Shown: positions 1-64,000 of the stretch, one piece after another
Layout: each line of letters opens with the position of its first letter
Numbering within the stretch: position 1 is the stretch's first letter
Source of the DNA: Diaporthe sp. PMI_573
Taxonomy: Eukaryota > Ascomycota > Sordariomycetes > Diaporthales > Diaporthaceae
Direction of reading: 5' to 3'
Assembly: GCA_021399435.1 (NCBI GenBank)
Contig: JAJTUP010000087.1
Location: forward strand, 1 to 64,000
DNA: 64,000 nt
Notes under the pieces: generated by a model
What the model was told of the DNA's origin: nothing
The model's database searches: none
Seen by the model: only the letters and a program-made list of their open reading frames with translations
Position numbers and translations under genes: made by a program

Positions 1-3000
1 TTAAGTTCTAGGATAAACTCCCTTCTATTATATAAGGTAACTTACTCAGGACTTCAAGGTTAAACACAAGCAAGTATAAGAGAAGCTTTAGCCTTAGTTA
101 ATAGATCTTCTCCTAAAGCTATATCAAGAAATATAGGAAGAAGAACAAGCAAGACTAGAAAGCTATTAAGTATAAATCTAGTAAGAACCTAGAGATTATC
201 AAGCAACTAAATAGCTTTAGTCACACGGTACCTCCATCTTTTTAAGTAATCACCATTAACGGTTATCAACAAGGGATATGAACAACTCCCTGACTACACA
301 GGGATTACAACAGCAAGGCATATTATTCAAGCAGCCATAGCAGGAGGGTAGGCACGATCTAGCCAAACCCTCAGACAAAACCCACTCTAGCTAACTTGAT
401 AGAAACATCTACTATAACAAGACTAATACTACTCCTACCATTAGACCTGAATAGTAGAAAGAGCTAATTAAGAAATATAACTTAATAACTCTCAGTAGTA
501 CTAAAGCTAAACAGGTACATCTTACCCTGATAAACAAGATATATAAGATAATAAAAGCAACCCTTGATAGACTTTAACTATAGAGGGTAACGAAAGCTGG
601 TAAAGAGAAGACTATACTAATAGTAAATAATATAACCATACTACATAGACAGGATCCAACCTATGTAGGTAGCATGGAACAGTGGGTGTAGGATTACGAA
701 GCTGGACAACAAGCGACATCAATAAAAAAAGATAAAGAGATCAACGTGGAAATCAATACCATATAATAAAATAAAGTACCTATAACTTGCTATAGATATC
801 TCATGACTAATTATATTACCTATAACTATGCTATACTAAAGCTAATGAAATAAGACGGGATTTTATATTATGAGGACCTATTAAGAACTCGCTTCTAGTT
901 TAGTACAAGAGATGAAGTATACTAAGGTATTACCTAACCTTTGGATGTATAAATAGTTGCCCTGAATAGACCTACGAAAGAGATCATCGCCTATACCTAC
1001 GGTATCCTAATACACCTTCTTAATAGTAGAGTTGGGGAAGCCTAGGTCTTATACTATTTAAAACTTTATAAGAAATAACTAAAGTTTAAGGGTAATGTAA
1101 GTATTACCATTAATAAAACCTTGTTTAAACTAAATAGGTCATCTAGTCAGGCTACAAGACCTGCTAGAAAAACAAGTTTAGTTATAATAGTAGTCTCATA
1201 GAAGCAAGGACTTGACCTCTTAAAAGGATACTCCTACCCACACGAGAAAGTCAAGGATACTTTTCAACAACTAACCATAGTTAACTAGACTAAAGTAAAC
1301 AGCTTTAGCGTAAAATAGTAAAACCAAGATATAACATCATCAGTTCCAGCTAACGATAGCCAGCCTAGTAACCACCTAAATACACCTAACCCTAAAAAGG
1401 TCAAGGTAATAGCCCTAAGCAATAAAGAAGTATATAATTAGCCAGACAAGCCAGGTTTCTTAACAAATTAGGATAAGCCTATAAAGATAAAGATAAAACA
1501 TAAACCTAACCTTACAGACCTAATAACAATACCAGGTCTAGTAATATTAAGATTCTTTAGCATAGCTAGAGGCTTTATATAGGACGAAATCATAATACTT
1601 TAACCTAACCTTAGTAATCACATCATAGAGTATATTTATTCTATACAAGACGGTATAGATTAAGTTATACAGGTAAGTGACGAACCTTCTTTTATAACTA
1701 ACCAGGACTAGATTCTGAAAACCTCATTAGTAATACAGCTTCCTACCTCTAAAGCTATAACTTTAAAAGGTATTCTTAATATTTAGAAGGTATTTAATTT
1801 CTTCAAGTCACATCCTTAACAAAGTACCTATAACTAAAGACACTAGTCAAAACTACTAGAAACTAATATAGTTAACTTCCATAAACCTATTAACAGGACT
1901 ATTACTAAATTAAATTCCATAATTAATCAGATACTAGACAAGTATATAGCTTAGACAAACATATTACTAGTCTGATTTGGAAGCCCTAAAAATAGGCTAT
2001 TTCATACTTTAATTAACACAAGTACTATGATGAATATTATTAATATAAGTATTTATAAAGAGTTTTCCCTTCCCTATATTACTACTTCTACTTCCTCTAG
2101 TACTTTTAATAGGATAAGTATTAATATAGCGGGAATCATAAAGACAAATATATATATAGTAGGATGTCAAGACTAAGTCTCTTTCTTTATTATTAATCAA
2201 GAAGGTATTAATCATTCTATCCTATTAGGTATACCGTTCTTTAATTAAACTAAGATAACCTTTACTTATAGGTAAGATAATAAGATAAAAGCAAGCTTTA
2301 AGTTTAGTAGAGTTCAGCTTATTACTACTATTAGGTCAAGCTAATAGCCAAGTATATCTAAATAACTAAAAAACTAGATACTAGCCCTGATTTAAAGGGG
2401 GAATTCATGGTTAGTAGAGAAGGAGTCCTTAGCTAGGTATACAATTATTTAAAGGAAGGAGATATCCTAGTTATTTTACTTACCACATCTAATATTCCTT
2501 TCATCATTACTTAACTATATTCTATTATTAAGATAGAGTTAATAGCTACTTATACTAAGGAGTTTGGTGATAAAAAAGGAAAGTATGAATATAGGTACTA
2601 CTAGCCTATATACTAACAGGCCTATCATACTAAAGAATACCTGTTTAGAAAGGGAATGAAAAAGGTACATCGTTTTATTAATATAATATATAAGATGGTT
2701 ATTAAGAAAGTAAAACCCATTAACAACTTAGAACTAGATAGATTAATACCTAAAGGAACTCTTTACTAGAAGGAGGCAAAGATAAAGGAAATATAAACTA
2801 TATAGATAAAGATACTACCAATAGCTTATAATGAATAAATCAAACCATGATTTTCAAACTTACTTCTAGGCTTAAGGCTTATAAATGAGTAATAGATAAA
2901 CATCCTTAAAACAAACTATAACGAGCTTATAGAACTAGAAGTAAACATGTTTTAATACCTGCTTATTAATAGAGAAGCTGCCTTAGCTTAGGACTAGTCT

Positions 3001-5900
3001 CATCTTAGAGAAATTATCCCAGAAGTTACGCTAAAATAGGAAATCAAAACTATCCCTTATGAACTATACTAGTCTTAGAGTATTCCTATACCTTATACCT
3101 TATGTAATAAGGTAATCAAAGTACTTAAAGAACATCTTAGTAAAGGAGTTCTTAAGGAATCTAACTCATCCTATAGAAATAAGTAGTTTCTTGTTACTAA
3201 GAAGGATAGAGGTCTATAACTTATTAACAATACCTAAGAGTATAACTATTTCACAATCAAAGATACCTTTATTCTACCGTTTACTAATTAGTTTTTAGAG
3301 GAGTTCGGAATATACTAGATTTTATCTCTTCTTAACATCTTCTCTAGCTATAACTAAGTTAAACTAAAAGAGAGTAGCTATAATATAACTACTTTTATAA
3401 CACTACTTAGCTTGTTCAAAATATTAATATTACTAATAAGAGTAACTAACTTAGTTACTTAATTCCTACACATCATTACACGACTTCTTTTTAACCTCAT
3501 CCCACATATTTATTAAGCTTTCCTTAACGATATTATAGTTAAAGGACCTACTATAACTTATAATAATGAAAAACTTTCATTATTAGTTAGAGTCTAATAG
3601 TTCATTACTAAACATATCAAGAATCTTAACTAAGTTCTATTAAATATAGAACTTATAGGAGTAACGATATTAGTATTCAAGTTAAAATAATATAAGAAGA
3701 GAGTTAATATTATTAGGTATACTTGTGGAACTAATAGGCATTTACCCTAAGATAAAAAGATCTACAAAATCCAGGGCTAGATATACTATATATATCTAAA
3801 AGATATAAAGTCCTTTCTTAAGATAACTAGGTACTATAATTACTAGATCTAGGGCTTTTCACTTATTACACGACTACTTTTTAATTTATAGAAAAAGGGT
3901 ATAGTATTTACATAGATAGAGTTAGAACAAGGTATGATAGAGGAGCTAATTAGAAAATTATTAACAAAACCTATATTAATTAGCCTAGATTATAGCCTAA
4001 CTATAGGGGAGATTATTTTAATAGTAGATACGAGTCTTATTAGATAGGGCACTACCCTTATATAGGATATTCTTAGCCATAAGAAGCCAGCGAGATTTAA
4101 GAGTAGCGTCTAGACAGCCACGGAATTAAGGTATAACGTGACGAAGAGGGAATATCAAGGTATTCTTTATACTATATAAAGAATAAGAAATTATCTTTTT
4201 AGGTACTAATTTATTTTAGAAATAGATACAAGAGTACTAGTAGACTAGATTAATAGAGGAATGTTAGATATTCCAGGTATATTAATCACTCATTAGATAA
4301 CGGTAATTAAACTTTTTAACTTCAAAATATACCATATTTCTAGAACCAAGAATCCTGTTATAGACACTCTTTCTTAGCTACTAAATTCAACCCAACCAAA
4401 TATTAACCTAGATAGAGATCTAGATAACTAGTATAATACTTAGATTAATTCTTTAGATACTAAATAGGTTGGAAAACTACTCCTAGATAACTAATTTAAA
4501 TAAATAATAACTTTAAATTAATATACGAATTTCCTCCTCCATGGAATTATCCCATACTATCTCAGCCTAAGCTAGGTAGTATGATTTAAAGTAGAAGCTC
4601 TCAAGTACCAAGTTCTCAGCAGACTTCTATAGAGACGAGAAGAAGGATAACTACCTAGACGACGAGTTATTAACAACCCTTAGCTACGACGCTAGGTAAT
4701 CCGAAAATACCATACTAACTTTAGTTATAAAGGACGTGATTCCACAATAGCCAGAATCTAGGGCTTGTATTACTAGAAAGGCCTATACCACAATATTAAA
4801 AAGGCTATCTTAGGGTGTCTTCTATATACTTAGTATAATCCAAAGATATATAGTCAAGGTATTACCCTAACAATACCTAGCTTACTATTTCATATTATTT
4901 AAATCAACGTTTAATACATGTAACCATACTATGGTTATAATTACCTAGTAGAGGCCTAATATAATCTAACAGGATATATTATTACCAGGCCCTTATAAAA
5001 CATAACTACTAAGGCTCTAAAGAAATTCTTTATTAAAGAAATTCTCCTTCAATATAGATACCCTCTCAAGGTATCTATAGACAATAGACCTAAAAACAAA
5101 TCAGACTTTACTACTTTTATCAAATCAACTAGTATTCTACTTATTCAAGTATCTCTATACAACCCAAGAGCTCAAGGACTTGTCAAAGGTAGCCATTATA
5201 GTATTACTCGATCTCTCGCCAAACTCTCAGACCAAGGCTATAACTAGGTCAGGTACCTTAAAGTAGTTCTCTTTACTAATAGAACCTCGGTTTAACATTC
5301 TCATAGCTATATACCCTTTTATCTCCTTTATAGATAGGAACTGATAATTCTAATCAAAACAGAGATCCTAACATAGTAGATTTTGGCATGGGACCCAAAT
5401 CATACTCCGGAACAAGCCTTGCAATTCAGGCTTGACATGATTGTTAACAAGGCGACAGACATCGATAAAGCCATTCAATCAGTCAAGCTATTCAGACAAC
5501 AACAAGCCCAGGGATAGAAAGATGCTTCATACCAACAAAATAAGCACCTCAAACCAAAAAACACAGTCCTTGTCTACGACCATATCAGGAGAATGGACCA
5601 TTCAACCAGAGCCAAAATAGCTTACCAATAGAGAGGTCCTTTTATAGTTAAGCAGGCATTGAAAAACAATGCATACCGTCTACGAACCTCTAATAGAGTA
5701 ATACTACAAGGAATATTTATAGCAAGAAATCTTAAGCTTTTTATTAAACATGATGATCTAAACATATAGGTTCCAGCTATACTAATACCATAGGAAGATA
5801 ACCAAGAACTTCAAACTAATAAATCCCTTTAATAAAAACTCAACCTCCCTATACTATATTCTAACCATGACAATTTACAACAAGATCCTTTTTCAGTACC
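1..5900 (+). mobile_element. Ty3/gypsy LTR retrotransposon, heavily RIP-degraded
   Basis: This AT-rich block has no long ORF but still reads as a Ty3/gypsy polyprotein when stops are ignored. Reverse transcriptase similarity lies at about 2950-3900, RNase H at about 4020-4400 and integrase at about 4640-5760, in the pol order typical of gypsy elements. TAG and TAA codons commonly sit where CAG, CAA or TGG would be expected, the pattern left by C-to-T change on either strand. The part at 2941-3310 has a much less mutated relative at 17283-17650, which confirms identity and the direction of mutation. Flanking LTRs were not located. Gag is presumed upstream of 2900 but I could not recognise it. 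The ends of the element are approximate. Confidence 0.8.
2940..5760 (+). pseudogene. Degenerate gypsy pol: RT, RNase H, integrase
   Basis: Frame-by-frame reading gives RT-like text such as 'LVTKKD' near 3190. RNase H-like text follows, including 'TATELRYNVTKREY' near 4115, then the end of RNase H and its connection with 'IYHISRTKNPVIDTLS' near 4330. Integrase-like text includes 'SLYNPRAQGL' near 5150. Each is interrupted by many TAG/TAA stops. No intact catalytic ORF survives, so the element cannot be autonomous. The order RT, RNase H, integrase separates it from Ty1/copia, where integrase comes first. Confidence 0.75.
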
Positions 5901-6499
5901 TCAATATAATTTTCTATCTAATCAACCTCAACTACATTAAACAGACAACAATACTAAACCTTAAAATCTTCAACTCTTCAACAATAAATCCTTAAACCAT
6001 GATTCCCTTAATATTAATAAACCAAACAATATAATACCTTAACCTCTAACTTAAGCTTAACATGCTAAATATACTAAACAAACTAAAGCTTGATAACGAA
6101 ACTAGTACATTAACATCCTAGCAAGAAAAATCCCTCACGATTAATATTATTCTCAACCTTACCAGCTTTCAACCTAGTAGAGGATATAATATAAACATAG
6201 CCCCTCTTAAACATTTCACTTTACTCATTTCATTTTACCTATTCATTTGAATATAATACGTGTTTTATATTTATAACTCCTAAAAAGTTTTTCCTCTATC
6301 ATTCCTATATAATTCTTGATTTAATAAAACTCAATAGCTTTTCCATTTAGAATTTAACTTTCAAAACCTACTATTCTATTTACCTTACCTTCCCTTCTCT
6401 CCTACATAGTTCTCAACCTTAAAACTTTATACACTAAATCTCCTCCTGTGTAGGTATCGTAGCCTTCTAGTTAATTACTTCCTTCAAAGCAGCGTTCTC

Positions 6500-7246
6500 G
6501 AATAGCCGTTTCTCTAGCTTCAAGGGGGAAGAATTTACCTATTTAGTATTAAACTATGTCAAGATCATGAAGGAAAGACAGGCTTACCTTTATAGCTTGA
6601 TCTCAGATACATTTATATCCTTTATACTTATCCATATACAAGTTATACTCATAGTCAGAGTTCACCATATAGATACAAGCTATATACTTGCTACCCTAGA
6701 TGCCTGGGTAGGAGATGTAGTATAGGAAGGGATAGTTGACGTTGGTGTTGAAGTTTCTTCCCATAGCATTCTCAACCTCATAGATCATATTAGCGTACCT
6801 CTTGGCACAGCAAGTACAAGGCACAGTATTTCGGTATCCCTACAACATGACCAGGAGGGAATAGTAGCGCTGGGGGCGGGTATACATGTTTAGGAAGTAG
6901 TCACCAAAAGGATAACCTCCAGTACGATAGACGACAATTCGACAAGTAGGCTCGGCCTTCATCAGGAAGACAAACTTGCCCGTATTACTACTTACGTTAG
7001 ACATGAGCTTGAACAAGCTGCTTATGTCCACGAGCTCCCAGATGACGTACAGAGCCTTGATACTTGCTTCAAGTTCACTAACACGGATTGCTTCCACCGC
7101 AAGCCGCTAGTTGGGTGTAAACTGGTGATAACCATCAGGGACGGGGGTATCGAGAAACCACGCCAACAAGAGGCTAATGTTTAGCTCAAGCAGGTGCTAG
7201 GAAGAAGGAAAGACGACCTCACTATTATTAGGCTTTAAAGATGACA
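6500..7246 (-). pseudogene. Degenerate ORF of unknown function
   Basis: On the minus strand a frame opens with ATG near 7246 and reads across several TAG stops to about 6500. The longest open part (6840-7097) encodes 85 residues including 'TGKFVFLMKAEPTCRIVVYR'. A following segment reads 'CTCCAKRYANMIYEVENAMG'. The stops fall where glutamine would be expected, consistent with RIP. I do not recognise the family. The position among retroelement remnants suggests it belonged to a mobile element or a repeated gene family. Confidence 0.4.
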
Positions 7247-7934
7247 TGATGATGATAGTAGACGAAAGTGTAAGGGAGAGAGGGAAAGCAGAAATTAAGA
7301 GTTATAGGGTTGGAAAAGAGAGGTGGTTAAATAAGGGGAGAGAGGTAGCCTTTTAAAGATCAGGCAAGCACCAGTAGAAGGGAGATGGAGGGAAAACAGG
7401 GTAACTCACTGGTTTCTACTTATTACTACAAATAGAAGCTACTGAAGCTAGTGGTGACTATGTATTCCTGTTCAAAGCATAAAGACCAGTACCGACCCCA
7501 TTTCACCAAACCTCCACTTCCTTCCTCATGACAACACCTTCTAACCTACTAGCCACGTAACCTACAACTACTTCTCAACGTCTAATAGCAAGGTAATTCC
7601 AGAGCTAATCACATACATCTGAACTACTTCTGCATTTCTCGACTAGAGAAGTAAGTCTGACGTATAGTTACCATACCCTGACGATCACCACGGTATAGAA
7701 AACCTCCCCTTCCATTTAGTACTCTTTCTAACTCTCCTCTCTTGTCTTCCAACATTCCCCTTAGCCTGATCAGCTACATTAGCAACCCCTAGGGCTACAG
7801 GCTCCTCCTACCCTCTCTTACACCCCTTCGTCATCTAATTAAAAAACCATACATCACACTCCCCCGGCACCCAACGACTTGGCTCTACTTTTACTTTTAT
7901 ATCTACATAACCCTACTAGATCTTCTCTTCATCA

Positions 7935-8845
7935 TGGTAGTGCTAGTAGACAAGTCTAACTATACCTTCCTCTTCATCACCCACCATGACCCGGAGGTAC
8001 TCAAGAAAACCTAGATGCTATATAGTAAATTCGGTCCTCCTTACGAGCCCGAACTAATTAAGAGCTAACCTCCTCTCCTATGAATAAACTTTATAACCAC
8101 GTTACAGACAAAGGAGGCTATCTATTAATATTTTCCTGACCTACCATAGTATAAGGGTTATAAGGATAGTATCTTTAGAATAAGTACCTATATATACCTA
8201 GCTCTTGTCTATAAGCTAGAAGGATTCCTACTCAGGGAGTGGGAACCTACTATCCTATATATACTAGCAGGAATCAACCTCTTTACCTAGTACTTATAGG
8301 ACGTTATTTATATTACCTAAGCTTGTCTAAAGCTTCCTGAGGATATCAAACAGACCTCCTTCAAGCAGCATACCCCATAGTATCTCTGAAGCAAACGACT
8401 AATCATCTTTATCATAAAGGACGAGCCTCGAAACTACTTTTTCCTATACTAGTTTGACTAGAAAATCCAGAAAGTCTATATAATTGATTCTTACTATATA
8501 GGCTTTTAGGCTATTAAAAGGCCTAGAGTACTTAAACTTTATAAAACTATTAAAGCCTTCCTAAGCAAGGTAGGCTGCCTAGAGCCAACTAACCTCACGA
8601 ACCTGGAGACTATAGTATAACTTTCAGAGATATTTAGAAGTACCCTTCATATTATTAATAATGCGAGAATGCTTCTCTTGGAGAATCAAGAAATAGTTCT
8701 GCCTAGAGGCTCCCTAGGCTACATGGACTAGACAAAGAGCCTCCTCTTCTCTATAAACCTGATTCCCCAATCTAGAGGAAAGGAGGACATGATGAAGGAC
8801 ATGATGGTGATAGCTCTATGTATGGAACTTAGGAGCAAAGGTTAA
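7935..8845 (+). pseudogene. Degenerate ORF, possibly Ulp1/C48 protease-like
   Basis: The plus-strand frame begins ATG (near 7935) and continues, through TAG stops, to about 8845. A segment near 8425-8510 reads 'IIKDEPRNYFFLY' then 'VYIIDSYYIGF'. This recalls the catalytic His...Asp-Ser layout of Ulp1-like cysteine proteases (His-Trp...Asp-Ser), with the expected histidine possibly mutated to tyrosine by C-to-T change. Ulp1-like genes travel in several large eukaryotic DNA transposons, so this may be cargo of such an element. The assignment rests on a short motif and is tentative. Confidence 0.3.
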
Positions 8846-9175
8846 GTACTGTGTTGGCCTGAATAGCCAACCCTCCCCTTCTACATAGCTAATTACTTTT
8901 AACTAGATGACACAAAGCGTATAGGTGCTATTTATATAATAAACTGAGAGTTCCTTCTTGCTGATGCTGATATCCTTGAACCATTAATTGAAGATAAATC
9001 AGATCTTCCTAGCTAAAAAACTCGTTCAGTCTCTGTTATGGCTACTTACTACTTTATGATAAGTAGGACTCTAGCCTCTTGATAAGGAAGTATTCATGGT
9101 ACCCTAGAGACTCCAGTACAAACACCTAAACCTAAGCAACTAGTTCTTACACACCTAGAGAGGATTAAGCTTAGC

Positions 9176-9601
9176 TTGCTTATCCAACTTATAGTTAATA
9201 AGATGACTCCTACTAAGTTTAGAACTCAGAAAGACCCGTCGTTTCTCAGACGTATACCAGAACCACAGCACCACTATGGGTCTACTAGCCCTCAAATCAA
9301 GTCTACACAATATACAGTTAGAAGAAGAGGCTCTATAAATCCTTTCAAAGACGCCCCTATAATCCCAGAGAGTTCTCCTAGCCCTTCTAATCTTGATCAC
9401 AGAAGGCAGGATTCTACCCCACTAGACAGCATAATACAAGCCCGTCCTACTATTCAACAGCTTCTAGATAATCAAATACCTCCTCCTCCTCACCCACCAC
9501 GCCAGCCCTCGTCGCGATATATCTTACCCTACAACCTCGACATCAATCTACAATCACGAAACCAGCCATACCAACCTAAACCTAAGAACCCAGGGTTTTA
9601 A
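9176..9601 (+). other. Proline-rich open frame of 141 codons, unknown
   Basis: An uninterrupted frame in RIP-affected DNA. It starts at TTG in the supplied frame; the first ATG is at 9203. The protein would be rich in Pro, Ser, Gln and Arg, with a 'PPPPHPPRQP' stretch and no recognisable domain. It could be the tail of the upstream degenerate ORF or a chance open frame. It ends at the TAA near 9601. I would not call it a gene. Confidence 0.25.
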
Positions 9602-9959
9602 TATATATAATACGAGTATACAAGGAATGTTACTCAGCCCAACATTAACAACAAATTCAATAGCTAGGACTACATAATGAAGAAGGAGGACTAGGATAGG
9701 AACTAATAAGGCCCAGGCTATACAGGACATAGAATACTTTAGTAGCCCTTCTTTTTCCTTTTTCTCTTAGCATGATCAGACAGATTCTTCCCTTGTATTT
9801 AATAAGGAGGTCCCCTTTTACACGGTAATTTCATTTTTCCAAAGCAGGTCATCCTACATTCTCTTAATACCAATAGAAGACCTAAATAATCCTTTCTTTT
9901 ACTTTTTGCTCTAATCATTTTATCATTACTTTATTTCGCACACATACTTACACGTATGT

Positions 9960-10250
9960 AGTGCTGGTGGAGGTTTATGACGTAGTGACAATGCTATGTC
10001 CTCTCCACAAGGCCAGAATATATAAATAGTCCTGCTCACGGCCCAAAATTCAGATAGCAGAAATCAGAACCTTCCTTCGTGTCTTCTAAGCAGACAGCTT
10101 TTATTCAAGATAATCTCTTGACGCGGTCGCCAACCGTTTGGCGCCGCACCCTCTCGGCGTAGGCGTTCTCCTTGGGCCTACAGACAGGCACTTGACTAGC
10201 CCACTTGTGTCCTGTTTTACCATAGGGCTCTCTTTTAAAGAGACGGTAAT
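9960..10250. repeat. GC-normal island in RIP tract, LTR/PBS-like
   Basis: This stretch is not AT-biased, unlike its surroundings. It holds a TATA-like 'TATATAAATA' near 10018 and a 'CGCCAACCGTTTGGCGCC' palindromic stretch near 10127 of the kind found just inside gypsy LTRs. It may be part of a younger LTR or leader region. No matching second copy or TSD was found. Confidence 0.3.
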
Positions 10251-10595
10251 CTAAATATAGATGTTTGCTATCTAATTAAAACTAAACAGACTTAGGCATA
10301 GTCTTCAAGAGCCTATTAATTACCCTTTAATTAGCCTTAATAATTTCCAAAAAGTAAAGAAGAAGTACAGTCTAATCTCCTAATTAGAACTTATTAAAAA
10401 AGAACTACATAATATAGAGCTTTATGTAAATCCATCTTAACTACCTGTAAAGCAACTACTAACTAAAATAATCATAAGAGGACTAGAGAACTATATTAGA
10501 TACATTAATCTATACCGCCCAATTAACTACAGGGTCTCTTGTACATAATTAGAGCAGCCGCTTTCCTTAATGATAAAATAACTAAGTATAGAAGA

Positions 10596-10927
10596 TGTGG
10601 AATGGGTGGTAGCAATAGCGATGGCCGAAGGCGTCGGTCCGAAGCGGACCGCTGCAGCTGGCCACTTCTGGCTGGCCGGCTGCGGATGGCTGCTTAGTCA
10701 TCCCAGGCAGCCAATTGGCAGCAAGGACGCTTGGACCGACTGCTGGCCCGTGCACACCGTAGATTAGTCAGCCTTCTGGCTGCACCCTACTTGGGCGCTT
10801 CGCCGCCCACGAAGGGGTCAGCCAGAAGCACAACAGACAGACCAGACAGACCCACCGAATTGAAGCTATCAAGTAGCCACTTCGGTAACCCCTTCGAGTA
10901 ATTACTCGTTTACGTGCCCAACCAACA
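10596..10927 (+). mobile_element. Solo LTR, copy A (332 bp)
   Basis: The sequence starts TGTGGAATGG and ends AACCAACA (TG..CA ends). It is flanked by the 5-bp direct repeat GAAGA at 10591-10595 and 10928-10932. A near-identical inverted 332-bp copy lies at 30647-30978 with its own, different TSD (GTCGG). I see about four substitutions between the two. Matching ends, equal length and independent TSDs identify both as solo LTRs left by recombination of full elements. The internal region and superfamily are unknown. Confidence 0.9.
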
Positions 10928-11219
10928 GAAGACAAGCAGTCCTATATTTATACCAAAACGGTCAGATTACAACCGCCCGTTACAAAAACAAGCATAAGGT
11001 TTTACCAAATTGACAGACATTAGAGTATAGAGCCTAATAATACTGAGATAGACAATAAACGTAAAGCTCGGCATAATTAAATTAAAGCTTACAATACTTG
11101 GGCTTATCATTATATAACTACGAGGAGTGTAATAGATTGGGTCCTGATGCCCGCCATATAGCCGGAATTTCGCGGATAGGCTTGTATCATTCAAGCACAT
11201 TTTAAAGACGACACTCAGG

Positions 11220-11240
11220 CAGTGATGTTATTGGATTGGA
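11220..11240 (+). repeat. hAT left terminal inverted repeat
   Basis: The 21-bp left end pairs with 14270-14290. It directly follows the TSD CACTCAGG. Confidence 0.92.
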
Positions 11241-11589
11241 GGCAATTTGGATTGGACTGGATTTGTCGGAAAATGGCTGGACTGGATTTGGGTTTCTCGA
11301 AGATTTGGACTGGATTGGATTGATTGGCAACCAGCTCCTGGAGCTCCAATGGTCTAACCTGATAAGGCAAGAGCTAAGCCTAATTGAGTGGTCATGAGGA
11401 GTCTCCCGTCGCAGCTGCCGTCGCAGACCACGACACGACGCGCGAACTATCGTTCCGCTATTGGGTTAACATCCAACGCGTGCAGATTGCTACGCTATTA
11501 AAAGCACGGAGGCAAACGCGTCGCTCGCGACTTCAGCAGTCCTTCTACTGTGGCAGACGTGTCTGAACAGTCCACTCACCAGCTACACC

Positions 11590-14097
11590 ATGGCCACTAT
11601 CTCCAGCTATTTCGGTGCTGCCAGCGGTCGCCGTCCTGATTCTGACAGTTATTCTTGCTCCAACATATATTAGTCCTCGCCCAAACGACCCCGACGGAAC
11701 CCTGATCGAACCCGACGAATTCAAGCTGAATGGGAAGCAATATGTACGCTACTCTGTTGTGGCAAAGTCCCAAAAGCACACCAAGAAAAGGACATCAGTC
11801 GTCTGGCAGTATGGTGAAGACATACAACTCAAGCAGGACCCGACGAAGAGGTTCTGGTACTGTTATCTGTGCGAACAGCAGCAGCGCCAACAGGGACTTC
11901 CTATTTCCGGCAAGGGCAATTGTACTGCCTTAGACCACCTGGAATCGAAACACCAAATCGATAGGGAGACTGGTGAGCACGGACATCCAAAGCGCCACCC
12001 ATCGCAGCCATCAATTGTCGACTTCAACAACATATCCACCGTTGTATTCAAACGCCGATTTGACGAGTTCAAGGAACTTCTGATTCGATGGATCGTCTAT
12101 TGTCACATCGCCTTCTTTCAAATCGAGAACCTATACTTTCGCGAACTCCTCTTCTATGTTTTCCCTGGCCTGGCAACACTCCTTCCAAAGGCGAGACTAG
12201 TGATTCGCAGATGGATAATAGAGGCCTTTGAGGCACGAAAGGACAACCTGCGTCAAGAAATGCAAGCGGCCCACAGGAATATATCGATATCGTTCGATTT
12301 ATGGACGTCACCGAACTATCAGGCTATCCTCGGATGTGTCGCGCACTTTATCAACAGAAGCGGCAAGAGAAGAACGGTTGTTCTGGCTCTTCGCGAACTG
12401 GTTGGCGAACATTCAGGTGAGAATATGGCAGATGCCCTCCTACATATATTTGATGACTACGGGATCAGTGGCCGGATCGGTTATTTCATGGCAGACAATG
12501 CAAGTTCGAATGATGCCTGCATCGACCTGGTCCTGCAGGCTCTTTACCCGCACATGAGCAGGAAACATCGCGTACGACGACGCCTTCGGTGTTTTGGCCA
12601 TATCGTCAATCTCTGCGCCCAGGCGTTTATTATGGGAAAGGATGCTGCGAAGACCTGCAAGGATCTGGACTCTGCGTATCGAGAAGGGGACTACACACGG
12701 ATTCGTGAGCTGTGGAAGAAGCGCGGTGCAATCGGGAGGCTCCATAATATCGTACGATACATTAGAGCTAGCCCTCAACGGCGCCAATTCTTCAGATCAA
12801 TACAAATTGGCGGCGATCTGGCTGCATTTGACGGATTGGAGGTAAGCCCCCCTAGTGCGCGTCGCAAGGTAGTCGCGGCGTCCTACACTTCCGGTTTCAG
12901 TACTGACGTTGGAGTTTGTTGCAGCTTGTTCAAAGTCAGTCTACACGCTGGAATTCTTATTTCTTATCGATTGGACGCGCTCTTAATGTCAAAGAACGTA
13001 TCCAGCTCTTCTGCGATCAATATGAGCCTCCACGAAGCGACAGAGACGTCCTGGACCAACGCCTCAGCCCACGGCAATGGGACGAACTCGGACACCTCCA
13101 TGACCAACTCGAGACATTCTACGAGGCCACAGTAATGAACGAAGGCAGACAGTGGACTCTTGCAGATCATTTTCAATCGCTAGACTGGCTTATAGACGAA
13201 ATCCACCTTGCTCAGCGAAAGTTTGAACAGCTCGCCGAAGACGCAATGCGGAAGCGTGGCCCGAATAGACAGGATAAGCAGAACGAATTCGACGACTATA
13301 ACTGGCTTGCTGCGGCTGCAGAAGTTGCCTGGCAGAAATGCGAGAAGTACTACAACAAGGCCGATGAATCGCCCGCTTACTACGCCGCCATATCGTTGAA
13401 TCCAAGCCTTAAGAACCAATGGTACTATCAGGTTTGGAATGGCAGTGATGATAAGCGTGCCTGGATCCAAGCTGCTGTTGGAGCAGTTAAGGAGCTCTGG
13501 GTTGACGAATACAAAGGCAAGTTCGCCCACGGCGCGCCAGTTCCTACCCACGTCTTTAAGGCCACAGAACCGAAAGAGAAATCGTTTACTTCAGTGAGAA
13601 ACCACAAGCGTCTCAAACTACACCACCTCGACCCTAATTCAAGCCCCGAACTGCCCTCAACGGATCACTACAATGAGTTTATCACCGCTGACGTTATCGG
13701 CCTTAATGATGACGAGGAATTCGACCCCATCCAGTACTGGAATGAGCGTTACCACTCGCAGACGGACCTAGCTCGCATGGCGCTGGACGTTTTAGCCCTG
13801 CCTCCCATGTCAGATGAGTGTGAGCGCCTTTTTAGCAGCGCCAAGCTCCTCCTTACAGATCATCGCTCGCGGCTCCGGATGGACGTCATTGAAGCCAGCG
13901 AGTGCTTACGAGCTTGGTATGGTCGCCCGGAGCAGAAGGCATTTGATGACTCTGCCATCGGTTTGATGGAGGGTGAGGCAGGGAGTACAGTTGGGGCGGA
14001 TGGGCTGGGTGAGGGAGAGGAAGGCGGCGAAGATGATGGAAGCGAGAAGAACATACTGGAGACGCAAGTTGCTAGAGAACATGAGCTCCGTAGTTAG
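11590..14097 (+). CDS. hAT-family transposase (BED finger, hAT dimerisation)
   Basis: This enzyme would cut and paste the surrounding element. The main frame runs 11674-12841 and 12925-14097, joined across an 83-nt intron (gtaagc..gcag). Near the N-terminus a BED-type zinc finger is visible ('YCYLCEQQQ' followed by 'ALDHLESKHQ'). Then come 'SFDLWTSPN' and 'ADNASSNDACIDLV' of the hAT RNase H-like fold. At the C-terminus is the dimerisation region ('LALPPMSDECERLFSSAKLL'). The 5' end is uncertain: the ATG at 11590 is in another frame, and a 58-nt intron (11616-11673, GT..AG) would join it in frame to the body. A one-base frameshift is the alternative. The coding sequence is otherwise open to the TAG at 14097. 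Confidence 0.85.
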
Positions 14098-14269
14098 GTG
14101 GTGTCATAACCCAAGGACAAGAACAGTTCTACTCCAAGTCTGCTTATTCAGCGGCTCATTGATTGTCCCAAAAGGGTAAAGATATGAACTGGATCGGTTC
14201 TGGATATCCTGGAGGCTGCCTGTCCCCACGTCTGGACTGGATTGGATCGAGGCTCGGATCCAGCTCCAA

Positions 14270-14290
14270 TCCAATCCAATAACATCACTG
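14270..14290 (-). repeat. hAT right terminal inverted repeat
   Basis: This is the exact reverse complement of 11220-11240, followed by the second TSD copy at 14291-14298. Confidence 0.92.
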
Positions 14291-14298
14291 CACTCAGG

Positions 14299-14891
14299 AA
14301 ACCATCAACCAGGTAACAGCCCGGGACCGGCGAGCTAAGCGCCGCAGGGACACAAGAGGGAACTGATCAAAATGACGGATAAATGGTTTGGTCGACCCTT
14401 CTCCTCTAGGGAGCAAAGGGCCGGAGAGGAGTATGTTACGGGGTGCAGTATTTTACGTAGCTAGTGCGATAAATTTTTCTTGGCCGTCCGTACTATAAGT
14501 ACCGGACATGCTTCTGTCCCTCTCGAAGGCCAAAGCAACAATTCAACTCATTCTTCTATTATTATTATTTGATAACTTGTGACATTGTCTGATCAGAACC
14601 CAAACACTGCTTTTATCGCCTTCGTGGCCCTTCCGGCCCTTTTTCATTATCTCTTCTTTCTTCGCGTTAGAGCCCTCGAGTGGTTTTCTCTCTCTCTCCG
14701 AGGGGCCAGCAGAACTTGGGCACATATGCTCGGCTTGTTGTCCACGTTTTTAATAGGCTTATAAAAGCCCTTCTAGCACCTATATTTTAGGTGTTTCTAG
14801 GCTAGCTTGGCCTAGTAGAGTTAGTGGAGTAAAAGGGTGTAATGATTACACCAAACCTTTGTGGGGTTCAGTAGGTAACCTGTAGGGTTTA
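14299..14891. other. No gene recognised
   Basis: Between the hAT element and an LTR-like segment there is non-repetitive-looking DNA. A segment starting TGTTACGGGG near 14434 resembles the start of an LTR but I found no matching end. The short ORFs on both strands show no protein features. Confidence 0.4.
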
Positions 14892-15304
14892 TGTTAGCAG
14901 TACGGCGTAGAGGTAGTACTTGACTGTGCTTGTGTAAGACACGATGATTCTGCGAGTATGATCACTAGCTGTGAGGCTATCCAGTTATTGGGCTGAATAC
15001 TTAGATTGACGACTGAAGAGTCTCTTCTATGAAAGCTATCTACGGTGGTGATGACCATGTCCTTATATGTTCCGACTCTTCATCCGTCTTATGTGTATTG
15101 GACTGTTTGGACCGCTGTCGATGTTTGCGGTCCAGTCCGTAGTCGCTGGGACCGCTGACGGTCCTGTCGGTCCACTCTTGCAGGAAGGTCCTAGGTCTTA
15201 ACCCTGGTCTTGGCGTGTCCCGTGACTCCGCCTTAGTGTCATTTCTTTAACGTCCCGATGCTGTCCCAATGGTTTCCCTAGTGCCAACGGGTTGGTTCAT
15301 AACA
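14892..15304 (+). repeat. LTR-like segment, 413 bp, tentative
   Basis: The segment begins TGTTAGCAG and ends TTCATAACA, giving short inverted TGTTA/TAACA ends typical of fungal LTRs. It contains no ORF. The flanks do not show a matching 4-6 bp TSD, so it may be a recombined solo LTR or a coincidence. Confidence 0.35.
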
Positions 15305-15473
15305 AAGGGGGCCTATAGGGCCCTCTAGCCATTATTTTTTTAATAGTAGATAGATTTCTTTTAGAAGGGGTTTTCTTTCTATAAGGGGCTTTTCTTTTCT
15401 CTCATATTTTTATTTAGAGTAAGGGTTAAATGTTATAAGCCTATTTTAGGCCTATATCTTTAACAAAAGGGGT

Positions 15474-16013
15474 GTTAAATAGAAACGCTTATTAGTAGGC
15501 GTGGGTACTACACGTAGGGAATTACTCTAGACTTTATATAAGGAGTTACCCTAGACTTGGCACTAAATTTTGTCTAAGTGCCTATAGGGCGTGCACGCCG
15601 AAAGATGAGTTTGGTGGCCGTAAGTCGATTTTTTAGGCTATTTTAAGACCCTAACTTCGTACCTCTATATTACCTTTATTTCTTACCCAAAAAGTATATA
15701 GCCTAGTTCATTAAATAGCCTGATTTCTAAAGTTTATCTGTATTTAGTTTAGTTACTGTTAGGGTTAGGGTTGGCTGGCTTTTTAAAGCCAAAGATAGTG
15801 GGTCTGAGGGCTGAATTTTCCGGCCTCGCCATTCCTGCACCAGAGCCAACCCACGCATGCCCGCGGGTAAGACAATGTCGGAGGGTATGTAAGGAGGGCT
15901 GACAGAAGCCTACTCGAATTCAATACAAAGTTGTCCAAACCACTCTCAAGCATTCCAACAAGGCCTCCAGGCACCCTACTGCTACCTAACCCATTCGATC
16001 TACTAACCTTTAG
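15474..16013 (+). repeat. ~530-bp unclassified interspersed repeat, copy 1
   Basis: The copy begins GTTAAATAGAAACGC and ends CTAACCTTTAG. It is a moderately mutated (C-to-T/G-to-A) relative of the clean copies at 21887-22416 and 27434-27949. It contains a short TTAGGGTTAGGG stretch that also occurs in the other copies. No TIRs, long ORF or poly-A were seen, so the class is unknown. Confidence 0.75.
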
Positions 16014-17282
16014 AGTCTTTAATATCTCCTTTAATTTATTTAGTAGTATTATTATTAATTAGCCCTAAATAGCCCTAAAGGTTTATAAAATAAAGTATTG
16101 GCTACTATATTTTTAATTCTTTTTATATACTAAATAGTAAAATTATATACTCTAATTACTGCTAGTCATTTTATAATAAAAGCGCGCTATGCTAGGTTTT
16201 AGCCCCCTGTGGTTTTCCCTAGTACCGCCGGAATCCTCGCAACACACTTAATTCTCAGTGGCCCGAGAGGAGGAAAAGTGAAGGAATCTTGGCTAGCAGG
16301 ATACGCGAAGTTTCTCTTTTGTCCTTTTCTCCGTCACGCGAAACTGAGGTAAACAATCCTCACGTCCATCGAGCAGACTGTACGGACAGTGGCCTCTATT
16401 CCGACCGCGGGTGATCTCGGGTAGACCGGCAGATAGCGACGTTAATACACCACTACGCGGCATGACCCACTTGATACAGGGATTACACGACAGGGTCAAG
16501 TAGGGGATAGCCTTCTCCATGTAATATGCTGTGGGATGGGAAGCTGCTCATCCAATACAGAAGGCCCTATAGCCACGTGAATCACTTTTGAAATTTCACG
16601 TGCGACTATTGGTTACGCTCTGACTGCTCAGGAGAAGGAACACCGTCAAATCGAACTATTCCGGGGACCGTATTCCCTCTGAAATCCGGTGTATGGCCGC
16701 GGGTAACGCGCTACCGAAGGCGACTTTAGAGGCTACCTTCCAGAAGTGTTGCAGCCTATCGAATCGTCCTGCGTGCAACTCGATCCAGTTACTCAACCGC
16801 GGTTATTGGCAGGCTTTTTTTAGCAGCAGAGCAATATTAATCCCAGTCGAGGGGTGAGCGGATGTTAGAAACTCGAAATAAGGCTTGAACTCATTATCAG
16901 CATGATTACCATTTGGTGAATTATAACATTATGGTTCTGTGTAGCCAGACTCACTATGTTTTGCGAAGATATCGGCAGCTGCTTTACATTGGTTTGGCAT
17001 CAGTGTGTCTGCCTTGAAGTCAATGTCTGCTCATCCAAGGCTCTGTGGAGAATCTTGTCGGCGCCGCTGGATTATGCGTTGGATGCGACGGAGAACAGAA
17101 TGGATTCGCCTCGTGTATAGTATACGACCAACAAATAGACATGAAGGTTGCTCAGTCAAAGACACAACAGACGAAATAAGACGAGTGGATCGAACATCAA
17201 TTTTCAGATCTGCCCCCGGGCTCAAGACTTACGAAAGAACGCTGGACAGACCTTCTTAAGATAAACATCCACACAAGCGGAA
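16014..17282. other. No gene recognised
   Basis: An AT-rich part (to about 16190) is followed by DNA of normal composition. ORFs up to 84 codons (17005-17259 plus; 16293-16520 minus) show no recognisable domains. The part next to 17283 may be more of the gypsy fragment but I could not align it. Confidence 0.4.
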
Positions 17283-17660
17283 ACCGACATGTTTTGATAC
17301 CTGCTCATCAACAGAAAATCAGCACTAGCCTGGGACTGGTCTCACCTTGGGGAATTCGTTCCTGAGGTCGCACCCAAGCAGGAAATCAAGACTGTCGCTC
17401 ATGAACCATATCAGTCTCGAAGTATTCCTATACCTCATGACCTTCGCGACAGGATAATCAAGGTGCTCAAGGAACATGTCGGTGAAGGAGCCCTCGAGGA
17501 ATCTAACCCATGCTACAGAAACAAGTGGTTTCTTGTCACGAAGAAGGACGGAGGTCTTCGACTAGTCAATGATGCTCAGGAGTTCAACCGCTTCACGATC
17601 AAAGACGCCTTCATTCCGCTTTCCACTGATCAGTTCTCGGAGGAGTTAATATCTTCTCTG
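17283..17660 (+). pseudogene. Gypsy pol (RT) fragment, little RIP
   Basis: This segment aligns base for base with the RIP-degraded 2941-3310. The downstream part (17463 onward) is open and encodes RT text such as 'NKWFLVTKKDGGLRLVNDAQ', the strand around the gypsy RT 'RFCVDYR'-type motif. Homology stops after 'FSEELISS' near 17650, before the catalytic YVDD motif, so it is a truncated relic. Its low mutation load relative to the 3-kb copy suggests it is too short for, or escaped, RIP. Confidence 0.85.
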
Positions 17661-18660
17661 GGTACGACCCTCGGCCCGTTCAGGATGTCGACCAATAGCG
17701 AGCCGGCCGAAGCGCAGCAGGCCCGATCTCCGTGTCTTGCATCTTTTCGATGGCTTTCGTGCTGCGGAACTCGACTTAGGAGGGGAGGGAAATAACTCTT
17801 GCTTGTGGTTGGGTTAAACGTTGCGCCTGCAACTGTAACTAGCAGGGTCTCGTGCTCACTTGGGAAGCAGGTAGCAACAAGTACATGTTTCTATAGTCTG
17901 CTGATAAGTGAAAGGGGAGCCCACTAAGGCTGACCTTGTCATTCGGCAAACCTCCCCACCAATTGGAACTTCTACGGTAAACGACGCCCGGATTCCCCGG
18001 GTGTTCGGAATGCAACGCGTCTCAATCACACTAGCCCTAAAGCTACCCCGATGTAGCAAACGCCGTGTCCTAACATTACAGCTGCAAGATACTGTGTGAT
18101 CATACTGTACCAGTAAGGGCCATGGGCGCGTTTGACACCAAACGCCACCAAGAGGCCCGTTCAGGAGCTGAATGCCATACCAAAGCGAGGAGTTCAACAG
18201 CATCATTCCGTGACTGGTCATAGGATACGGTCAATGTTAGTCAGCAGAGGCCTTCTCCGGGGACTCAATGCAAGTGATTCACCTATTGTCATCCCGTGCA
18301 TTAGCCTGCCAATGTTATCGCTAGGCCCTGTCTATAGCTGAACGCCACATAAAAGTGAGCGGTTTCACATGTCTGCATGTGTCGTTCCCGCGCATTAGCC
18401 TACCTTGTCGCTAGGGCGCCGGGATAATGCAACTATTGCAACGAGAAGCTCCTCCACCACAACGGCTGATTGTGTGGCACCTCGCTCGGGACTCCAAGGA
18501 ACCTTGTGCAACTGGTTCAGCTGCGCACTAAAGCAATGTTGCAGGGTACTCCATCCGGAAGGGTTTTGCGTTTTGGAATGCAGAACAATGACCAACAATT
18601 GCGGGCTGTTGTACTGTGTAGAGGACTTCAGTGCTTTGATCGGGCAGGAGGAGGGACGAG
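17661..18660. other. No gene recognised
   Basis: Several overlapping ORFs of 60-125 codons occur on both strands without family motifs. A motif with spacing near 18150-18200 and 18330-18360 ('ccaaagcgagg' / 'cataaaagtgagcgg') hints at a diverged local duplication. No function can be assigned. Confidence 0.35.
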
Positions 18661-18674
18661 CGACGACGGAGGGT

Positions 18675-18680
18675 TATAAA
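18675..18680 (+). promoter_or_regulatory. TATA-like box of the rhodopsin-domain gene
   Basis: A TATAAA lies 145 bp upstream of the ATG at 18825. Position and strand fit a core promoter. No transcript data support it. Confidence 0.4.
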
Positions 18681-18824
18681 GAGGATGAGTACGGAAGCCA
18701 TGCAAGGGGATTCGAGTCCTGTCTTTCTCCCCGGCTCCAAGTTTCTCTGCAGATACAAGATTTGCGTGTGCCAAGTTTCTAGACTTTTAATGCCACTTCC
18801 CTCCCCGAATCGAGTCACCGAAAC

Positions 18825-20395
18825 ATGTCGTCAAACGAGACCATCGGCGCCGTGCCGCCCCCACCAGGTGTTGTGCCCAACTTCGATGATCCGCCCAGCT
18901 TGGCGCTGGTCAGCACGGCCACTAGTATCGCCCTCGCAGTCTTCTCAACATGCTTCGTGGCATTGCGGTTTTATACCACGCTTGTTATCACCCGCGTGCG
19001 AGGGACTGCAGATGGTAAGCTGCGAAAATGCCACAATTAACTGTTCAAGCCACCTCTAACTTGTCTACCTAGTTCTGTTAGCTCTCGCCTGGGTATGTTG
19101 CCAGTTGTTGTTCCTACGGTAGCTCCTGGAAGCTAAACCCAATCCAGCTGCTAGCTGTCGCCTTTTCGGTATCGGCCTGCATTTGTCAGTATGCCCACAT
19201 GCAGGCACGTCCCTACCGTCGATTCCTTGGCTTACTTGTCTGCAGTACCGCGATTCGGCTTCGGCCGCCATCTATGGGATGTCCCGTTCACGACGTACAA
19301 CATCCACTTCATGAAGGTAGCCAACCAGACCATCGTGGCCGTCCCACTCCGATGTCTGCAGCGCTGACTAAACCTTATTGACTTGATAGACTGGCGCGAT
19401 TGAAGGGACGTTCTTTGGAATGTCCATCACCTTTTCCAAGCTCTCAATCTTGGCCTTCTACCTGAACATTGCCTTGGGGCCTGTCGCCAAGCGTCAAAGG
19501 GTTGCCATCTATTCCCTTGCGGTTGTCGTTTTTCTTTACGGCACCCTCACTTCCTTCGAATGGCTTTTCGCTTGCCGTCCCATGGAGAAATACTGGGATT
19601 TGACCATTACTGACGGGACTTGCATAAATTTTATGAAGATCGTGTTGTTCAATGGTGTGATGAACGTCGTTACTGACACAGCTATTTTGTGTTTTCCTAT
19701 TTGGATACTTTGGAATTTACGTCTCCCCGTCCGGCAGAAGATCGGAGTGATGGGAATAATGATGACCGGCGGCCTGTGAGTTAAACTGTCGCAGCGCGAG
19801 GAATCATACTAGAACTAATCTTGCGAATAGGGTCCTCGCCATTAGCATCGCCAGGGCAATAATGACTAGGGACATCCTCGACAGCCTAGACATTACCTGG
19901 GAATGGACTCCGCTATTTATTGCAACGTATGTCAGTCGTTTGCGTTCGGGATGCTGAACCTTTAATCGCTGACGTATAGCTCTTAGGATGTTCGAGGTGC
20001 ATATTGGGCTGGTCTGCGTCTGTCTGATATTCGCCAAGCCCTTCTTTAAGAGACATTTCCCGAAGCTTCTCGGGAGCTCTTACGGAGCTCACTCAGCTCC
20101 TTATGGTAGCCGGTCGAGGCGATGGATAACACAGTCCGATGTGGATAGATATCCGCTGCCATCGCAAGACGGAAATATGGTACCCCTGGATAACACTTTT
20201 GGAAATTCTCTATCACGTAAGTAACTATGACTGTGCAAAGGACCAGGCGGTTGAAGCGGTGTCAAAATCAACCATATGGAGCCGAGCGCTGACTGTACGA
20301 TATCTTCAGAGACTGCCATCCTCGACGGAGCCTCGACTAAAACTACGCAAGAGGGTCAAAGGACCACAGTCCTAGAAAATGGCACTCTTTCGTGA
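18825..20395 (+). CDS. Seven-helix fungal rhodopsin-domain membrane protein
   Basis: This is a plasma-membrane protein of the fungal rhodopsin-domain family, related to Pth11-type and secondary-metabolite-cluster membrane proteins. Its ligand is unknown. The best exon model is 18825-19014, a short exon from 19073, an exon ending at 19316, then 19390-19775, 19831-19926, 19987-20216 and 20310-20395. The exons around 19073-19316 are the least certain. Hydrophobic segments include 'LALVSTATSIALAVFSTCFV', 'FGMSITFSKLSILAFYLNIA', 'VAIYSLAVVVFLYGTLTSF', 'VLFNGVMNVVTDTAILCFPI' and 'MFEVHIGLVCVCLIFA'. Between helices 'RFGFGRHLWDVPFTTYNIHF' is the conserved loop of this family. The C-terminal tail is cytoplasmic-like and polar. 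The last exon was chosen because splicing at 20217/20310 extends the frame to a TGA at 20393-20395. Confidence 0.85.
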
Positions 20396-20960
20396 TATGT
20401 TATACTTCATTCATTCTGCGGCAATAGGGGAATCGAATCGCATCGGCGGAAGGCCTGGTAGTCTACCACGGACGTCGGTATCCCTGCTATTGTTTCTGGG
20501 ATTTTATCTGCCCTAAGTAACGGAATTGAAAGATGAGATAGTGGAGATATTAGAGTCAGACAGGAACCAACGCAGCCGCGGTACCTCTCACAGTTGCATC
20601 TAAGGCCCAGGGCCAGACTCGCGACAGTACCGATAGAGCGCTGGGCCGAAGTCAGGCTGGGGACAGTCGTTACTTTTACCAGCATCAGTCGCTTCCCCAA
20701 GCAAAATTGGCCGCTCGGCGTGTAGCCCAGGAGTGTGGCAGGCCAGCGTATTTGGCGCCAGCCGGGTAGGCGCCAAACCACCAAAGCCCAACGCGCGGGA
20801 TATATACCAGGATTTCTAAGTAATTACAGCAACAACCCAATTCAAGCTGAGATACAATCGCTAAGCTTCGTAAAAGTTGCACCGAGAGCAACCGCCTACG
20901 TAGACCCAATTACTTATACTAACGTCGTCCTACTGTTTCAGACGAAGACCTACGGCGGGG
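20396..20960. other. No gene recognised
   Basis: This stretch lies between the rhodopsin-domain gene and the NACHT-N fragment. ORFs here are short, overlap on both strands and lack motifs. Confidence 0.35.
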
Positions 20961-21380
20961 TTAGATACGCAAGGATGTACCACGTTCTGATAGTTCCTTT
21001 GAAAGCAGTTTCTCATACCGGTCCACCAGCGGCCTGCTATTCTCGTGGAGAGCCTCGTAGGCACAGTTCCATAGCGACCGCTCCGCGTCACGTCGTAATG
21101 TTGTCGTCTGAGGGGGCGGCAGGGCGGGAGGCACTGTTGAACTCAGAGCTTGATCGGGCGTAGCAGAGGCGATCGATTCTGTAGCTTGAGGCTGCTCCGT
21201 CCTAGAGTGTAGGGTTCCGAGACGAGCGAGAGACGGCGAGCTTCTGGACACACCAGCTACCGAGGAGCTCGCATCTTTAGGTGGCACAGATGTCTGGGCA
21301 CCTCGGCCATTACGGGCACTGCTACGCCTGGGTCGCAAAGAGCCCCCCTTGAGGTGTGTAATGAAATTGGAAGATTCCAT
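20961..21380 (-). pseudogene. N-terminal fragment of a NACHT-type NLR protein
   Basis: A 139-codon minus-strand ORF starts at the ATG at 21380. After a low-complexity Ser/Arg/Pro-rich leader it reads 'RSLWNCAYEALHENSRPLVD' and 'RYEKLLSKELSERGTSL'. This matches the N-terminal domain that precedes NACHT in many fungal NLR-like proteins (the pattern LW..AY.AL......LV..YE.LLS.EL). The frame then stops and no NACHT domain follows, because repeats begin nearby. I read it as a truncated NLR gene, separate from the one at 31-34 kb. Confidence 0.6.
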
Positions 21381-21886
21381 ATAATGCTAAGCTTATTAGG
21401 GCTGACAGTGGTTGATAGATTCTAAAGGCAGGTTGTGCGTGTAGATGTTTAGCTGGACTGGGAATGCCTCATATTAAAGGGTTGGCGAGGGTATGGCCAT
21501 ACAGGCTGACTGCATACTAGCGCCTGCTGGGCTAATCGCAAAGCATAAGCTTGTTATTACTGTGTAACAACATCATGGTCACAAACTCAACACTTTTGTT
21601 CTCTGTTAAGGTTCCAATGCCTTTCTATTTACAGATACAAAGTTGTCCAGACTACTTACATACTGTCCCAATTCGCCTTAGGCACCCTACTGCGACCCTG
21701 TCATATAAAACTTACTGCTAAAGGCTCTATCCTTTAGAATATATATACTAAAAGATAAGTTTAGTAGCTATAAGTTAATTTTTAGGCTATTTTAAAACCC
21801 TAACTTTATATTTTTATATTATTTTTATTTTTTACCTTAAAAGCATATAATTTAGTTTATTAAATAGTTTAATTTTTAAAGTTTAT

Positions 21887-22416
21887 GTTAAACGGAAACG
21901 CTTGTGTGGGCGCTGCACGTAAGGGGTTACCCTAGACTTCACGTAGGGAGTTACCCTAGACTTGGCACTTTTTCGGCTAAGTGCCCATGTGGCGTGCGCG
22001 CCGGCAGATGAGTTTGGTGGCCGTGAGTCGATTTTTTGGGCTATTGTAAGACCCTAACTTCGAACCTCTGCATTCCCCTTATTTCTTACCCAAAAAACAT
22101 GTAACCTAGTTTGTTAGATAGCCTGATTTCTGAAGTTTATCTGTATTTAGTTTGGTTACTGTCAGGGTTAGGGTTGGCTGGCTGTTTGAAGCCAAAGATG
22201 GTGGGTCTGAGGGCCGAATTTTCCGGCCCCTCCATTCCTGCACCAGAGCCAACCGCAGCGTGCCCAGGGTTGAGGTCATGTCGGAGGGACTGTGAGGAGG
22301 GCTGACAGAAGCCCACTCAAATTCAATGCAAAGTTGTCCAAACCATTCTCAATCGTCCCAACAAGACCTCAGTGCACCCTACTGCTACCTGACTCCCATT
22401 CGATCCACCAACCTTT
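21887..22416 (+). repeat. ~530-bp interspersed repeat, copy 2 (clean)
   Basis: It starts GTTAAACGGAAACGC and ends CCAACCTTTAG. AGTTTAT occurs on both sides and the flanks are two halves of an older copy, so this is a genuine insertion with a TSD of about 5-7 bp. Near the 5' end is a tandem pair of the unit ..GGGTTACCCTAGACTT... The inner ~400 bp are nearly identical to copy 3. An identical 64-codon ORF in both copies is a by-product of this identity. Confidence 0.85.
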
Positions 22417-22586
22417 AGAGTTTATTTACATTTAGTTTAATTATTATTAGAATTATTGTTGGCTGGTTGTTTAAAATTAAAAATAATAAATCTAAAGTGC
22501 AAATCCTTTAGCCTTACTATTTTTATATTAGAGTTAACATATATATGCCCGCGCGTAAGATAATGTTAAAAGGACTACAAAGAGGG

Positions 22587-22697
22587 TGTCACGAACGGCT
22601 GGGAATGACCGCTGCGCCATAGACCAAAAGATCAGCGAATATCCACACTACCTGTGGAATTCTATCCCAACCACCTAGATATAGTCAGATCGTGACA
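22587..22697. mobile_element. 111-bp LTR-like or MITE insertion
   Basis: The ends are TGTCACGA and TCGTGACA (8-bp perfect inverted ends, TG..CA), flanked by the 5-bp direct repeat GAGGG at 22582-22586 and 22698-22702. The surrounding old repeat continues across it. It is non-coding. Size and ends fit a very short solo LTR (TRIM-like) or a MITE. Confidence 0.75.
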
Positions 22698-23133
22698 GAG
22701 GGCTAATAAAGCCTATTTAAATTTAATATAGAGTTGTTTAGGCTATCTATATACTGTCTTAATTTACCTTAGACACTTTATTATAATTCTGTTATATATT
22801 ACTTACTGTTAAAGATGCTATTCTTTAAAAGTAATTAGAAATTAATCTCTTATGGAGAAAAAGTTTAGTTTATATAGGGTGGATATAGACGTATGTATAT
22901 ATAAATATAAGTATAGGGGGGGGCTGAGAATAGGGGTAGGCTGCGGGCCGGGCACGTTAGAAATTACAAGGGTTCCGGAAGTTCTACCCATGTCTAGCCT
23001 CAAAAACAACACCGAATCGGTCCGACACCTCAACTCCGAAACTATTTCAAACTTTGGAGTATATATCATTGGAACAGCATTTCCCGTTTGCCTGAATCAA
23101 CTCTCGCGGTTAACATGTATCATCACCATCGCG

Positions 23134-24342
23134 ATGTCTTTTATTCTCCGTACTCTTTTCCCTCAGAATAGCTCCTTCGGGTACGAAGCTCTTAGAGCTG
23201 CAGGGTACAGCAACTACGGTGGAGCCGACATCGCGGAGGTAATTTCAATCTGCTCCCGAATCCGATCCGGCAATGAGGCAGACTGGATGCGCGAGTGGAA
23301 GGGAGCCGCTGACCGTGCTGCTACCAGTGCTCAAGAGAGCCAAACGGTTGGCAACGTGGTCAGTGCCAGCGAAGCCTTTCTCCGCGCCTCCAACTACTAC
23401 CGTACCGCCGAATTCTACCTCCGCGACGATCCAACCAACAACAAGGCAGTCCTCGAGTTGAGCGGCCTTTGCGCCGAGACCTTCGTCTCGGCTCTCGAGC
23501 TCATGCCGTACAGCCTTGAGAAAATCGAAATTCCTTACGAAAAGACAACGTTGCCTGGCTACTTCATCCACCCGGCGGGAGTCCCGGTTCCTCGTCCAAC
23601 AATCATCTTCAACGGGGGCTTCGACTCCGTGAAAGAGGAAGCTTGGTTCGCCATTGCTGCGCCGGCCGTACAGCGCGGCTTCAACGTCGTCGCCTTTGAC
23701 GGTCCCGGACAAGGAGAGGCTTTGAGACGCCAGGGCCTGGTTTTCCGACCAGACTGGGAGAACGTGGTGACTCCTGTCATGGACTATACCCTTGGTCGCC
23801 CTGAAGTCGAATCGAGTAAGGTTGTTATCTTCGGCTGGAGTATGGGTGGTTACCTTGCCGCACGAGCCGCTGCCGGCGAGCACCGCGCAGCCGCCCTGAT
23901 TCTCGACGACGGCGTGTTCGACTTTTCAAGCGCATTCTACAACAAGCTTCCCGGCCTTGCCAAGTTAATGATCGACCGGCAATGGGACTCCTCCATCGAG
24001 GTTCTCACGAAACCCGGCTTATACCTCGACACGCAGTTCAAATGGGGAATGTTGAACGCGAAATGGACCTTTGGCGCGGCCACCGTGGCAGAATTCTTCC
24101 GCAAGGTCAAGGAATACACGCTCGCGGGCAGGGTCGAGAGCATCATTACTCCAACATTGGTTTTAGATGCCCCGGACGATCACTTTCTCAAAGGGCAGCC
24201 CGAATTGTTGTTTGAAAAGTTGACGTGCGAGAAGACCCTAGTCCAAACGACGAGAGAAGAGGGGGCGAGCACACACTGCCATCTGGGCGCCTTTTCTCGT
24301 CTGCACCAAGTGATTTTTGACCATCTCTCAAAAACTCTCTAG
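23134..24342 (+). CDS. Alpha/beta-hydrolase (DHPON hydrolase/FrsA-like), 402 aa
   Basis: This is a serine hydrolase of the alpha/beta fold, probably cytosolic, resembling the 2,6-dihydroxypseudooxynicotine hydrolase/FrsA-type enzymes common in fungal metabolite clusters. Its substrate is unknown. The nucleophile elbow GWSMGG (Ser236), a candidate acid Asp348/349 ('DAPDDHF') and a candidate His381 or 383 ('THCHLGAF') make a full triad. An oxyanion-region motif 'FNGGFDS' lies near residue 159. The open frame extends upstream to 22852, but I chose the ATG at 23134 because the upstream part is repeat-derived sequence; this start gives the usual ~400 residues. The gene is intronless. It is followed 392 bp later by a Zn2Cys6 regulator on the same strand. 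Confidence 0.88.
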   Translation: MSFILRTLFPQNSSFGYEALRAAGYSNYGGADIAEVISICSRIRSGNEADWMREWKGAADRAATSAQESQTVGNVVSASEAFLRASNYYRTAEFYLRDDPTNNKAVLELSGLCAETFVSALELMPYSLEKIEIPYEKTTLPGYFIHPAGVPVPRPTIIFNGGFDSVKEEAWFAIAAPAVQRGFNVVAFDGPGQGEALRRQGLVFRPDWENVVTPVMDYTLGRPEVESSKVVIFGWSMGGYLAARAAAGEHRAAALILDDGVFDFSSAFYNKLPGLAKLMIDRQWDSSIEVLTKPGLYLDTQFKWGMLNAKWTFGAATVAEFFRKVKEYTLAGRVESIITPTLVLDAPDDHFLKGQPELLFEKLTCEKTLVQTTREEGASTHCHLGAFSRLHQVIFDHLSKTL

Positions 24343-24733
24343 GACCTGTTGCCGGGGGGATTTCTCCTTCGAGAAGGGGGATGTATTATTTGGTGTTTAT
24401 GTGTCTAGTGGACCTTTTTTTTCTCATCTGGGCTTGCCGGACTTATCGATAATACCTGTAGAAAGCTAAACGGTCCACTCGGGGCTGTTGAATTTGCCTC
24501 CAATCAACCAACCAGCATCGCGTGCCGAAACTTACCCCGCAAAATCGCCAAATCGGGTGTATTCCGAGCCTCGGCCCGAGTCCCAGGGGGCCAAGACATC
24601 CATTGCAAATCTATTGCTCTTCCCCATCTCTCCCCACGTGACAGCTCAAGTCCACATTGGACCATCCGCCCAGCGGCCCGCATACCTCGACGACAGTTCA
24701 TAAGTGCCGGCCTGTACTGAAGAGACATTGTGT
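24343..24733. other. Intergenic region before Zn2Cys6 regulator
   Basis: This holds the hydrolase 3' end and the regulator's promoter. No ORF with domain features and no clear TATA box. Confidence 0.4.
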
Positions 24734-27377
24734 ATGCTCCGGCTGCTGCGGAAATGGAAAAAAACCGAGACCGGCAAGTGAAAAATATGCACAGTAGACG
24801 ACCATCTTACTAAAACATTGGACTTACTAGGACATCCCCTACAGCATGCCAGCGATGTCGGGCCCAGAAGGTAAGCCTACACGACAATCGGCTCGGGAAC
24901 GCCTCTTTGCTCATCCAATACAATGAGCTTAGCTCAAATGCAGTCGCGAAAGGCCAACCTGTGTCCGGTGCAGGCGGATTAACGCCAGTTGCGTCTATCC
25001 CGCTCCTCCAGACCGCAGACGCCCGAGGACCAGCGGCCCGGCATCAACGTCTCAGTCCTTGATGTCCCATGACACGAGACGCAGCCCCGTGAGCGATCAG
25101 CAAACCAACAACAGAGGCTCCGGACGGCTTACTCCATCGCGACAAGTAACCGTGAGTCCCGAGACAAGGACGTCTTGCCCGCCAAATCTGCAGGACAGTC
25201 TTACCCGGCTGGATAACCACTCAGGTAATATCGTCTCTTTCGAGGTACGTCACAAGCTGAACACTAGGATGGTAGTCTAGCGTGACCTATCTCACAAGTC
25301 ATACGTTAAGTCCTATCCGGAACACCTGAGAAAGGTTGACGGCCCCGTCACAGGCACACATGCCGCCGGCGGCCTCTTGACACGAGCTCCCTGCCCACTC
25401 CCACCCCGTGCCGCCGGTCTTTCGCTGCTCGAGGTCTACTTCGACAGAGTGTACAATGCCTCACTCCTCTTCTTCAAGCCGGTTGTCTTTCAGGACTATG
25501 TGCAGGACACACTCCCAGAATACCTGCTCAAGGCAATCTTTGCGCTAGCTTCTCTGTAGGTCTTCTTTGCTCCAGGATTCGAAGCCTGCTGATCAGCTGG
25601 CAAACGCAGATTCCTCGCCCCGCAGAAACCTAGCGATAAAGATGCGAGTAGCGTTGAGTTCTCCGAGCTCAGAGCCCTGGGTGCTTTCCATGCACGCAGC
25701 CTTCCCTGGGCAGAAGACTCCATGAAGGAGATCATGAGTCTAGTCACGCAGGAGCCATCCCTGCACCTCGTTCAAGCTTTGGAATGCTTGACAGTCTACT
25801 GGTTTGGAAACCGGGATGCCTGGAGGGGAGGTTTGTCTCAAAGTACGAACCAGCCATGCCTTGTTTCACCCCCAACAACTAGTAATTGCAAATGCTAATT
25901 GTTCGCAACTTCGTCAGCCCTTGCCTACCGATGCTGTCGCGCCATGGAGTATGGCCTGGACAATAGTGCTTCCCGTGGGAAAACGAGTCCCCTGCAAATG
26001 GAGCTAGAGAGACGGTGCTTCTGGGCGTGCTGGACATCCATGTGCATAATTGCGCAGCCCGAACCCTATCTTAGATCGGCCTGGCTAGAGACTGCAGGAA
26101 TAGCGTTGCCAGGGGAGATAAAAAGCTCGCCTGGAGGCTGGACAGTTTCGCTCAGTCTCGCCATGAGTCACGAGTGGCGACCCATTCTCTCGAATCACGA
26201 TAAACACTCCGGGGACAGCCCAACAGCTTTTGCCTCGTTGGTGACGATTGTGGGGGTCTGGTAAGTCATGGTTCAACCGATAGTCACTCCGCTAACCCAC
26301 AGCAGGGCAAAAGTTCAGGAGTTTGTCTCCGAAGCGAATCAGTTATCGGTTGATAAAAGATTCGCAAAGCTTTCAAAACTGTCGTCTCTCGCTTCGGCAA
26401 CATACGATGCCGTACCGCGCCAGAGTCATCACACCAAGCAGGCGCCCGCCACGTCCAAGGATCTTCATGTACTGCACACGTTAGATGCATTATACTACAT
26501 GTGTCAGATTGCACTGCACTCCACGGTGGTACCATTGTTCTCTGGCTCATCACTCGAGCCAGAAGCAAGGGCCAGAGATATTCGGGACAATGCGAGGAAG
26601 GTGCTTACTTACGCATCACGATTCTCGGCTTTGCTCGAGTCCTACTGGAATGGGACCTTCGATGTGTCCCACATCAGCCCTCTTGTTGGCTACGGTGCAT
26701 TTATCACAGGCGGCGTCATCATAGCCTATGAGATCTCAACTCGGCACAATTCACCCGGTGGAGATCAGTTCTGGTCTCATCGAGATTCAGAAAGGGGTCG
26801 CCATTCCGCGGTGAGACTTGTTGTGGATCTGCTGGATGCTCTCCGTCTCTATTGGCGATCTTTGCAGGTGCCTGTGAGTCACATATTGTTTGATGCTCTC
26901 CGGCCATGGGGCCATCTGCAGCTAGACTGTTGCTAACGTCGACATTACCTTCAGTGGGAAAAGCTGCGCGACGCTATCGCCTCTATGCCACCCCCATCCA
27001 CCTGCGAGGACACTCCATTCACGACTGAAGTAAGCCCACAGGGCATGCCAATTGCATCTGTGGCCCGACATCAAGGCTCTAACAACGAGGGCCCTTTTGC
27101 TGAAGTTACCATTGCTAGCCTCAATGCCCTATCGCAACCTTCGACAGGAACGTCCGACGCCAGGCCAGGCATGCAACAAACCCTCGCAGGCTTCACGCCT
27201 GTATCGGCCGATCTGAATAGGCGCAATGCCGACCAATCCTTTTCCGCAGTAGAGGGAATAGATAGTAATAGTCTCTATAGTGATGCTGAGTTAGACTGGT
27301 GGGATCTGACGTTTGTCGAGGCAGGATTTACACACTTTGAGGGATTAGAGCCTATTGGTAACTTTCGGGGAATATAA
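24734..27377 (+). CDS. Zn(II)2Cys6 transcription factor, multi-exon
   Basis: This is a nuclear DNA-binding regulator of the Gal4-type family. The exon model is 24734-24777, 24831-24870, 24933-25244, about 25300-25555, 25610-25830, 25918-26260, 26303-26873 and 26955-27377; the start of the fourth exon is the least certain. The first intron holds a TACTAAAAC branch site. Splicing assembles a perfect zinc cluster, Cys21, 24, 31, 38, 41 and 48 (spacing 2-6-6-2-6). The middle region is of the Fungal_trans type, with 'YFDRVYNASLLFFKPVVFQD', 'FALASLFLAP' and 'LAYRCCRAMEYGLDNSA'. A polar C-terminal tail ends 'GLEPIGNFRGI'. All junctions keep frame, so the gene looks intact although it sits between repeats. 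It may control the adjacent hydrolase; that is inference. Confidence 0.82.
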
Positions 27378-27433
27378 ACATTAAACTAGACAAGAAATTA
27401 TTCTTACTAGAGTGTCCTATAAAATATATCTGA

Positions 27434-27949
27434 AGGTTGGTAGATCGAATGGGAGTCAGGTAGCAGTAGGGTGCACTGAGGTCTTGTTGGGACGATTGAG
27501 AATGGTTCGGACAACTTTGCATTGAATTTGAGTGGGCTTCTGTCAGCCCTCCTCACAGTCCCTCCGACATGACCTCAACCCTGGGCACGCTGCGGTTGGC
27601 TCTGGTGCAGGAATGGAGGGGCCGGAAAATTCGGCCCTCAGACCCACCATCTTTGGCTTCAAACAGCCAGCCAACCCTAACCCTGACAGTAACCAAACTA
27701 AATACAGATAAACTTCAGAAATCAGGCTATCTAACAAACTAGGTTACATGTTTTTTGGGTAAGAAATAAGGGGAATGCAGAGGTTCGAAGTTAGGGTCTT
27801 AAAACAGCCCAAAAAATCGGCTCACGGCCACCAAACTCATCTGCCAGCGCGCACGCCACTAGCAAAAAGTCTAGAGTAACTCCTTCCGTAAAGTCTAGGG
27901 TAACTCCCTACATGCAGCGCCCACACCTAAATGAGCGTTTCCGTTTAAC
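27434..27949 (-). repeat. ~530-bp interspersed repeat, copy 3 (clean, inverted)
   Basis: In reverse complement it starts GTTAAACGGAAACGC and ends CCAACCTTCAG. It is almost identical to copy 2 except in the 5' ~110 bp, where the short tandem unit and spacer differ. Flanks are AT-rich and the TSD is ambiguous. With copy 2 it forms inverted repeats about 5 kb apart that enclose the hydrolase and regulator genes. Confidence 0.85.
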
Positions 27950-28192
27950 AATATAATATATAATAATTTTAAGAGAAACTAAATAAAGTATAAGTGGCTT
28001 AGATTAGAAGCCTAAGCCTTATAAGTAGCTAGCTAGGCAACTAAGGCAGCTTAGTTATTATATATCTTTTGGCTAAATAGTTAAAGATGCCAGCCTACTC
28101 TAGCTTGTAAAAGGAGCCACTAGCTAGTCTTAAGCCCCTTTAGGGTTAGCCTATAATATAAAGTTAAATTAAAGTCTAATAATTTAACTTTA

Positions 28193-30517
28193 ACGTGGTT
28201 CACCAGTCAGTGGGTCATACCAGTCAGTAGGACACTTTTACTAACTTAACCAACTTTTACCAACCCCAGCACCCACTAGGTGCTAAAGGGTTAGTTAAAA
28301 TTAGCACTAATTGGTGCCAACTACTTCAAATTCCTTATTTCCAATTAATCTAGTTAATTTGGAGAGGTTAGTACTGCTGTAGTACTAGTCTAAAGTAGAC
28401 GACTTTTGGTGGGAAAATTGGCTTCCCCACCAAAATGAAGCATTTTAGCTATACAGGATCAACCTTAATCTATACCAGCTAAACCAACTATTTGGGCAGT
28501 CTGCCGCGGACTGCTTAAAAATATACTATTATTTACTCGGAATCTAAATAACTAGACTCTTCTATATCTTTCTTACAAGTTCTTACATTATGCCTAGTCT
28601 CGCCGTAATTACTACATCGTCGTTTAGATGGTCCGCCGTAGACCGCCTCCTCGCCATCACTAGCTATTTTACTAGCTGGCCGCTTCCCCTTTTATTTTTC
28701 TTTAATTATCGCCTGGGAATCCTCAATACTAAGTGCCCCTCCAAGCTAGACCCGACTTCTTTTAGCCCTCCGGTACTTAGCAAGCCTAATATTAGCCTTC
28801 TTAAGAGTATAGACCTAATCATTCAAAAGAGTAATCTGATGTGCTATTACTTGTATGCCCTTTGTAAACTTCTTAACTGCCTGAATAATTGGTATAAAAG
28901 AGCTGCCCTAGTGTGTAGATATCCTGCCCTTAATAAAACTTGACTACTAGATAGTCTAGTTGGTGTTAAATGGTGTTTGTAATTCCCATTTTATTAGTAA
29001 TATAGGGAGGGATTGTACTAGAGTTTATAGGTAGATATCTAGTTTGGAAATCATAGAATCTAGGTTCTATGGAGAAATACTAGCCTCTCTAAACCCAGAT
29101 TTCATGTTTTCTTTTATAAAGACCTTGTTATAGGCTACCTTGAACGTAATAAAGAACTCAGACTTAGTAATGTAGTTAATAGATGCCTAAATAAAGAGAT
29201 TAATCTTATTACTATATATATGCTTTAATAGTGAAAATAATATAACGTCTAATGGCTAAAATAGATAAAATAAGTATAGGAGCATGCTAATAGAGATAAT
29301 ATTGTTATTATTGTAGTACTGCTCGAATTCCGCTAATACATGGCTCTCGTATCTATCTAGGACAAGTATCTGGTACTTACCCTTTGTCTACTTAATTATA
29401 TACTTGTTGAAGTACTAAATCCATTCTAGACTAGTCTTGTTATCTGTCTACCTATTAAGAGTAGGCTTGATAATCCAGCTTAGTGGAAAGCTAGACTCTA
29501 TAGTCTAGTTGGCAAGGTAGTAGGTGCCTTAGATAATCATAAACAGCGGGATATACCAGCCCTTTGCATTAATATACTCAATAGCTATTACCCATTCCTG
29601 GTTTCCAGGCTGTATAGATTTAGCCTTTCCCTGTCTATCAGCACGTGTAATAACCATTGCTATAGTTATTACACCCATCATAAAGCCTATCTCGTTAAAG
29701 TTATACAAGTTGTCATCTATAATCCTATACTTGGCCATCATATTGCAAAGTAGCCAGAACTAGTTCCTAATAACCTCTGAATCTTCACAGAGGGCCCTCT
29801 GGTAGTCATAAGGCTGAGAGAATCTTGTTTTCAAGCTTGGTTGTATATCTACAAAGCATCGTACCCAGTTCTTGCCAACCAGCTTACTATCACGCGATGC
29901 TAGCAGGAGGTTGGCCATATCTTCTATACCAGAAAGTCGTATTAGAAATCCTCGTATATCTTGCTTAATAATATATTAGACAAGTATTTGCTCTTTAATT
30001 TGGTCAAGTTTATGGTGGTTGATGTGTAATTTATCGTGGTCGTATTAGTTATTCATCCTCCTAAAGAGCGTACTTCTAGAGACGTTAAAGATATGTATAG
30101 CCTGGTGTATACTTAAGGGTTTCTTTTAATTTTTTTTAGAGTTCTTAATTGCCTGAAGTGCTAGTTAGACTTTCTGTTCTTTTAGGTAGATTGGCATAGT
30201 GGTTGTTAATTTCTAGCATATTAGATATTTAAGTAGGTAGAGTGATGCGAGATTGACGTGAAAAATGGAGACGCGATCTGTACTAAAAACAAAGCCGCCT
30301 ACCAAAACTTTAAACTTTCAGACTGGTACTGTAACACTACCATACCTCTAAATTGACCGAATCAATTGAAAATAAGGAATTTGAAGCAGTTGGCACCAAT
30401 TGGTGCTAATTTTAACTGACCCTTTGGTACCTGGTGGGTGCTGGGGTTGGCAAAAGTTGGTTAAGTTAGCAAAAGTGTCCCACTGACTGGTATGACCCAC
30501 TGACTGGTGAACCACGT
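28193..30517 (-). mobile_element. Fot1/pogo-like Tc1-mariner transposon, RIP-degraded (2325 bp)
   Basis: Terminal inverted repeats of about 175 bp begin ACGTGGTTCACCAGTCAG at both ends (28193-28368 and 30342-30517). TA dinucleotides at 28191-28192 and 30518-30519 are the expected TSD. Differences between the two TIRs are mainly A/G and C/T transitions. The minus strand carries a decayed transposase. The unusually long TIRs compared with classical Fot1 elements are a feature of this copy. Confidence 0.92.
28560..30230 (-). pseudogene. Degenerate pogo/Fot1-type DDE transposase
   Basis: On the minus strand the open piece at 29529-29741 reads 'NFNEIGFMMGVITIAMVITR' and 'QPGNQEWVIAIEYINAKGW', the DDE_1 core of Fot1/pogo transposases (normally a 'NFDE' motif; the first Asp is mutated here). 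Near 28565-28640 the C-terminal zinc-knuckle text 'RCSNYGETRHNVRTCKK' remains, with one Cys changed to Tyr. The rest is broken by stops. The plus-strand 117-codon ORF at 28590-28943 is antisense to this C-terminus. Confidence 0.82.
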
Positions 30518-30646
30518 TACTAATATTTTAATCTTTAATAATACATAAAAATAACTTTATTTTATTAATTAATAATATATTAATATTATATAAGTGGTCT
30601 CGTTTTTAATTTATATATATATGCTTTTTAAGTAATATATAGTCGG

Positions 30647-30978
30647 TGTTGGTTAGGCACGTAAACGAGTAATTACTCGAAGGGGTTACCAAAGTGGCTA
30701 CTTGATAGCTTCAATTCGGTGGGTCTGTCTGGTGTGTCTGTTGTGCTTCTGGCTGACCCCTTCGTGGGCGGCGAAGCGCCCAAGTAGGGTGCAGCCAGAA
30801 GGCTGACTAATCTACGGTGTGCACGGGCCAGCAGTCGGTCCAAGCGTCCTTGCTGCCAATTGGCTGCCTGGGATGACTAAGCAGCCATCCGCAGCCTGCC
30901 AGCCAGAAGTGGCCAGCTGCAGCGGTCCGCTTCGGACCGACGCCTTCGGCCATCGCTATTGCTACCACCCATTCCACA
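30647..30978 (-). mobile_element. Solo LTR, copy B (332 bp, inverted)
   Basis: This is the reverse complement of the solo LTR at 10596-10927 with about four substitutions. The TSD GTCGG lies at 30642-30646 and 30979-30983. It lies immediately downstream of the decayed ankyrin gene. Confidence 0.9.
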
Positions 30979-31090
30979 GTCGGTTTCTTTATATAACTAG
31001 TGGTAAATGCTTATACTTGACATTTTCCGCATTACGGCTTCAAACTGCCGCAACAAGCGCACTACCGAAGTGCCCGTGCTTAAGGGGCGT

Positions 31091-34000
31091 TTATTCGCGC
31101 CCCATGATTAACGAAGTACTTGGCGGAAGTCTTATCGGACCATGTTGCATGAATGCACCAGCCAGACAGGAACCAGGTCGGCCTGCGTGATTATTATCGA
31201 TGATTCCTGTTCGCAACTCGAGATTCACGTCCGCTCCAGCCTCTTCGACGAGATGTTTCATCACTGGAGGGGGCCATACTCGCGCGGTATGGCACTGTAT
31301 TGCCGATAGGGCAGCCGTCAGAGCACAGCCACGTTCTCCATGCCGGCATACCATATTGACGATGGCGCCGCGGTCCACGAGATACCTCAACATATCGACT
31401 TTGCCCACGCCGGCTGCCACCGTCAGTAGAGTGCTGGCCCATGCTACCAGTGCTGATCTGGCCATTGTATTTGTTCGCACCTCCGTGTTGATGTTAGCAC
31501 CGTGTGCAAGCAGGTAGTCCACATCGGCAAACCGTCCGTAACGGGAGCTTTCTAACAATGCCTCACCAGATTCATGTGGGGCGAGTCGAAAATTCACGTC
31601 TATCTTGCAGACCTTCTCCAAATATAGGCAGCCCTTGGGAATGCCTTCTCCTGCGGCCGTTGCAGCCAACCTGTAGATGAATGTCGGGTCGTGTCGAATG
31701 GGCGGGCTGGCGTTGCCTTCGCGAATGAGTATCTGCACTGCTTCCAAATGACCTCTGATAAATGCGAATGCCAATGGAGACCTCAATGGGTCGCAAAAGC
31801 CAGTATTGGGATCCGCGCCAAAGTAAAGGAGCAAGCAAATAAGCTCAACATCGCCCTTCAGGCTTGCGACAAACAATGGACCCTGGCGCCTATCAGCATA
31901 GGGTCGTTCAGGGTTAATCAGATTCGGATTCCATCCATGTTCCAACAGAATCCGACAAACATTGCTGGATCTGTCATCAGACAGAACCAAATCTGTGAGC
32001 ATGGATGGCTTCCACCTTTCATGTATTTTTATGACATTGGACTTTCCCCAGCCGTCGAGCAGCCTTTCCACGACAGCTGCTTGTCCTCTCATACACGCAA
32101 CACTCAGAAGACTTTCGTCATCATATGATTCATATCCAGACCGAACAGCGAGGCGGATGGTGGTATCTATCAGGAGTTTAGATCTTCTCTCTCCAACTTC
32201 CTGTCGGTCTCTGCCTTGGATTTTCCACCATTCTCGAAGGAGCTCAAATAGGCCAAACTTGGCCATTGATACCGAAGCGAATGCATCGGCAGTCTCTGAA
32301 TTATAGTCTTTGCTGAGGCAGAGGGTATGTCGATACGCCATGCTGCTATTATTCGGATGGCCGAGAAAAGCCCGGTGGAGGATGCTTACGTGCCGCGCAG
32401 ACGCTATCACCATGTAGACCTCCCAAAGATCGTCCACTCTACAGCTTGCTAGCGCTCGATCAACCCATGAAGCATGGCGGGGCCAGAGAATAGCCTCGTC
32501 GTGGCAATCTGGACGGATTCTCTGTAAGGTGCGCCGCCATAAAATGACTTCGTCCCTGTCAACACCGCCGTCAAAGCAATCGTCGTCCTCCTCTCCTTCA
32601 AGTGTGTCCTCAGAGCATTCCTCAATCGTTTCCTCTCTGAGATCGTACTCAACATCGGTTGCACTTACTTGGAAAGCAAGCCCAGTGTAAGTCCATGAGG
32701 AAGACCAGAAGACAAGCGCTGGCGTAGCAACGGGCTTGGAACTTGGAGAAATGATGCTCCTCGAAAGACTCAGCGACGGAAAGATGGGCAAATCGCCACT
32801 TGAGACTCTGCGAGTCTATCGTCAAAAGATTAGCGCATAGGCCAAGCAAATTATCCTCGTCGATTTCGATAATAGATAAGTAAACTCTTGCCTACGAGAG
32901 CGAGAGTAGTAGGTAATGCCGACCGGGTGGAGAGTGCGATTAATGTAGCCATCATGCAGGGCTGTAGCCAGCTGACGGACCAAGCTCCAAAGACAAGCCA
33001 TAGCCGAATTTCTAGCGGCGTCATTCCGGTCAAAGTAGAAGAAGGCCGGATGTGCAGCTTGTGGTCTATCACTCTTGAAGTGAGAAAAGTCTTCCCAGAT
33101 CCAGCTAGTCGAGTTTTATGGTGCCAGTCGAACAGAATACCAAGGAGAAGGCATAACGCAAGGTCATGGAAGCAAGACTGTGAAATGTGATACATACGCA
33201 TGGCCTTTAACCACATCATGACGCTGGCACTAGGCAATTCCCATTCAAGGAATTCTGGAGTGCTCAACAGCCATTGACACGTATTTTGAAGAGGGCGTTC
33301 CTTTACAGAAGCGTGATGTTTACCAAAAGGAACATTACTGATCCATTTTTCAAGACGTCTATAGGCTGTCCAGTCGATTCTTTTCAGAAGTCCATCGACA
33401 CTAAGTGGCGTACAATGTCAGCAAATTTCTCAAAGGACATTCATTGTATGGGGAAAAACGAGAAGACGTGAGGAATACTTTGAATCTATCCGCATCACAG
33501 GGGTGTTGAGCTTCTCAAGGGCCTGGTTAAGTTGCCTGTCGTTCCTCACTATAGCCGATGCCCGCACCTCATTCTCTAGCTAAACTTCCAGTTTAAGGAC
33601 ATCGTCCAAGGAAATTTGTATCAAGTCCGGTAAATCTAAGGAGCGCACAGCCCTCTTGAACGACCCATGGCCGAATAAAGCAGTCGAATCGGCAAGAAGG
33701 GTCAAGCAGGCCTTGTACACGGCTATAAGGGAACGCTCCAGATTCTCGAGGGCCGCTTTAGTAGTTAATTCCGTAGTGAATATATGCTTATAGACAAGCC
33801 CCCGTGCGGTCACCTGGCTAACAACATCGGCCACCTAGAGGAGGGCGTCCATCTGATTCGCCGCTTGCACGGTATAGCCATAAATGCTTTAACGCATGGC
33901 CAGACCTCGGAGACAAGCTCTGGAGCAAAGTGAACGGCTATGTCGCCTGCCTTGGTCAGCCAGGATACGATTTGTTCTGCTTGATCACGCAATATGATAT

Positions 34001-34150
34001 CCTGTTTGCCATTTCCTCGACGTATTTTTCAGGCTTCCGTTTCGCATTGTTCTTGCTTTGCGCGGATCGCTACTACAAGGTTATAGCACGAAGTATCAGC
34101 CTCCGGGGTTGGTTGTAGGACAGAGGCTCGGTTTCGGCGTGATCTCGGTC
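31091..34150 (-). pseudogene. Decayed NACHT-ankyrin (NLR/STAND) protein gene
   Basis: NLR-type fungal proteins sense non-self and can trigger cell death. In transcript order, an N-terminal domain seen in fungal NACHT-ankyrin proteins ('EQIVSWLTKAGDIAVHFAPE', near 33960) is interrupted by TGA and TAG stops at about 34045 and 33580. The pre-NACHT linker 'NTCQWLLSTPEFLEWEL' (33275) then leads to the P-loop 'GSGKTFLTSRVIDH' (33090). A frameshift follows: 'HPAFFYFDRNDAARNSAMAC' continues in another frame. Most of NACHT is deleted near 32900, where the winged-helix end begins ('CANLLTIDSQSLKWRFAHLS'). Another frame change leads into a 566-codon open frame (31091-32791) with ankyrin repeats ('GPLFVASLKGDVELICLLLY', 'LLESSRYGRFADVDYLLAHG'). 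The ankyrin ORF alone could still be expressed, but the NLR is not functional as such. Confidence 0.85.
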
Positions 34151-34767
34151 AAGACAGCTTTTTACGTGCATTTGATTGCTCTTCTGGGCTGTGGAAAAGC
34201 ATAATTCGTTATTATTGTCAATATTGAGCTTAAACAATATGTTCTTGCCGCCTCAAAGTAAATTTACTCGTTGATGTTTAAACTTTGACTTAAGCGTGCT
34301 TGTAAGCTTCTCCATCCTTGCGCGAGTAGTTGATCACAAAGATACATTGGAAAGAAGTGAAGGTAGAGACGGAAACTACCTACCAGACTAATTACGATAT
34401 GCAATTAAGTATACGCCAGGAGTCCCAAATTTAGAACGATTTATTACACGACATAGAATAGCTAAGGCGCAAGCGAGATGTTGTGACGAAACGCTAATGA
34501 GTGTGAGAGAAGGACCAACTAGCCATATGCGGCCTGTAAGACGCGCACTTTGAGTCTTGCCTATGTTACTGGTGGGTAACGTGGCGGCTATATATTCCGA
34601 CCACCTTTGTGAGAGCTGTATGAGGACTATTATATTAGCGTAAATTTCTCATAGAGTATGGGGAACAGGTGACATAGAATGGATTTATCGAAGCTTATAG
34701 AATATATAAACCTAATAAATAGAAACGAAGGAAAAAGCTACTACTCTAATTTACAATGCAGCAGCAG
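34151..34767. other. No gene recognised
   Basis: This is intergenic DNA between the NLR pseudogene start and the 3' end of the duplicated-domain gene. It is somewhat AT-rich with no ORF over 60 codons showing features. Confidence 0.4.
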
Positions 34768-36315
34768 TTACCTGTATGCCTTATATAGTGTCCAGCCATC
34801 TCTATCCTTAGGTAGCTGGGCCCTTACCGCTACTGACGTGTAGATAAACAGATTATAGTCCTTTGTATTAACCTGGATGCCATTGTCGTAGATGCCGTCG
34901 TACTGGTCATCCGTTATTTTGGCGGCGGGCAGCTTCCGCTACAGGAAATAATTGGTAGGCTTCTTGTCACGGTTCGTGTAAAACCTATTAATATCAGCGT
35001 TGATGACCTTGTACTTCTCCTCCAGGTTGCTGATGTCAAACCCGAGCTCTGCCGACCGGCGCTCTAGGTCCGCCTTGTAGTAGGGGTTGTGACTATTCCG
35101 CGACTCCCACCACAAGATCCAGCTTGGCCGGATCTGCAGCTGGTCGTACAGCATGCGGTAGTCGACGACGATGCATGCGTGCGCCACCTGCAGTCGCATC
35201 GACGGGACCATGTCCACAAGCTCCTCGAGGGTCTCCCTCTGCGGCCAGAGCGGGTACCATATCAAGTACGGCTGCGGAAGGTCGAAGACGAGCGAGAGGT
35301 CGTTGTTCATGATGAATCTTGCGTTGACGGCGCGCCCGATGTTGGTGAGATAATCCCGCGTGGTCGTGCAGGATTTGATCTCGAGGGACCACCATTTCGC
35401 GAAGGTCGTATTATGATAGATGCCTCTGATTACAGCTTCGGCTTCGTCTGGAATCATTTCGGGGCGTCGGAGTCGCACATACCGGTCCACATTGCCCTCA
35501 TAGGCAGCCATCAAGATGAGCACATCCTTGTTCATTGTCGGAAGATCCAGAGGGAGTGGCGAGTAGAGCAGCGGAACCTCGCTCTCAGAAAGAGGTGGTT
35601 TGTGCTGAGCAGCAGTATCATGGTCGTCGATACCGCCGTCCTCAGTGATGTCGAAACTTGAATTGCTCCGGAGGTGCCTCACATCTCGACGGATCTCGAG
35701 CATCGATTTCAATGCAGCGTCACAGTTTATGAAGGCGCCTTCGCGAGGATGGTGCAAGTCGACCTTGAGTGTATAATCGTTCATAACACTGTATCTAACG
35801 AGTCGTTTGGTTATGTCCACGAATATGTCCAGGCTCATTCCACCAGCTTCGCGGGCCTCCTCCGCAATGGAAACGTCCGGCAGCAGGTCCAGCTCCCGGT
35901 ACAGCCCGACGTACCCAGCAACAGCACACGTCCGCCCGACGTGATATTTCATGTCGGGATATTGTTGAGCCAGTCGCCTGCACATGTCTTCGGACGGCAC
36001 ATCTGGGTGCCATTTGCAGTAAGGTCCATGCTCTGGCAGCATCTCGTCCGGTACCTCGTTACTCATGATTAGACGGGCATTTCTTGCACGCGCTATCTTG
36101 TCGTGCTGCTTGGCAGCAGCAACGACCTCGGCAGACTTCGCGAAGCCGATATGGTACCGAATTCCTCGCACGATGGACTCCATCATCATTGGCTCCATGG
36201 AAGAATCCTTTGGCATTTTGAGTCCGTGGATAGCATCCAGAAGATCGTTGACGTCGACTTCAGGCAAGTCATCCGAACTATCGTTAAATTCTGGGGGGAA
36301 CACGATGGAAGACAT
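34768..36315 (-). CDS. Hypothetical protein with internal duplication, in-frame TAG
   Basis: The ATG at 36315 opens 458 codons to a TAG at 34939-34941. The same frame then continues for 56 sense codons to a TAA at 34768-34770. The protein has two homologous halves (about residues 46-156 and 293-405), each with the pattern RGI......FAK, ARFIM.N/ARLIM.N, a Trp-containing Pro segment, 'P.M...V...C.V..Y..LY..L' and a closing acidic or aromatic stretch. A Ser/Asp-rich linker separates them. No signal peptide or membrane segment is seen. I do not recognise a characterised family. The TAG is one C-to-T change from CAG and the downstream frame stays protein-like ('DGIYDNGIQVNTKDYNLFIY'), so either a recent nonsense mutation, readthrough or an unseen intron is possible. 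Confidence 0.65.
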
Positions 36316-36740
36316 TGTTTCCAGTCAAATCTAGTTATGATGATAGAGTGAAGCTCTCCAGCAAACAAATTGTGAATGCAAAGATGTAGACTGGAATAAA
36401 TGCCAGGCAGAACGACTTGTTCTTGGTGGTGGTGACGGGGAATGGAAGAAGAGTCATCGGTTGGCGGCCGGAACCCTGCTAATTTTGTGCTTAGCCTCGC
36501 CTCCATCGAATGAAAACGTGACATTAACGAAAAGAGGAAGCTGAAATCAATTTAGCTTGCCCATCTTGGCTCGATTCTAAGCACGCTGCAGCAAGGATCA
36601 GGCAGCAAGCTAAGGCTGTGATTCCCAAAGGTTGCTACATATCTAGGCAACATAATAATTACTGGTGTAAATAGTCCATAGTCAAGTTTTGTATTAGGTA
36701 GTTAGAACCTAGCACACCTATATTAAGTTGTATTAAAACC
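36316..36740. other. Intergenic, no gene recognised
   Basis: This lies between the start of the duplicated-domain gene and the HET gene's stop. It should hold the former's promoter. No clear motif. Confidence 0.4.
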
Positions 36741-39142
36741 TCATATAAGGTTAAATTTCTCCACACCTGCCTCACCTGTCTCAATCATCTTCCACACCTC
36801 TCCATACATGGCTCCCACGACGAAAGCATATGAAACAAGCTCGTAATCCTGACCTCCACGAGGCCGGAGAATGACTGGCACATTGGCGCCGGCGAGCACA
36901 CACACTTTATCACCCGAGCGGATGCCGGCCCTTCCAACCCCGATGTAGCCTTTTCTTGTCCTTAGAAGGGCAGCGTGAGCTAAATGGAAGTTTGTCAAAT
37001 AGTAATCGTCAATCTCTATCTTTGATGGCGGTTTACTCCTCTTTTGGTAGGACATAAAGCGTAGAACATCGTCCCAGGAGATCATTTCGGGATATATTCT
37101 TCCTGTGGAACTACCTCCAGCGTCTCCTGGATGCTGCTGCGCGTGGTCACTGCTATCGTCTCGTTGTGTTTCGGAGAAGCCACGGACGATAAAGCGAGAT
37201 GTTCGAAGGATAGACTGCTTGAATGCCTCCTCGGATAGCTTCGCCTTTACCTGCAGTTCCCGCAACCGCTCGACATCTCTCTCGCGAAGCAGACACAGCA
37301 GAAGGAAAAGTTGGGCGGCCTCCAGAATAAGATTGTGCTCCGGGTTTTCGTCAAGGATGGCACGGAAGCTGCGGTGTTTATTGGGCGCGATCATAACGTG
37401 GTCTTGCAACCAAAATCGCACCAGAGCGCTGAATTGCGATCCACCGCCGACATACGATGCACCTTTCGCCACCACATTAGACAGAAACTCGTCTGCAGGG
37501 CAGTCAAAGAAGAAAGCGATGGACTCGTCGACCACTGTGGCCGCCCAATCTGCCGGGTCAGTTGAGCTTTGCTGGTCAAATTCGTCGAGATCCCTGCGAT
37601 AAGACTTGACTGCCTCTGACTCGATCGCATCGAGAATAATACCAGTGCAAACTAGTACCTGGCCGTCGTCGGACACTCTGGGTGGAGTCAGTTGCCCGAA
37701 TGATACAGGCCCACCAGCTGCCCCCGCGCTGCTGTCCACGTGGAAGATCTCTCTGCGGAACAATGCTTCGATGGTACCCCTCGCGGTGGCCCAAGAAGGC
37801 AAGCTCAGCTCGCGTCGCGGTGTTGTGCTGCCTGCGTAGGCGAGCAAGTATGTCAACATGTCGCTGCCGCCTTGACACAACATTCTCGAGGCGTCCATCA
37901 TGACAGACTCGACGGGAGCAGCATAGTCGACGGATAGAGGTAGTTCCAGAACACCCATGACACCATAGTATAGGTCCCTGGGGTTTGTTGCCTGGCGGAA
38001 CTGGGTGGCCCTCAGGAGGCTTGCGACTTTTCCGGGCTCGTCGTCCTCGAGCCTGATGAGCTGGATTCTGAGGGCGAGGACATTGAATATGGGGAGCTTT
38101 TGTAGGTTCAACACCAGGTCGTGCAGCACGTCCCAGACCGACGGGGATATCTCTTCCGGGCGAGGCTGCTGGATCAGAGGTGCGCCGATGTAGTGCAGCC
38201 AAAGGAAGACGCTGGATACCTCTGCAATTCCAACGACAATGTCGCTGCCGCAAATCAACACGCCGTCTCCAGGTAGGTACAGCTCCTGGAATGTCCACAT
38301 TCTACCCCAGTAAGGTCGGTCGTCAAAGACATCCATAACCGTCTTCAAGAAAACGTCCGGGTGAATCGTCTCCAAAGGGGCGCTGGTCTGGTTCGAGTCT
38401 TCTGGCGTCGCGCCATCAGCAGGCTGGGCCAGCCGCAAATTCCAGAGTCTCAGAGCAGTCTTCATGACGTGGTCCAGCTCGGCCAACAAGCGTGGATGGA
38501 GGGTGGCCGTCCCAAAGTTTTCCTGCCACTGACGCAATGTCATGGCCCACACACGGAGAAAAGCAAACACGCTGCGAACATGGTCATGCCCTGGGCCGAG
38601 CCAGACGAAGACTTTGGACGTCTGCGAATAGATGCGGCCCATCATTGCGACCTGCGCGTTCCTCTCGGGCACGTCCTGTAGATTGATGCATACCTGAATG
38701 TCCACACCTCAGTCGGATGCTGTCAGCAATGCATATCTCGACTGATAAGAGGGCAATCGGTAGGCGCTCCGGAAAGACAAGAGGACTCACGGCGTCGACC
38801 CAGAGATACATGCGCGGATCCTCGCCAAACGTTTTGCGAATGACGCGAAGGGCTTCTACCAAATTCCGCGTTGCATCAAAGTGGAATCCATCAACGGTGA
38901 TGGGGACGGTGTCGCCTGCATTGCCCCAGACGTACGACAAGGCGAAATATCTGAGTGAAGGATCATCTAAGGAGACGGTGCGAAGGGAGATACTTAGTGG
39001 CGCCAAGGCGCCCTGTACTATCGCTTTCGTCGGCATCAGGGTCTTCAGCGGGCGCAGGATTGATACTGATCACCCTGATCTCCTGTTTCCGCGGATCAAG
39101 TGTCTGATAAGGTATTCGTCCTGGTTGAATCTTAGAAGACAT
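36741..39142 (-). CDS. HET-domain (heterokaryon incompatibility) protein, ~751 aa
   Basis: HET proteins mediate non-self recognition and programmed cell death after hyphal fusion. The exons on the minus strand are 39142-39067, 39017-38791 and 38693-36741. The first intron is only 49 nt (gtatca..atag) and joins 'YQTLDPRKQEIRVI' in frame to 'LRTVSLDDPSLRYFALSYVW'. The second is 97 nt (gtgagt..tcag) and joins 'LWVDA' to 'VCINLQDVPERNAQVAMMGR'. These are the classic HET blocks (ALSYVWG, WVDA.CINQ-like, ER..QV..M..IY). The longer C-terminal half has no named domain, ending with a conserved-looking block 'KGYIGVGRAGIRSGDKVCVL' seen in many HET proteins. If the short first intron is wrong, the alternative is a frameshift near 39000. 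Confidence 0.88.
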
Positions 39143-39765
39143 GCCTGAATCCTGACCAAGAGCTCAATTCGCCGTGCAAGATTCGAAAGCTGCAGTATCG
39201 AAAGATCAATCAAATTGAGTGAGTTTCCTGTCGTAGCCACGCGGTACAGTTGTCTTGTAAGGCGAGGGAAGAAGATCAGGTTCAAAACGGTCTCCTGCAT
39301 CCACCCTCCATCGGTTCTTGATGGTTCCCCGAATGCCTCCGGCGAGGCTGTGCTGATGCTATGCATGTCGAAAGATGTCTAGTGCTTACGACGTGCATGC
39401 TGAGAGATGCCTAGCGCTTAGTTACGGGTCAACGGCATACAAATCAGCCGGCGGGTACACGCTTCGAAACGCTTCATTTGACATGTTTCTTCTGGCTCCT
39501 CTGCTGGTTTTCCCTGTCTGTCAAGCTTGCGGTAGTTTATCTCGTTCTCAAAATTCATCGTGGTTTCAATAATTGGAGCTATCTGCGCATTAGGCCATAG
39601 TATGCTCAACCATATAGTGTAAGATAAGACAGAACATTAAGCGGGGGGGGGGGACAGCAGGCCGGGGAGGATTAAATTTCTCCCTTCTTTCTCTCCTTTC
39701 TTGACTATACGAGGCTCTATTTGAGATTCTACAACTCAGATCAAGACTTGAGAGCATCACCGCTC
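39143..39765. other. Intergenic, G-run, no gene
   Basis: This separates the HET start from the AflR-like gene's stop. It holds an 11-base G run at about 39643-39653. The short ORFs lack features. Confidence 0.45.
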
Positions 39766-41052
39766 TCATGTCCCTCCCGCGACAACTAATAGGCCCTTTA
39801 TAAGGCGGTTCTGTAGATCCTGGGTGAGGCTTTGCTGGGCTGGCCAACTATGTGCGGTGATAACAATGTGGAGTCTGCTGAGCAGCCCATCCAGTATCGT
39901 GACACGTGCCATAAGCAAACTCCTTGTTACAATAAGTCTGTCCTCGTCGTCCAGCTGCCTTTCTCTGCTGCTCATGCCGTAGATTGGCCTTTGGTACAGC
40001 AACCCATCACATTCCCGGCCGCCATCTAGTTCGCTCCACCTCCTCTTCAGATGTGTCGGATATGGAAACATTACAGGATCTACAGCCTTCCTTGCGCTAA
40101 GGCCATAATATACTGTTTCCAGAGTGCCTAATATCTTGCGGCAAATTGTTAAGAGCAGCATGATTTGAGCTGGCTGTCTACTGCATTTTTGGCAATCAAG
40201 CAGCTCATTGCACTCTATCATAGCCTTTTTCTGTTCCTGGAGTATGTCGTTTGTATCTTTGACGCTTTTCTTCTGTGCCCAAGCCGCCGCCTCCACACCC
40301 TCATGCGTTCTCATGATTTTTGCGAGGCAAGTGTAGCAGAAGTCTGACCCTTGTCTTTGTGAAGAAGACGTGGGATGAATGGCGGCAGATGATTCCCACG
40401 TGCTGTCGTTGAAAACATGATCAACGCTTTCTTCCACCCAAATCATGTCATCGTGAGGTTTACTCTTTTGAGAATCTGTAGCAAAGGCCGAAGGGTGCTC
40501 CAATGTCTCGGACGGGCTGAATTCGTCGGTGAGAAGCAGTGTGTCGGCATCCTCAAGTGGATCAAAGGTCGATGCTTCGAAGTCGAAGCTACTACCAACC
40601 TGCAGTACCTTGGGGAACGATGTAATTTCGCTGACACTATCGTCGTTGGACGATTCAGGTGTATCAGAAGGCACATCAAATGGTTCCTTCGTCTGAGGTG
40701 TCGGATCCGAGTTTGTCGGCAAGGTTCCTTTGTTTTCGGTACTGCCTGAGTTCTTCAGCGGGGCTGGGTAATGGCATTTGATCTTCTTCGTCAGGCATCG
40801 CTGGCAGCCACTGAGCTCACCGGAGCATCTTAACTGAGCATGAGCCGGGAAGTTAGCAGGACTCCCCACTGGTTACGGTCTGTGCTTTGATATCTGCATC
40901 ACACGGGCTCTAGATCGCACCTTGCTTATCCGACAGGTCGTGCATGCGACTTTGGCGAACTTGGTCCCCCGCTTCTTGGAGTACGGTGGTGGAGTCGTCT
41001 CGAAAGTATACACATCGTCAGACTCACTTGCATGCCGTAGAGTGCAGAACAT
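39766..41052 (-). CDS. AflR-type Zn(II)2Cys6 regulator, 399 aa
   Basis: This is probably the pathway-specific activator of the adjacent diterpenoid cluster. The exons are 41052-40921 and 40833-39766 with an 87-nt intron (gtgcga..tcag). Splicing creates the zinc cluster Cys37, 40, 47, 54, 57 and 64 (spacing 2-6-6-2-6); the intron falls between the second and third cysteines, and neither open frame alone shows the whole motif. The C-terminal half matches the AflR (aflatoxin regulatory) domain: 'DFCYTCLAKIMRTHEGVEAA', 'MLLLTICRKILGTLETVYYG' and 'LDGLLSRLHIVI'. The family is typically found in secondary-metabolite clusters. It is the outermost cluster-type gene on the left, separated by 830 bp from the first P450. 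Confidence 0.88.
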
Positions 41053-41882
41053 AATGGTGTGAGTTTCGCCAGCAATGCTTAATGTGTAGCAAGTAGGAAA
41101 TATAAATGAGGTGATGCCGTCAGGTACTTTTTGTCATCGATAGATCCTAGATAGAAGCCGATCTTGCTTAGAACAGCAAATTGAATGGAACCGTCCTTGC
41201 TTTTGTCTCAAATCCTCAAGAGCTATGCGAGCCATGGGCTTGTGGCAGCACACAGACGGGGCGTCCTGCCTGACGCGGCGGTGTTAGAAGTCAGGGGTAG
41301 TGTGCCCACTATTCCGGTGGCACCATGCCGCGTTTCTGGTACTTACTGTAACCTTGGTTGTATAAATACCTTACTTACTGAGGCGATCCTGTTGAGAGCG
41401 AGTCACCGGCGCTGAAATTGCGAGTCAGTCCTGTGATAATTAAGTCGTAGACAAGTGGATGGATGGTTGCTCCGTCGGTCGATTAACATTCCTCCGACAC
41501 TAACAATGATCTTTCTGCCGAAATCCACATTCACCATTGCGAGATCGGATTTTGGTTCCCGAGACCCACCAGACTGTACGCTACTTTTGAGACACGCTAT
41601 TATAATCTATCAAAGCTATTTTCATATCTATGCTGTACTGGTGATAGCTTTTGTGGGCAGTGTAGTGGTTATCTCTCGTGACAACTAGTTACGCCCACAT
41701 TGTTTCCCGGCTTCTTCTAGACCACGAGAGTCCCCCGTATCGCAATTCTGTTGTGATGCTGCCCTCCATACATTGCTTACTTGATGCACGAGCGTCCTGA
41801 TTGAGCTGCGGTACATATCAAATCTAGACCTTTCCGCCAAACAACGGTCTCGTTGTCCATGGGTCAGCAGCCCCTCGTCCGC
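41053..41882. promoter_or_regulatory. Upstream region of AflR-type regulator
   Basis: This 830-bp region lies between the regulator's ATG (41052, minus) and the stop of the first P450 (41883, minus). It should contain the regulator promoter and the P450 3' end. I found no clear TATA box. A 76-codon plus-strand ORF at 41185-41415 has no features. Confidence 0.4.
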
Positions 41883-43568
41883 TCAAGTCGAGGCAAGGGG
41901 CACTTTGGTGCGACTGTCACCCGAGTTCACCAAGGTCCATTCTCCGACCCACTCGTCCCGTACTGTCACTGTGATTTCCAAGTCTTTCTGTGGATTAGGC
42001 AAAGTGGAGATAGTAGCTGTCGTACTCGGCGGAGGTGTCTGCTTCCAAGCCCCCGCGCCATTCGAGCTGCCAACGGGCTCTAAGTCAACACGTACGACCA
42101 ACAGAGCCAGAACAACCAGAACCTCAACCGCGGCAAACTGTCTGGCGGGACAGAGGTGTGGCGGTGCTCCCCAAGCCAGAAACCCAGGCGCGAGCCTCTT
42201 TTTGACGAAGCGATAAGGATCGAACTCCGCAGCCGTCGGACCCCAGAGGGCCACGTCTGCGTGAATTCGCTCGGGTGGCAACTGTATCAGGCTACCCTTT
42301 TTGAGTAAGTAATTGTCGTCTAATACAGTGTCTTGTAGAACAGCGCGGATATTGGCGTGGGTATGTCGCAATCGCTGGGTCTCTTGGTATGTAGACAGGA
42401 GTAAGATGCACTTCTGCTTCACGGCTGCCATGTCCAGCGTGAAGCCTGTCTCTTTGTTCCCGCCAACTGCATTTGTAAGTATTTCATTCCTGACCTCATA
42501 AACAACATCTGGACGAGAGTAAAGGTCATGTATGGCCCAGTAGAGTGACGGGGACGTATTGCTGAAAACCCCGTTGCTGAGAATGGCATGGTGCCTGGCA
42601 ATGTCCTCTCCACCCCATCTTGCCTCACGATAGGCTCGGTCATTCTCCTTAATCAAAGAGCTGGCATCACCGGGCACACGCTTCGAGTACGTGCGGAAGG
42701 CAGCAAACAGCTTCTCACGTGCGGCATAACCCGTGCCGAGCAGGTCCAGACCGGCGAAATGCCAAGGGAGATACGAAGCCCATGTCCTATTCATCAACTC
42801 AGCTCCCTCTCTTGACGTTCTGATAGAAAAGCTACGCATGTCTTACCAGAATGCTGCTTCGGCCTCGGGGTCACGGAACGGATGCTCAAGGCCGTAGACC
42901 CCACAGCTTGAAGCCTGGACGACCAAGTGCCGTACCCAGTCCAATAACATGACCTGTTTAGATGTGGTACCGTCCGCGGCCATCCTGACCGCGTCCAAGA
43001 CCAAGTTGTCGACGTGCCGAGCAGCCTGGCTTGCCATGAGCGCGTTCATCCGGTCGTTCTCGGATGACGGCGTCTGCAGGCTGTTCCGCATAGTCTTGTG
43101 ATGAACATGAGCAAAATCTGTCGTCAATTGGTGGAGAACGTGTTCAGATGCGTCGGCCATTTTCTTGGAAGTCATGACAGCAAATGGGTCGAAGGAAAGG
43201 GTTTTTGAGTTGCGCTGGATGAGCCTCATCAGGTGTAACGTGTTGCTCACATACGTCTTGGAGCCGGGCAACGCGAGGGTGTATATTTCTGCGCTCGTTC
43301 TTTTCCTGTAGTAGTTGACTATATCAGTATTTCCTCGAAGTCAATTCTTTTCAGATAGCTGGATACTGCCCAGGGAATTATGCTCATACCCTACAAACCG
43401 AAAATACTCTGGGCCGAATCGCGTCAACCCGATTGCATGGCCTACAAACGGCACTTGCGACCAGACGCGAGGCGGCTCTCGGGGGTCATCCCAAAGGCTG
43501 AGAATGCGCTCGGCAACATGTAAAAAAAGCACAAGCCCAATAAATGCGCACAGCAACGCAGGAATCAT
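41883..43568 (-). CDS. Cytochrome P450, CYP7/CYP8-like class, ~513 aa
   Basis: This is probably an ER-anchored monooxygenase acting on the cluster's diterpene. The exons are 43568-43390, 43305-42847 and 42786-41883 (introns of 84 and 60 nt). The start is the ATG at 43568, which opens a membrane anchor 'MIPALLCAFIGLVLFLHVAE'; the open frame further up begins only at TTG. Next is a proline hinge 'REPPRVWSQVPFVGHAIG'. The I-helix region reads 'GVFSNTSPSLYWAIHDLY', the K-helix ExxR is in 'YQETQRLR', and the PERF-like block is 'FDPYRFV'. The heme loop is 'FLAWGAPPHLCPARQF' with the cysteine ligand present. The N-terminal block and I-helix style recall CYP7/CYP8-like fungal P450s and differ from the other three P450s here. 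It faces P450 B across a shared promoter. Confidence 0.85.
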
Positions 43569-44339
43569 ATTGTAGTGAACCGTGCCTATAAGGCAACTTC
43601 CTGCAAAACTTAGTGTAGTCCTAAAAGACTCATAGTTAATCAAACTTGTTGTTCTCCGATTGTTGGGTATATAAGACAGAATTCCAGAGGCAGCACCTCA
43701 CATGAGATTCTCGTCGGTGATCTATATCCCTACCTGTCATGGAATGTTCGGACCTAGGCCCAATCGAGTTGCCCGGCTCAACGATCCAGCAACTTGACTA
43801 GTGGAGTCAATTATTAACAATCCGTCTTCAGTTGATAAAGTTACTGTATAATGATAAAATAATTTTGAAAGCGCAAGGGCATCTTATAGATTTATGACAT
43901 AATTCGAAATGAAATCATATATTCGTATGTAAATAAGAATATTTCTCTTTATAACATTGTGTAACTACCAAATCGTCGTATCTCGGACTTGGTAAGGCCA
44001 CCAACTCTGGCTGCTGTTCGGTACCCAAAATGGCCAGCCCGACGCGACGATTCAGGTCACCGAACGCTCCCGCCTCAGGACATCGGCTGCATTCGTTTTA
44101 TCCTCCACCACATATCCCTCACCGCAAAAGTAGACTCGTGCCCCACTAGGATACGTTTGATCATGACAGTGCCGGTCTAAAGTACTGTGTGTTAAGGCGT
44201 TTACTACTGTATGAAGCGACCGCCTACATACTGATTAAGAAGCGTACGTACACGGATTAAAAACGAAACCACTTAAAAACGAAACCACCTGAAGTACTGT
44301 CCAACTGACCGTTGCATCATCAGCATCAATTTCTTCACG
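43569..44339. promoter_or_regulatory. Divergent promoter between two P450 genes
   Basis: This 771-bp region separates two divergently transcribed P450 genes. A TATATAAG at 43668-43675 lies about 100 bp upstream of the left gene's ATG. Near 44258-44290 the unit AAAAACGAAACCACTT is present twice in direct tandem, just upstream of the right gene. A similar motif occurs inverted near 62728-62744. Confidence 0.55.
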
Positions 44340-46160
44340 ATGAGCGCTGCTACGTGGAAGACACAAGTTGCGCTGAAATTCACATCCCTCACATCAGCTA
44401 AAAATGTGACCTCTTTCGATGCCATCAATGATTCAGAGGTTCACCGGCACACCGACCAGAGGATTGCATGGTTGGTCGGGCTGAGCCTATTTGCGTATGC
44501 ACTCGTGGTGCTGAAGGAATTCGTCTTCGGCGTAAAGGCGCCCAAGGTGGGACGTCGATCTTTCTGGGAACCGAGATGGCTCATTGGACTACGGTTTGCG
44601 CGGAACAGTGCACCGATGGTTCTAGAAGGATACCAGAAAGTAAGCATCAGTCATCACTTGTCTATGACGGGCGGGATGGACAGGCTCAGTGGACAATAGA
44701 GGCTAATAGCAATGCGTAGTTCAAAGGCCACATGTTCAAAGTGATGCGCAACGACTCGGACATACTCGTGCTTCCTCCGAAATATGTCGACGAACTGCGC
44801 GACATGCCCGACGATAAGGTAAGTGCGACTGATGCAAACATCAAGAACATGGTCGGTCGTTACACCATCGGGAATATCAGCGTAATTCGGGACAGCGATC
44901 TCCATAGACGAACCCTTCAGCAGAAGTTGACACCTGCTCTTGGTACGCTGATCCCTCCGGTTAAAGATGAGCTTGTGTTCGCCCTCGAGGCCGAGGTCAA
45001 AGACTGCAAAGATTGGACACCAACTCACGTCACGCCGTTGATCATCAATATCGTGGCACGCGTCTCGGCACGTATCTTTGTCGGCCCTGAACTCTGCCGG
45101 AACGCAGAGTGGCTCTATACGAGTATTCATTACACCAGAAATATTGGGATTACTAGAAACCTGCTCCGTGTACTTCCTCCGGTGGTGCGTCCTGTGGTCG
45201 CGCGGCTATTACCCTCGTATTGGCGCATATATTCCAACCTATCGGCGGGTAGGCGGCTGCTGGGCCCCATCATTCTCGGTCGTCGCCGAAAGGCGGCTAA
45301 TGATCCTAAATGGGAGAAACCCAACGACTTTCTCCAGTGGCTGATAGATGGCGCAAAGCCTGAGGAGGGTGCTGTGAACGATCTGGTGCATCGGCAGCTC
45401 CTTGTTAGCCTCGGATCAATCCACACGACATCTATGATGTGCACACACTTTTTTTTCGACTTGTGCGCCCATCCAGAATACCTGGAACCTTTGCGAGAAG
45501 AGATGTCGTCTGTGCTGCGCGAGGACTGTGGTTTCAAGAAAACGACTTTGAACAGACTGCGCAAGCTAGACAGCTTTCTGCGCGAATCACAACGCATAAA
45601 CCCGCCTTTTACCTGTAAGTTCGAGACACACCCTACCGAGGTATTCGTGTCTCCTTTTCACGGTTCATTGACCCATGAACATTGCAGTGTCATTCCAGCG
45701 AGTGGTACGAGAGGACGTCACCCTGAAAGATGGAACTTGTCTTCCCGCTGGCACGCACCTCGCCATGCCGGCGGCCGCCATGGCCCATGACGAGGCCCTC
45801 CTGCCAGACGGTGGGAATCCAGAAGTCTTTGACCCTTTCCGCTACGAGCGACTGCGCCAGGATACGTCCAAGCCCGAAAACATACACAAGTTTCAGTTCG
45901 CCACAACTGATTCGGCCACTCTCCACTTTGGCCATGGAAAGTACGCTTGTCCGGGCCGCTTCTTCGCTAGCAACGAGATCAAGGTGATTCTTTGTCATTT
46001 GTTACTGCGTTACGATTTCAAGTTTCCGGAAGGGCAACAGCGTCCCAGGAACTGGAGTTATGAGGAGGCATTTTACCCGGACCCAACAGTGCCAGTCTTG
46101 ATGCGCCAGAGGCCTGCAGGTGAGCTGGCCCCTGACATTGCCGCCCTTGTTGGTGCCTAA
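44340..46160 (+). CDS. Cytochrome P450, CYP503/CYP68-type, ~555 aa
   Basis: This terpenoid-type fungal P450 resembles the ent-kaurene oxidase group of gibberellin clusters. The exons are 44340-44639, 44720-45614 and 45688-46160 (introns of 80 and 73 nt). A membrane anchor is 'WLVGLSLFAYALVVLKEFVF'. Diagnostic blocks include 'GYQKFKGHMFKV', 'VLPPKYVDELRDMPDDKVSA', 'LVSLGSIHTTSMMCTHFFFD' (I-helix), 'DSFLRESQRINP' (ExxR), 'FDPFRYERLRQ' and the heme loop 'FGHGKYACPGRFFASNEIKV'. All parts are present and in frame, so it should be active. Similarity to kaurene oxidase supports an early oxidation step on the diterpene hydrocarbon, but the exact substrate cannot be read from sequence. Confidence 0.88.
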
Positions 46161-46684
46161 GCCGGAACACACGAGACTCAAAACTCTGTACTATTGTCTT
46201 GTCCATTCTTCAATGTCATGGCCCATACCCATACACACACATCAGTCAGCATTTTGGGTGACCGGAGATCGACTCCGGACTGAAACTCGTATACACTGGA
46301 GAAAACAGGAAAAAGTTAGATTTGCTTAGATTATTCGTAGAATCTGATCACATTTCATCACGAATTATTTATGTTGGGTTGTTTCTGGATACGTTTTGGG
46401 CGATAAAGCGAGTTTCTGGAGGCTGGCAAACAGCTGTACTACAAATCGTCCAAAATCATATCTCCAATGTGACAGTCGTATTAAAATGCAAATGATGGAA
46501 GAATAAGTGCAATTAAGGATGAACTATTCACTCTGAAATTTAAACGATACGATCGGTCCGCATAATAACCGTCCTCCAGATATGAGATCGCGAACACGAA
46601 TCCATCGACGAGGACTTCCATACGCCCATCCAATGGACGAATTATATGTCCGATGATGAGAGATCGTTTATATGCGACTCGAGA
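46161..46684. other. Convergent 3' region, no gene
   Basis: This is the 3' region shared by the P450 on the left and the MFS gene on the right. AT-rich parts near 46320-46520 may hold polyadenylation signals. The ORFs have no features. Confidence 0.45.
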
Positions 46685-48741
46685 TTACTCTTCCTTTTGC
46701 GCTCGACGAGTCTTCTCCCCAATTCCGGCCCCAAGAGGTGGTGCCGCTTGTTCATTATTCGGGGCAATTTTGTTCCCTTCTTCAATGCTGCTGCTATTGG
46801 CGTCGGTGTGTACAGAGAGTGGTTTACGGCTACTGAACACGGCCACGATGAAAGCTAGCCCCGCGGTCCCGGCAGACAAGGCAAATGCGGCGTTGAGACC
46901 AGCCATGTAAGCGGCCAGGATGCCGGGCACCTCCTCTGCAGTAAAGACGGAGCGCAATTGAGCTGATCCGGTCGCAACCAGAGTCGCTGGGTTGACGCCC
47001 GGAGCACTGGTGCGAAGCTTGATGAGCACTTGGTTGAGAAATGCGCACTGAGCAGCTGCCAAGAAGAAAGCAGCGCCGACAGTCTGGAAAACTGAGTGGA
47101 AAATAGAGCGTAAGTCCGGATCCACGCTTGAGGAAGAAGAGAGTTAGAACTTACACAGTATAATGGCTGTCGCCGGCCCGATATCTCTCGGTGCTACCTT
47201 GTCTTGGACGATGATGATTGGGAGCTGGAATGAAAGACCCCATCCGATGCCCGCGACGAATTGGTAGCCAATCCACTTTCCAGCCGCAGAACCGATTCCA
47301 AGAGTATACAATAACGAACAGCCGACGGTGGCTAGAGCCGCACCGGCCAGCAATAAGGGCTTGGGCCCCGTCTTAGAGACGAACGCACTCGAGAGGAGTA
47401 TCGTGACAGACAGGGAGATGATCAGCGGCAGGTTGCGGACACCTGACATGGTAGCACTAACATCATCGATACTCTGGAAGTAGATGGGCAGGTAGTAAAT
47501 CACTGTAAAGTATGAGCCTGCCAAGAGTGCCGTATACAGCGAGTTGACCATCACGTTGCGATCGGCCATGAGCCTCGGCGGAATTGCAGCCCGCTCGCCT
47601 TGACGCCACTCCCAGGCGGCAAATACGACACCGATAGCGACGGAACCTACCAGAAGACCAATTACGGTACTTGAGGACCACGGCTTTGAGGAACCGGCGA
47701 AGTGCAGCGCCTGGACGAAAGACACAATGCCACCCATGACTAGAACGACGCCAACGGGGTCGACCTGCATCATTTTCTGCCGCAGCCCTGTCTCAGAAGG
47801 ATCGCTGTCTTGTGGAGGAATGCGGAGGAAGAAGACGATGAAAGGCACTGCAAGGGCCCCAATAGGAATATTGATATAGAAGCCTACATTCGATGCGTCA
47901 GCCTTCCCGCGCTCTCCATCTCCACAATATAGACTTGGACGCAATTCAAATCCAGCGGGGACGATGTACTCACACCACCTCCAAGTCACCTTATCAGCGA
48001 GCGCACCACCAATGAGAGGGCCTATAGCCGAAGACACGCCATTCGTTATGGCCGTGATGCCAGTAAAAGTAGCGAGATGCTTCGGCTCCACAACGAGAGC
48101 GATAACAGTGAAAGTGCCACTCGCAATTCCCGCAGCGCCGACTCCGGCCAGAGCTCGACCGATAATAAGGGCCGTTGAATTCGGGGCGGCGCCACACACG
48201 GCGCTCGCGGACTCAAATATGACGACGGCTACAAGAAATCCGACCTTGGGTGGAAAGTACTTGTACACTTTCCCCCAGGCCGATTGCGTGCCGCCCATAG
48301 TCATCATGAAGGCCGCGCCGTACCAGGAAACATCACCGAGCTCGTGAAAGTCATCCGTAATCTTGGGGATCGCTGTTGCTATGATGCTCTGTATATGTGT
48401 CGCAAGAAGCAAGCGTTAGCCTGGAATTAAATCCCATGTCAAACCTTACATAAATGGGAACGATTGAAACCAACCGTGTCGAGCAGGACCGTGAAGAAGG
48501 TCACGAGCAGAGAAGCCAAAATGAGGAACAGTCTCATGCCGTGAGCATATTTGGTCCCATCCACATCGCTTGATTCTTCAAGCGTCTTCCGGGTGTTTGT
48601 GGCCGAATCATGCTTGGCTTCATCCTCGTTACTGTTTCGAGCCAGTTTCTGGATCGGTTGGTTCAAAATTTCGGAAGTTGGAAGCGTGCTTGATGAACGT
48701 CTGCTCCCCTCTTCGAATCCTGGTTGTGATGTTACTTTCAT
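46685..48741 (-). CDS. MFS exporter of the DHA14 (14-TM) type, ~605 aa
   Basis: This is a plasma-membrane proton antiporter likely exporting the cluster product. The exons are 48741-48475, 48388-47974, 47883-47155 and 47091-46685 (introns of 86, 90 and 63 nt). The 90-nt intron is a multiple of three without stops; removing it gives the family-typical 'TWRWCFYINIPIGALAVPF'. The start is the ATG at 48741, because the open frame above it begins at TTG. A hydrophilic N-terminus precedes 'LFLILASLLVTFFTVLLDTS', then 'IIATAIPKITDDF' (motif D1), 'GRALAGVGAAGIASGTFTVI' (motif C) and about 14 hydrophobic segments. The C-terminus is polar. Divergent from the GGPP synthase gene. Confidence 0.9.
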
Positions 48742-49406
48742 ATTTCCCTTACGTCTTCGGGCACAGGTGGGTGAATGTTTTCTTTCGAGGACAGCCAATA
48801 CCAGCGGCCAGGTAATGACGGGCAAATGTGTAAACCGTGAGGCTCACTGGCTCGACGGATCAATCGCTTAACACCTTCACAGGGGTCCCAAACAATGTTT
48901 GGCGACTTACCCACCGAAAGTCACTTCGGCCTCCAAACCGGGCAGATCTTATTGGGTGGATCCAGGATGTCCAATAGGATATTTGCTGAGGCAACCTTGG
49001 AACCAATGTTTAAGATCGAAGCGCATGTGAACGCACGGAGTACCTAAGCAGACAGGGAATTGTTCGGCCGCTCCAAATTAGGCCTGGCCGAGAAAAGTTA
49101 AAGCGGGCATACCGTTGAAGCACTGTCAAGTCCAAGAAGTACCGAAAGATATTACAAACTTTGGTTAGTTGTAATGTATGAAAGTGTCTTTTGCTCTTTA
49201 ATCATCGAATTATGACTGTGTTTATCTGTTTTTAATGAGTGTAGTGGATCGTATTGATAAAGGCCATATGCATGAGTCTTGCGGGCCCCTGAACTTCGGG
49301 AGTCGTACGACCTTAAATGAACTTCCCCGATCCGCTCACAGGCCAGGTTCTATCCAAACTACTGTGTCACATTCTGTCCTCATATTCACATCCTTTATGC
49401 TACTAA
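48742..49406. promoter_or_regulatory. Divergent promoter, MFS exporter / GGPP synthase
   Basis: A 665-bp shared upstream region. It contains a perfect 10-bp palindrome GTCGTACGAC at 49302-49311, about 95 bp upstream of the GGPP synthase ATG. Several CGG-containing stretches (48929-48932 and around 49065-49093) could be Zn2Cys6 half-sites. Confidence 0.5.
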
Positions 49407-50600
49407 ATGGAATTTCTCAAAATGAAAACAGATACGCGGCCGTCTGCAACGTGGCCATCTCTGCCGAAAGTCCAAAAACGCAACAGGACCACAACAAGCC
49501 TAACCGAACAGCAATCAGCGAAGAGGGCACATCTCAACTATGCCAAGCTTCATTTACAACAAGTTCCTAGACAGCCTGTTTATAAGAGTCGAAATGATCT
49601 CATTGCTCAAAGTGACGACGAGTCTTCGGATATCGATACCACCAACTCGTCATCTTCCAGTAGCCCGGAACGATTTGCAGCTTCCGACCTGAACTTCTCT
49701 TGGGCTGAAGAAGAAGAAAAGGTCGTACTTGCTCCATATGACTACGTGGCATCCAACTCCGGCAAGGAGTTCAGGACTCTCATCCTAAATGCCTTCAACG
49801 TCTGGTTCGGGGTGCCCCCGGCCAGCCTGACCATCATCTGTGATGTGGTGCGCATGCTGCACACCTCTTCACTACTCATCGATGATATCCAGGACAACTC
49901 ATTACTACGGCGAGGGCGGCCCGTCGCCCACAGTATATACGGCATAGCACAGACTATCAACACGGGCAACTACGTGTATTTCCTAGCCGCCAGACAACTG
50001 AATAAGCTCCGCAACACGGAGGCTGCCCTTGATGTGTTCATGGCCGAGATGCTGAACCTTCATCGAGGACAGGGCCAAGAGTTGTACTGGCGTGACACAC
50101 TGAAATGCCCGACCGAAGACGAGTACCTCAAAATGGTGTCTAACAAGACTGGAGGCCTGTTCCGTATGGCCGTAAAGCTGATGCAAGCCGAGTCTCCAGC
50201 CGGGGCGAGGGCCATCGACTGCGACAAGCTGGTGCAATTGCTGGGACTAGTGTACCAGATTGTCGATGACTACAAGAATTTGACGGCTGTCGAATACACG
50301 ACGAGTAAGGGCTTCTGCGATGACTTGACCGAGGGCAAGTTTTCCTTTCCCGTTGTCCACAGCATCCAATCAAATCCAGCAGACCGCCGGTTGTTTCAAA
50401 TCTTAGCACAGAAGACTGCAGATATTGAGGTTAAAAAGCACGCTGTCAGCTATATGGAAAGTACAGGAAGTCTGTATTATACCAAGGAGGTGGTCGGTGT
50501 GTTGATCCGGAGGGCCAGGGACGAGCTAGGTGTAATTGACGAGGGGCGGGATAAGAACCACGAGCTGCATGCGCTGCTGGATAGAATGGCTCTGGATTGA
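49407..50600 (+). CDS. Geranylgeranyl diphosphate synthase, 397 aa
   Basis: This enzyme condenses IPP with allylic diphosphates to GGPP, the substrate of the CPS/KS enzyme nearby. A single intronless frame starts at ATG 49407, with a second in-frame ATG 15 bp on. Residues 1-100 are polar and Ser-rich, with an acidic run before the catalytic domain. The first aspartate-rich motif DDIQD is at 159-163 followed by 'LLRRG'; the second, DDYKN, is at 287-291. The small residues before the first motif ('LHTSSLLIDD') fit a C20 product. Location beside the diterpene synthase indicates a dedicated cluster copy, distinct from the housekeeping enzyme. It is convergent with the frameshifted P450. Confidence 0.93.
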   Translation: MEFLKMKTDTRPSATWPSLPKVQKRNRTTTSLTEQQSAKRAHLNYAKLHLQQVPRQPVYKSRNDLIAQSDDESSDIDTTNSSSSSSPERFAASDLNFSWAEEEEKVVLAPYDYVASNSGKEFRTLILNAFNVWFGVPPASLTIICDVVRMLHTSSLLIDDIQDNSLLRRGRPVAHSIYGIAQTINTGNYVYFLAARQLNKLRNTEAALDVFMAEMLNLHRGQGQELYWRDTLKCPTEDEYLKMVSNKTGGLFRMAVKLMQAESPAGARAIDCDKLVQLLGLVYQIVDDYKNLTAVEYTTSKGFCDDLTEGKFSFPVVHSIQSNPADRRLFQILAQKTADIEVKKHAVSYMESTGSLYYTKEVVGVLIRRARDELGVIDEGRDKNHELHALLDRMALD

Positions 50601-51062
50601 AAGCCGGCAGTGGTCCCAGTCTCATATTTCGTGTGGTGTTGTTCTAGTGATTGGACTTTTACGCGTGCAAGTTATCCATACATTCCGATTGATTTATAGT
50701 ACTGCGGGTTATTTAGTGCGTTTCTCTATGTTGTCGAAATACAATGGTTGATATCCTCGAGCATGGCTCTCAACACTTTTGAAACTTCTAATCTTGTCAA
50801 ATTTCAAGGTAAAATGCGAATTAGAGGAAGACAATATAATAGTCGCATTACACAATGATTTTATTGTATCTCTAATGGTACAGTACTATCTATCACTAAT
50901 GAAGAACTCTGTTCATGAAGAACTAAATTCATTTTCACAATCATCCAGTGCAATATCTGACAAAGCTGTCATGCTGGATTACACGAACAGGTACAGCATT
51001 TCCTCGGTTCGTCTGGTAGTCTCTACCTATCCATTTACCTCCACCTCTTTCCAGCGCCGCGT
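50601..51062. other. Convergent 3' region, no gene
   Basis: AT-rich 3' region between the GGPP synthase and the frameshifted P450. No ORF with domain features. Confidence 0.45.
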
Positions 51063-52839
51063 CTATTGAATTTCGTCTCGTGGGACAAAAACGAGCTTCT
51101 GTCGAGGGTCTGGTCGGACCAGGCCACCCTTGTAGAGGTTCTTGGGACGGTCCGTTTGACCAGGCGGGAAGGAGATGTCGTACTTGAGCAGGACGTTGGC
51201 CAGCACGACCTTGATCTGCACGCCGGCAAAGAAGCGACCGGGACAGGCATTCTTGCCCTGACCAAATGCGAGACTTTCGGGCCCCGTCGAGGCGAACTGG
51301 TGGCGGTTCGCATTCTTTCCACCCTCCATTCTTCGGTCATAGAAACGATATCCATCAAAGCGCTCTGGGTCCTCGTAAATGTCCGGGTCGCGAGCGACAG
51401 AATCGCTTGGCATTGTGATATAAGTGCCCGCGGGAAGAGTGGTGCCATCCTCGAAACGCAGAGGCCGAGCCACCTTGCGGTTGAAAGTCATTAGTACGGC
51501 CTGGTTAAGCCGCTGTGACTCCTTCATGAAACTGTCGAGCTTCTTCATGCTGGCAATGGCCGATAGCGTCCAGCCGTGTTTGGCGACCACCGCGGTTACC
51601 TCGTCGCGAATCGGGCTGAACGTATTCTGGGTTGGCGCAGAGGTCGAACAGCGCGTGAATGGTCGTCGCTGCGCTGGTGTGTACCGCGGCGAGAGACATA
51701 AACAGCATGTTGTGCGACAAAACGTCAGGGTCCCGGTCACTACCACGCGCTGAGTCTGACATCCACTGCACCATATCCACCAGTTTCTCGCTTTCACCCT
51801 TTGTTTCAACCTGCTGCTGCTGCTGCTGCTGCTTCAGTGCAAGTCTTTGGGCGAACGTGGGTCCGAATGTCCTTTTGGCCGTATCCAGGTGACGCTTGAG
51901 TGTCCTGGTCCCTTCTAGCCACGGAGCGATCACGGGCCGTAGGAAAGCCGGGTAAGGTCGAAGCATGACGGCGAGGCTGACTACGTCCATTGAGTACAGG
52001 GCTGCCGTTTCGAGCCATTCAGTATTGCGGCTGGCTGCCTGTCCACCAAGCATCCTGGATCCAGTGGCTGCTATGATGCGGACCATGGTGTCGTAAGCCC
52101 TGATTTGAGTCTTGCCGGGTATGCGTTGAGCTAACCAGTAGCTGGCTTCCTCATGAATTGGCCCCATCAGGGTGTCTACATTGACCAATTTGGTATCATG
52201 TCAGCCCGTGCATACCATTTTCAGTCGGATTTATCACAAGAAAAGGGGGATTTACGAAGGTTCTGCGTCAGCTGGGCTTTGCAGACATCGATATGCAGAG
52301 GGCTCCGGAAGACCACATCAAGATTTGTTTGAGAACTGAGCAGTCTCTCGCTCAGCCCATCGGCCATGTCAAGAGCGTCTTCAGGCAGACTCTTGTTGAT
52401 CTCGTCGACATATTTAGGGCTTAGTACGACCCTCTCTACATTTAGAGTCTGTACTATAAACATGCCATTCTTGCTCTACGGAGTCACGTACTCGTCAGCT
52501 CAATTTTCCAAGACTGGCACATCCTTTCGCCGGCGGGAGACATACCATGCGGTATCCCTCATCAAGGATCCTTCGCCCGTTGACCTTGAAGTCTCTTTTC
52601 GCTTCAGTCAGGCCTAAGCCCAACCAGCCAGGCCCCTTGCCAGCTCGGGGTAATCGGCTCAGGCTTGGACCTGTAATATACCAGAATATTCTACAGCAGA
52701 GAAAAATGAAGGCGATGGCGAGCCCGCCTGTGGATGCAACCAATGTCTTATGGCGTTCATGATCGCTGTCGAGGAGCGTATTCAGCCAAGTAGCCGCTTG
52801 GTGGCCATAACGGTCTGTCTCATTCATCACTGAACTCAT
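51063..52839 (-). pseudogene. Cytochrome P450, CYP503/CYP68-type, with frameshift
   Basis: This is a third-cluster P450 paralogous to those at 44.3 and 57.3 kb. The exons are 52839-52546, 52469-52256 and 52175-51063 (introns of 76 and 80 nt). The start is the ATG at 52839. The anchor 'LVASTGGLAIAFIFLCCRIF', then 'VVLSPKYVDEI' and the I-helix 'MSLAAVHTSAATTIHALFDL' lie in one frame. After 'CANPEYVQP' the expected continuation 'IRDEVTAVVAKHGW' is in another frame, implying one extra base near 51610-51618. Downstream the ExxR ('DSFMKESQRLNQ') and heme loop 'FGQGKNACPGRFFAGVQIKV' are intact. A CAG run encodes seven glutamines near 51812-51833. With the frameshift the protein would lack the heme site, so it is inactive unless the base is a sequencing error. 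Confidence 0.85.
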
Positions 52840-53670
52840 TGTTGTCGCCGTCCTCACATTGGCCTCCAGAGCATCTATGGTGTGTTGGCTTGGATGAGTT
52901 GGTGAGACAGATGAGGTCGAAATTGTACCATAGAACGAATAACTCCATTAATCATTCCTTCTGATCTGTCTTCCCATCTCACGTCCACATCTTTGCATAG
53001 TGGACCTAAAGGCTTTGTGACCCCTGCCAAGGCATCCGGCGCAGCCTTTTCAAGCCGACCGATGTCAACAGGGTCTGGCACCGGGAGCCCCCGTTTTGGC
53101 CAACCGATGCATGCGTCGCATGCCGAAGACCCCGACTACAGGGTGGGGCGAGCAAAGACCTGATTCAGGCAGACAGTAGGTAGTCACTGCTTTTTTTTCT
53201 CCTATGATTCTACTCATGCTCATGAGAAGAAGAAAAGAACATGGATAAATAATGCTGAAAAAAAAGAGTGAACAAGTGAATGCAGTCATGTATCCTACGT
53301 GTCAAGACAATTGTGGACATCAAGCATCTTGCAAGGACTGAATGTTGATAACGTAAGAATAAGAATATATCAAAGAACAACCCGTCACCTGACGAGTAAT
53401 TCAATCATGATAAAACTGAATTATATCTCTGCAGGGAAAGATTGTGAGTGGTGGGGCCTACGGAACTCTAGTCGTACTATAAAAACGAAGAGCCGCGTGC
53501 GTACAAAAGACTAACAAATTAGTTGCTATATATCCTTTCAACTCTGGCATTAGTGTACGGATATCTGCGAAAGGAGCTGCTGTTAATTCCGGTGCTTTGG
53601 TTGGCCCATTATCACCCGCTCTTATTTTCACAAGCTACATTGTCATTCTATCTCGAGGAACCCTAGGACC
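52840..53670. promoter_or_regulatory. Divergent promoter, P450 / diterpene synthase
   Basis: This 831-bp shared upstream region contains a perfect 15-bp inverted repeat, GCATGCGTCGCATGC, at 53109-53123. TATAAAAA at 53478-53485 lies about 190 bp upstream of the synthase ATG. The palindrome is a candidate site for a dimeric regulator. Confidence 0.6.
53109..53123. promoter_or_regulatory. 15-bp perfect palindrome, candidate operator
   Basis: GCATGCG-T-CGCATGC is symmetric about the central T. It sits near the middle of the divergent promoter, 548 bp from the synthase ATG and 270 bp from the P450 ATG. No protein binding is shown by sequence alone. Confidence 0.4.
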
Positions 53671-56600
53671 ATGGAGTTCAATGAGCACCTTGTGGGCGAG
53701 GCAAGGTCATTGGTTCAAAGAACCCTGCAGAACTATGACGAGCGCTATGGGTTCGGAACGATGAGCTGTGCGGCATATGACACAGCTTGGGTATCGCTCG
53801 TGACAAAGACAGTCGACGGGCATCAACGATGGCTCTTCCCTGAGTGTTTCCAGTTTCTCCTAGACACGCAGTCCGGTACTGGTGGCTGGGAAATCGGCAA
53901 CAGCGCACCCATCGATGGTATCCTCAACACTGCTGCTTCCTTGCTGGCTTTGAAGCGCCACGTTCGGCTAGGGATTGACGTTCTGCCTCAGTACGACGAG
54001 AAAGACCTGTCCGGACGTGCTGAAAGAGCATTGACGTCTTTGCGAATACAGTTAGGCGCTCTGGACGTGTCGACGACGGAACATGTGGGCTTCGAAATCA
54101 TCGTTCCGGCCATGCTCGACCTCCTCGAGGCGGAGGACCCATCCTTGGTGTTTGACTTTCCGGCACACAAACCACTGATGAGGATCCACGATGCCAAGAT
54201 GTCACGATTCCGACCTGAGTACCTCTATAGTGATCAGCCGATGACGGCGTTGCACTCGCTCGAGGCTTTCATCGGGAAAATAGACTTCGACAAGGTTCGA
54301 CATCACACGACACACGGATCGATGATGGGCTCGCCCTCGTCGACGGCCGCGTACCTGATGCACGCCTCCCAATGGGACGATGAGTCTGAGGCCTACCTGC
54401 GCCATGTCATCAAGCATGCAGCGGGCCAGGGCTCCGGTGCCGTTCCGAGTGCATTTCCTTCCACGCATTTCGAGTCTTCTTGGGTGAGCTTAAATTTCTA
54501 GATCTGGTTTTGAATCGTGATCTGACCGTATGTTCGTTGGCGCAGATCTTAACAACGTTGTTTCGAGCTGGCTTCTCAGCCGCTCATCTGGCATGCGACG
54601 AGCTACACAAACTGGTGGAGATCCTCGAGGGCTCTTTCAAAAGTGAAGGGGGCGCTATCGGGTACGGTACGTGCGGCTTTTCTCTGATTTTGCCATGACA
54701 GAGTGTTTCTCTGACTCCCATGATCGTAGCTCCTGGATTTCAAGCGGATGTGGATGACACTGCAAAGACCATTTCGACTTTGACTGTGCTTGGACGAGAT
54801 GCCAGTCCCCAGCAAATGATTAAAGTTTTTGAAGCCAACACTCACTTTCGGACTTATCCTGGGGAAAGAGATCCAAGCTTAACTGCCAACTGCAACGCGC
54901 TTTCGGCACTTCTTCACCAGCCAGACGTTAGAATGTACGGCAGCCAGATCCAGAAGATCACAAAATTTCTGTGCGACTACTGGTGGAAGAGTGACGGAAA
55001 GATCAAGGATAAGTGGAATACGTGCTACTTGTATCCTTCAGTCCTCCTCGTTGAGGTGCTGGTAGACCTGGTGTCCTTGTTGGAGCAAGGCAAGCTGCCT
55101 GACGTACTGGATCAGGAGCTTCAGTACAGGGTCGCCATAACACTATTCCAAGCCTGTTTGCGACCGCTACTCGATCAAGATTCTGACGGATCATGGAACA
55201 AGTCCATCGAGGCTACAGCCTACGGTATTCTGATTCTTACGGAGGCGCGGCGACTGTGTTTTTTCGAGCGTCTAAGTCAGCCCCTAAATGAGGCTATCCG
55301 ACGGGGAATTGCTTTCGCAGACTCATTCGGCGATGATGAGGCTCAACTGAACTATATCTGGATCGAAAAGGTCAGCTATGCATCTGTTCTTCTGACCAAA
55401 TCATACCTCCTCGCAGCACGGTGGGCAGCAAAGTGCCAGCTCGGCGCCTCCGTCGGATCCAGCCTCTGGACACCTCCGAGAGAGGGTTTGGACAAGCACG
55501 TCCATCTGTTCCACCAGGCGGAACTCTTCAGGTCGCTGCCGGAATGGGAGCTCCGTGCGTCCATGATTGAGGCAGCCCTGTTCACTCCGTTGTTGAGGGC
55601 GCACAGGTTGGACGTGTTTCCGCGCCAAGACGTCGGCGAGGATAAGTATCTGGATGTTGTGCCGTTCTTCTGGACGGCTGCGAACAACCGCGCTCGCACT
55701 TACGCGTCTACTCTATTTCTCTATGACATGTGCTTCATCGCCATGCTCAACTTCCAGCTCGATGAGTTTATGGAGGCTACGGCGGGCATCCTCTTCCGCG
55801 GCCATATGGACGACCTACGCCAGCTCATCCACGACCTGCTTGCCGAAAAGACGAGTGCCAACGCACTAGGCGAAAGTGATCAAAAGGCCATGAACGCCGA
55901 CTCTGGCATCGAGGAAGACGTTTCCATGAGCGACTCGTCGTCAGACGCCCCAGACCACAGCCCTGAATACGAGCTGGTCCTCTCGTCGCTCACGACCTTC
56001 ACCAAGCACGTCCTGAAGCATCCTTCAATCCAGTCGGCCAGTGCCTGGGACAAAACGCTCCTTGCACGTGAAATGAAGTCCTATCTCTTAGCCCATGTTC
56101 AACAGGCTGAGGACAGCACACCCTTGAGCGAGCACAAGAATCTCCCCCAACAAAATGGCATCACACGCGTCTCAACATCCACCACGACTTTCTTCAACTG
56201 GGTGCGGACGACCTCCTCGGACCACATATCGTGCCCTTATTCGTTCCATTTCGTCGCTTGCCACCTCGGCGCGGCGCTGAGTCCCAAGAGCAGCAACGGT
56301 GACTGTTTTCCCTCGGCCGGCGAAAAGTTCCTCGCGGCTGCCGTGTGCCGCCACTTAGCCACCATGTGCCGCATGTACAACGACTTAGGATCCGCGGAGC
56401 GCGATTCCGACGAGGGAAACTTGAACTCGCTCGACTTTCCCGAGTTCGCCGACCTCACAGAGAATGGTGGACTTGAGATCCAGAAAGCCGCCCTCCTCAG
56501 ATTGGCCGAGTTCGAGCGTGACTCATATCTCGAGGCTTTACGGAGACTCCAGGACGAAAGCACCCGCGTTCACGCGCGGACGGGCGGGGATGCAGCAAGA

Positions 56601-56738
56601 CTCAGCAGGCGGCGTATGGTCATCCTGGAATTCTTTGCGCAGCAGGTGGATTTGTATGGCCAGGTCTACGTTATTCGTGACATCTCCGCCAGGATTCCAA
56701 AGAACGAGGTTGAGAAGAAAACTGGAGGGCTAATCTGA
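53671..56738 (+). CDS. cps/ks: Bifunctional diterpene synthase, CPS/KS type, 980 aa
   Basis: This enzyme cyclises GGPP first to a copalyl-type diphosphate (class II site) and then to a tetracyclic or related diterpene (class I site). The exons are 53671-54483, 54546-54666 and 54730-56738 (introns of 62 and 63 nt). The class II motif DVDD is at about 318-321, and a QxxDGSW block ('QDSDGSWN') at about 461-468. The class I Asp-rich motif is DEFME (about 656-660), the DExxE variant usual in fungal CPS/KS. The second metal motif 'NDLGSAERD' and the following '[10 protein letters not shown]' (about 862-883) also match fungal CPS/KS. All catalytic motifs are present and the length fits the family (about 950). 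ent-Kaurene is the most common product, but the exact skeleton cannot be inferred. Confidence 0.94.
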
Positions 56739-57326
56739 TCAGCTAATATCTGTGATGGATTCTACCTGGGTACGCTGTCACAAACTATAGGCATGGTTTT
56801 CTGTGGATGTAAAATGATTATAGTAAAGAACATCATGTCGAAACGGAAGCCTGGCTCTTCTACATTGAAGAACAGCATGATCCAGTAGAGGGTCCTCAAC
56901 GTAAATTAGGTAAAATTTGGCGACAAATTTGTATGGGCCATCTTGCAACCAGAAGTACCATATCACATGAGAACTGGGTATAAGATCAATAGTCTTGAGA
57001 TAACAGTTATGGGATGACCTGCGGCCGGCCATAGGCTCTGCCGCCCAAATTCCCCTTTAATTAGAGGATCGCCCACTGGTCGTGGGAAAGCGACACCCTC
57101 TCCCTTTCCGTGGGCGGCCCCGCGTGCCCGGGACGCTTGCCTTTTAAAGTTTTTTTTAAAAAATATTTATAGAGCACCTCGAGTAGGTTTTACCATGTAA
57201 TTGAAGCCTAGAATGAAAAGACTTTGTATTTGAGAGTTTCTACACTGTCCGTGTTCACCAAACGAGATTTTCAAAACGCTGAGGTACAAATTTATTTATG
57301 GGTGTTCTGAATGATGTATTTGCGGG
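56739..57326. other. Convergent 3' region, no gene
   Basis: This lies between the diterpene synthase and the third terpenoid P450. The short ORF at 56778-57032 (minus) has no features. Confidence 0.45.
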
Positions 57327-59401
57327 TCAAGTCTTCCTTTTCCTCATCATAAGCGTGGCATGCGCATCAATGAACGTATTCTCATCCGCATACATCCGCT
57401 TGGGGCGAGACTTGCCCTTGGGGTAAGCAAAATCAAATTGGACGAGCATACGGGAAAGCACCAGCTTGATCTCCCCGATTGCGAAGTAGCGCCCGGGACA
57501 AGCCTGACCACCATATCCAAACGCGAGCGTTTCCATGTCGGACTGGTCAACCGCAGTGTATTTGTTGGGGTTCTCGCCGCTCTCGTCAACGTACGCCTTG
57601 CGCTTGCGGTACATCCGCATGGGGTCGAACAATTTTGGATCTGAGGACAGCGTGGAGGGATCATTGGCATGGTGGTGTCCGGCCCAGGCCACACGGGCTC
57701 CCTGGGGAATTGTTGTGCCATCGCTTAGAGTCAGGGGTACCATGGCTACCCGTTGTGGTCTCACTAATCGGTCGACGGGTCAGCATTCATCTTGGTCCAT
57801 AGTTAAGTCGCGGCTGAGTAGGGCTTAAAAAGACGCCAATGAGGTTGGATGAAGAACGCACGGAGAATCTGCGGGTTGGTCCTTTGCATTTCGATTATGA
57901 AGCTGTCCATCTTCATCAATTTGGCGATCCACTGCCTCGATGTCATGCCAGGATGTTCGCCGATCGGCCCGTACTTGGCAGTAACCTCTTCGATCTCCTC
58001 ACGAAGGACATGGAACCACTCCGGGTGGTCGCAAAGGTCGAACAGCACGGTACTCACGCTAACCGAAGTTGTATGAATGCTGGCGAGCGTTAGGAAGCAC
58101 TGACGGAATGCCATCTCTCCTAGTCGTGTCTCCGTCTCGTTGCCGTTGTCCATCATCCAGCCAAGTAGCGTGTCCTCTACCTCGTCTCCACGGGCTCTGG
58201 CGTCGTCGCGCTTCCTAACAAGATTGCCAACTATCCGTCTAGAACAGATTCATGTCAGTCGTTACTTCGCATGGTCGACATTCCATCTTCACGACGAAGA
58301 ATAGAAATTCTGCTCACTCGGCCGTCTTGATCTGGTGCCACATTCGCCTGCGGGCAGGCACCAGGGGTGCAATGTAGCGATGCGTCCACGGCGGGAACAT
58401 ACGGAGGGTGAATGCGGCCACGAACATGTCGTGCGTGAAGCCGATGGAGAGGTTAATCCAGTCTTGGTCTCGGCATGCGGGATAGCCCATGAATACCTTG
58501 GCTGACATTCGCGAGACAAGCCGACGGAATATTTGCTGAATGTCCACTTCGGCCCAGTCTGCATTTGTTTTTTGGACAGTTAGCTGCAAGTCTCTCTGTC
58601 GCTTCTCTTGGCTGCCTTGCTAGTCTCCACGTTTCCTGCGCATGAAGCTCATAAAATTGTGAATGAGTGAAAGTTCAGAGACTTACCGTCGGTTTGAGGA
58701 ATTTCTACATCCCATGCATATTCGAGCTCGCTCCGCGCGATATCAACATATTTGGGCAAGTTCCGGTTGAGCTGACCGTTGAGGACGCGGACGATCAGAT
58801 CCGAATCATACATGAATTCTGCCCAGGTCCACTTTGGGACTAGATTCTAAATTGGTGACCAAGGACAGACCGTCAGCGATTGGGCCGGTAGCTGTTCTGG
58901 CGCGGCAGAAACGAACATGAATCTGTGGCATTTTACAGTTGAGCTTCGATCTCGGAATGGCGCGCATTTCCTCCAAGTACTTGAACGGTAGGATGGTAAT
59001 GTCTGCATCATACCGGCGTACCACGAACGGAGCATCCTGGAACTATTTCGTTGCCCGCCACACGTGTTAGCGTCTGCTAGTGAAGCCGTGTTTCTGGCTT
59101 TCCAGTTGGGTGGCTGCTGTAATCACACCTTCTGGTATCCGCTCTTGATGATGTCTACGGCGCTCCAAACAAAGCGAATCTGTAACAAGAGAGTCGGCTC
59201 CCACCATGATCGAAGTCCGTGGACTTGGGCACTGGGCACTGTTGCGCGCAATTTTGGGTTGCTGAACCATAATGACAAGAGCCAGCAAAAGCCTAGCAAC
59301 AAGGCCGCATATGTTGTCGTGTTAGGATACTCGTTGAGCTGTTGCCTTGCGATTGCCCGAAGGCTCTCAATATTCGTCATCGGGAGTGTGCGATTCGTCA
59401 T
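57327..59401 (-). CDS. Cytochrome P450, CYP503/CYP68-type, ~537 aa
   Basis: This is an ER-anchored terpenoid P450, likely oxidising the cluster diterpene. The six exons are 59401-59129, 59042-58917, 58846-58687, 58558-58318, 58238-57862 and 57763-57327; all junction phases agree. The first ATG of the frame (59401) was chosen over the upstream TTG. Blocks in order: anchor 'YAALLLGFCWLLSLWF', 'GYQKFQDAPFVVRRYDADIT', 'QIHNLVPKWTWAEFMYDSDL' (across the third exon junction), 'LASIHTTSVSVSTVLFDLCD' (I-helix), 'DSFIIEMQRTNP' (ExxR), 'FDPMRMY' and heme loop 'FGYGGQACPGRYFAIGEIKL'. The second intron uses a GTTCGT donor, inferred from the family alignment. It is divergent from the sulfotransferase-like gene over 258 bp. 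Confidence 0.88.
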
Positions 59402-59659
59402 AGCCAATGGATTTTGCTAGGTCCAAGCTTGAGAATGGCCACAGCAGTAGGTCCATGTGCTGTGAGTGTGTTGGAACAGGAAGCCGTCCTTTATGACAAC
59501 TGACTCGCCTGGCGTGAACAACCGTCGGCGTCTTCCCAATTAGGATGCCGAAACAGAGCAATCGCAAGTGTTGCAATGCCCCCGACAAAAACTATATTTC
59601 TCAGTCCTAACTCAGGTGGCACTTTTAGCCAGACGGAAATCCAAGGATTATCAGCAACC
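59402..59659. promoter_or_regulatory. Divergent promoter, P450 / sulfotransferase-like gene
   Basis: The 258 bp between two divergent ATGs makes this the most compact shared promoter in the cluster. No TATA box is obvious. Confidence 0.4.
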
Positions 59660-60653
59660 ATGTCGCGGGCGGTGGACAGGCTGCCCACACCGGCGCACAT
59701 ACGCGAAAAGAAAGTCATAGTTGTGGCACGAAGTCGGTGCGTTCGGCTGCTCTTGTTTCCGAAACAACACCCTGCTTACTTGACGATACAGGACCGGCAC
59801 ACTGTCCCTGTATAAAGCACTGACTATTCTGGGATATCGGACATACCATGGCGCCGAGGTCATGGCCCGAGGCGTCTCGCACCTGGAAATGTTCGAGGAA
59901 GCTCTGAACGCGAAATACTTCGGAGTGGGAAAGCCTTATGGGAGAGCCGATTTCGACAAGTGGCTGGCCGATTATGATGCTATCGTGGAGATCCCGGCTG
60001 TCTTCCTGGATGAGTTCGTGGAAGCATACCCCGAGGTCCCGTTTGTGCATGTGGAGCGAGATGTCCACAAGTGGTATGTCTCGGTCATGAACACACTGGG
60101 CCACTCTCTCCGGGATGTAGACACATTCCCTTTGAAGCAGCTGCGTCTCATCGACACATTTGTCGATCGGTTCTGCTCGTTCCATCTCATGGTTCATCGA
60201 ATCTGGTGGCATGGCAAAGCGCTCGATGACGGCGAGGACGTCCTCAAATCGGATTATATTGAGTTGTATGTTTCGAAATTCCTCAAGGTCTGACTTCAAT
60301 ATGCTTACAGATAGCTGGTGAACAGGAACCGCAGGGTCAAGGAAATAGTCCCAAAGGAAAAGCTGGCGTCGTTCAGTCTGGAAGATGGATTTGGGTGGGA
60401 ACAACTTTGCCCTGCTCTGGGAGTGCCCATACCAGATGTGCCATATCCGAGTGCAAATACCCCAGAAAGATTTGACAAGATGCAAGCCGGGTTTGTCCGC
60501 AAAGCCATGCGGAAAGCGTACGCCATATTTGCAACATCCATCTTGGTCCCGTCTATCGCCGTGGCTGCATGGTATTATTACCGTGGCAGACCTGTCCGTG
60601 GCCTGGCTGCCCTGGGGCTGCCTCTCTTTGGCCGTATATTCTCCGAAAGATAG
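59660..60653 (+). CDS. Sulfotransfer_4-type P-loop protein, ~292 aa
   Basis: This fungal family has a sulfotransferase fold and is often mislabelled as NAD-dependent epimerase. It may use PAPS to sulfate a small molecule, though activity is unproven for most members. The exons are 59660-59736, 59792-60265 and 60326-60653 (introns of 55 and 60 nt). Splicing gives the P-loop-like 5'-phosphosulfate-binding block 'VIVVARSRTGTLSLYKALTI' (residues about 19-38) followed by 'GYRTYHG'. Further family blocks are 'EVPFVHVERDVHKWYVSVMN' and 'HNRRVKE'-like 'LNRRVKEIVPKEKL'. A C-terminal hydrophobic segment 'FATSILVPSIAVAAWYYY' suggests membrane anchoring. If part of the pathway it could conjugate the oxidised diterpene. 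Confidence 0.8.
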
Positions 60654-61036
60654 GCCAAGACGAGCTCAAATACGTTTTCATGATCCTAAAATTGGTTGGA
60701 TACTTCTGCCTGTCTCCTTGAATTGCTCTTGGAGGCTCAATACCTATCCACACGATGATTTCGCAATGCCCTCTTCACGACTCTCCTCCAAATGTCCATA
60801 TTTCGTTTATGCATTTTATAAAAAGCCGTCCCTCAGAAACTGTCAAGAGGCGTCTTAAAAGTACATTCGTAGTTAGATAACGGTGCTGACACAAAGATGC
60901 ATAACGTCTCATGTTCACAGCAGACGTAGACCAGATACTTTACAGCCAATATTTGGATTTAAGCCTTTTAAAAGGGTCTCTTTGTGATTCGATTGCATTC
61001 TATGTGAGACTTTCTCAACGTAACGTGCAGGCGCTC
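60654..61036. other. Convergent 3' region, no gene
   Basis: Shared 3' region between the sulfotransferase-like gene and the phosphatase-like gene; no coding features. Confidence 0.45.
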
Positions 61037-62051
61037 TCACTGTTCCGCAGCAATCACAACCTCTATCCGCCTGTCAGCCTCGTCCTCAGCCTTTGCCACA
61101 AGCTCCGCATGAGACTTCCAGTCGAGTTGCGTCCCGCCGTCGGGAACGATCATGTTTCGGCGCAGCTGCTGGACACCATCTTTGTCGAGGAGCCCAAGCT
61201 CAATAACACATTGATCGACCGAGCCCCACTCCTCTTGGATGTAACTCAACAATGCCATCATGAATCTCTTTCTAAGCCAGGGGTGACATCAGTGATAGGC
61301 ATTGGTAATTACAATCGAAACCAGAATCTGACGGTATGGCTTACCTTGAACCCACCATCTGCATCGCGGCAGCTGCATTGCCCTTCACAACCGGCTCCTG
61401 CAGTAGATTTCGGAGAAATTCCGGACGAGACTTGAGGCCGAGTTCGGACAAGCTGTACTCGTGCGCAACGACCTCATTGTCGACGCCGCACAGCGACAGT
61501 ATCAGAGCGCAAATGACTCCAGTCCTGTCCTTTCCCGCGGAACAGTGGATCAGTACAGGGGCAGGGCCGTCGGTGCTCGCACAAGCAAGATGCTGCAGGA
61601 TAGTTCTGTATGGTTGGTCCGGGTTGTCCTCCGCGGCAGCTGCCTTGAGGATTTCGCGCAGGTGCGCGAGTACGATGGGAGTTGAGGTGTCAGCCGCATA
61701 CATTCGAAACCTTGCGGTGATGGCCTCGGGGGTATACTCGACGTCCGAAAACACGGGGGCGACGATGCGGTTTGCACCAGGCCAAGTCCTCGCCTGTCTG
61801 CCGTTCCCATTCTGTGCATCTCTGACGAGTTCGAGTCGGGAGCGGAGATCGTACACATCCTTGATACCCAGGGCGTGAAGCTCGGCGACGCCTTGATCGG
61901 CCAGCTTGGACGGCTCGGATGAGCGGAATACGACACCTGTTCTTACTACCTTGCCTGCTGATGAGGCGACGGGATATCCTCCGATGTCCCTGAAGTTGGG
62001 CAGCCCGGGGACATGGACAAAAGGTGGGCTGATAGAGGCATTGTCCAACAT
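61037..62051 (-). CDS. Protein-tyrosine-phosphatase-like protein, 311 aa
   Basis: This is a cysteine-based phosphatase of the Y_phosphatase3 (dual-specificity) type. The exons are 62051-61345 and 61265-61037 (intron of 79 nt). The signature HCSAGKDRTG contains the nucleophile Cys170 and Arg176. Upstream is the family opening 'LPNFRDIGGYPV' (about 17-28) and 'FRSSEPSKL' near 42-50. The C-terminal part has helices typical of the family. It sits convergent with the sulfotransferase-like gene and may simply be the cluster border; a role in the pathway is unproven. All catalytic residues are present. Confidence 0.87.
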
Positions 62052-62987
62052 TGTCTTCTGATGTCAATCTAGGACTCAGAGGTCTGTAGTGAGTCTTGCT
62101 CAGTGTACTTGCACTTCGGCCCGAAAAGACAACGTCAGTCTCGGGGAAAGAGTAAACGATGCACAACATTCTAACCAAGCATTTGCACATACATGTCTGA
62201 GTGCTTATGCGAGGTGGATTTTAACCGCGCTTGAGTCCACTGTGTTGCGCGTTTCAAGTTCCGTTAACTAGATTTCGGATGGAGTCACATTGATGATATT
62301 GTCGTCTTCTAGCAAGATAAGCAGCCGTGTAACTTATGGCAGAAAGTGAATAATTGCAACCACCTGGGCAGTTGCACGCAGGCTGTTAGACTACGATGTG
62401 GGCTCGGCGTGGCCAAACGAGGAACCCCGAGATTGCACGAGTAAGGCAGACTCAATTCCGCGTTGAAAGCTGCTGACCTGGCAGCCGCATCTCGGTTTGC
62501 TCAAGCTCACACAAATGTGCAATTCCGAAGCCAGTCGATGATTTGGCAACTGTTCTTGATTAGAAGCTTCGCATATTTACAAAATCCACCGACCCCTCCA
62601 GGCGGGAAAGGATCGGCTTTTTTGTCGCCTTACCGATCTCGCAGGTCGCATCATGCATTGCACCCTGTCTTGACAGAGCTTTTCACCTTGTGGTGTTTTC
62701 GCGGTCCCTTCATACAGTGGTAAACGCTTAAGTGGTTTCGTTTAAAAAAAGAACAATGCCGATAACAGTAGATTGAGAATACGTGGCCCAGAACAACATG
62801 AAGTATCCTATAAACATGAGAGATCTCAGCCCTGATAGTAGTATCTAGAGGTCTATTGAAGGGCCTTAGGTGGGGTTGTGGCAGTATAGCCCTTGAGTAC
62901 TGATAGGAAGGTCCAACCTGATGGTTGGAATATTCTGGTCTTTTCGCCGGCACACTTGATTTGCTAGCAGTAGTCAAGATCGTGTCA
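62052..62987. other. Intergenic border region, no gene recognised
   Basis: This lies between the phosphatase-like gene's ATG and the next gene. Near 62728-62744 it contains AAGTGGTTTCGTTT, the reverse complement of the tandem motif in the 44.27-kb promoter. The ORFs at 62463-62723 and 62651-63040 have no recognisable features. Confidence 0.4.
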
Positions 62988-64000
62988 ATGAATCGGGCCA
63001 AAGAGTCGCCAACCCGTATGCAGGAACCAACATTGCTCACTCAGGAACAAAGCCCCTCCACACCACCTTCCATTGTCACGCTGATTCCTGTAACGCCGCT
63101 CAAACGCTCAACATCCAACGCGACGCAGCGACCTTTACAACAGCCTAAATATCTGCCCAAACCTCCTTCTCAAAATGCAACTTGGACAACATTTACCTAT
63201 GGCAAGGCAGCAGAAGCAAAAGCCCTTGCGAGCCGGCATCGACCCTCCAGTGAAGAAGGTCAAGACAAGAAGCGAAATCGAACGTGAAGACTGGGAGTCC
63301 GGGGAATATCCCCCCGAGTTCTGGGACAGATTGTCCAAGATACCCTTGAGCCACGGAGCCTTGAGAGAACTCGACAGAAGAACCCATCCCCGTCGCTCTC
63401 GTCCGTCTCCTCCAGTGGGCCCCAGCGCCAGTATCGGCACCGCAACACCTCAAGACCTGACCAGGTTTGCGAGAAATGGTGGTCCAGATTTATGTGATAT
63501 TCGGGAAGCAAGTTTATATGTGCCCAGCCTAGAGATTGTCGTTTTGACAAGTCCCTCTAGTATCACCACCCGCCGACTGATCATCGACATCCCGTCGCCA
63601 CAAGCGCGAGCAGATCTCTGCAAAGCCAGGAGACCAAGTCCTCAGATCCATCTTCAACCCTTTCGACCACAGCGATGGGGGAAAAGAACAAGTTGGCACC
63701 CCGCGACCCCGAATTCGGGCAGCATCTGACAGACCATCATGTCCATCCAATCTACACATCCCAACAGCCAGACCTGGAAGAGATAAGGTCGACTCTAGCA
63801 GTACCCAGGCCGTCACTCTCACTCTCTAGGTTCTCTGAGGGTGCGTTTAAAGCCTTTCAGGGAGGCAACTTCCAAGCAAGAGACGAAGCCGACATACTAG
63901 CCAATGTTATCCCAGCAATTCTTGGCCCGAGCCAAGCCATCGGCAATTGCGCCAGAAACACAGCGTTCAGTACCCTTGAGCCACTCACAGACGGTACGAT
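62988..64000 (+). CDS. DUF7924-like fungal protein, partial at window end
   Basis: This is a member of a fungal-specific family of unknown function. Two starts are possible. The ATG at 63199 opens 'MARQQKQKPLRAGIDPPVKK' and 'YPPEFWDRLSKIPLSHGALR', a typical opening of the family. The ATG at 62988 would add a proline-rich leader but needs an intron. An intron at about 63520-63549 (gtgccc..ctctag) joins the first open frame to a second with 'STLAVPRPSLSLSRFSEGAF' and 'ADILANVIPAILG', then 'TAFSTLEPLTDGT', where the window ends. The family pattern (PR.SLS..FSEGAF ... VIP.I ... L.PLTDGT) supports the call. Splice sites are provisional. Confidence 0.6.

What the first reader, a model, noticed from the sequence alone, without database searches (positions are those of the whole stretch)
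39766..62051. Diterpenoid cluster without a GA desaturase but with a sulfotransferase-like gene
Seen: AflR-type regulator, GGPP synthase, bifunctional CPS/KS with both active sites, four P450s (three of one terpenoid type, one CYP7/8-like), a 14-TM MFS exporter, a Sulfotransfer_4 protein and a PTP-like protein within 22 kb. Known: fungal gibberellin clusters carry ggs2, cps/ks, P450s and a 2-oxoglutarate desaturase. Inference: the absence of a desaturase and presence of the CYP7/8-like P450 and sulfotransferase-like gene point to a different, possibly sulfated, diterpenoid.
Basis: partly seen in the sequence, partly recalled or inferred. Interest (0 to 1): 0.9.

Follow-up and report, generated by a model that had tools for sequence, protein, structure and literature searches.

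The report
Fungal son-type diterpenoid sulfotransferase gene cluster
A stretch of fungal genome, probably from a Diaporthe species, holds ten neighbouring predicted genes that likely make a diterpenoid other than gibberellin, one hydroxyl of which the cluster's own sulfotransferase is predicted to sulfonate; close relatives of its two key genes already bear names (SonA, SonE) in another fungus, so it is a new member of a known kind of cluster.

Summary
Ten predicted genes lie at 39,766-62,051: AflR-type regulator, four P450s (A-D), MFS exporter, GGPP synthase, two-site diterpene cyclase (DVDD + DEFME), Sulfotransfer_4 protein, phosphatase-like protein. Eight form four divergent pairs. P450-B has a broken frame in this assembly; I left it unmended. 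Its conclusion that this is not gibberellin is supported by another route: in a 41-row tree the cyclase sits in a clade with SonA of Paraconiothyrium archidendri, next to aphidicolanol synthase, apart from the Fusarium ent-kaurene synthases (no experimentally tested gibberellin cyclase was in the tree). So two genes tie it to an already named gene set. PAPS-binding residues and fold are kept. Whether the sulfate stays on the product or serves as a leaving group is open. No product or expression data were available. New member of a known kind.

The parts
39766..41052 (-). AflR-type Zn2Cys6 regulator, 2 exons, 399 aa
   Evidence: model; PF00172 + PF08493
41883..43568 (-). P450-D, CYP7/8-like, 3 exons, 513 aa
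   Evidence: models; PF00067; relatives 86% over 56% of the length (76,368-base contig), 75% over 70% (Diaporthe ilicicola), 58% over 58% (30,683-base contig, the length of one that bears a cyclase relative)
44340..46160 (+). P450-A, 3 exons, 555 aa
   Evidence: models; PF00067
46685..48741 (-). MFS exporter, 4 exons (one intron, 47973-47884, is in frame)
   Evidence: models; MFS_1 + TRI12
49407..50600 (+). GGPP synthase, 397 aa, one exon
   Evidence: model; PF00348
51063..52839 (-). P450-B, two pieces in different frames; left unmended
53671..56738 (+). Bifunctional diterpene cyclase (CPS/KS type), 3 exons, 980 aa, DVDD and DEFME
   Evidence: models; homologues; tree and motifs
57327..59401 (-). 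P450-C, 6 exons, 528 aa
   Evidence: models; PF00067
59660..60653 (+). Sulfotransferase, PF17784, 3 exons, 292 aa, C-terminal hydrophobic segment
   Evidence: models; Pfam; homologues; conserved residues; model and fold match of its 71% relative SonE
61341..62051 (-). Tyrosine-phosphatase-family protein (PF13350), HCSAGKDRTG; membership in the cluster untested

Best explanation
This stretch carries ten neighbouring predicted genes whose cyclase and sulfotransferase are relatives of SonA and SonE of Paraconiothyrium archidendri, and it likely builds an oxygenated diterpenoid other than gibberellin, one hydroxyl of which the sulfotransferase is predicted to sulfonate. Inferred order: the GGPP synthase would supply GGPP; the cyclase would close it first at its DVDD site to a copalyl-type diphosphate and then at its DEFME site to a tri- or tetracyclic diterpene; the P450s would hydroxylate that skeleton; the PF17784 enzyme would move a sulfonate from PAPS to one of those hydroxyls; the MFS protein would export the product; the AflR-type protein would switch the genes on. 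Shown: the genes, their order, the two cyclase motifs, the conserved PAPS-binding-type residues, and the relation of two genes to named Son proteins. Not shown: any product, any sulfate, any co-expression.
For: Cyclase: 89% to Diaporthe amygdali, 78% D. ilicicola, 76% Fusarium oxysporum f. sp. radicis-lycopersici, 58% SonA; in the tree it lies with the first three (100/100) inside a 17-row clade with SonA (100/99). Sulfotransferase: 81% FOCG_17855 of the same Fusarium strain, 71% SonE, 96% over 63% of the length to D. amygdali. Linkage elsewhere: P0029 (cyclase, 76%) and P0129 (sulfotransferase, 82%) both show a contig of 129,879 bases; P0031 (cyclase, 73%) and P0220 (P450-D, 58%) both one of 30,683 bases (equal length taken as the same contig). 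R26, G28, T29, R115, W120 and S123 of the sulfotransferase are kept in 49-52 of 55 aligned rows. AlphaFold2 model of SonE: mean pLDDT 89; its best Foldseek matches are Schistosoma sulfotransferases (TMt 0.68-0.74), SgdX2 (0.82) and Cpz8 (0.83). An ent-kaurene-synthase-like cyclase gene of this genome lies elsewhere, on C185.
Against: P450-B is broken in this assembly, so the pathway may not run to its end here. No promoter motif is shared by the four divergent promoters (0 dyads in 3 or 4 of 4; no 8-, 9- or 10-mer in 3 or more; 42 7-mers in 3 or more against a shuffle mean of 25 and maximum of 56). The acid position (D in the four solved relatives whose alignments were printed) is E here, and T27 of the P-loop is T in only 25 of 55 rows (V in 22). 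No P450-D hit bears a Son or F. oxysporum name among the 120 listed of 148 (names are of cluster representatives). Linkage of SonA and SonE in their own genome is inferred from the names. Relation of the other genes to Son genes was not tested.
Confidence: 0.6

Rival explanations
1. Activating sulfotransferase: the sulfate is put on a P450-made hydroxyl only to be thrown out as a leaving group, closing a ring or forming a double bond, so the final product carries no sulfate.
For: The closest solved relative by sequence is SgdX2, titled 'bacterial activating sulfotransferase'. Precedent in terpenoids: sorghum LGS1 acts on 18-hydroxy-carlactonoic acid, and the paper infers that the sulfate leaves as the ring closes (the sulfate itself was not detected; passages of PMC8713700). 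One Xylaria species yields both a 16-O-sulfo- and a 14,16-epoxy-norisopimarane (passages of PMC9609704).
Against: SgdX2 and the other top fold matches are only 20-28% identical to SonE, and by Foldseek E-value the Schistosoma enzymes rank first. LGS1 belongs to another sulfotransferase family (recalled). No substrate known.
Confidence: 0.3
2. Stable sulfated diterpenoid of the hymatoxin / 16-O-sulfo-norisopimarane kind.
For: A 16-O-sulfo-norisopimarane is reported from Xylaria (that hymatoxins carry sulfate is recalled). Xylaria cyclases fall in the same 17-row clade, and Xylaria hits to the sulfotransferase are 44-48% identical (one partial hit 65% over 30%). Isopimaranes (diaportheins, libertellenones, myrocin E) are reported from Diaporthe / Phomopsis.
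Against: Nothing ties the cyclase to an isopimarane product; in Xylaria arbuscula the cyclase and sulfotransferase hits lie on contigs of different length.
Confidence: 0.3
3. Gibberellin cluster of the GA4 kind (Sphaceloma), which also lacks the desaturase and P450-3.
For: GGPP synthase + CPS/KS + three related P450s without desaturase is that cluster's content (loss of desaturase and P450-3; rest recalled). No experimentally tested gibberellin cyclase was in my tree.
Against: The cyclase is 42-44% identical to the six rows (Fusarium, Claviceps, Boeremia, Dothidotthia) that form the ent-kaurene synthase clade (100/100) elsewhere in the tree; a separate ent-kaurene-synthase-like gene exists on C185. 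That Sphaceloma's cluster holds no sulfotransferase is recalled.
Confidence: 0.05
4. Dying cluster: the break in P450-B is real and the pathway stops at an intermediate in this strain.
For: Frame break without room for an intron.
Against: The other nine models are open; an assembly error is as likely; reads were not available.
Confidence: 0.2
5. The PF17784 protein sits in the cluster but no longer transfers sulfonate (another P-loop role).
For: E in place of the D of the solved enzymes; a hydrophobic tail; a large family in this genome (25 places by my grouping).
Against: The other binding residues are kept in nearly all relatives; E is still an acid.
Confidence: 0.12

Closest known systems
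son genes of Paraconiothyrium archidendri (SonA, SonE; protein records)
   Same: SonA is a cyclase of the same clade (58%) and SonE a PF17784 protein (71%)
   Different: P450s A-C, GGPP synthase, exporter and regulator not compared; the P450-D search listed no Son record; product and paper not found in the held library
Aphidicolin cluster (ACS of Neocamarosporium betae)
   Same: GGPP synthase + two-site cyclase + P450s + exporter + regulator (content recalled); ACS is the nearest such named outgroup of the Son-type clade
   Different: 46% identity, separate clade (100/100); no sulfotransferase (recalled)
Fungal gibberellin clusters (Fusarium, Sphaceloma)
   Same: GGPP synthase, CPS/KS, several P450s (recalled); the desaturase may be missing
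   Different: cyclase outside the ent-kaurene synthase clade; sulfotransferase and CYP7/8-like P450 here
Pimaradiene cluster of Aspergillus nidulans (PbcR)
   Same: GGPP synthase, two-site cyclase, P450, Zn2Cys6 regulator (passages of PMC3323652)
   Different: one P450 and an HMG-CoA reductase; the word sulfotransferase does not occur in the main text
SgdX2, Cpz8 and Schistosoma sulfotransferases (solved relatives)
   Same: fold and conserved binding residues
   Different: 20-28% identity to SonE; D instead of E at the acid position in the four alignments printed; other substrates (recalled)

Membership tests
Son-type diterpenoid cluster | Cyclase in the SonA clade | tested here: met
   17-row clade, 100/99; inside it SonA and the window row lie on sister branches with weak support (86/23)
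Son-type diterpenoid cluster | PF17784 protein closely related to SonE | tested here: met
   71% over 92%, fourth of 54 hits
Son-type diterpenoid cluster | Cyclase and sulfotransferase linked in another genome | tested here: met
   P0029 and P0129, both 129,879-base contig; identity of contig inferred from equal length; not seen for four other taxa checked
Son-type diterpenoid cluster | Remaining Son genes orthologous | not tested
Son-type diterpenoid cluster | Same product | not testable with these tools
   no product known here
Fungal gibberellin cluster | Cyclase in the ent-kaurene synthase clade | tested here: not met
   the clade is identified by database names, no tested gibberellin cyclase included
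Fungal gibberellin cluster | 2-oxoglutarate desaturase | tested here: not met
   no PF03171 or PF14226 match on C204; not required, see Sphaceloma
Fungal gibberellin cluster | P450s of CYP68A, CYP68B and CYP503 type | not tested
   no reference sequences held; family names from passages
Aphidicolin cluster | Cyclase groups with aphidicolan-16beta-ol synthase | tested here: not met
   the N. betae ACS pairs with an Aspergillus row (100/100) outside the Son-type clade
Bifunctional diterpene cyclase | DxDD and D(D/E)xx(D/E) motifs | tested here: met
   DVDD, DEFME; motif definition in passages of PMC10512213
PAPS-dependent sulfotransferase (PF17784) | Pfam score, fold and binding residues | tested here: met
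   199 bits; fold of SonE, not of the window protein; residues
PAPS-dependent sulfotransferase (PF17784) | Catalytic acid of the solved enzymes | tested here: inconclusive
   E in 42 of 55 rows including this one, D in 7, G or S in 2, gap in 4; role of the position recalled, not verified
PAPS-dependent sulfotransferase (PF17784) | Transfers sulfonate | not testable with these tools
   needs an assay

The most novel reading that the evidence does not exclude
The cluster uses sulfonation as a tool of carbon-skeleton or ring chemistry: a P450 puts a hydroxyl on the diterpene, the cluster's PF17784 enzyme turns it into a sulfate, and the sulfate leaves as a new ring or double bond forms, the fungal diterpenoid counterpart of LGS1 in strigolactone synthesis.
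Probability: 0.27. Interest if true: 0.7.

Novelty: new member of a known kind. Interest (0 to 1): 0.42.

Why it matters
Fungal PF17784 proteins are numerous (25 places in this genome by my grouping), and my literature searches (listings only) brought up no tested one in a terpenoid pathway. This cluster and its relatives in Diaporthe, Fusarium and Paraconiothyrium (and possibly Pyrenophora) give a defined partner pathway in which to test one: does the enzyme decorate a diterpenoid or activate it for ring closure? It also corrects a shortcut: absence of the desaturase does not separate a diterpenoid cluster from a gibberellin cluster; the cyclase phylogeny is the better test.

Tried and rejected
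Gibberellin (GA4) cluster: my own first lead, because Sphaceloma lacks the desaturase; disfavoured by the cyclase tree. Co-regulation from sequence: looked for dyads and shared words in the four divergent promoters (771, 665, 831, 258 bases) and found nothing above shuffles; low power, so it neither supports nor excludes co-regulation. Paper for the son genes: and a guess at cleistanthane / sonderianol, found none; the held library is open-access only. Sulfotransferase papers: (one search listed one on a Fusarium graminearum phenolic sulfotransferase, not opened); one search returned unrelated papers. A joint profile of P450-D and P450-A returned mostly P450-D relatives, so relatives of A, B and C remain unlisted. 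NCBIfam gave nothing specific. One search failed (a DNA word guessed from a translation was not found) and was replaced.
Full report
WHAT IS THERE. The stretch 39,766-62,051 lies on contig C204 (244,542 bases) of an 83.7-Mb assembly in 217 contigs. I rebuilt the genes with introns: regulator (-), P450-D (-), P450-A (+), MFS (-), GGPP synthase (+), P450-B (-), cyclase (+), P450-C (-), sulfotransferase (+), phosphatase-like (-). Eight of the ten form four divergent pairs (D/A, MFS/GGPP synthase, B/cyclase, C/sulfotransferase). Family assignments come from Pfam and homologues. Ten single-exon ORFs from both flanks were scanned: on the left a HET-domain gene, ankyrin repeats and an FrsA-like hydrolase; on the right a phosphatidate phosphatase APP1 and an M20 peptidase; five had no match above a cut-off (one of them a weak DUF7924 match). 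No further terpenoid gene was seen there. Neither of two 2-oxoglutarate dioxygenase profiles matches anywhere on C204, though each has 33 matches in the genome.

THE BROKEN P450. P450-B (51,063-52,839) runs into another frame between two conserved blocks, with no room for an intron. The two pieces were searched apart: the first gave no Pfam match, the second PF00067. Assembly error and real mutation cannot be told apart here.

WHICH FUNGUS. Not named by any tool. The cyclase is 89% identical to Diaporthe amygdali, and a second cyclase of the same genome, on C79, is 85-88% identical to a record named phyllocladan-16-alpha-ol synthase of Diaporthe australafricana. A Diaporthe species is therefore likely; this is inference.

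THE CYCLASE. 980 residues with DVDD and DEFME. The homologue search scored 7,994 candidates, found 497 with E <= 0.001 and listed 120. I chose by hand 40 of the 120 (874 residues or longer, spread over the list) plus the window's own protein. The window row groups with D. amygdali (100/99), then D. ilicicola (99/97), then F. oxysporum f. sp. radicis-lycopersici (100/100). They belong to a 17-row clade (100/99) with SonA of Paraconiothyrium archidendri, Xylaria and relatives; inside it the branch that joins the window's group to SonA's is weak (86/23). Aphidicolanol synthase of N. betae is next outside (97/83). Six rows (three Fusarium, Claviceps, Boeremia, Dothidotthia), several of them named ent-kaurene synthase, form their own clade (100/100) on the other side of the tree, and the phyllocladanol group another. 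The root is at the midpoint and for drawing only. Database names are a weak guide: 'ent-kaurene synthase' and 'aphidicolan-16beta-ol synthase' are also given to rows inside the 17-row clade, and no experimentally tested gibberellin cyclase was among the rows.

NOT GIBBERELLIN, BUT FOR ANOTHER REASON. Passages of PMC7758035 say that DES and P450-3 are missing from the Sphaceloma manihoticola operon, which makes GA4. Missing DES is therefore no evidence. The cyclase tree is, with the limit just named. The same genome has three other cyclase loci of this type: C79 (phyllocladanol-like), C185 (best hit an ent-kaur-16-ene synthase record of Neonectria ditissima, 54-56%) and C113 (not followed).

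THE SULFOTRANSFERASE. 54 hits. Among them are F. oxysporum f. sp. radicis-lycopersici FOCG_17855 (81% over 92%), SonE (71% over 92%), Pyrenophora teres (69%) and D. amygdali N8I77_013314 (96% over 63%). SonA and SonE are names from one organism, so somebody has described a son gene set; their linkage there is inferred from the names, and I found no paper on it in the open-access library. Against: contig lengths differ for Xylaria arbuscula, Nemania abortiva, D. amygdali (594,919 and 1,166,528) and the Fusarium strain (17,362 and 36,238, perhaps a broken-up assembly), and D. ilicicola's best hit is only 53%. The family is large in this genome: 43 matches, which I group by eye into 25 places.

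DOES IT WORK AS A SULFOTRANSFERASE? An alignment of the window protein and all 54 hits (55 rows) keeps R26 (51), G28 (51), T29 (51), R115 (52), W120 (50) and S123 (49); T27 varies (25 T, 22 V). The acid position is E in 42, D in 7, G or S in 2, gap in 4. The four solved relatives whose alignments were printed (of nine matched) have D there. That this acid is the catalytic base is recalled; the paper I tried was not held. The AlphaFold2 model of SonE has mean pLDDT 89. Foldseek puts Schistosoma sulfotransferases first, with SgdX2 and Cpz8 among the top 7. SgdX2's title calls it an activating sulfotransferase, and by sequence it is the closest solved relative.

HOW IT MOST LIKELY WORKS. GGPP synthase, then two-step cyclisation, then P450 hydroxylations, then PAPS-dependent sulfonation of a hydroxyl, then export. 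All reaction steps are inferred from families. Two ends are possible. Either the sulfate stays, as in the 16-O-sulfo-norisopimarane reported from Xylaria (passages of PMC9609704), or it leaves to close a ring, as is inferred for LGS1 in sorghum strigolactone synthesis (passages of PMC8713700). I give them similar weight.

CO-REGULATION. An AflR-type regulator is adjacent. A search for shared dyads and words in the four divergent promoters found none. No transcript data were at hand.

VERDICT. By the two genes tested, the cluster belongs with an already named gene set (son). The open point that deserves an experiment is what the sulfotransferase does.

Noticed in passing
51063-52839: P450-B is split over two frames with no room for an intron; assembly error or real break.
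   Followed up: partly
G000:C79:455132-458248, C185:875256-878302, C113:604345-607294: Three further two-site diterpene cyclase loci in the genome: phyllocladanol-like (85-88% to a Diaporthe australafricana record), ent-kaurene-synthase-like, and one not followed.
   Followed up: partly
53671-56738 and 59660-60653: Cyclase and sulfotransferase are 76% and 81% identical to those of one Fusarium oxysporum radicis-lycopersici strain, from another order than Diaporthe, which hints at horizontal transfer.
   Followed up: no
59660-60653, residue 92: The acid position of the PF17784 enzyme is E in this fungal subgroup (42 of 55 rows) but D in the four solved enzymes printed and, by eye, in a paralogue of the same genome, L012.
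   Followed up: partly
11567-14097 and contig C204 about 79635 (L010): Transposase-like ORF (hAT-like by eye; no Pfam match for its first part) with a nearly identical stretch 68 kb away on the same contig.
   Followed up: no
1-10000 and 28001-30000: AT-rich blocks (GC 0.27-0.40, against about 0.50), perhaps mutated repeats.
   Followed up: no
22846-24342: FrsA-like alpha/beta hydrolase ORF with no neighbour examined.
   Followed up: no
P0121 (F. oxysporum homologue): Its record carries about 20 extra residues where the other 26 aligned rows have a gap, as a retained intron would give.
   Followed up: no
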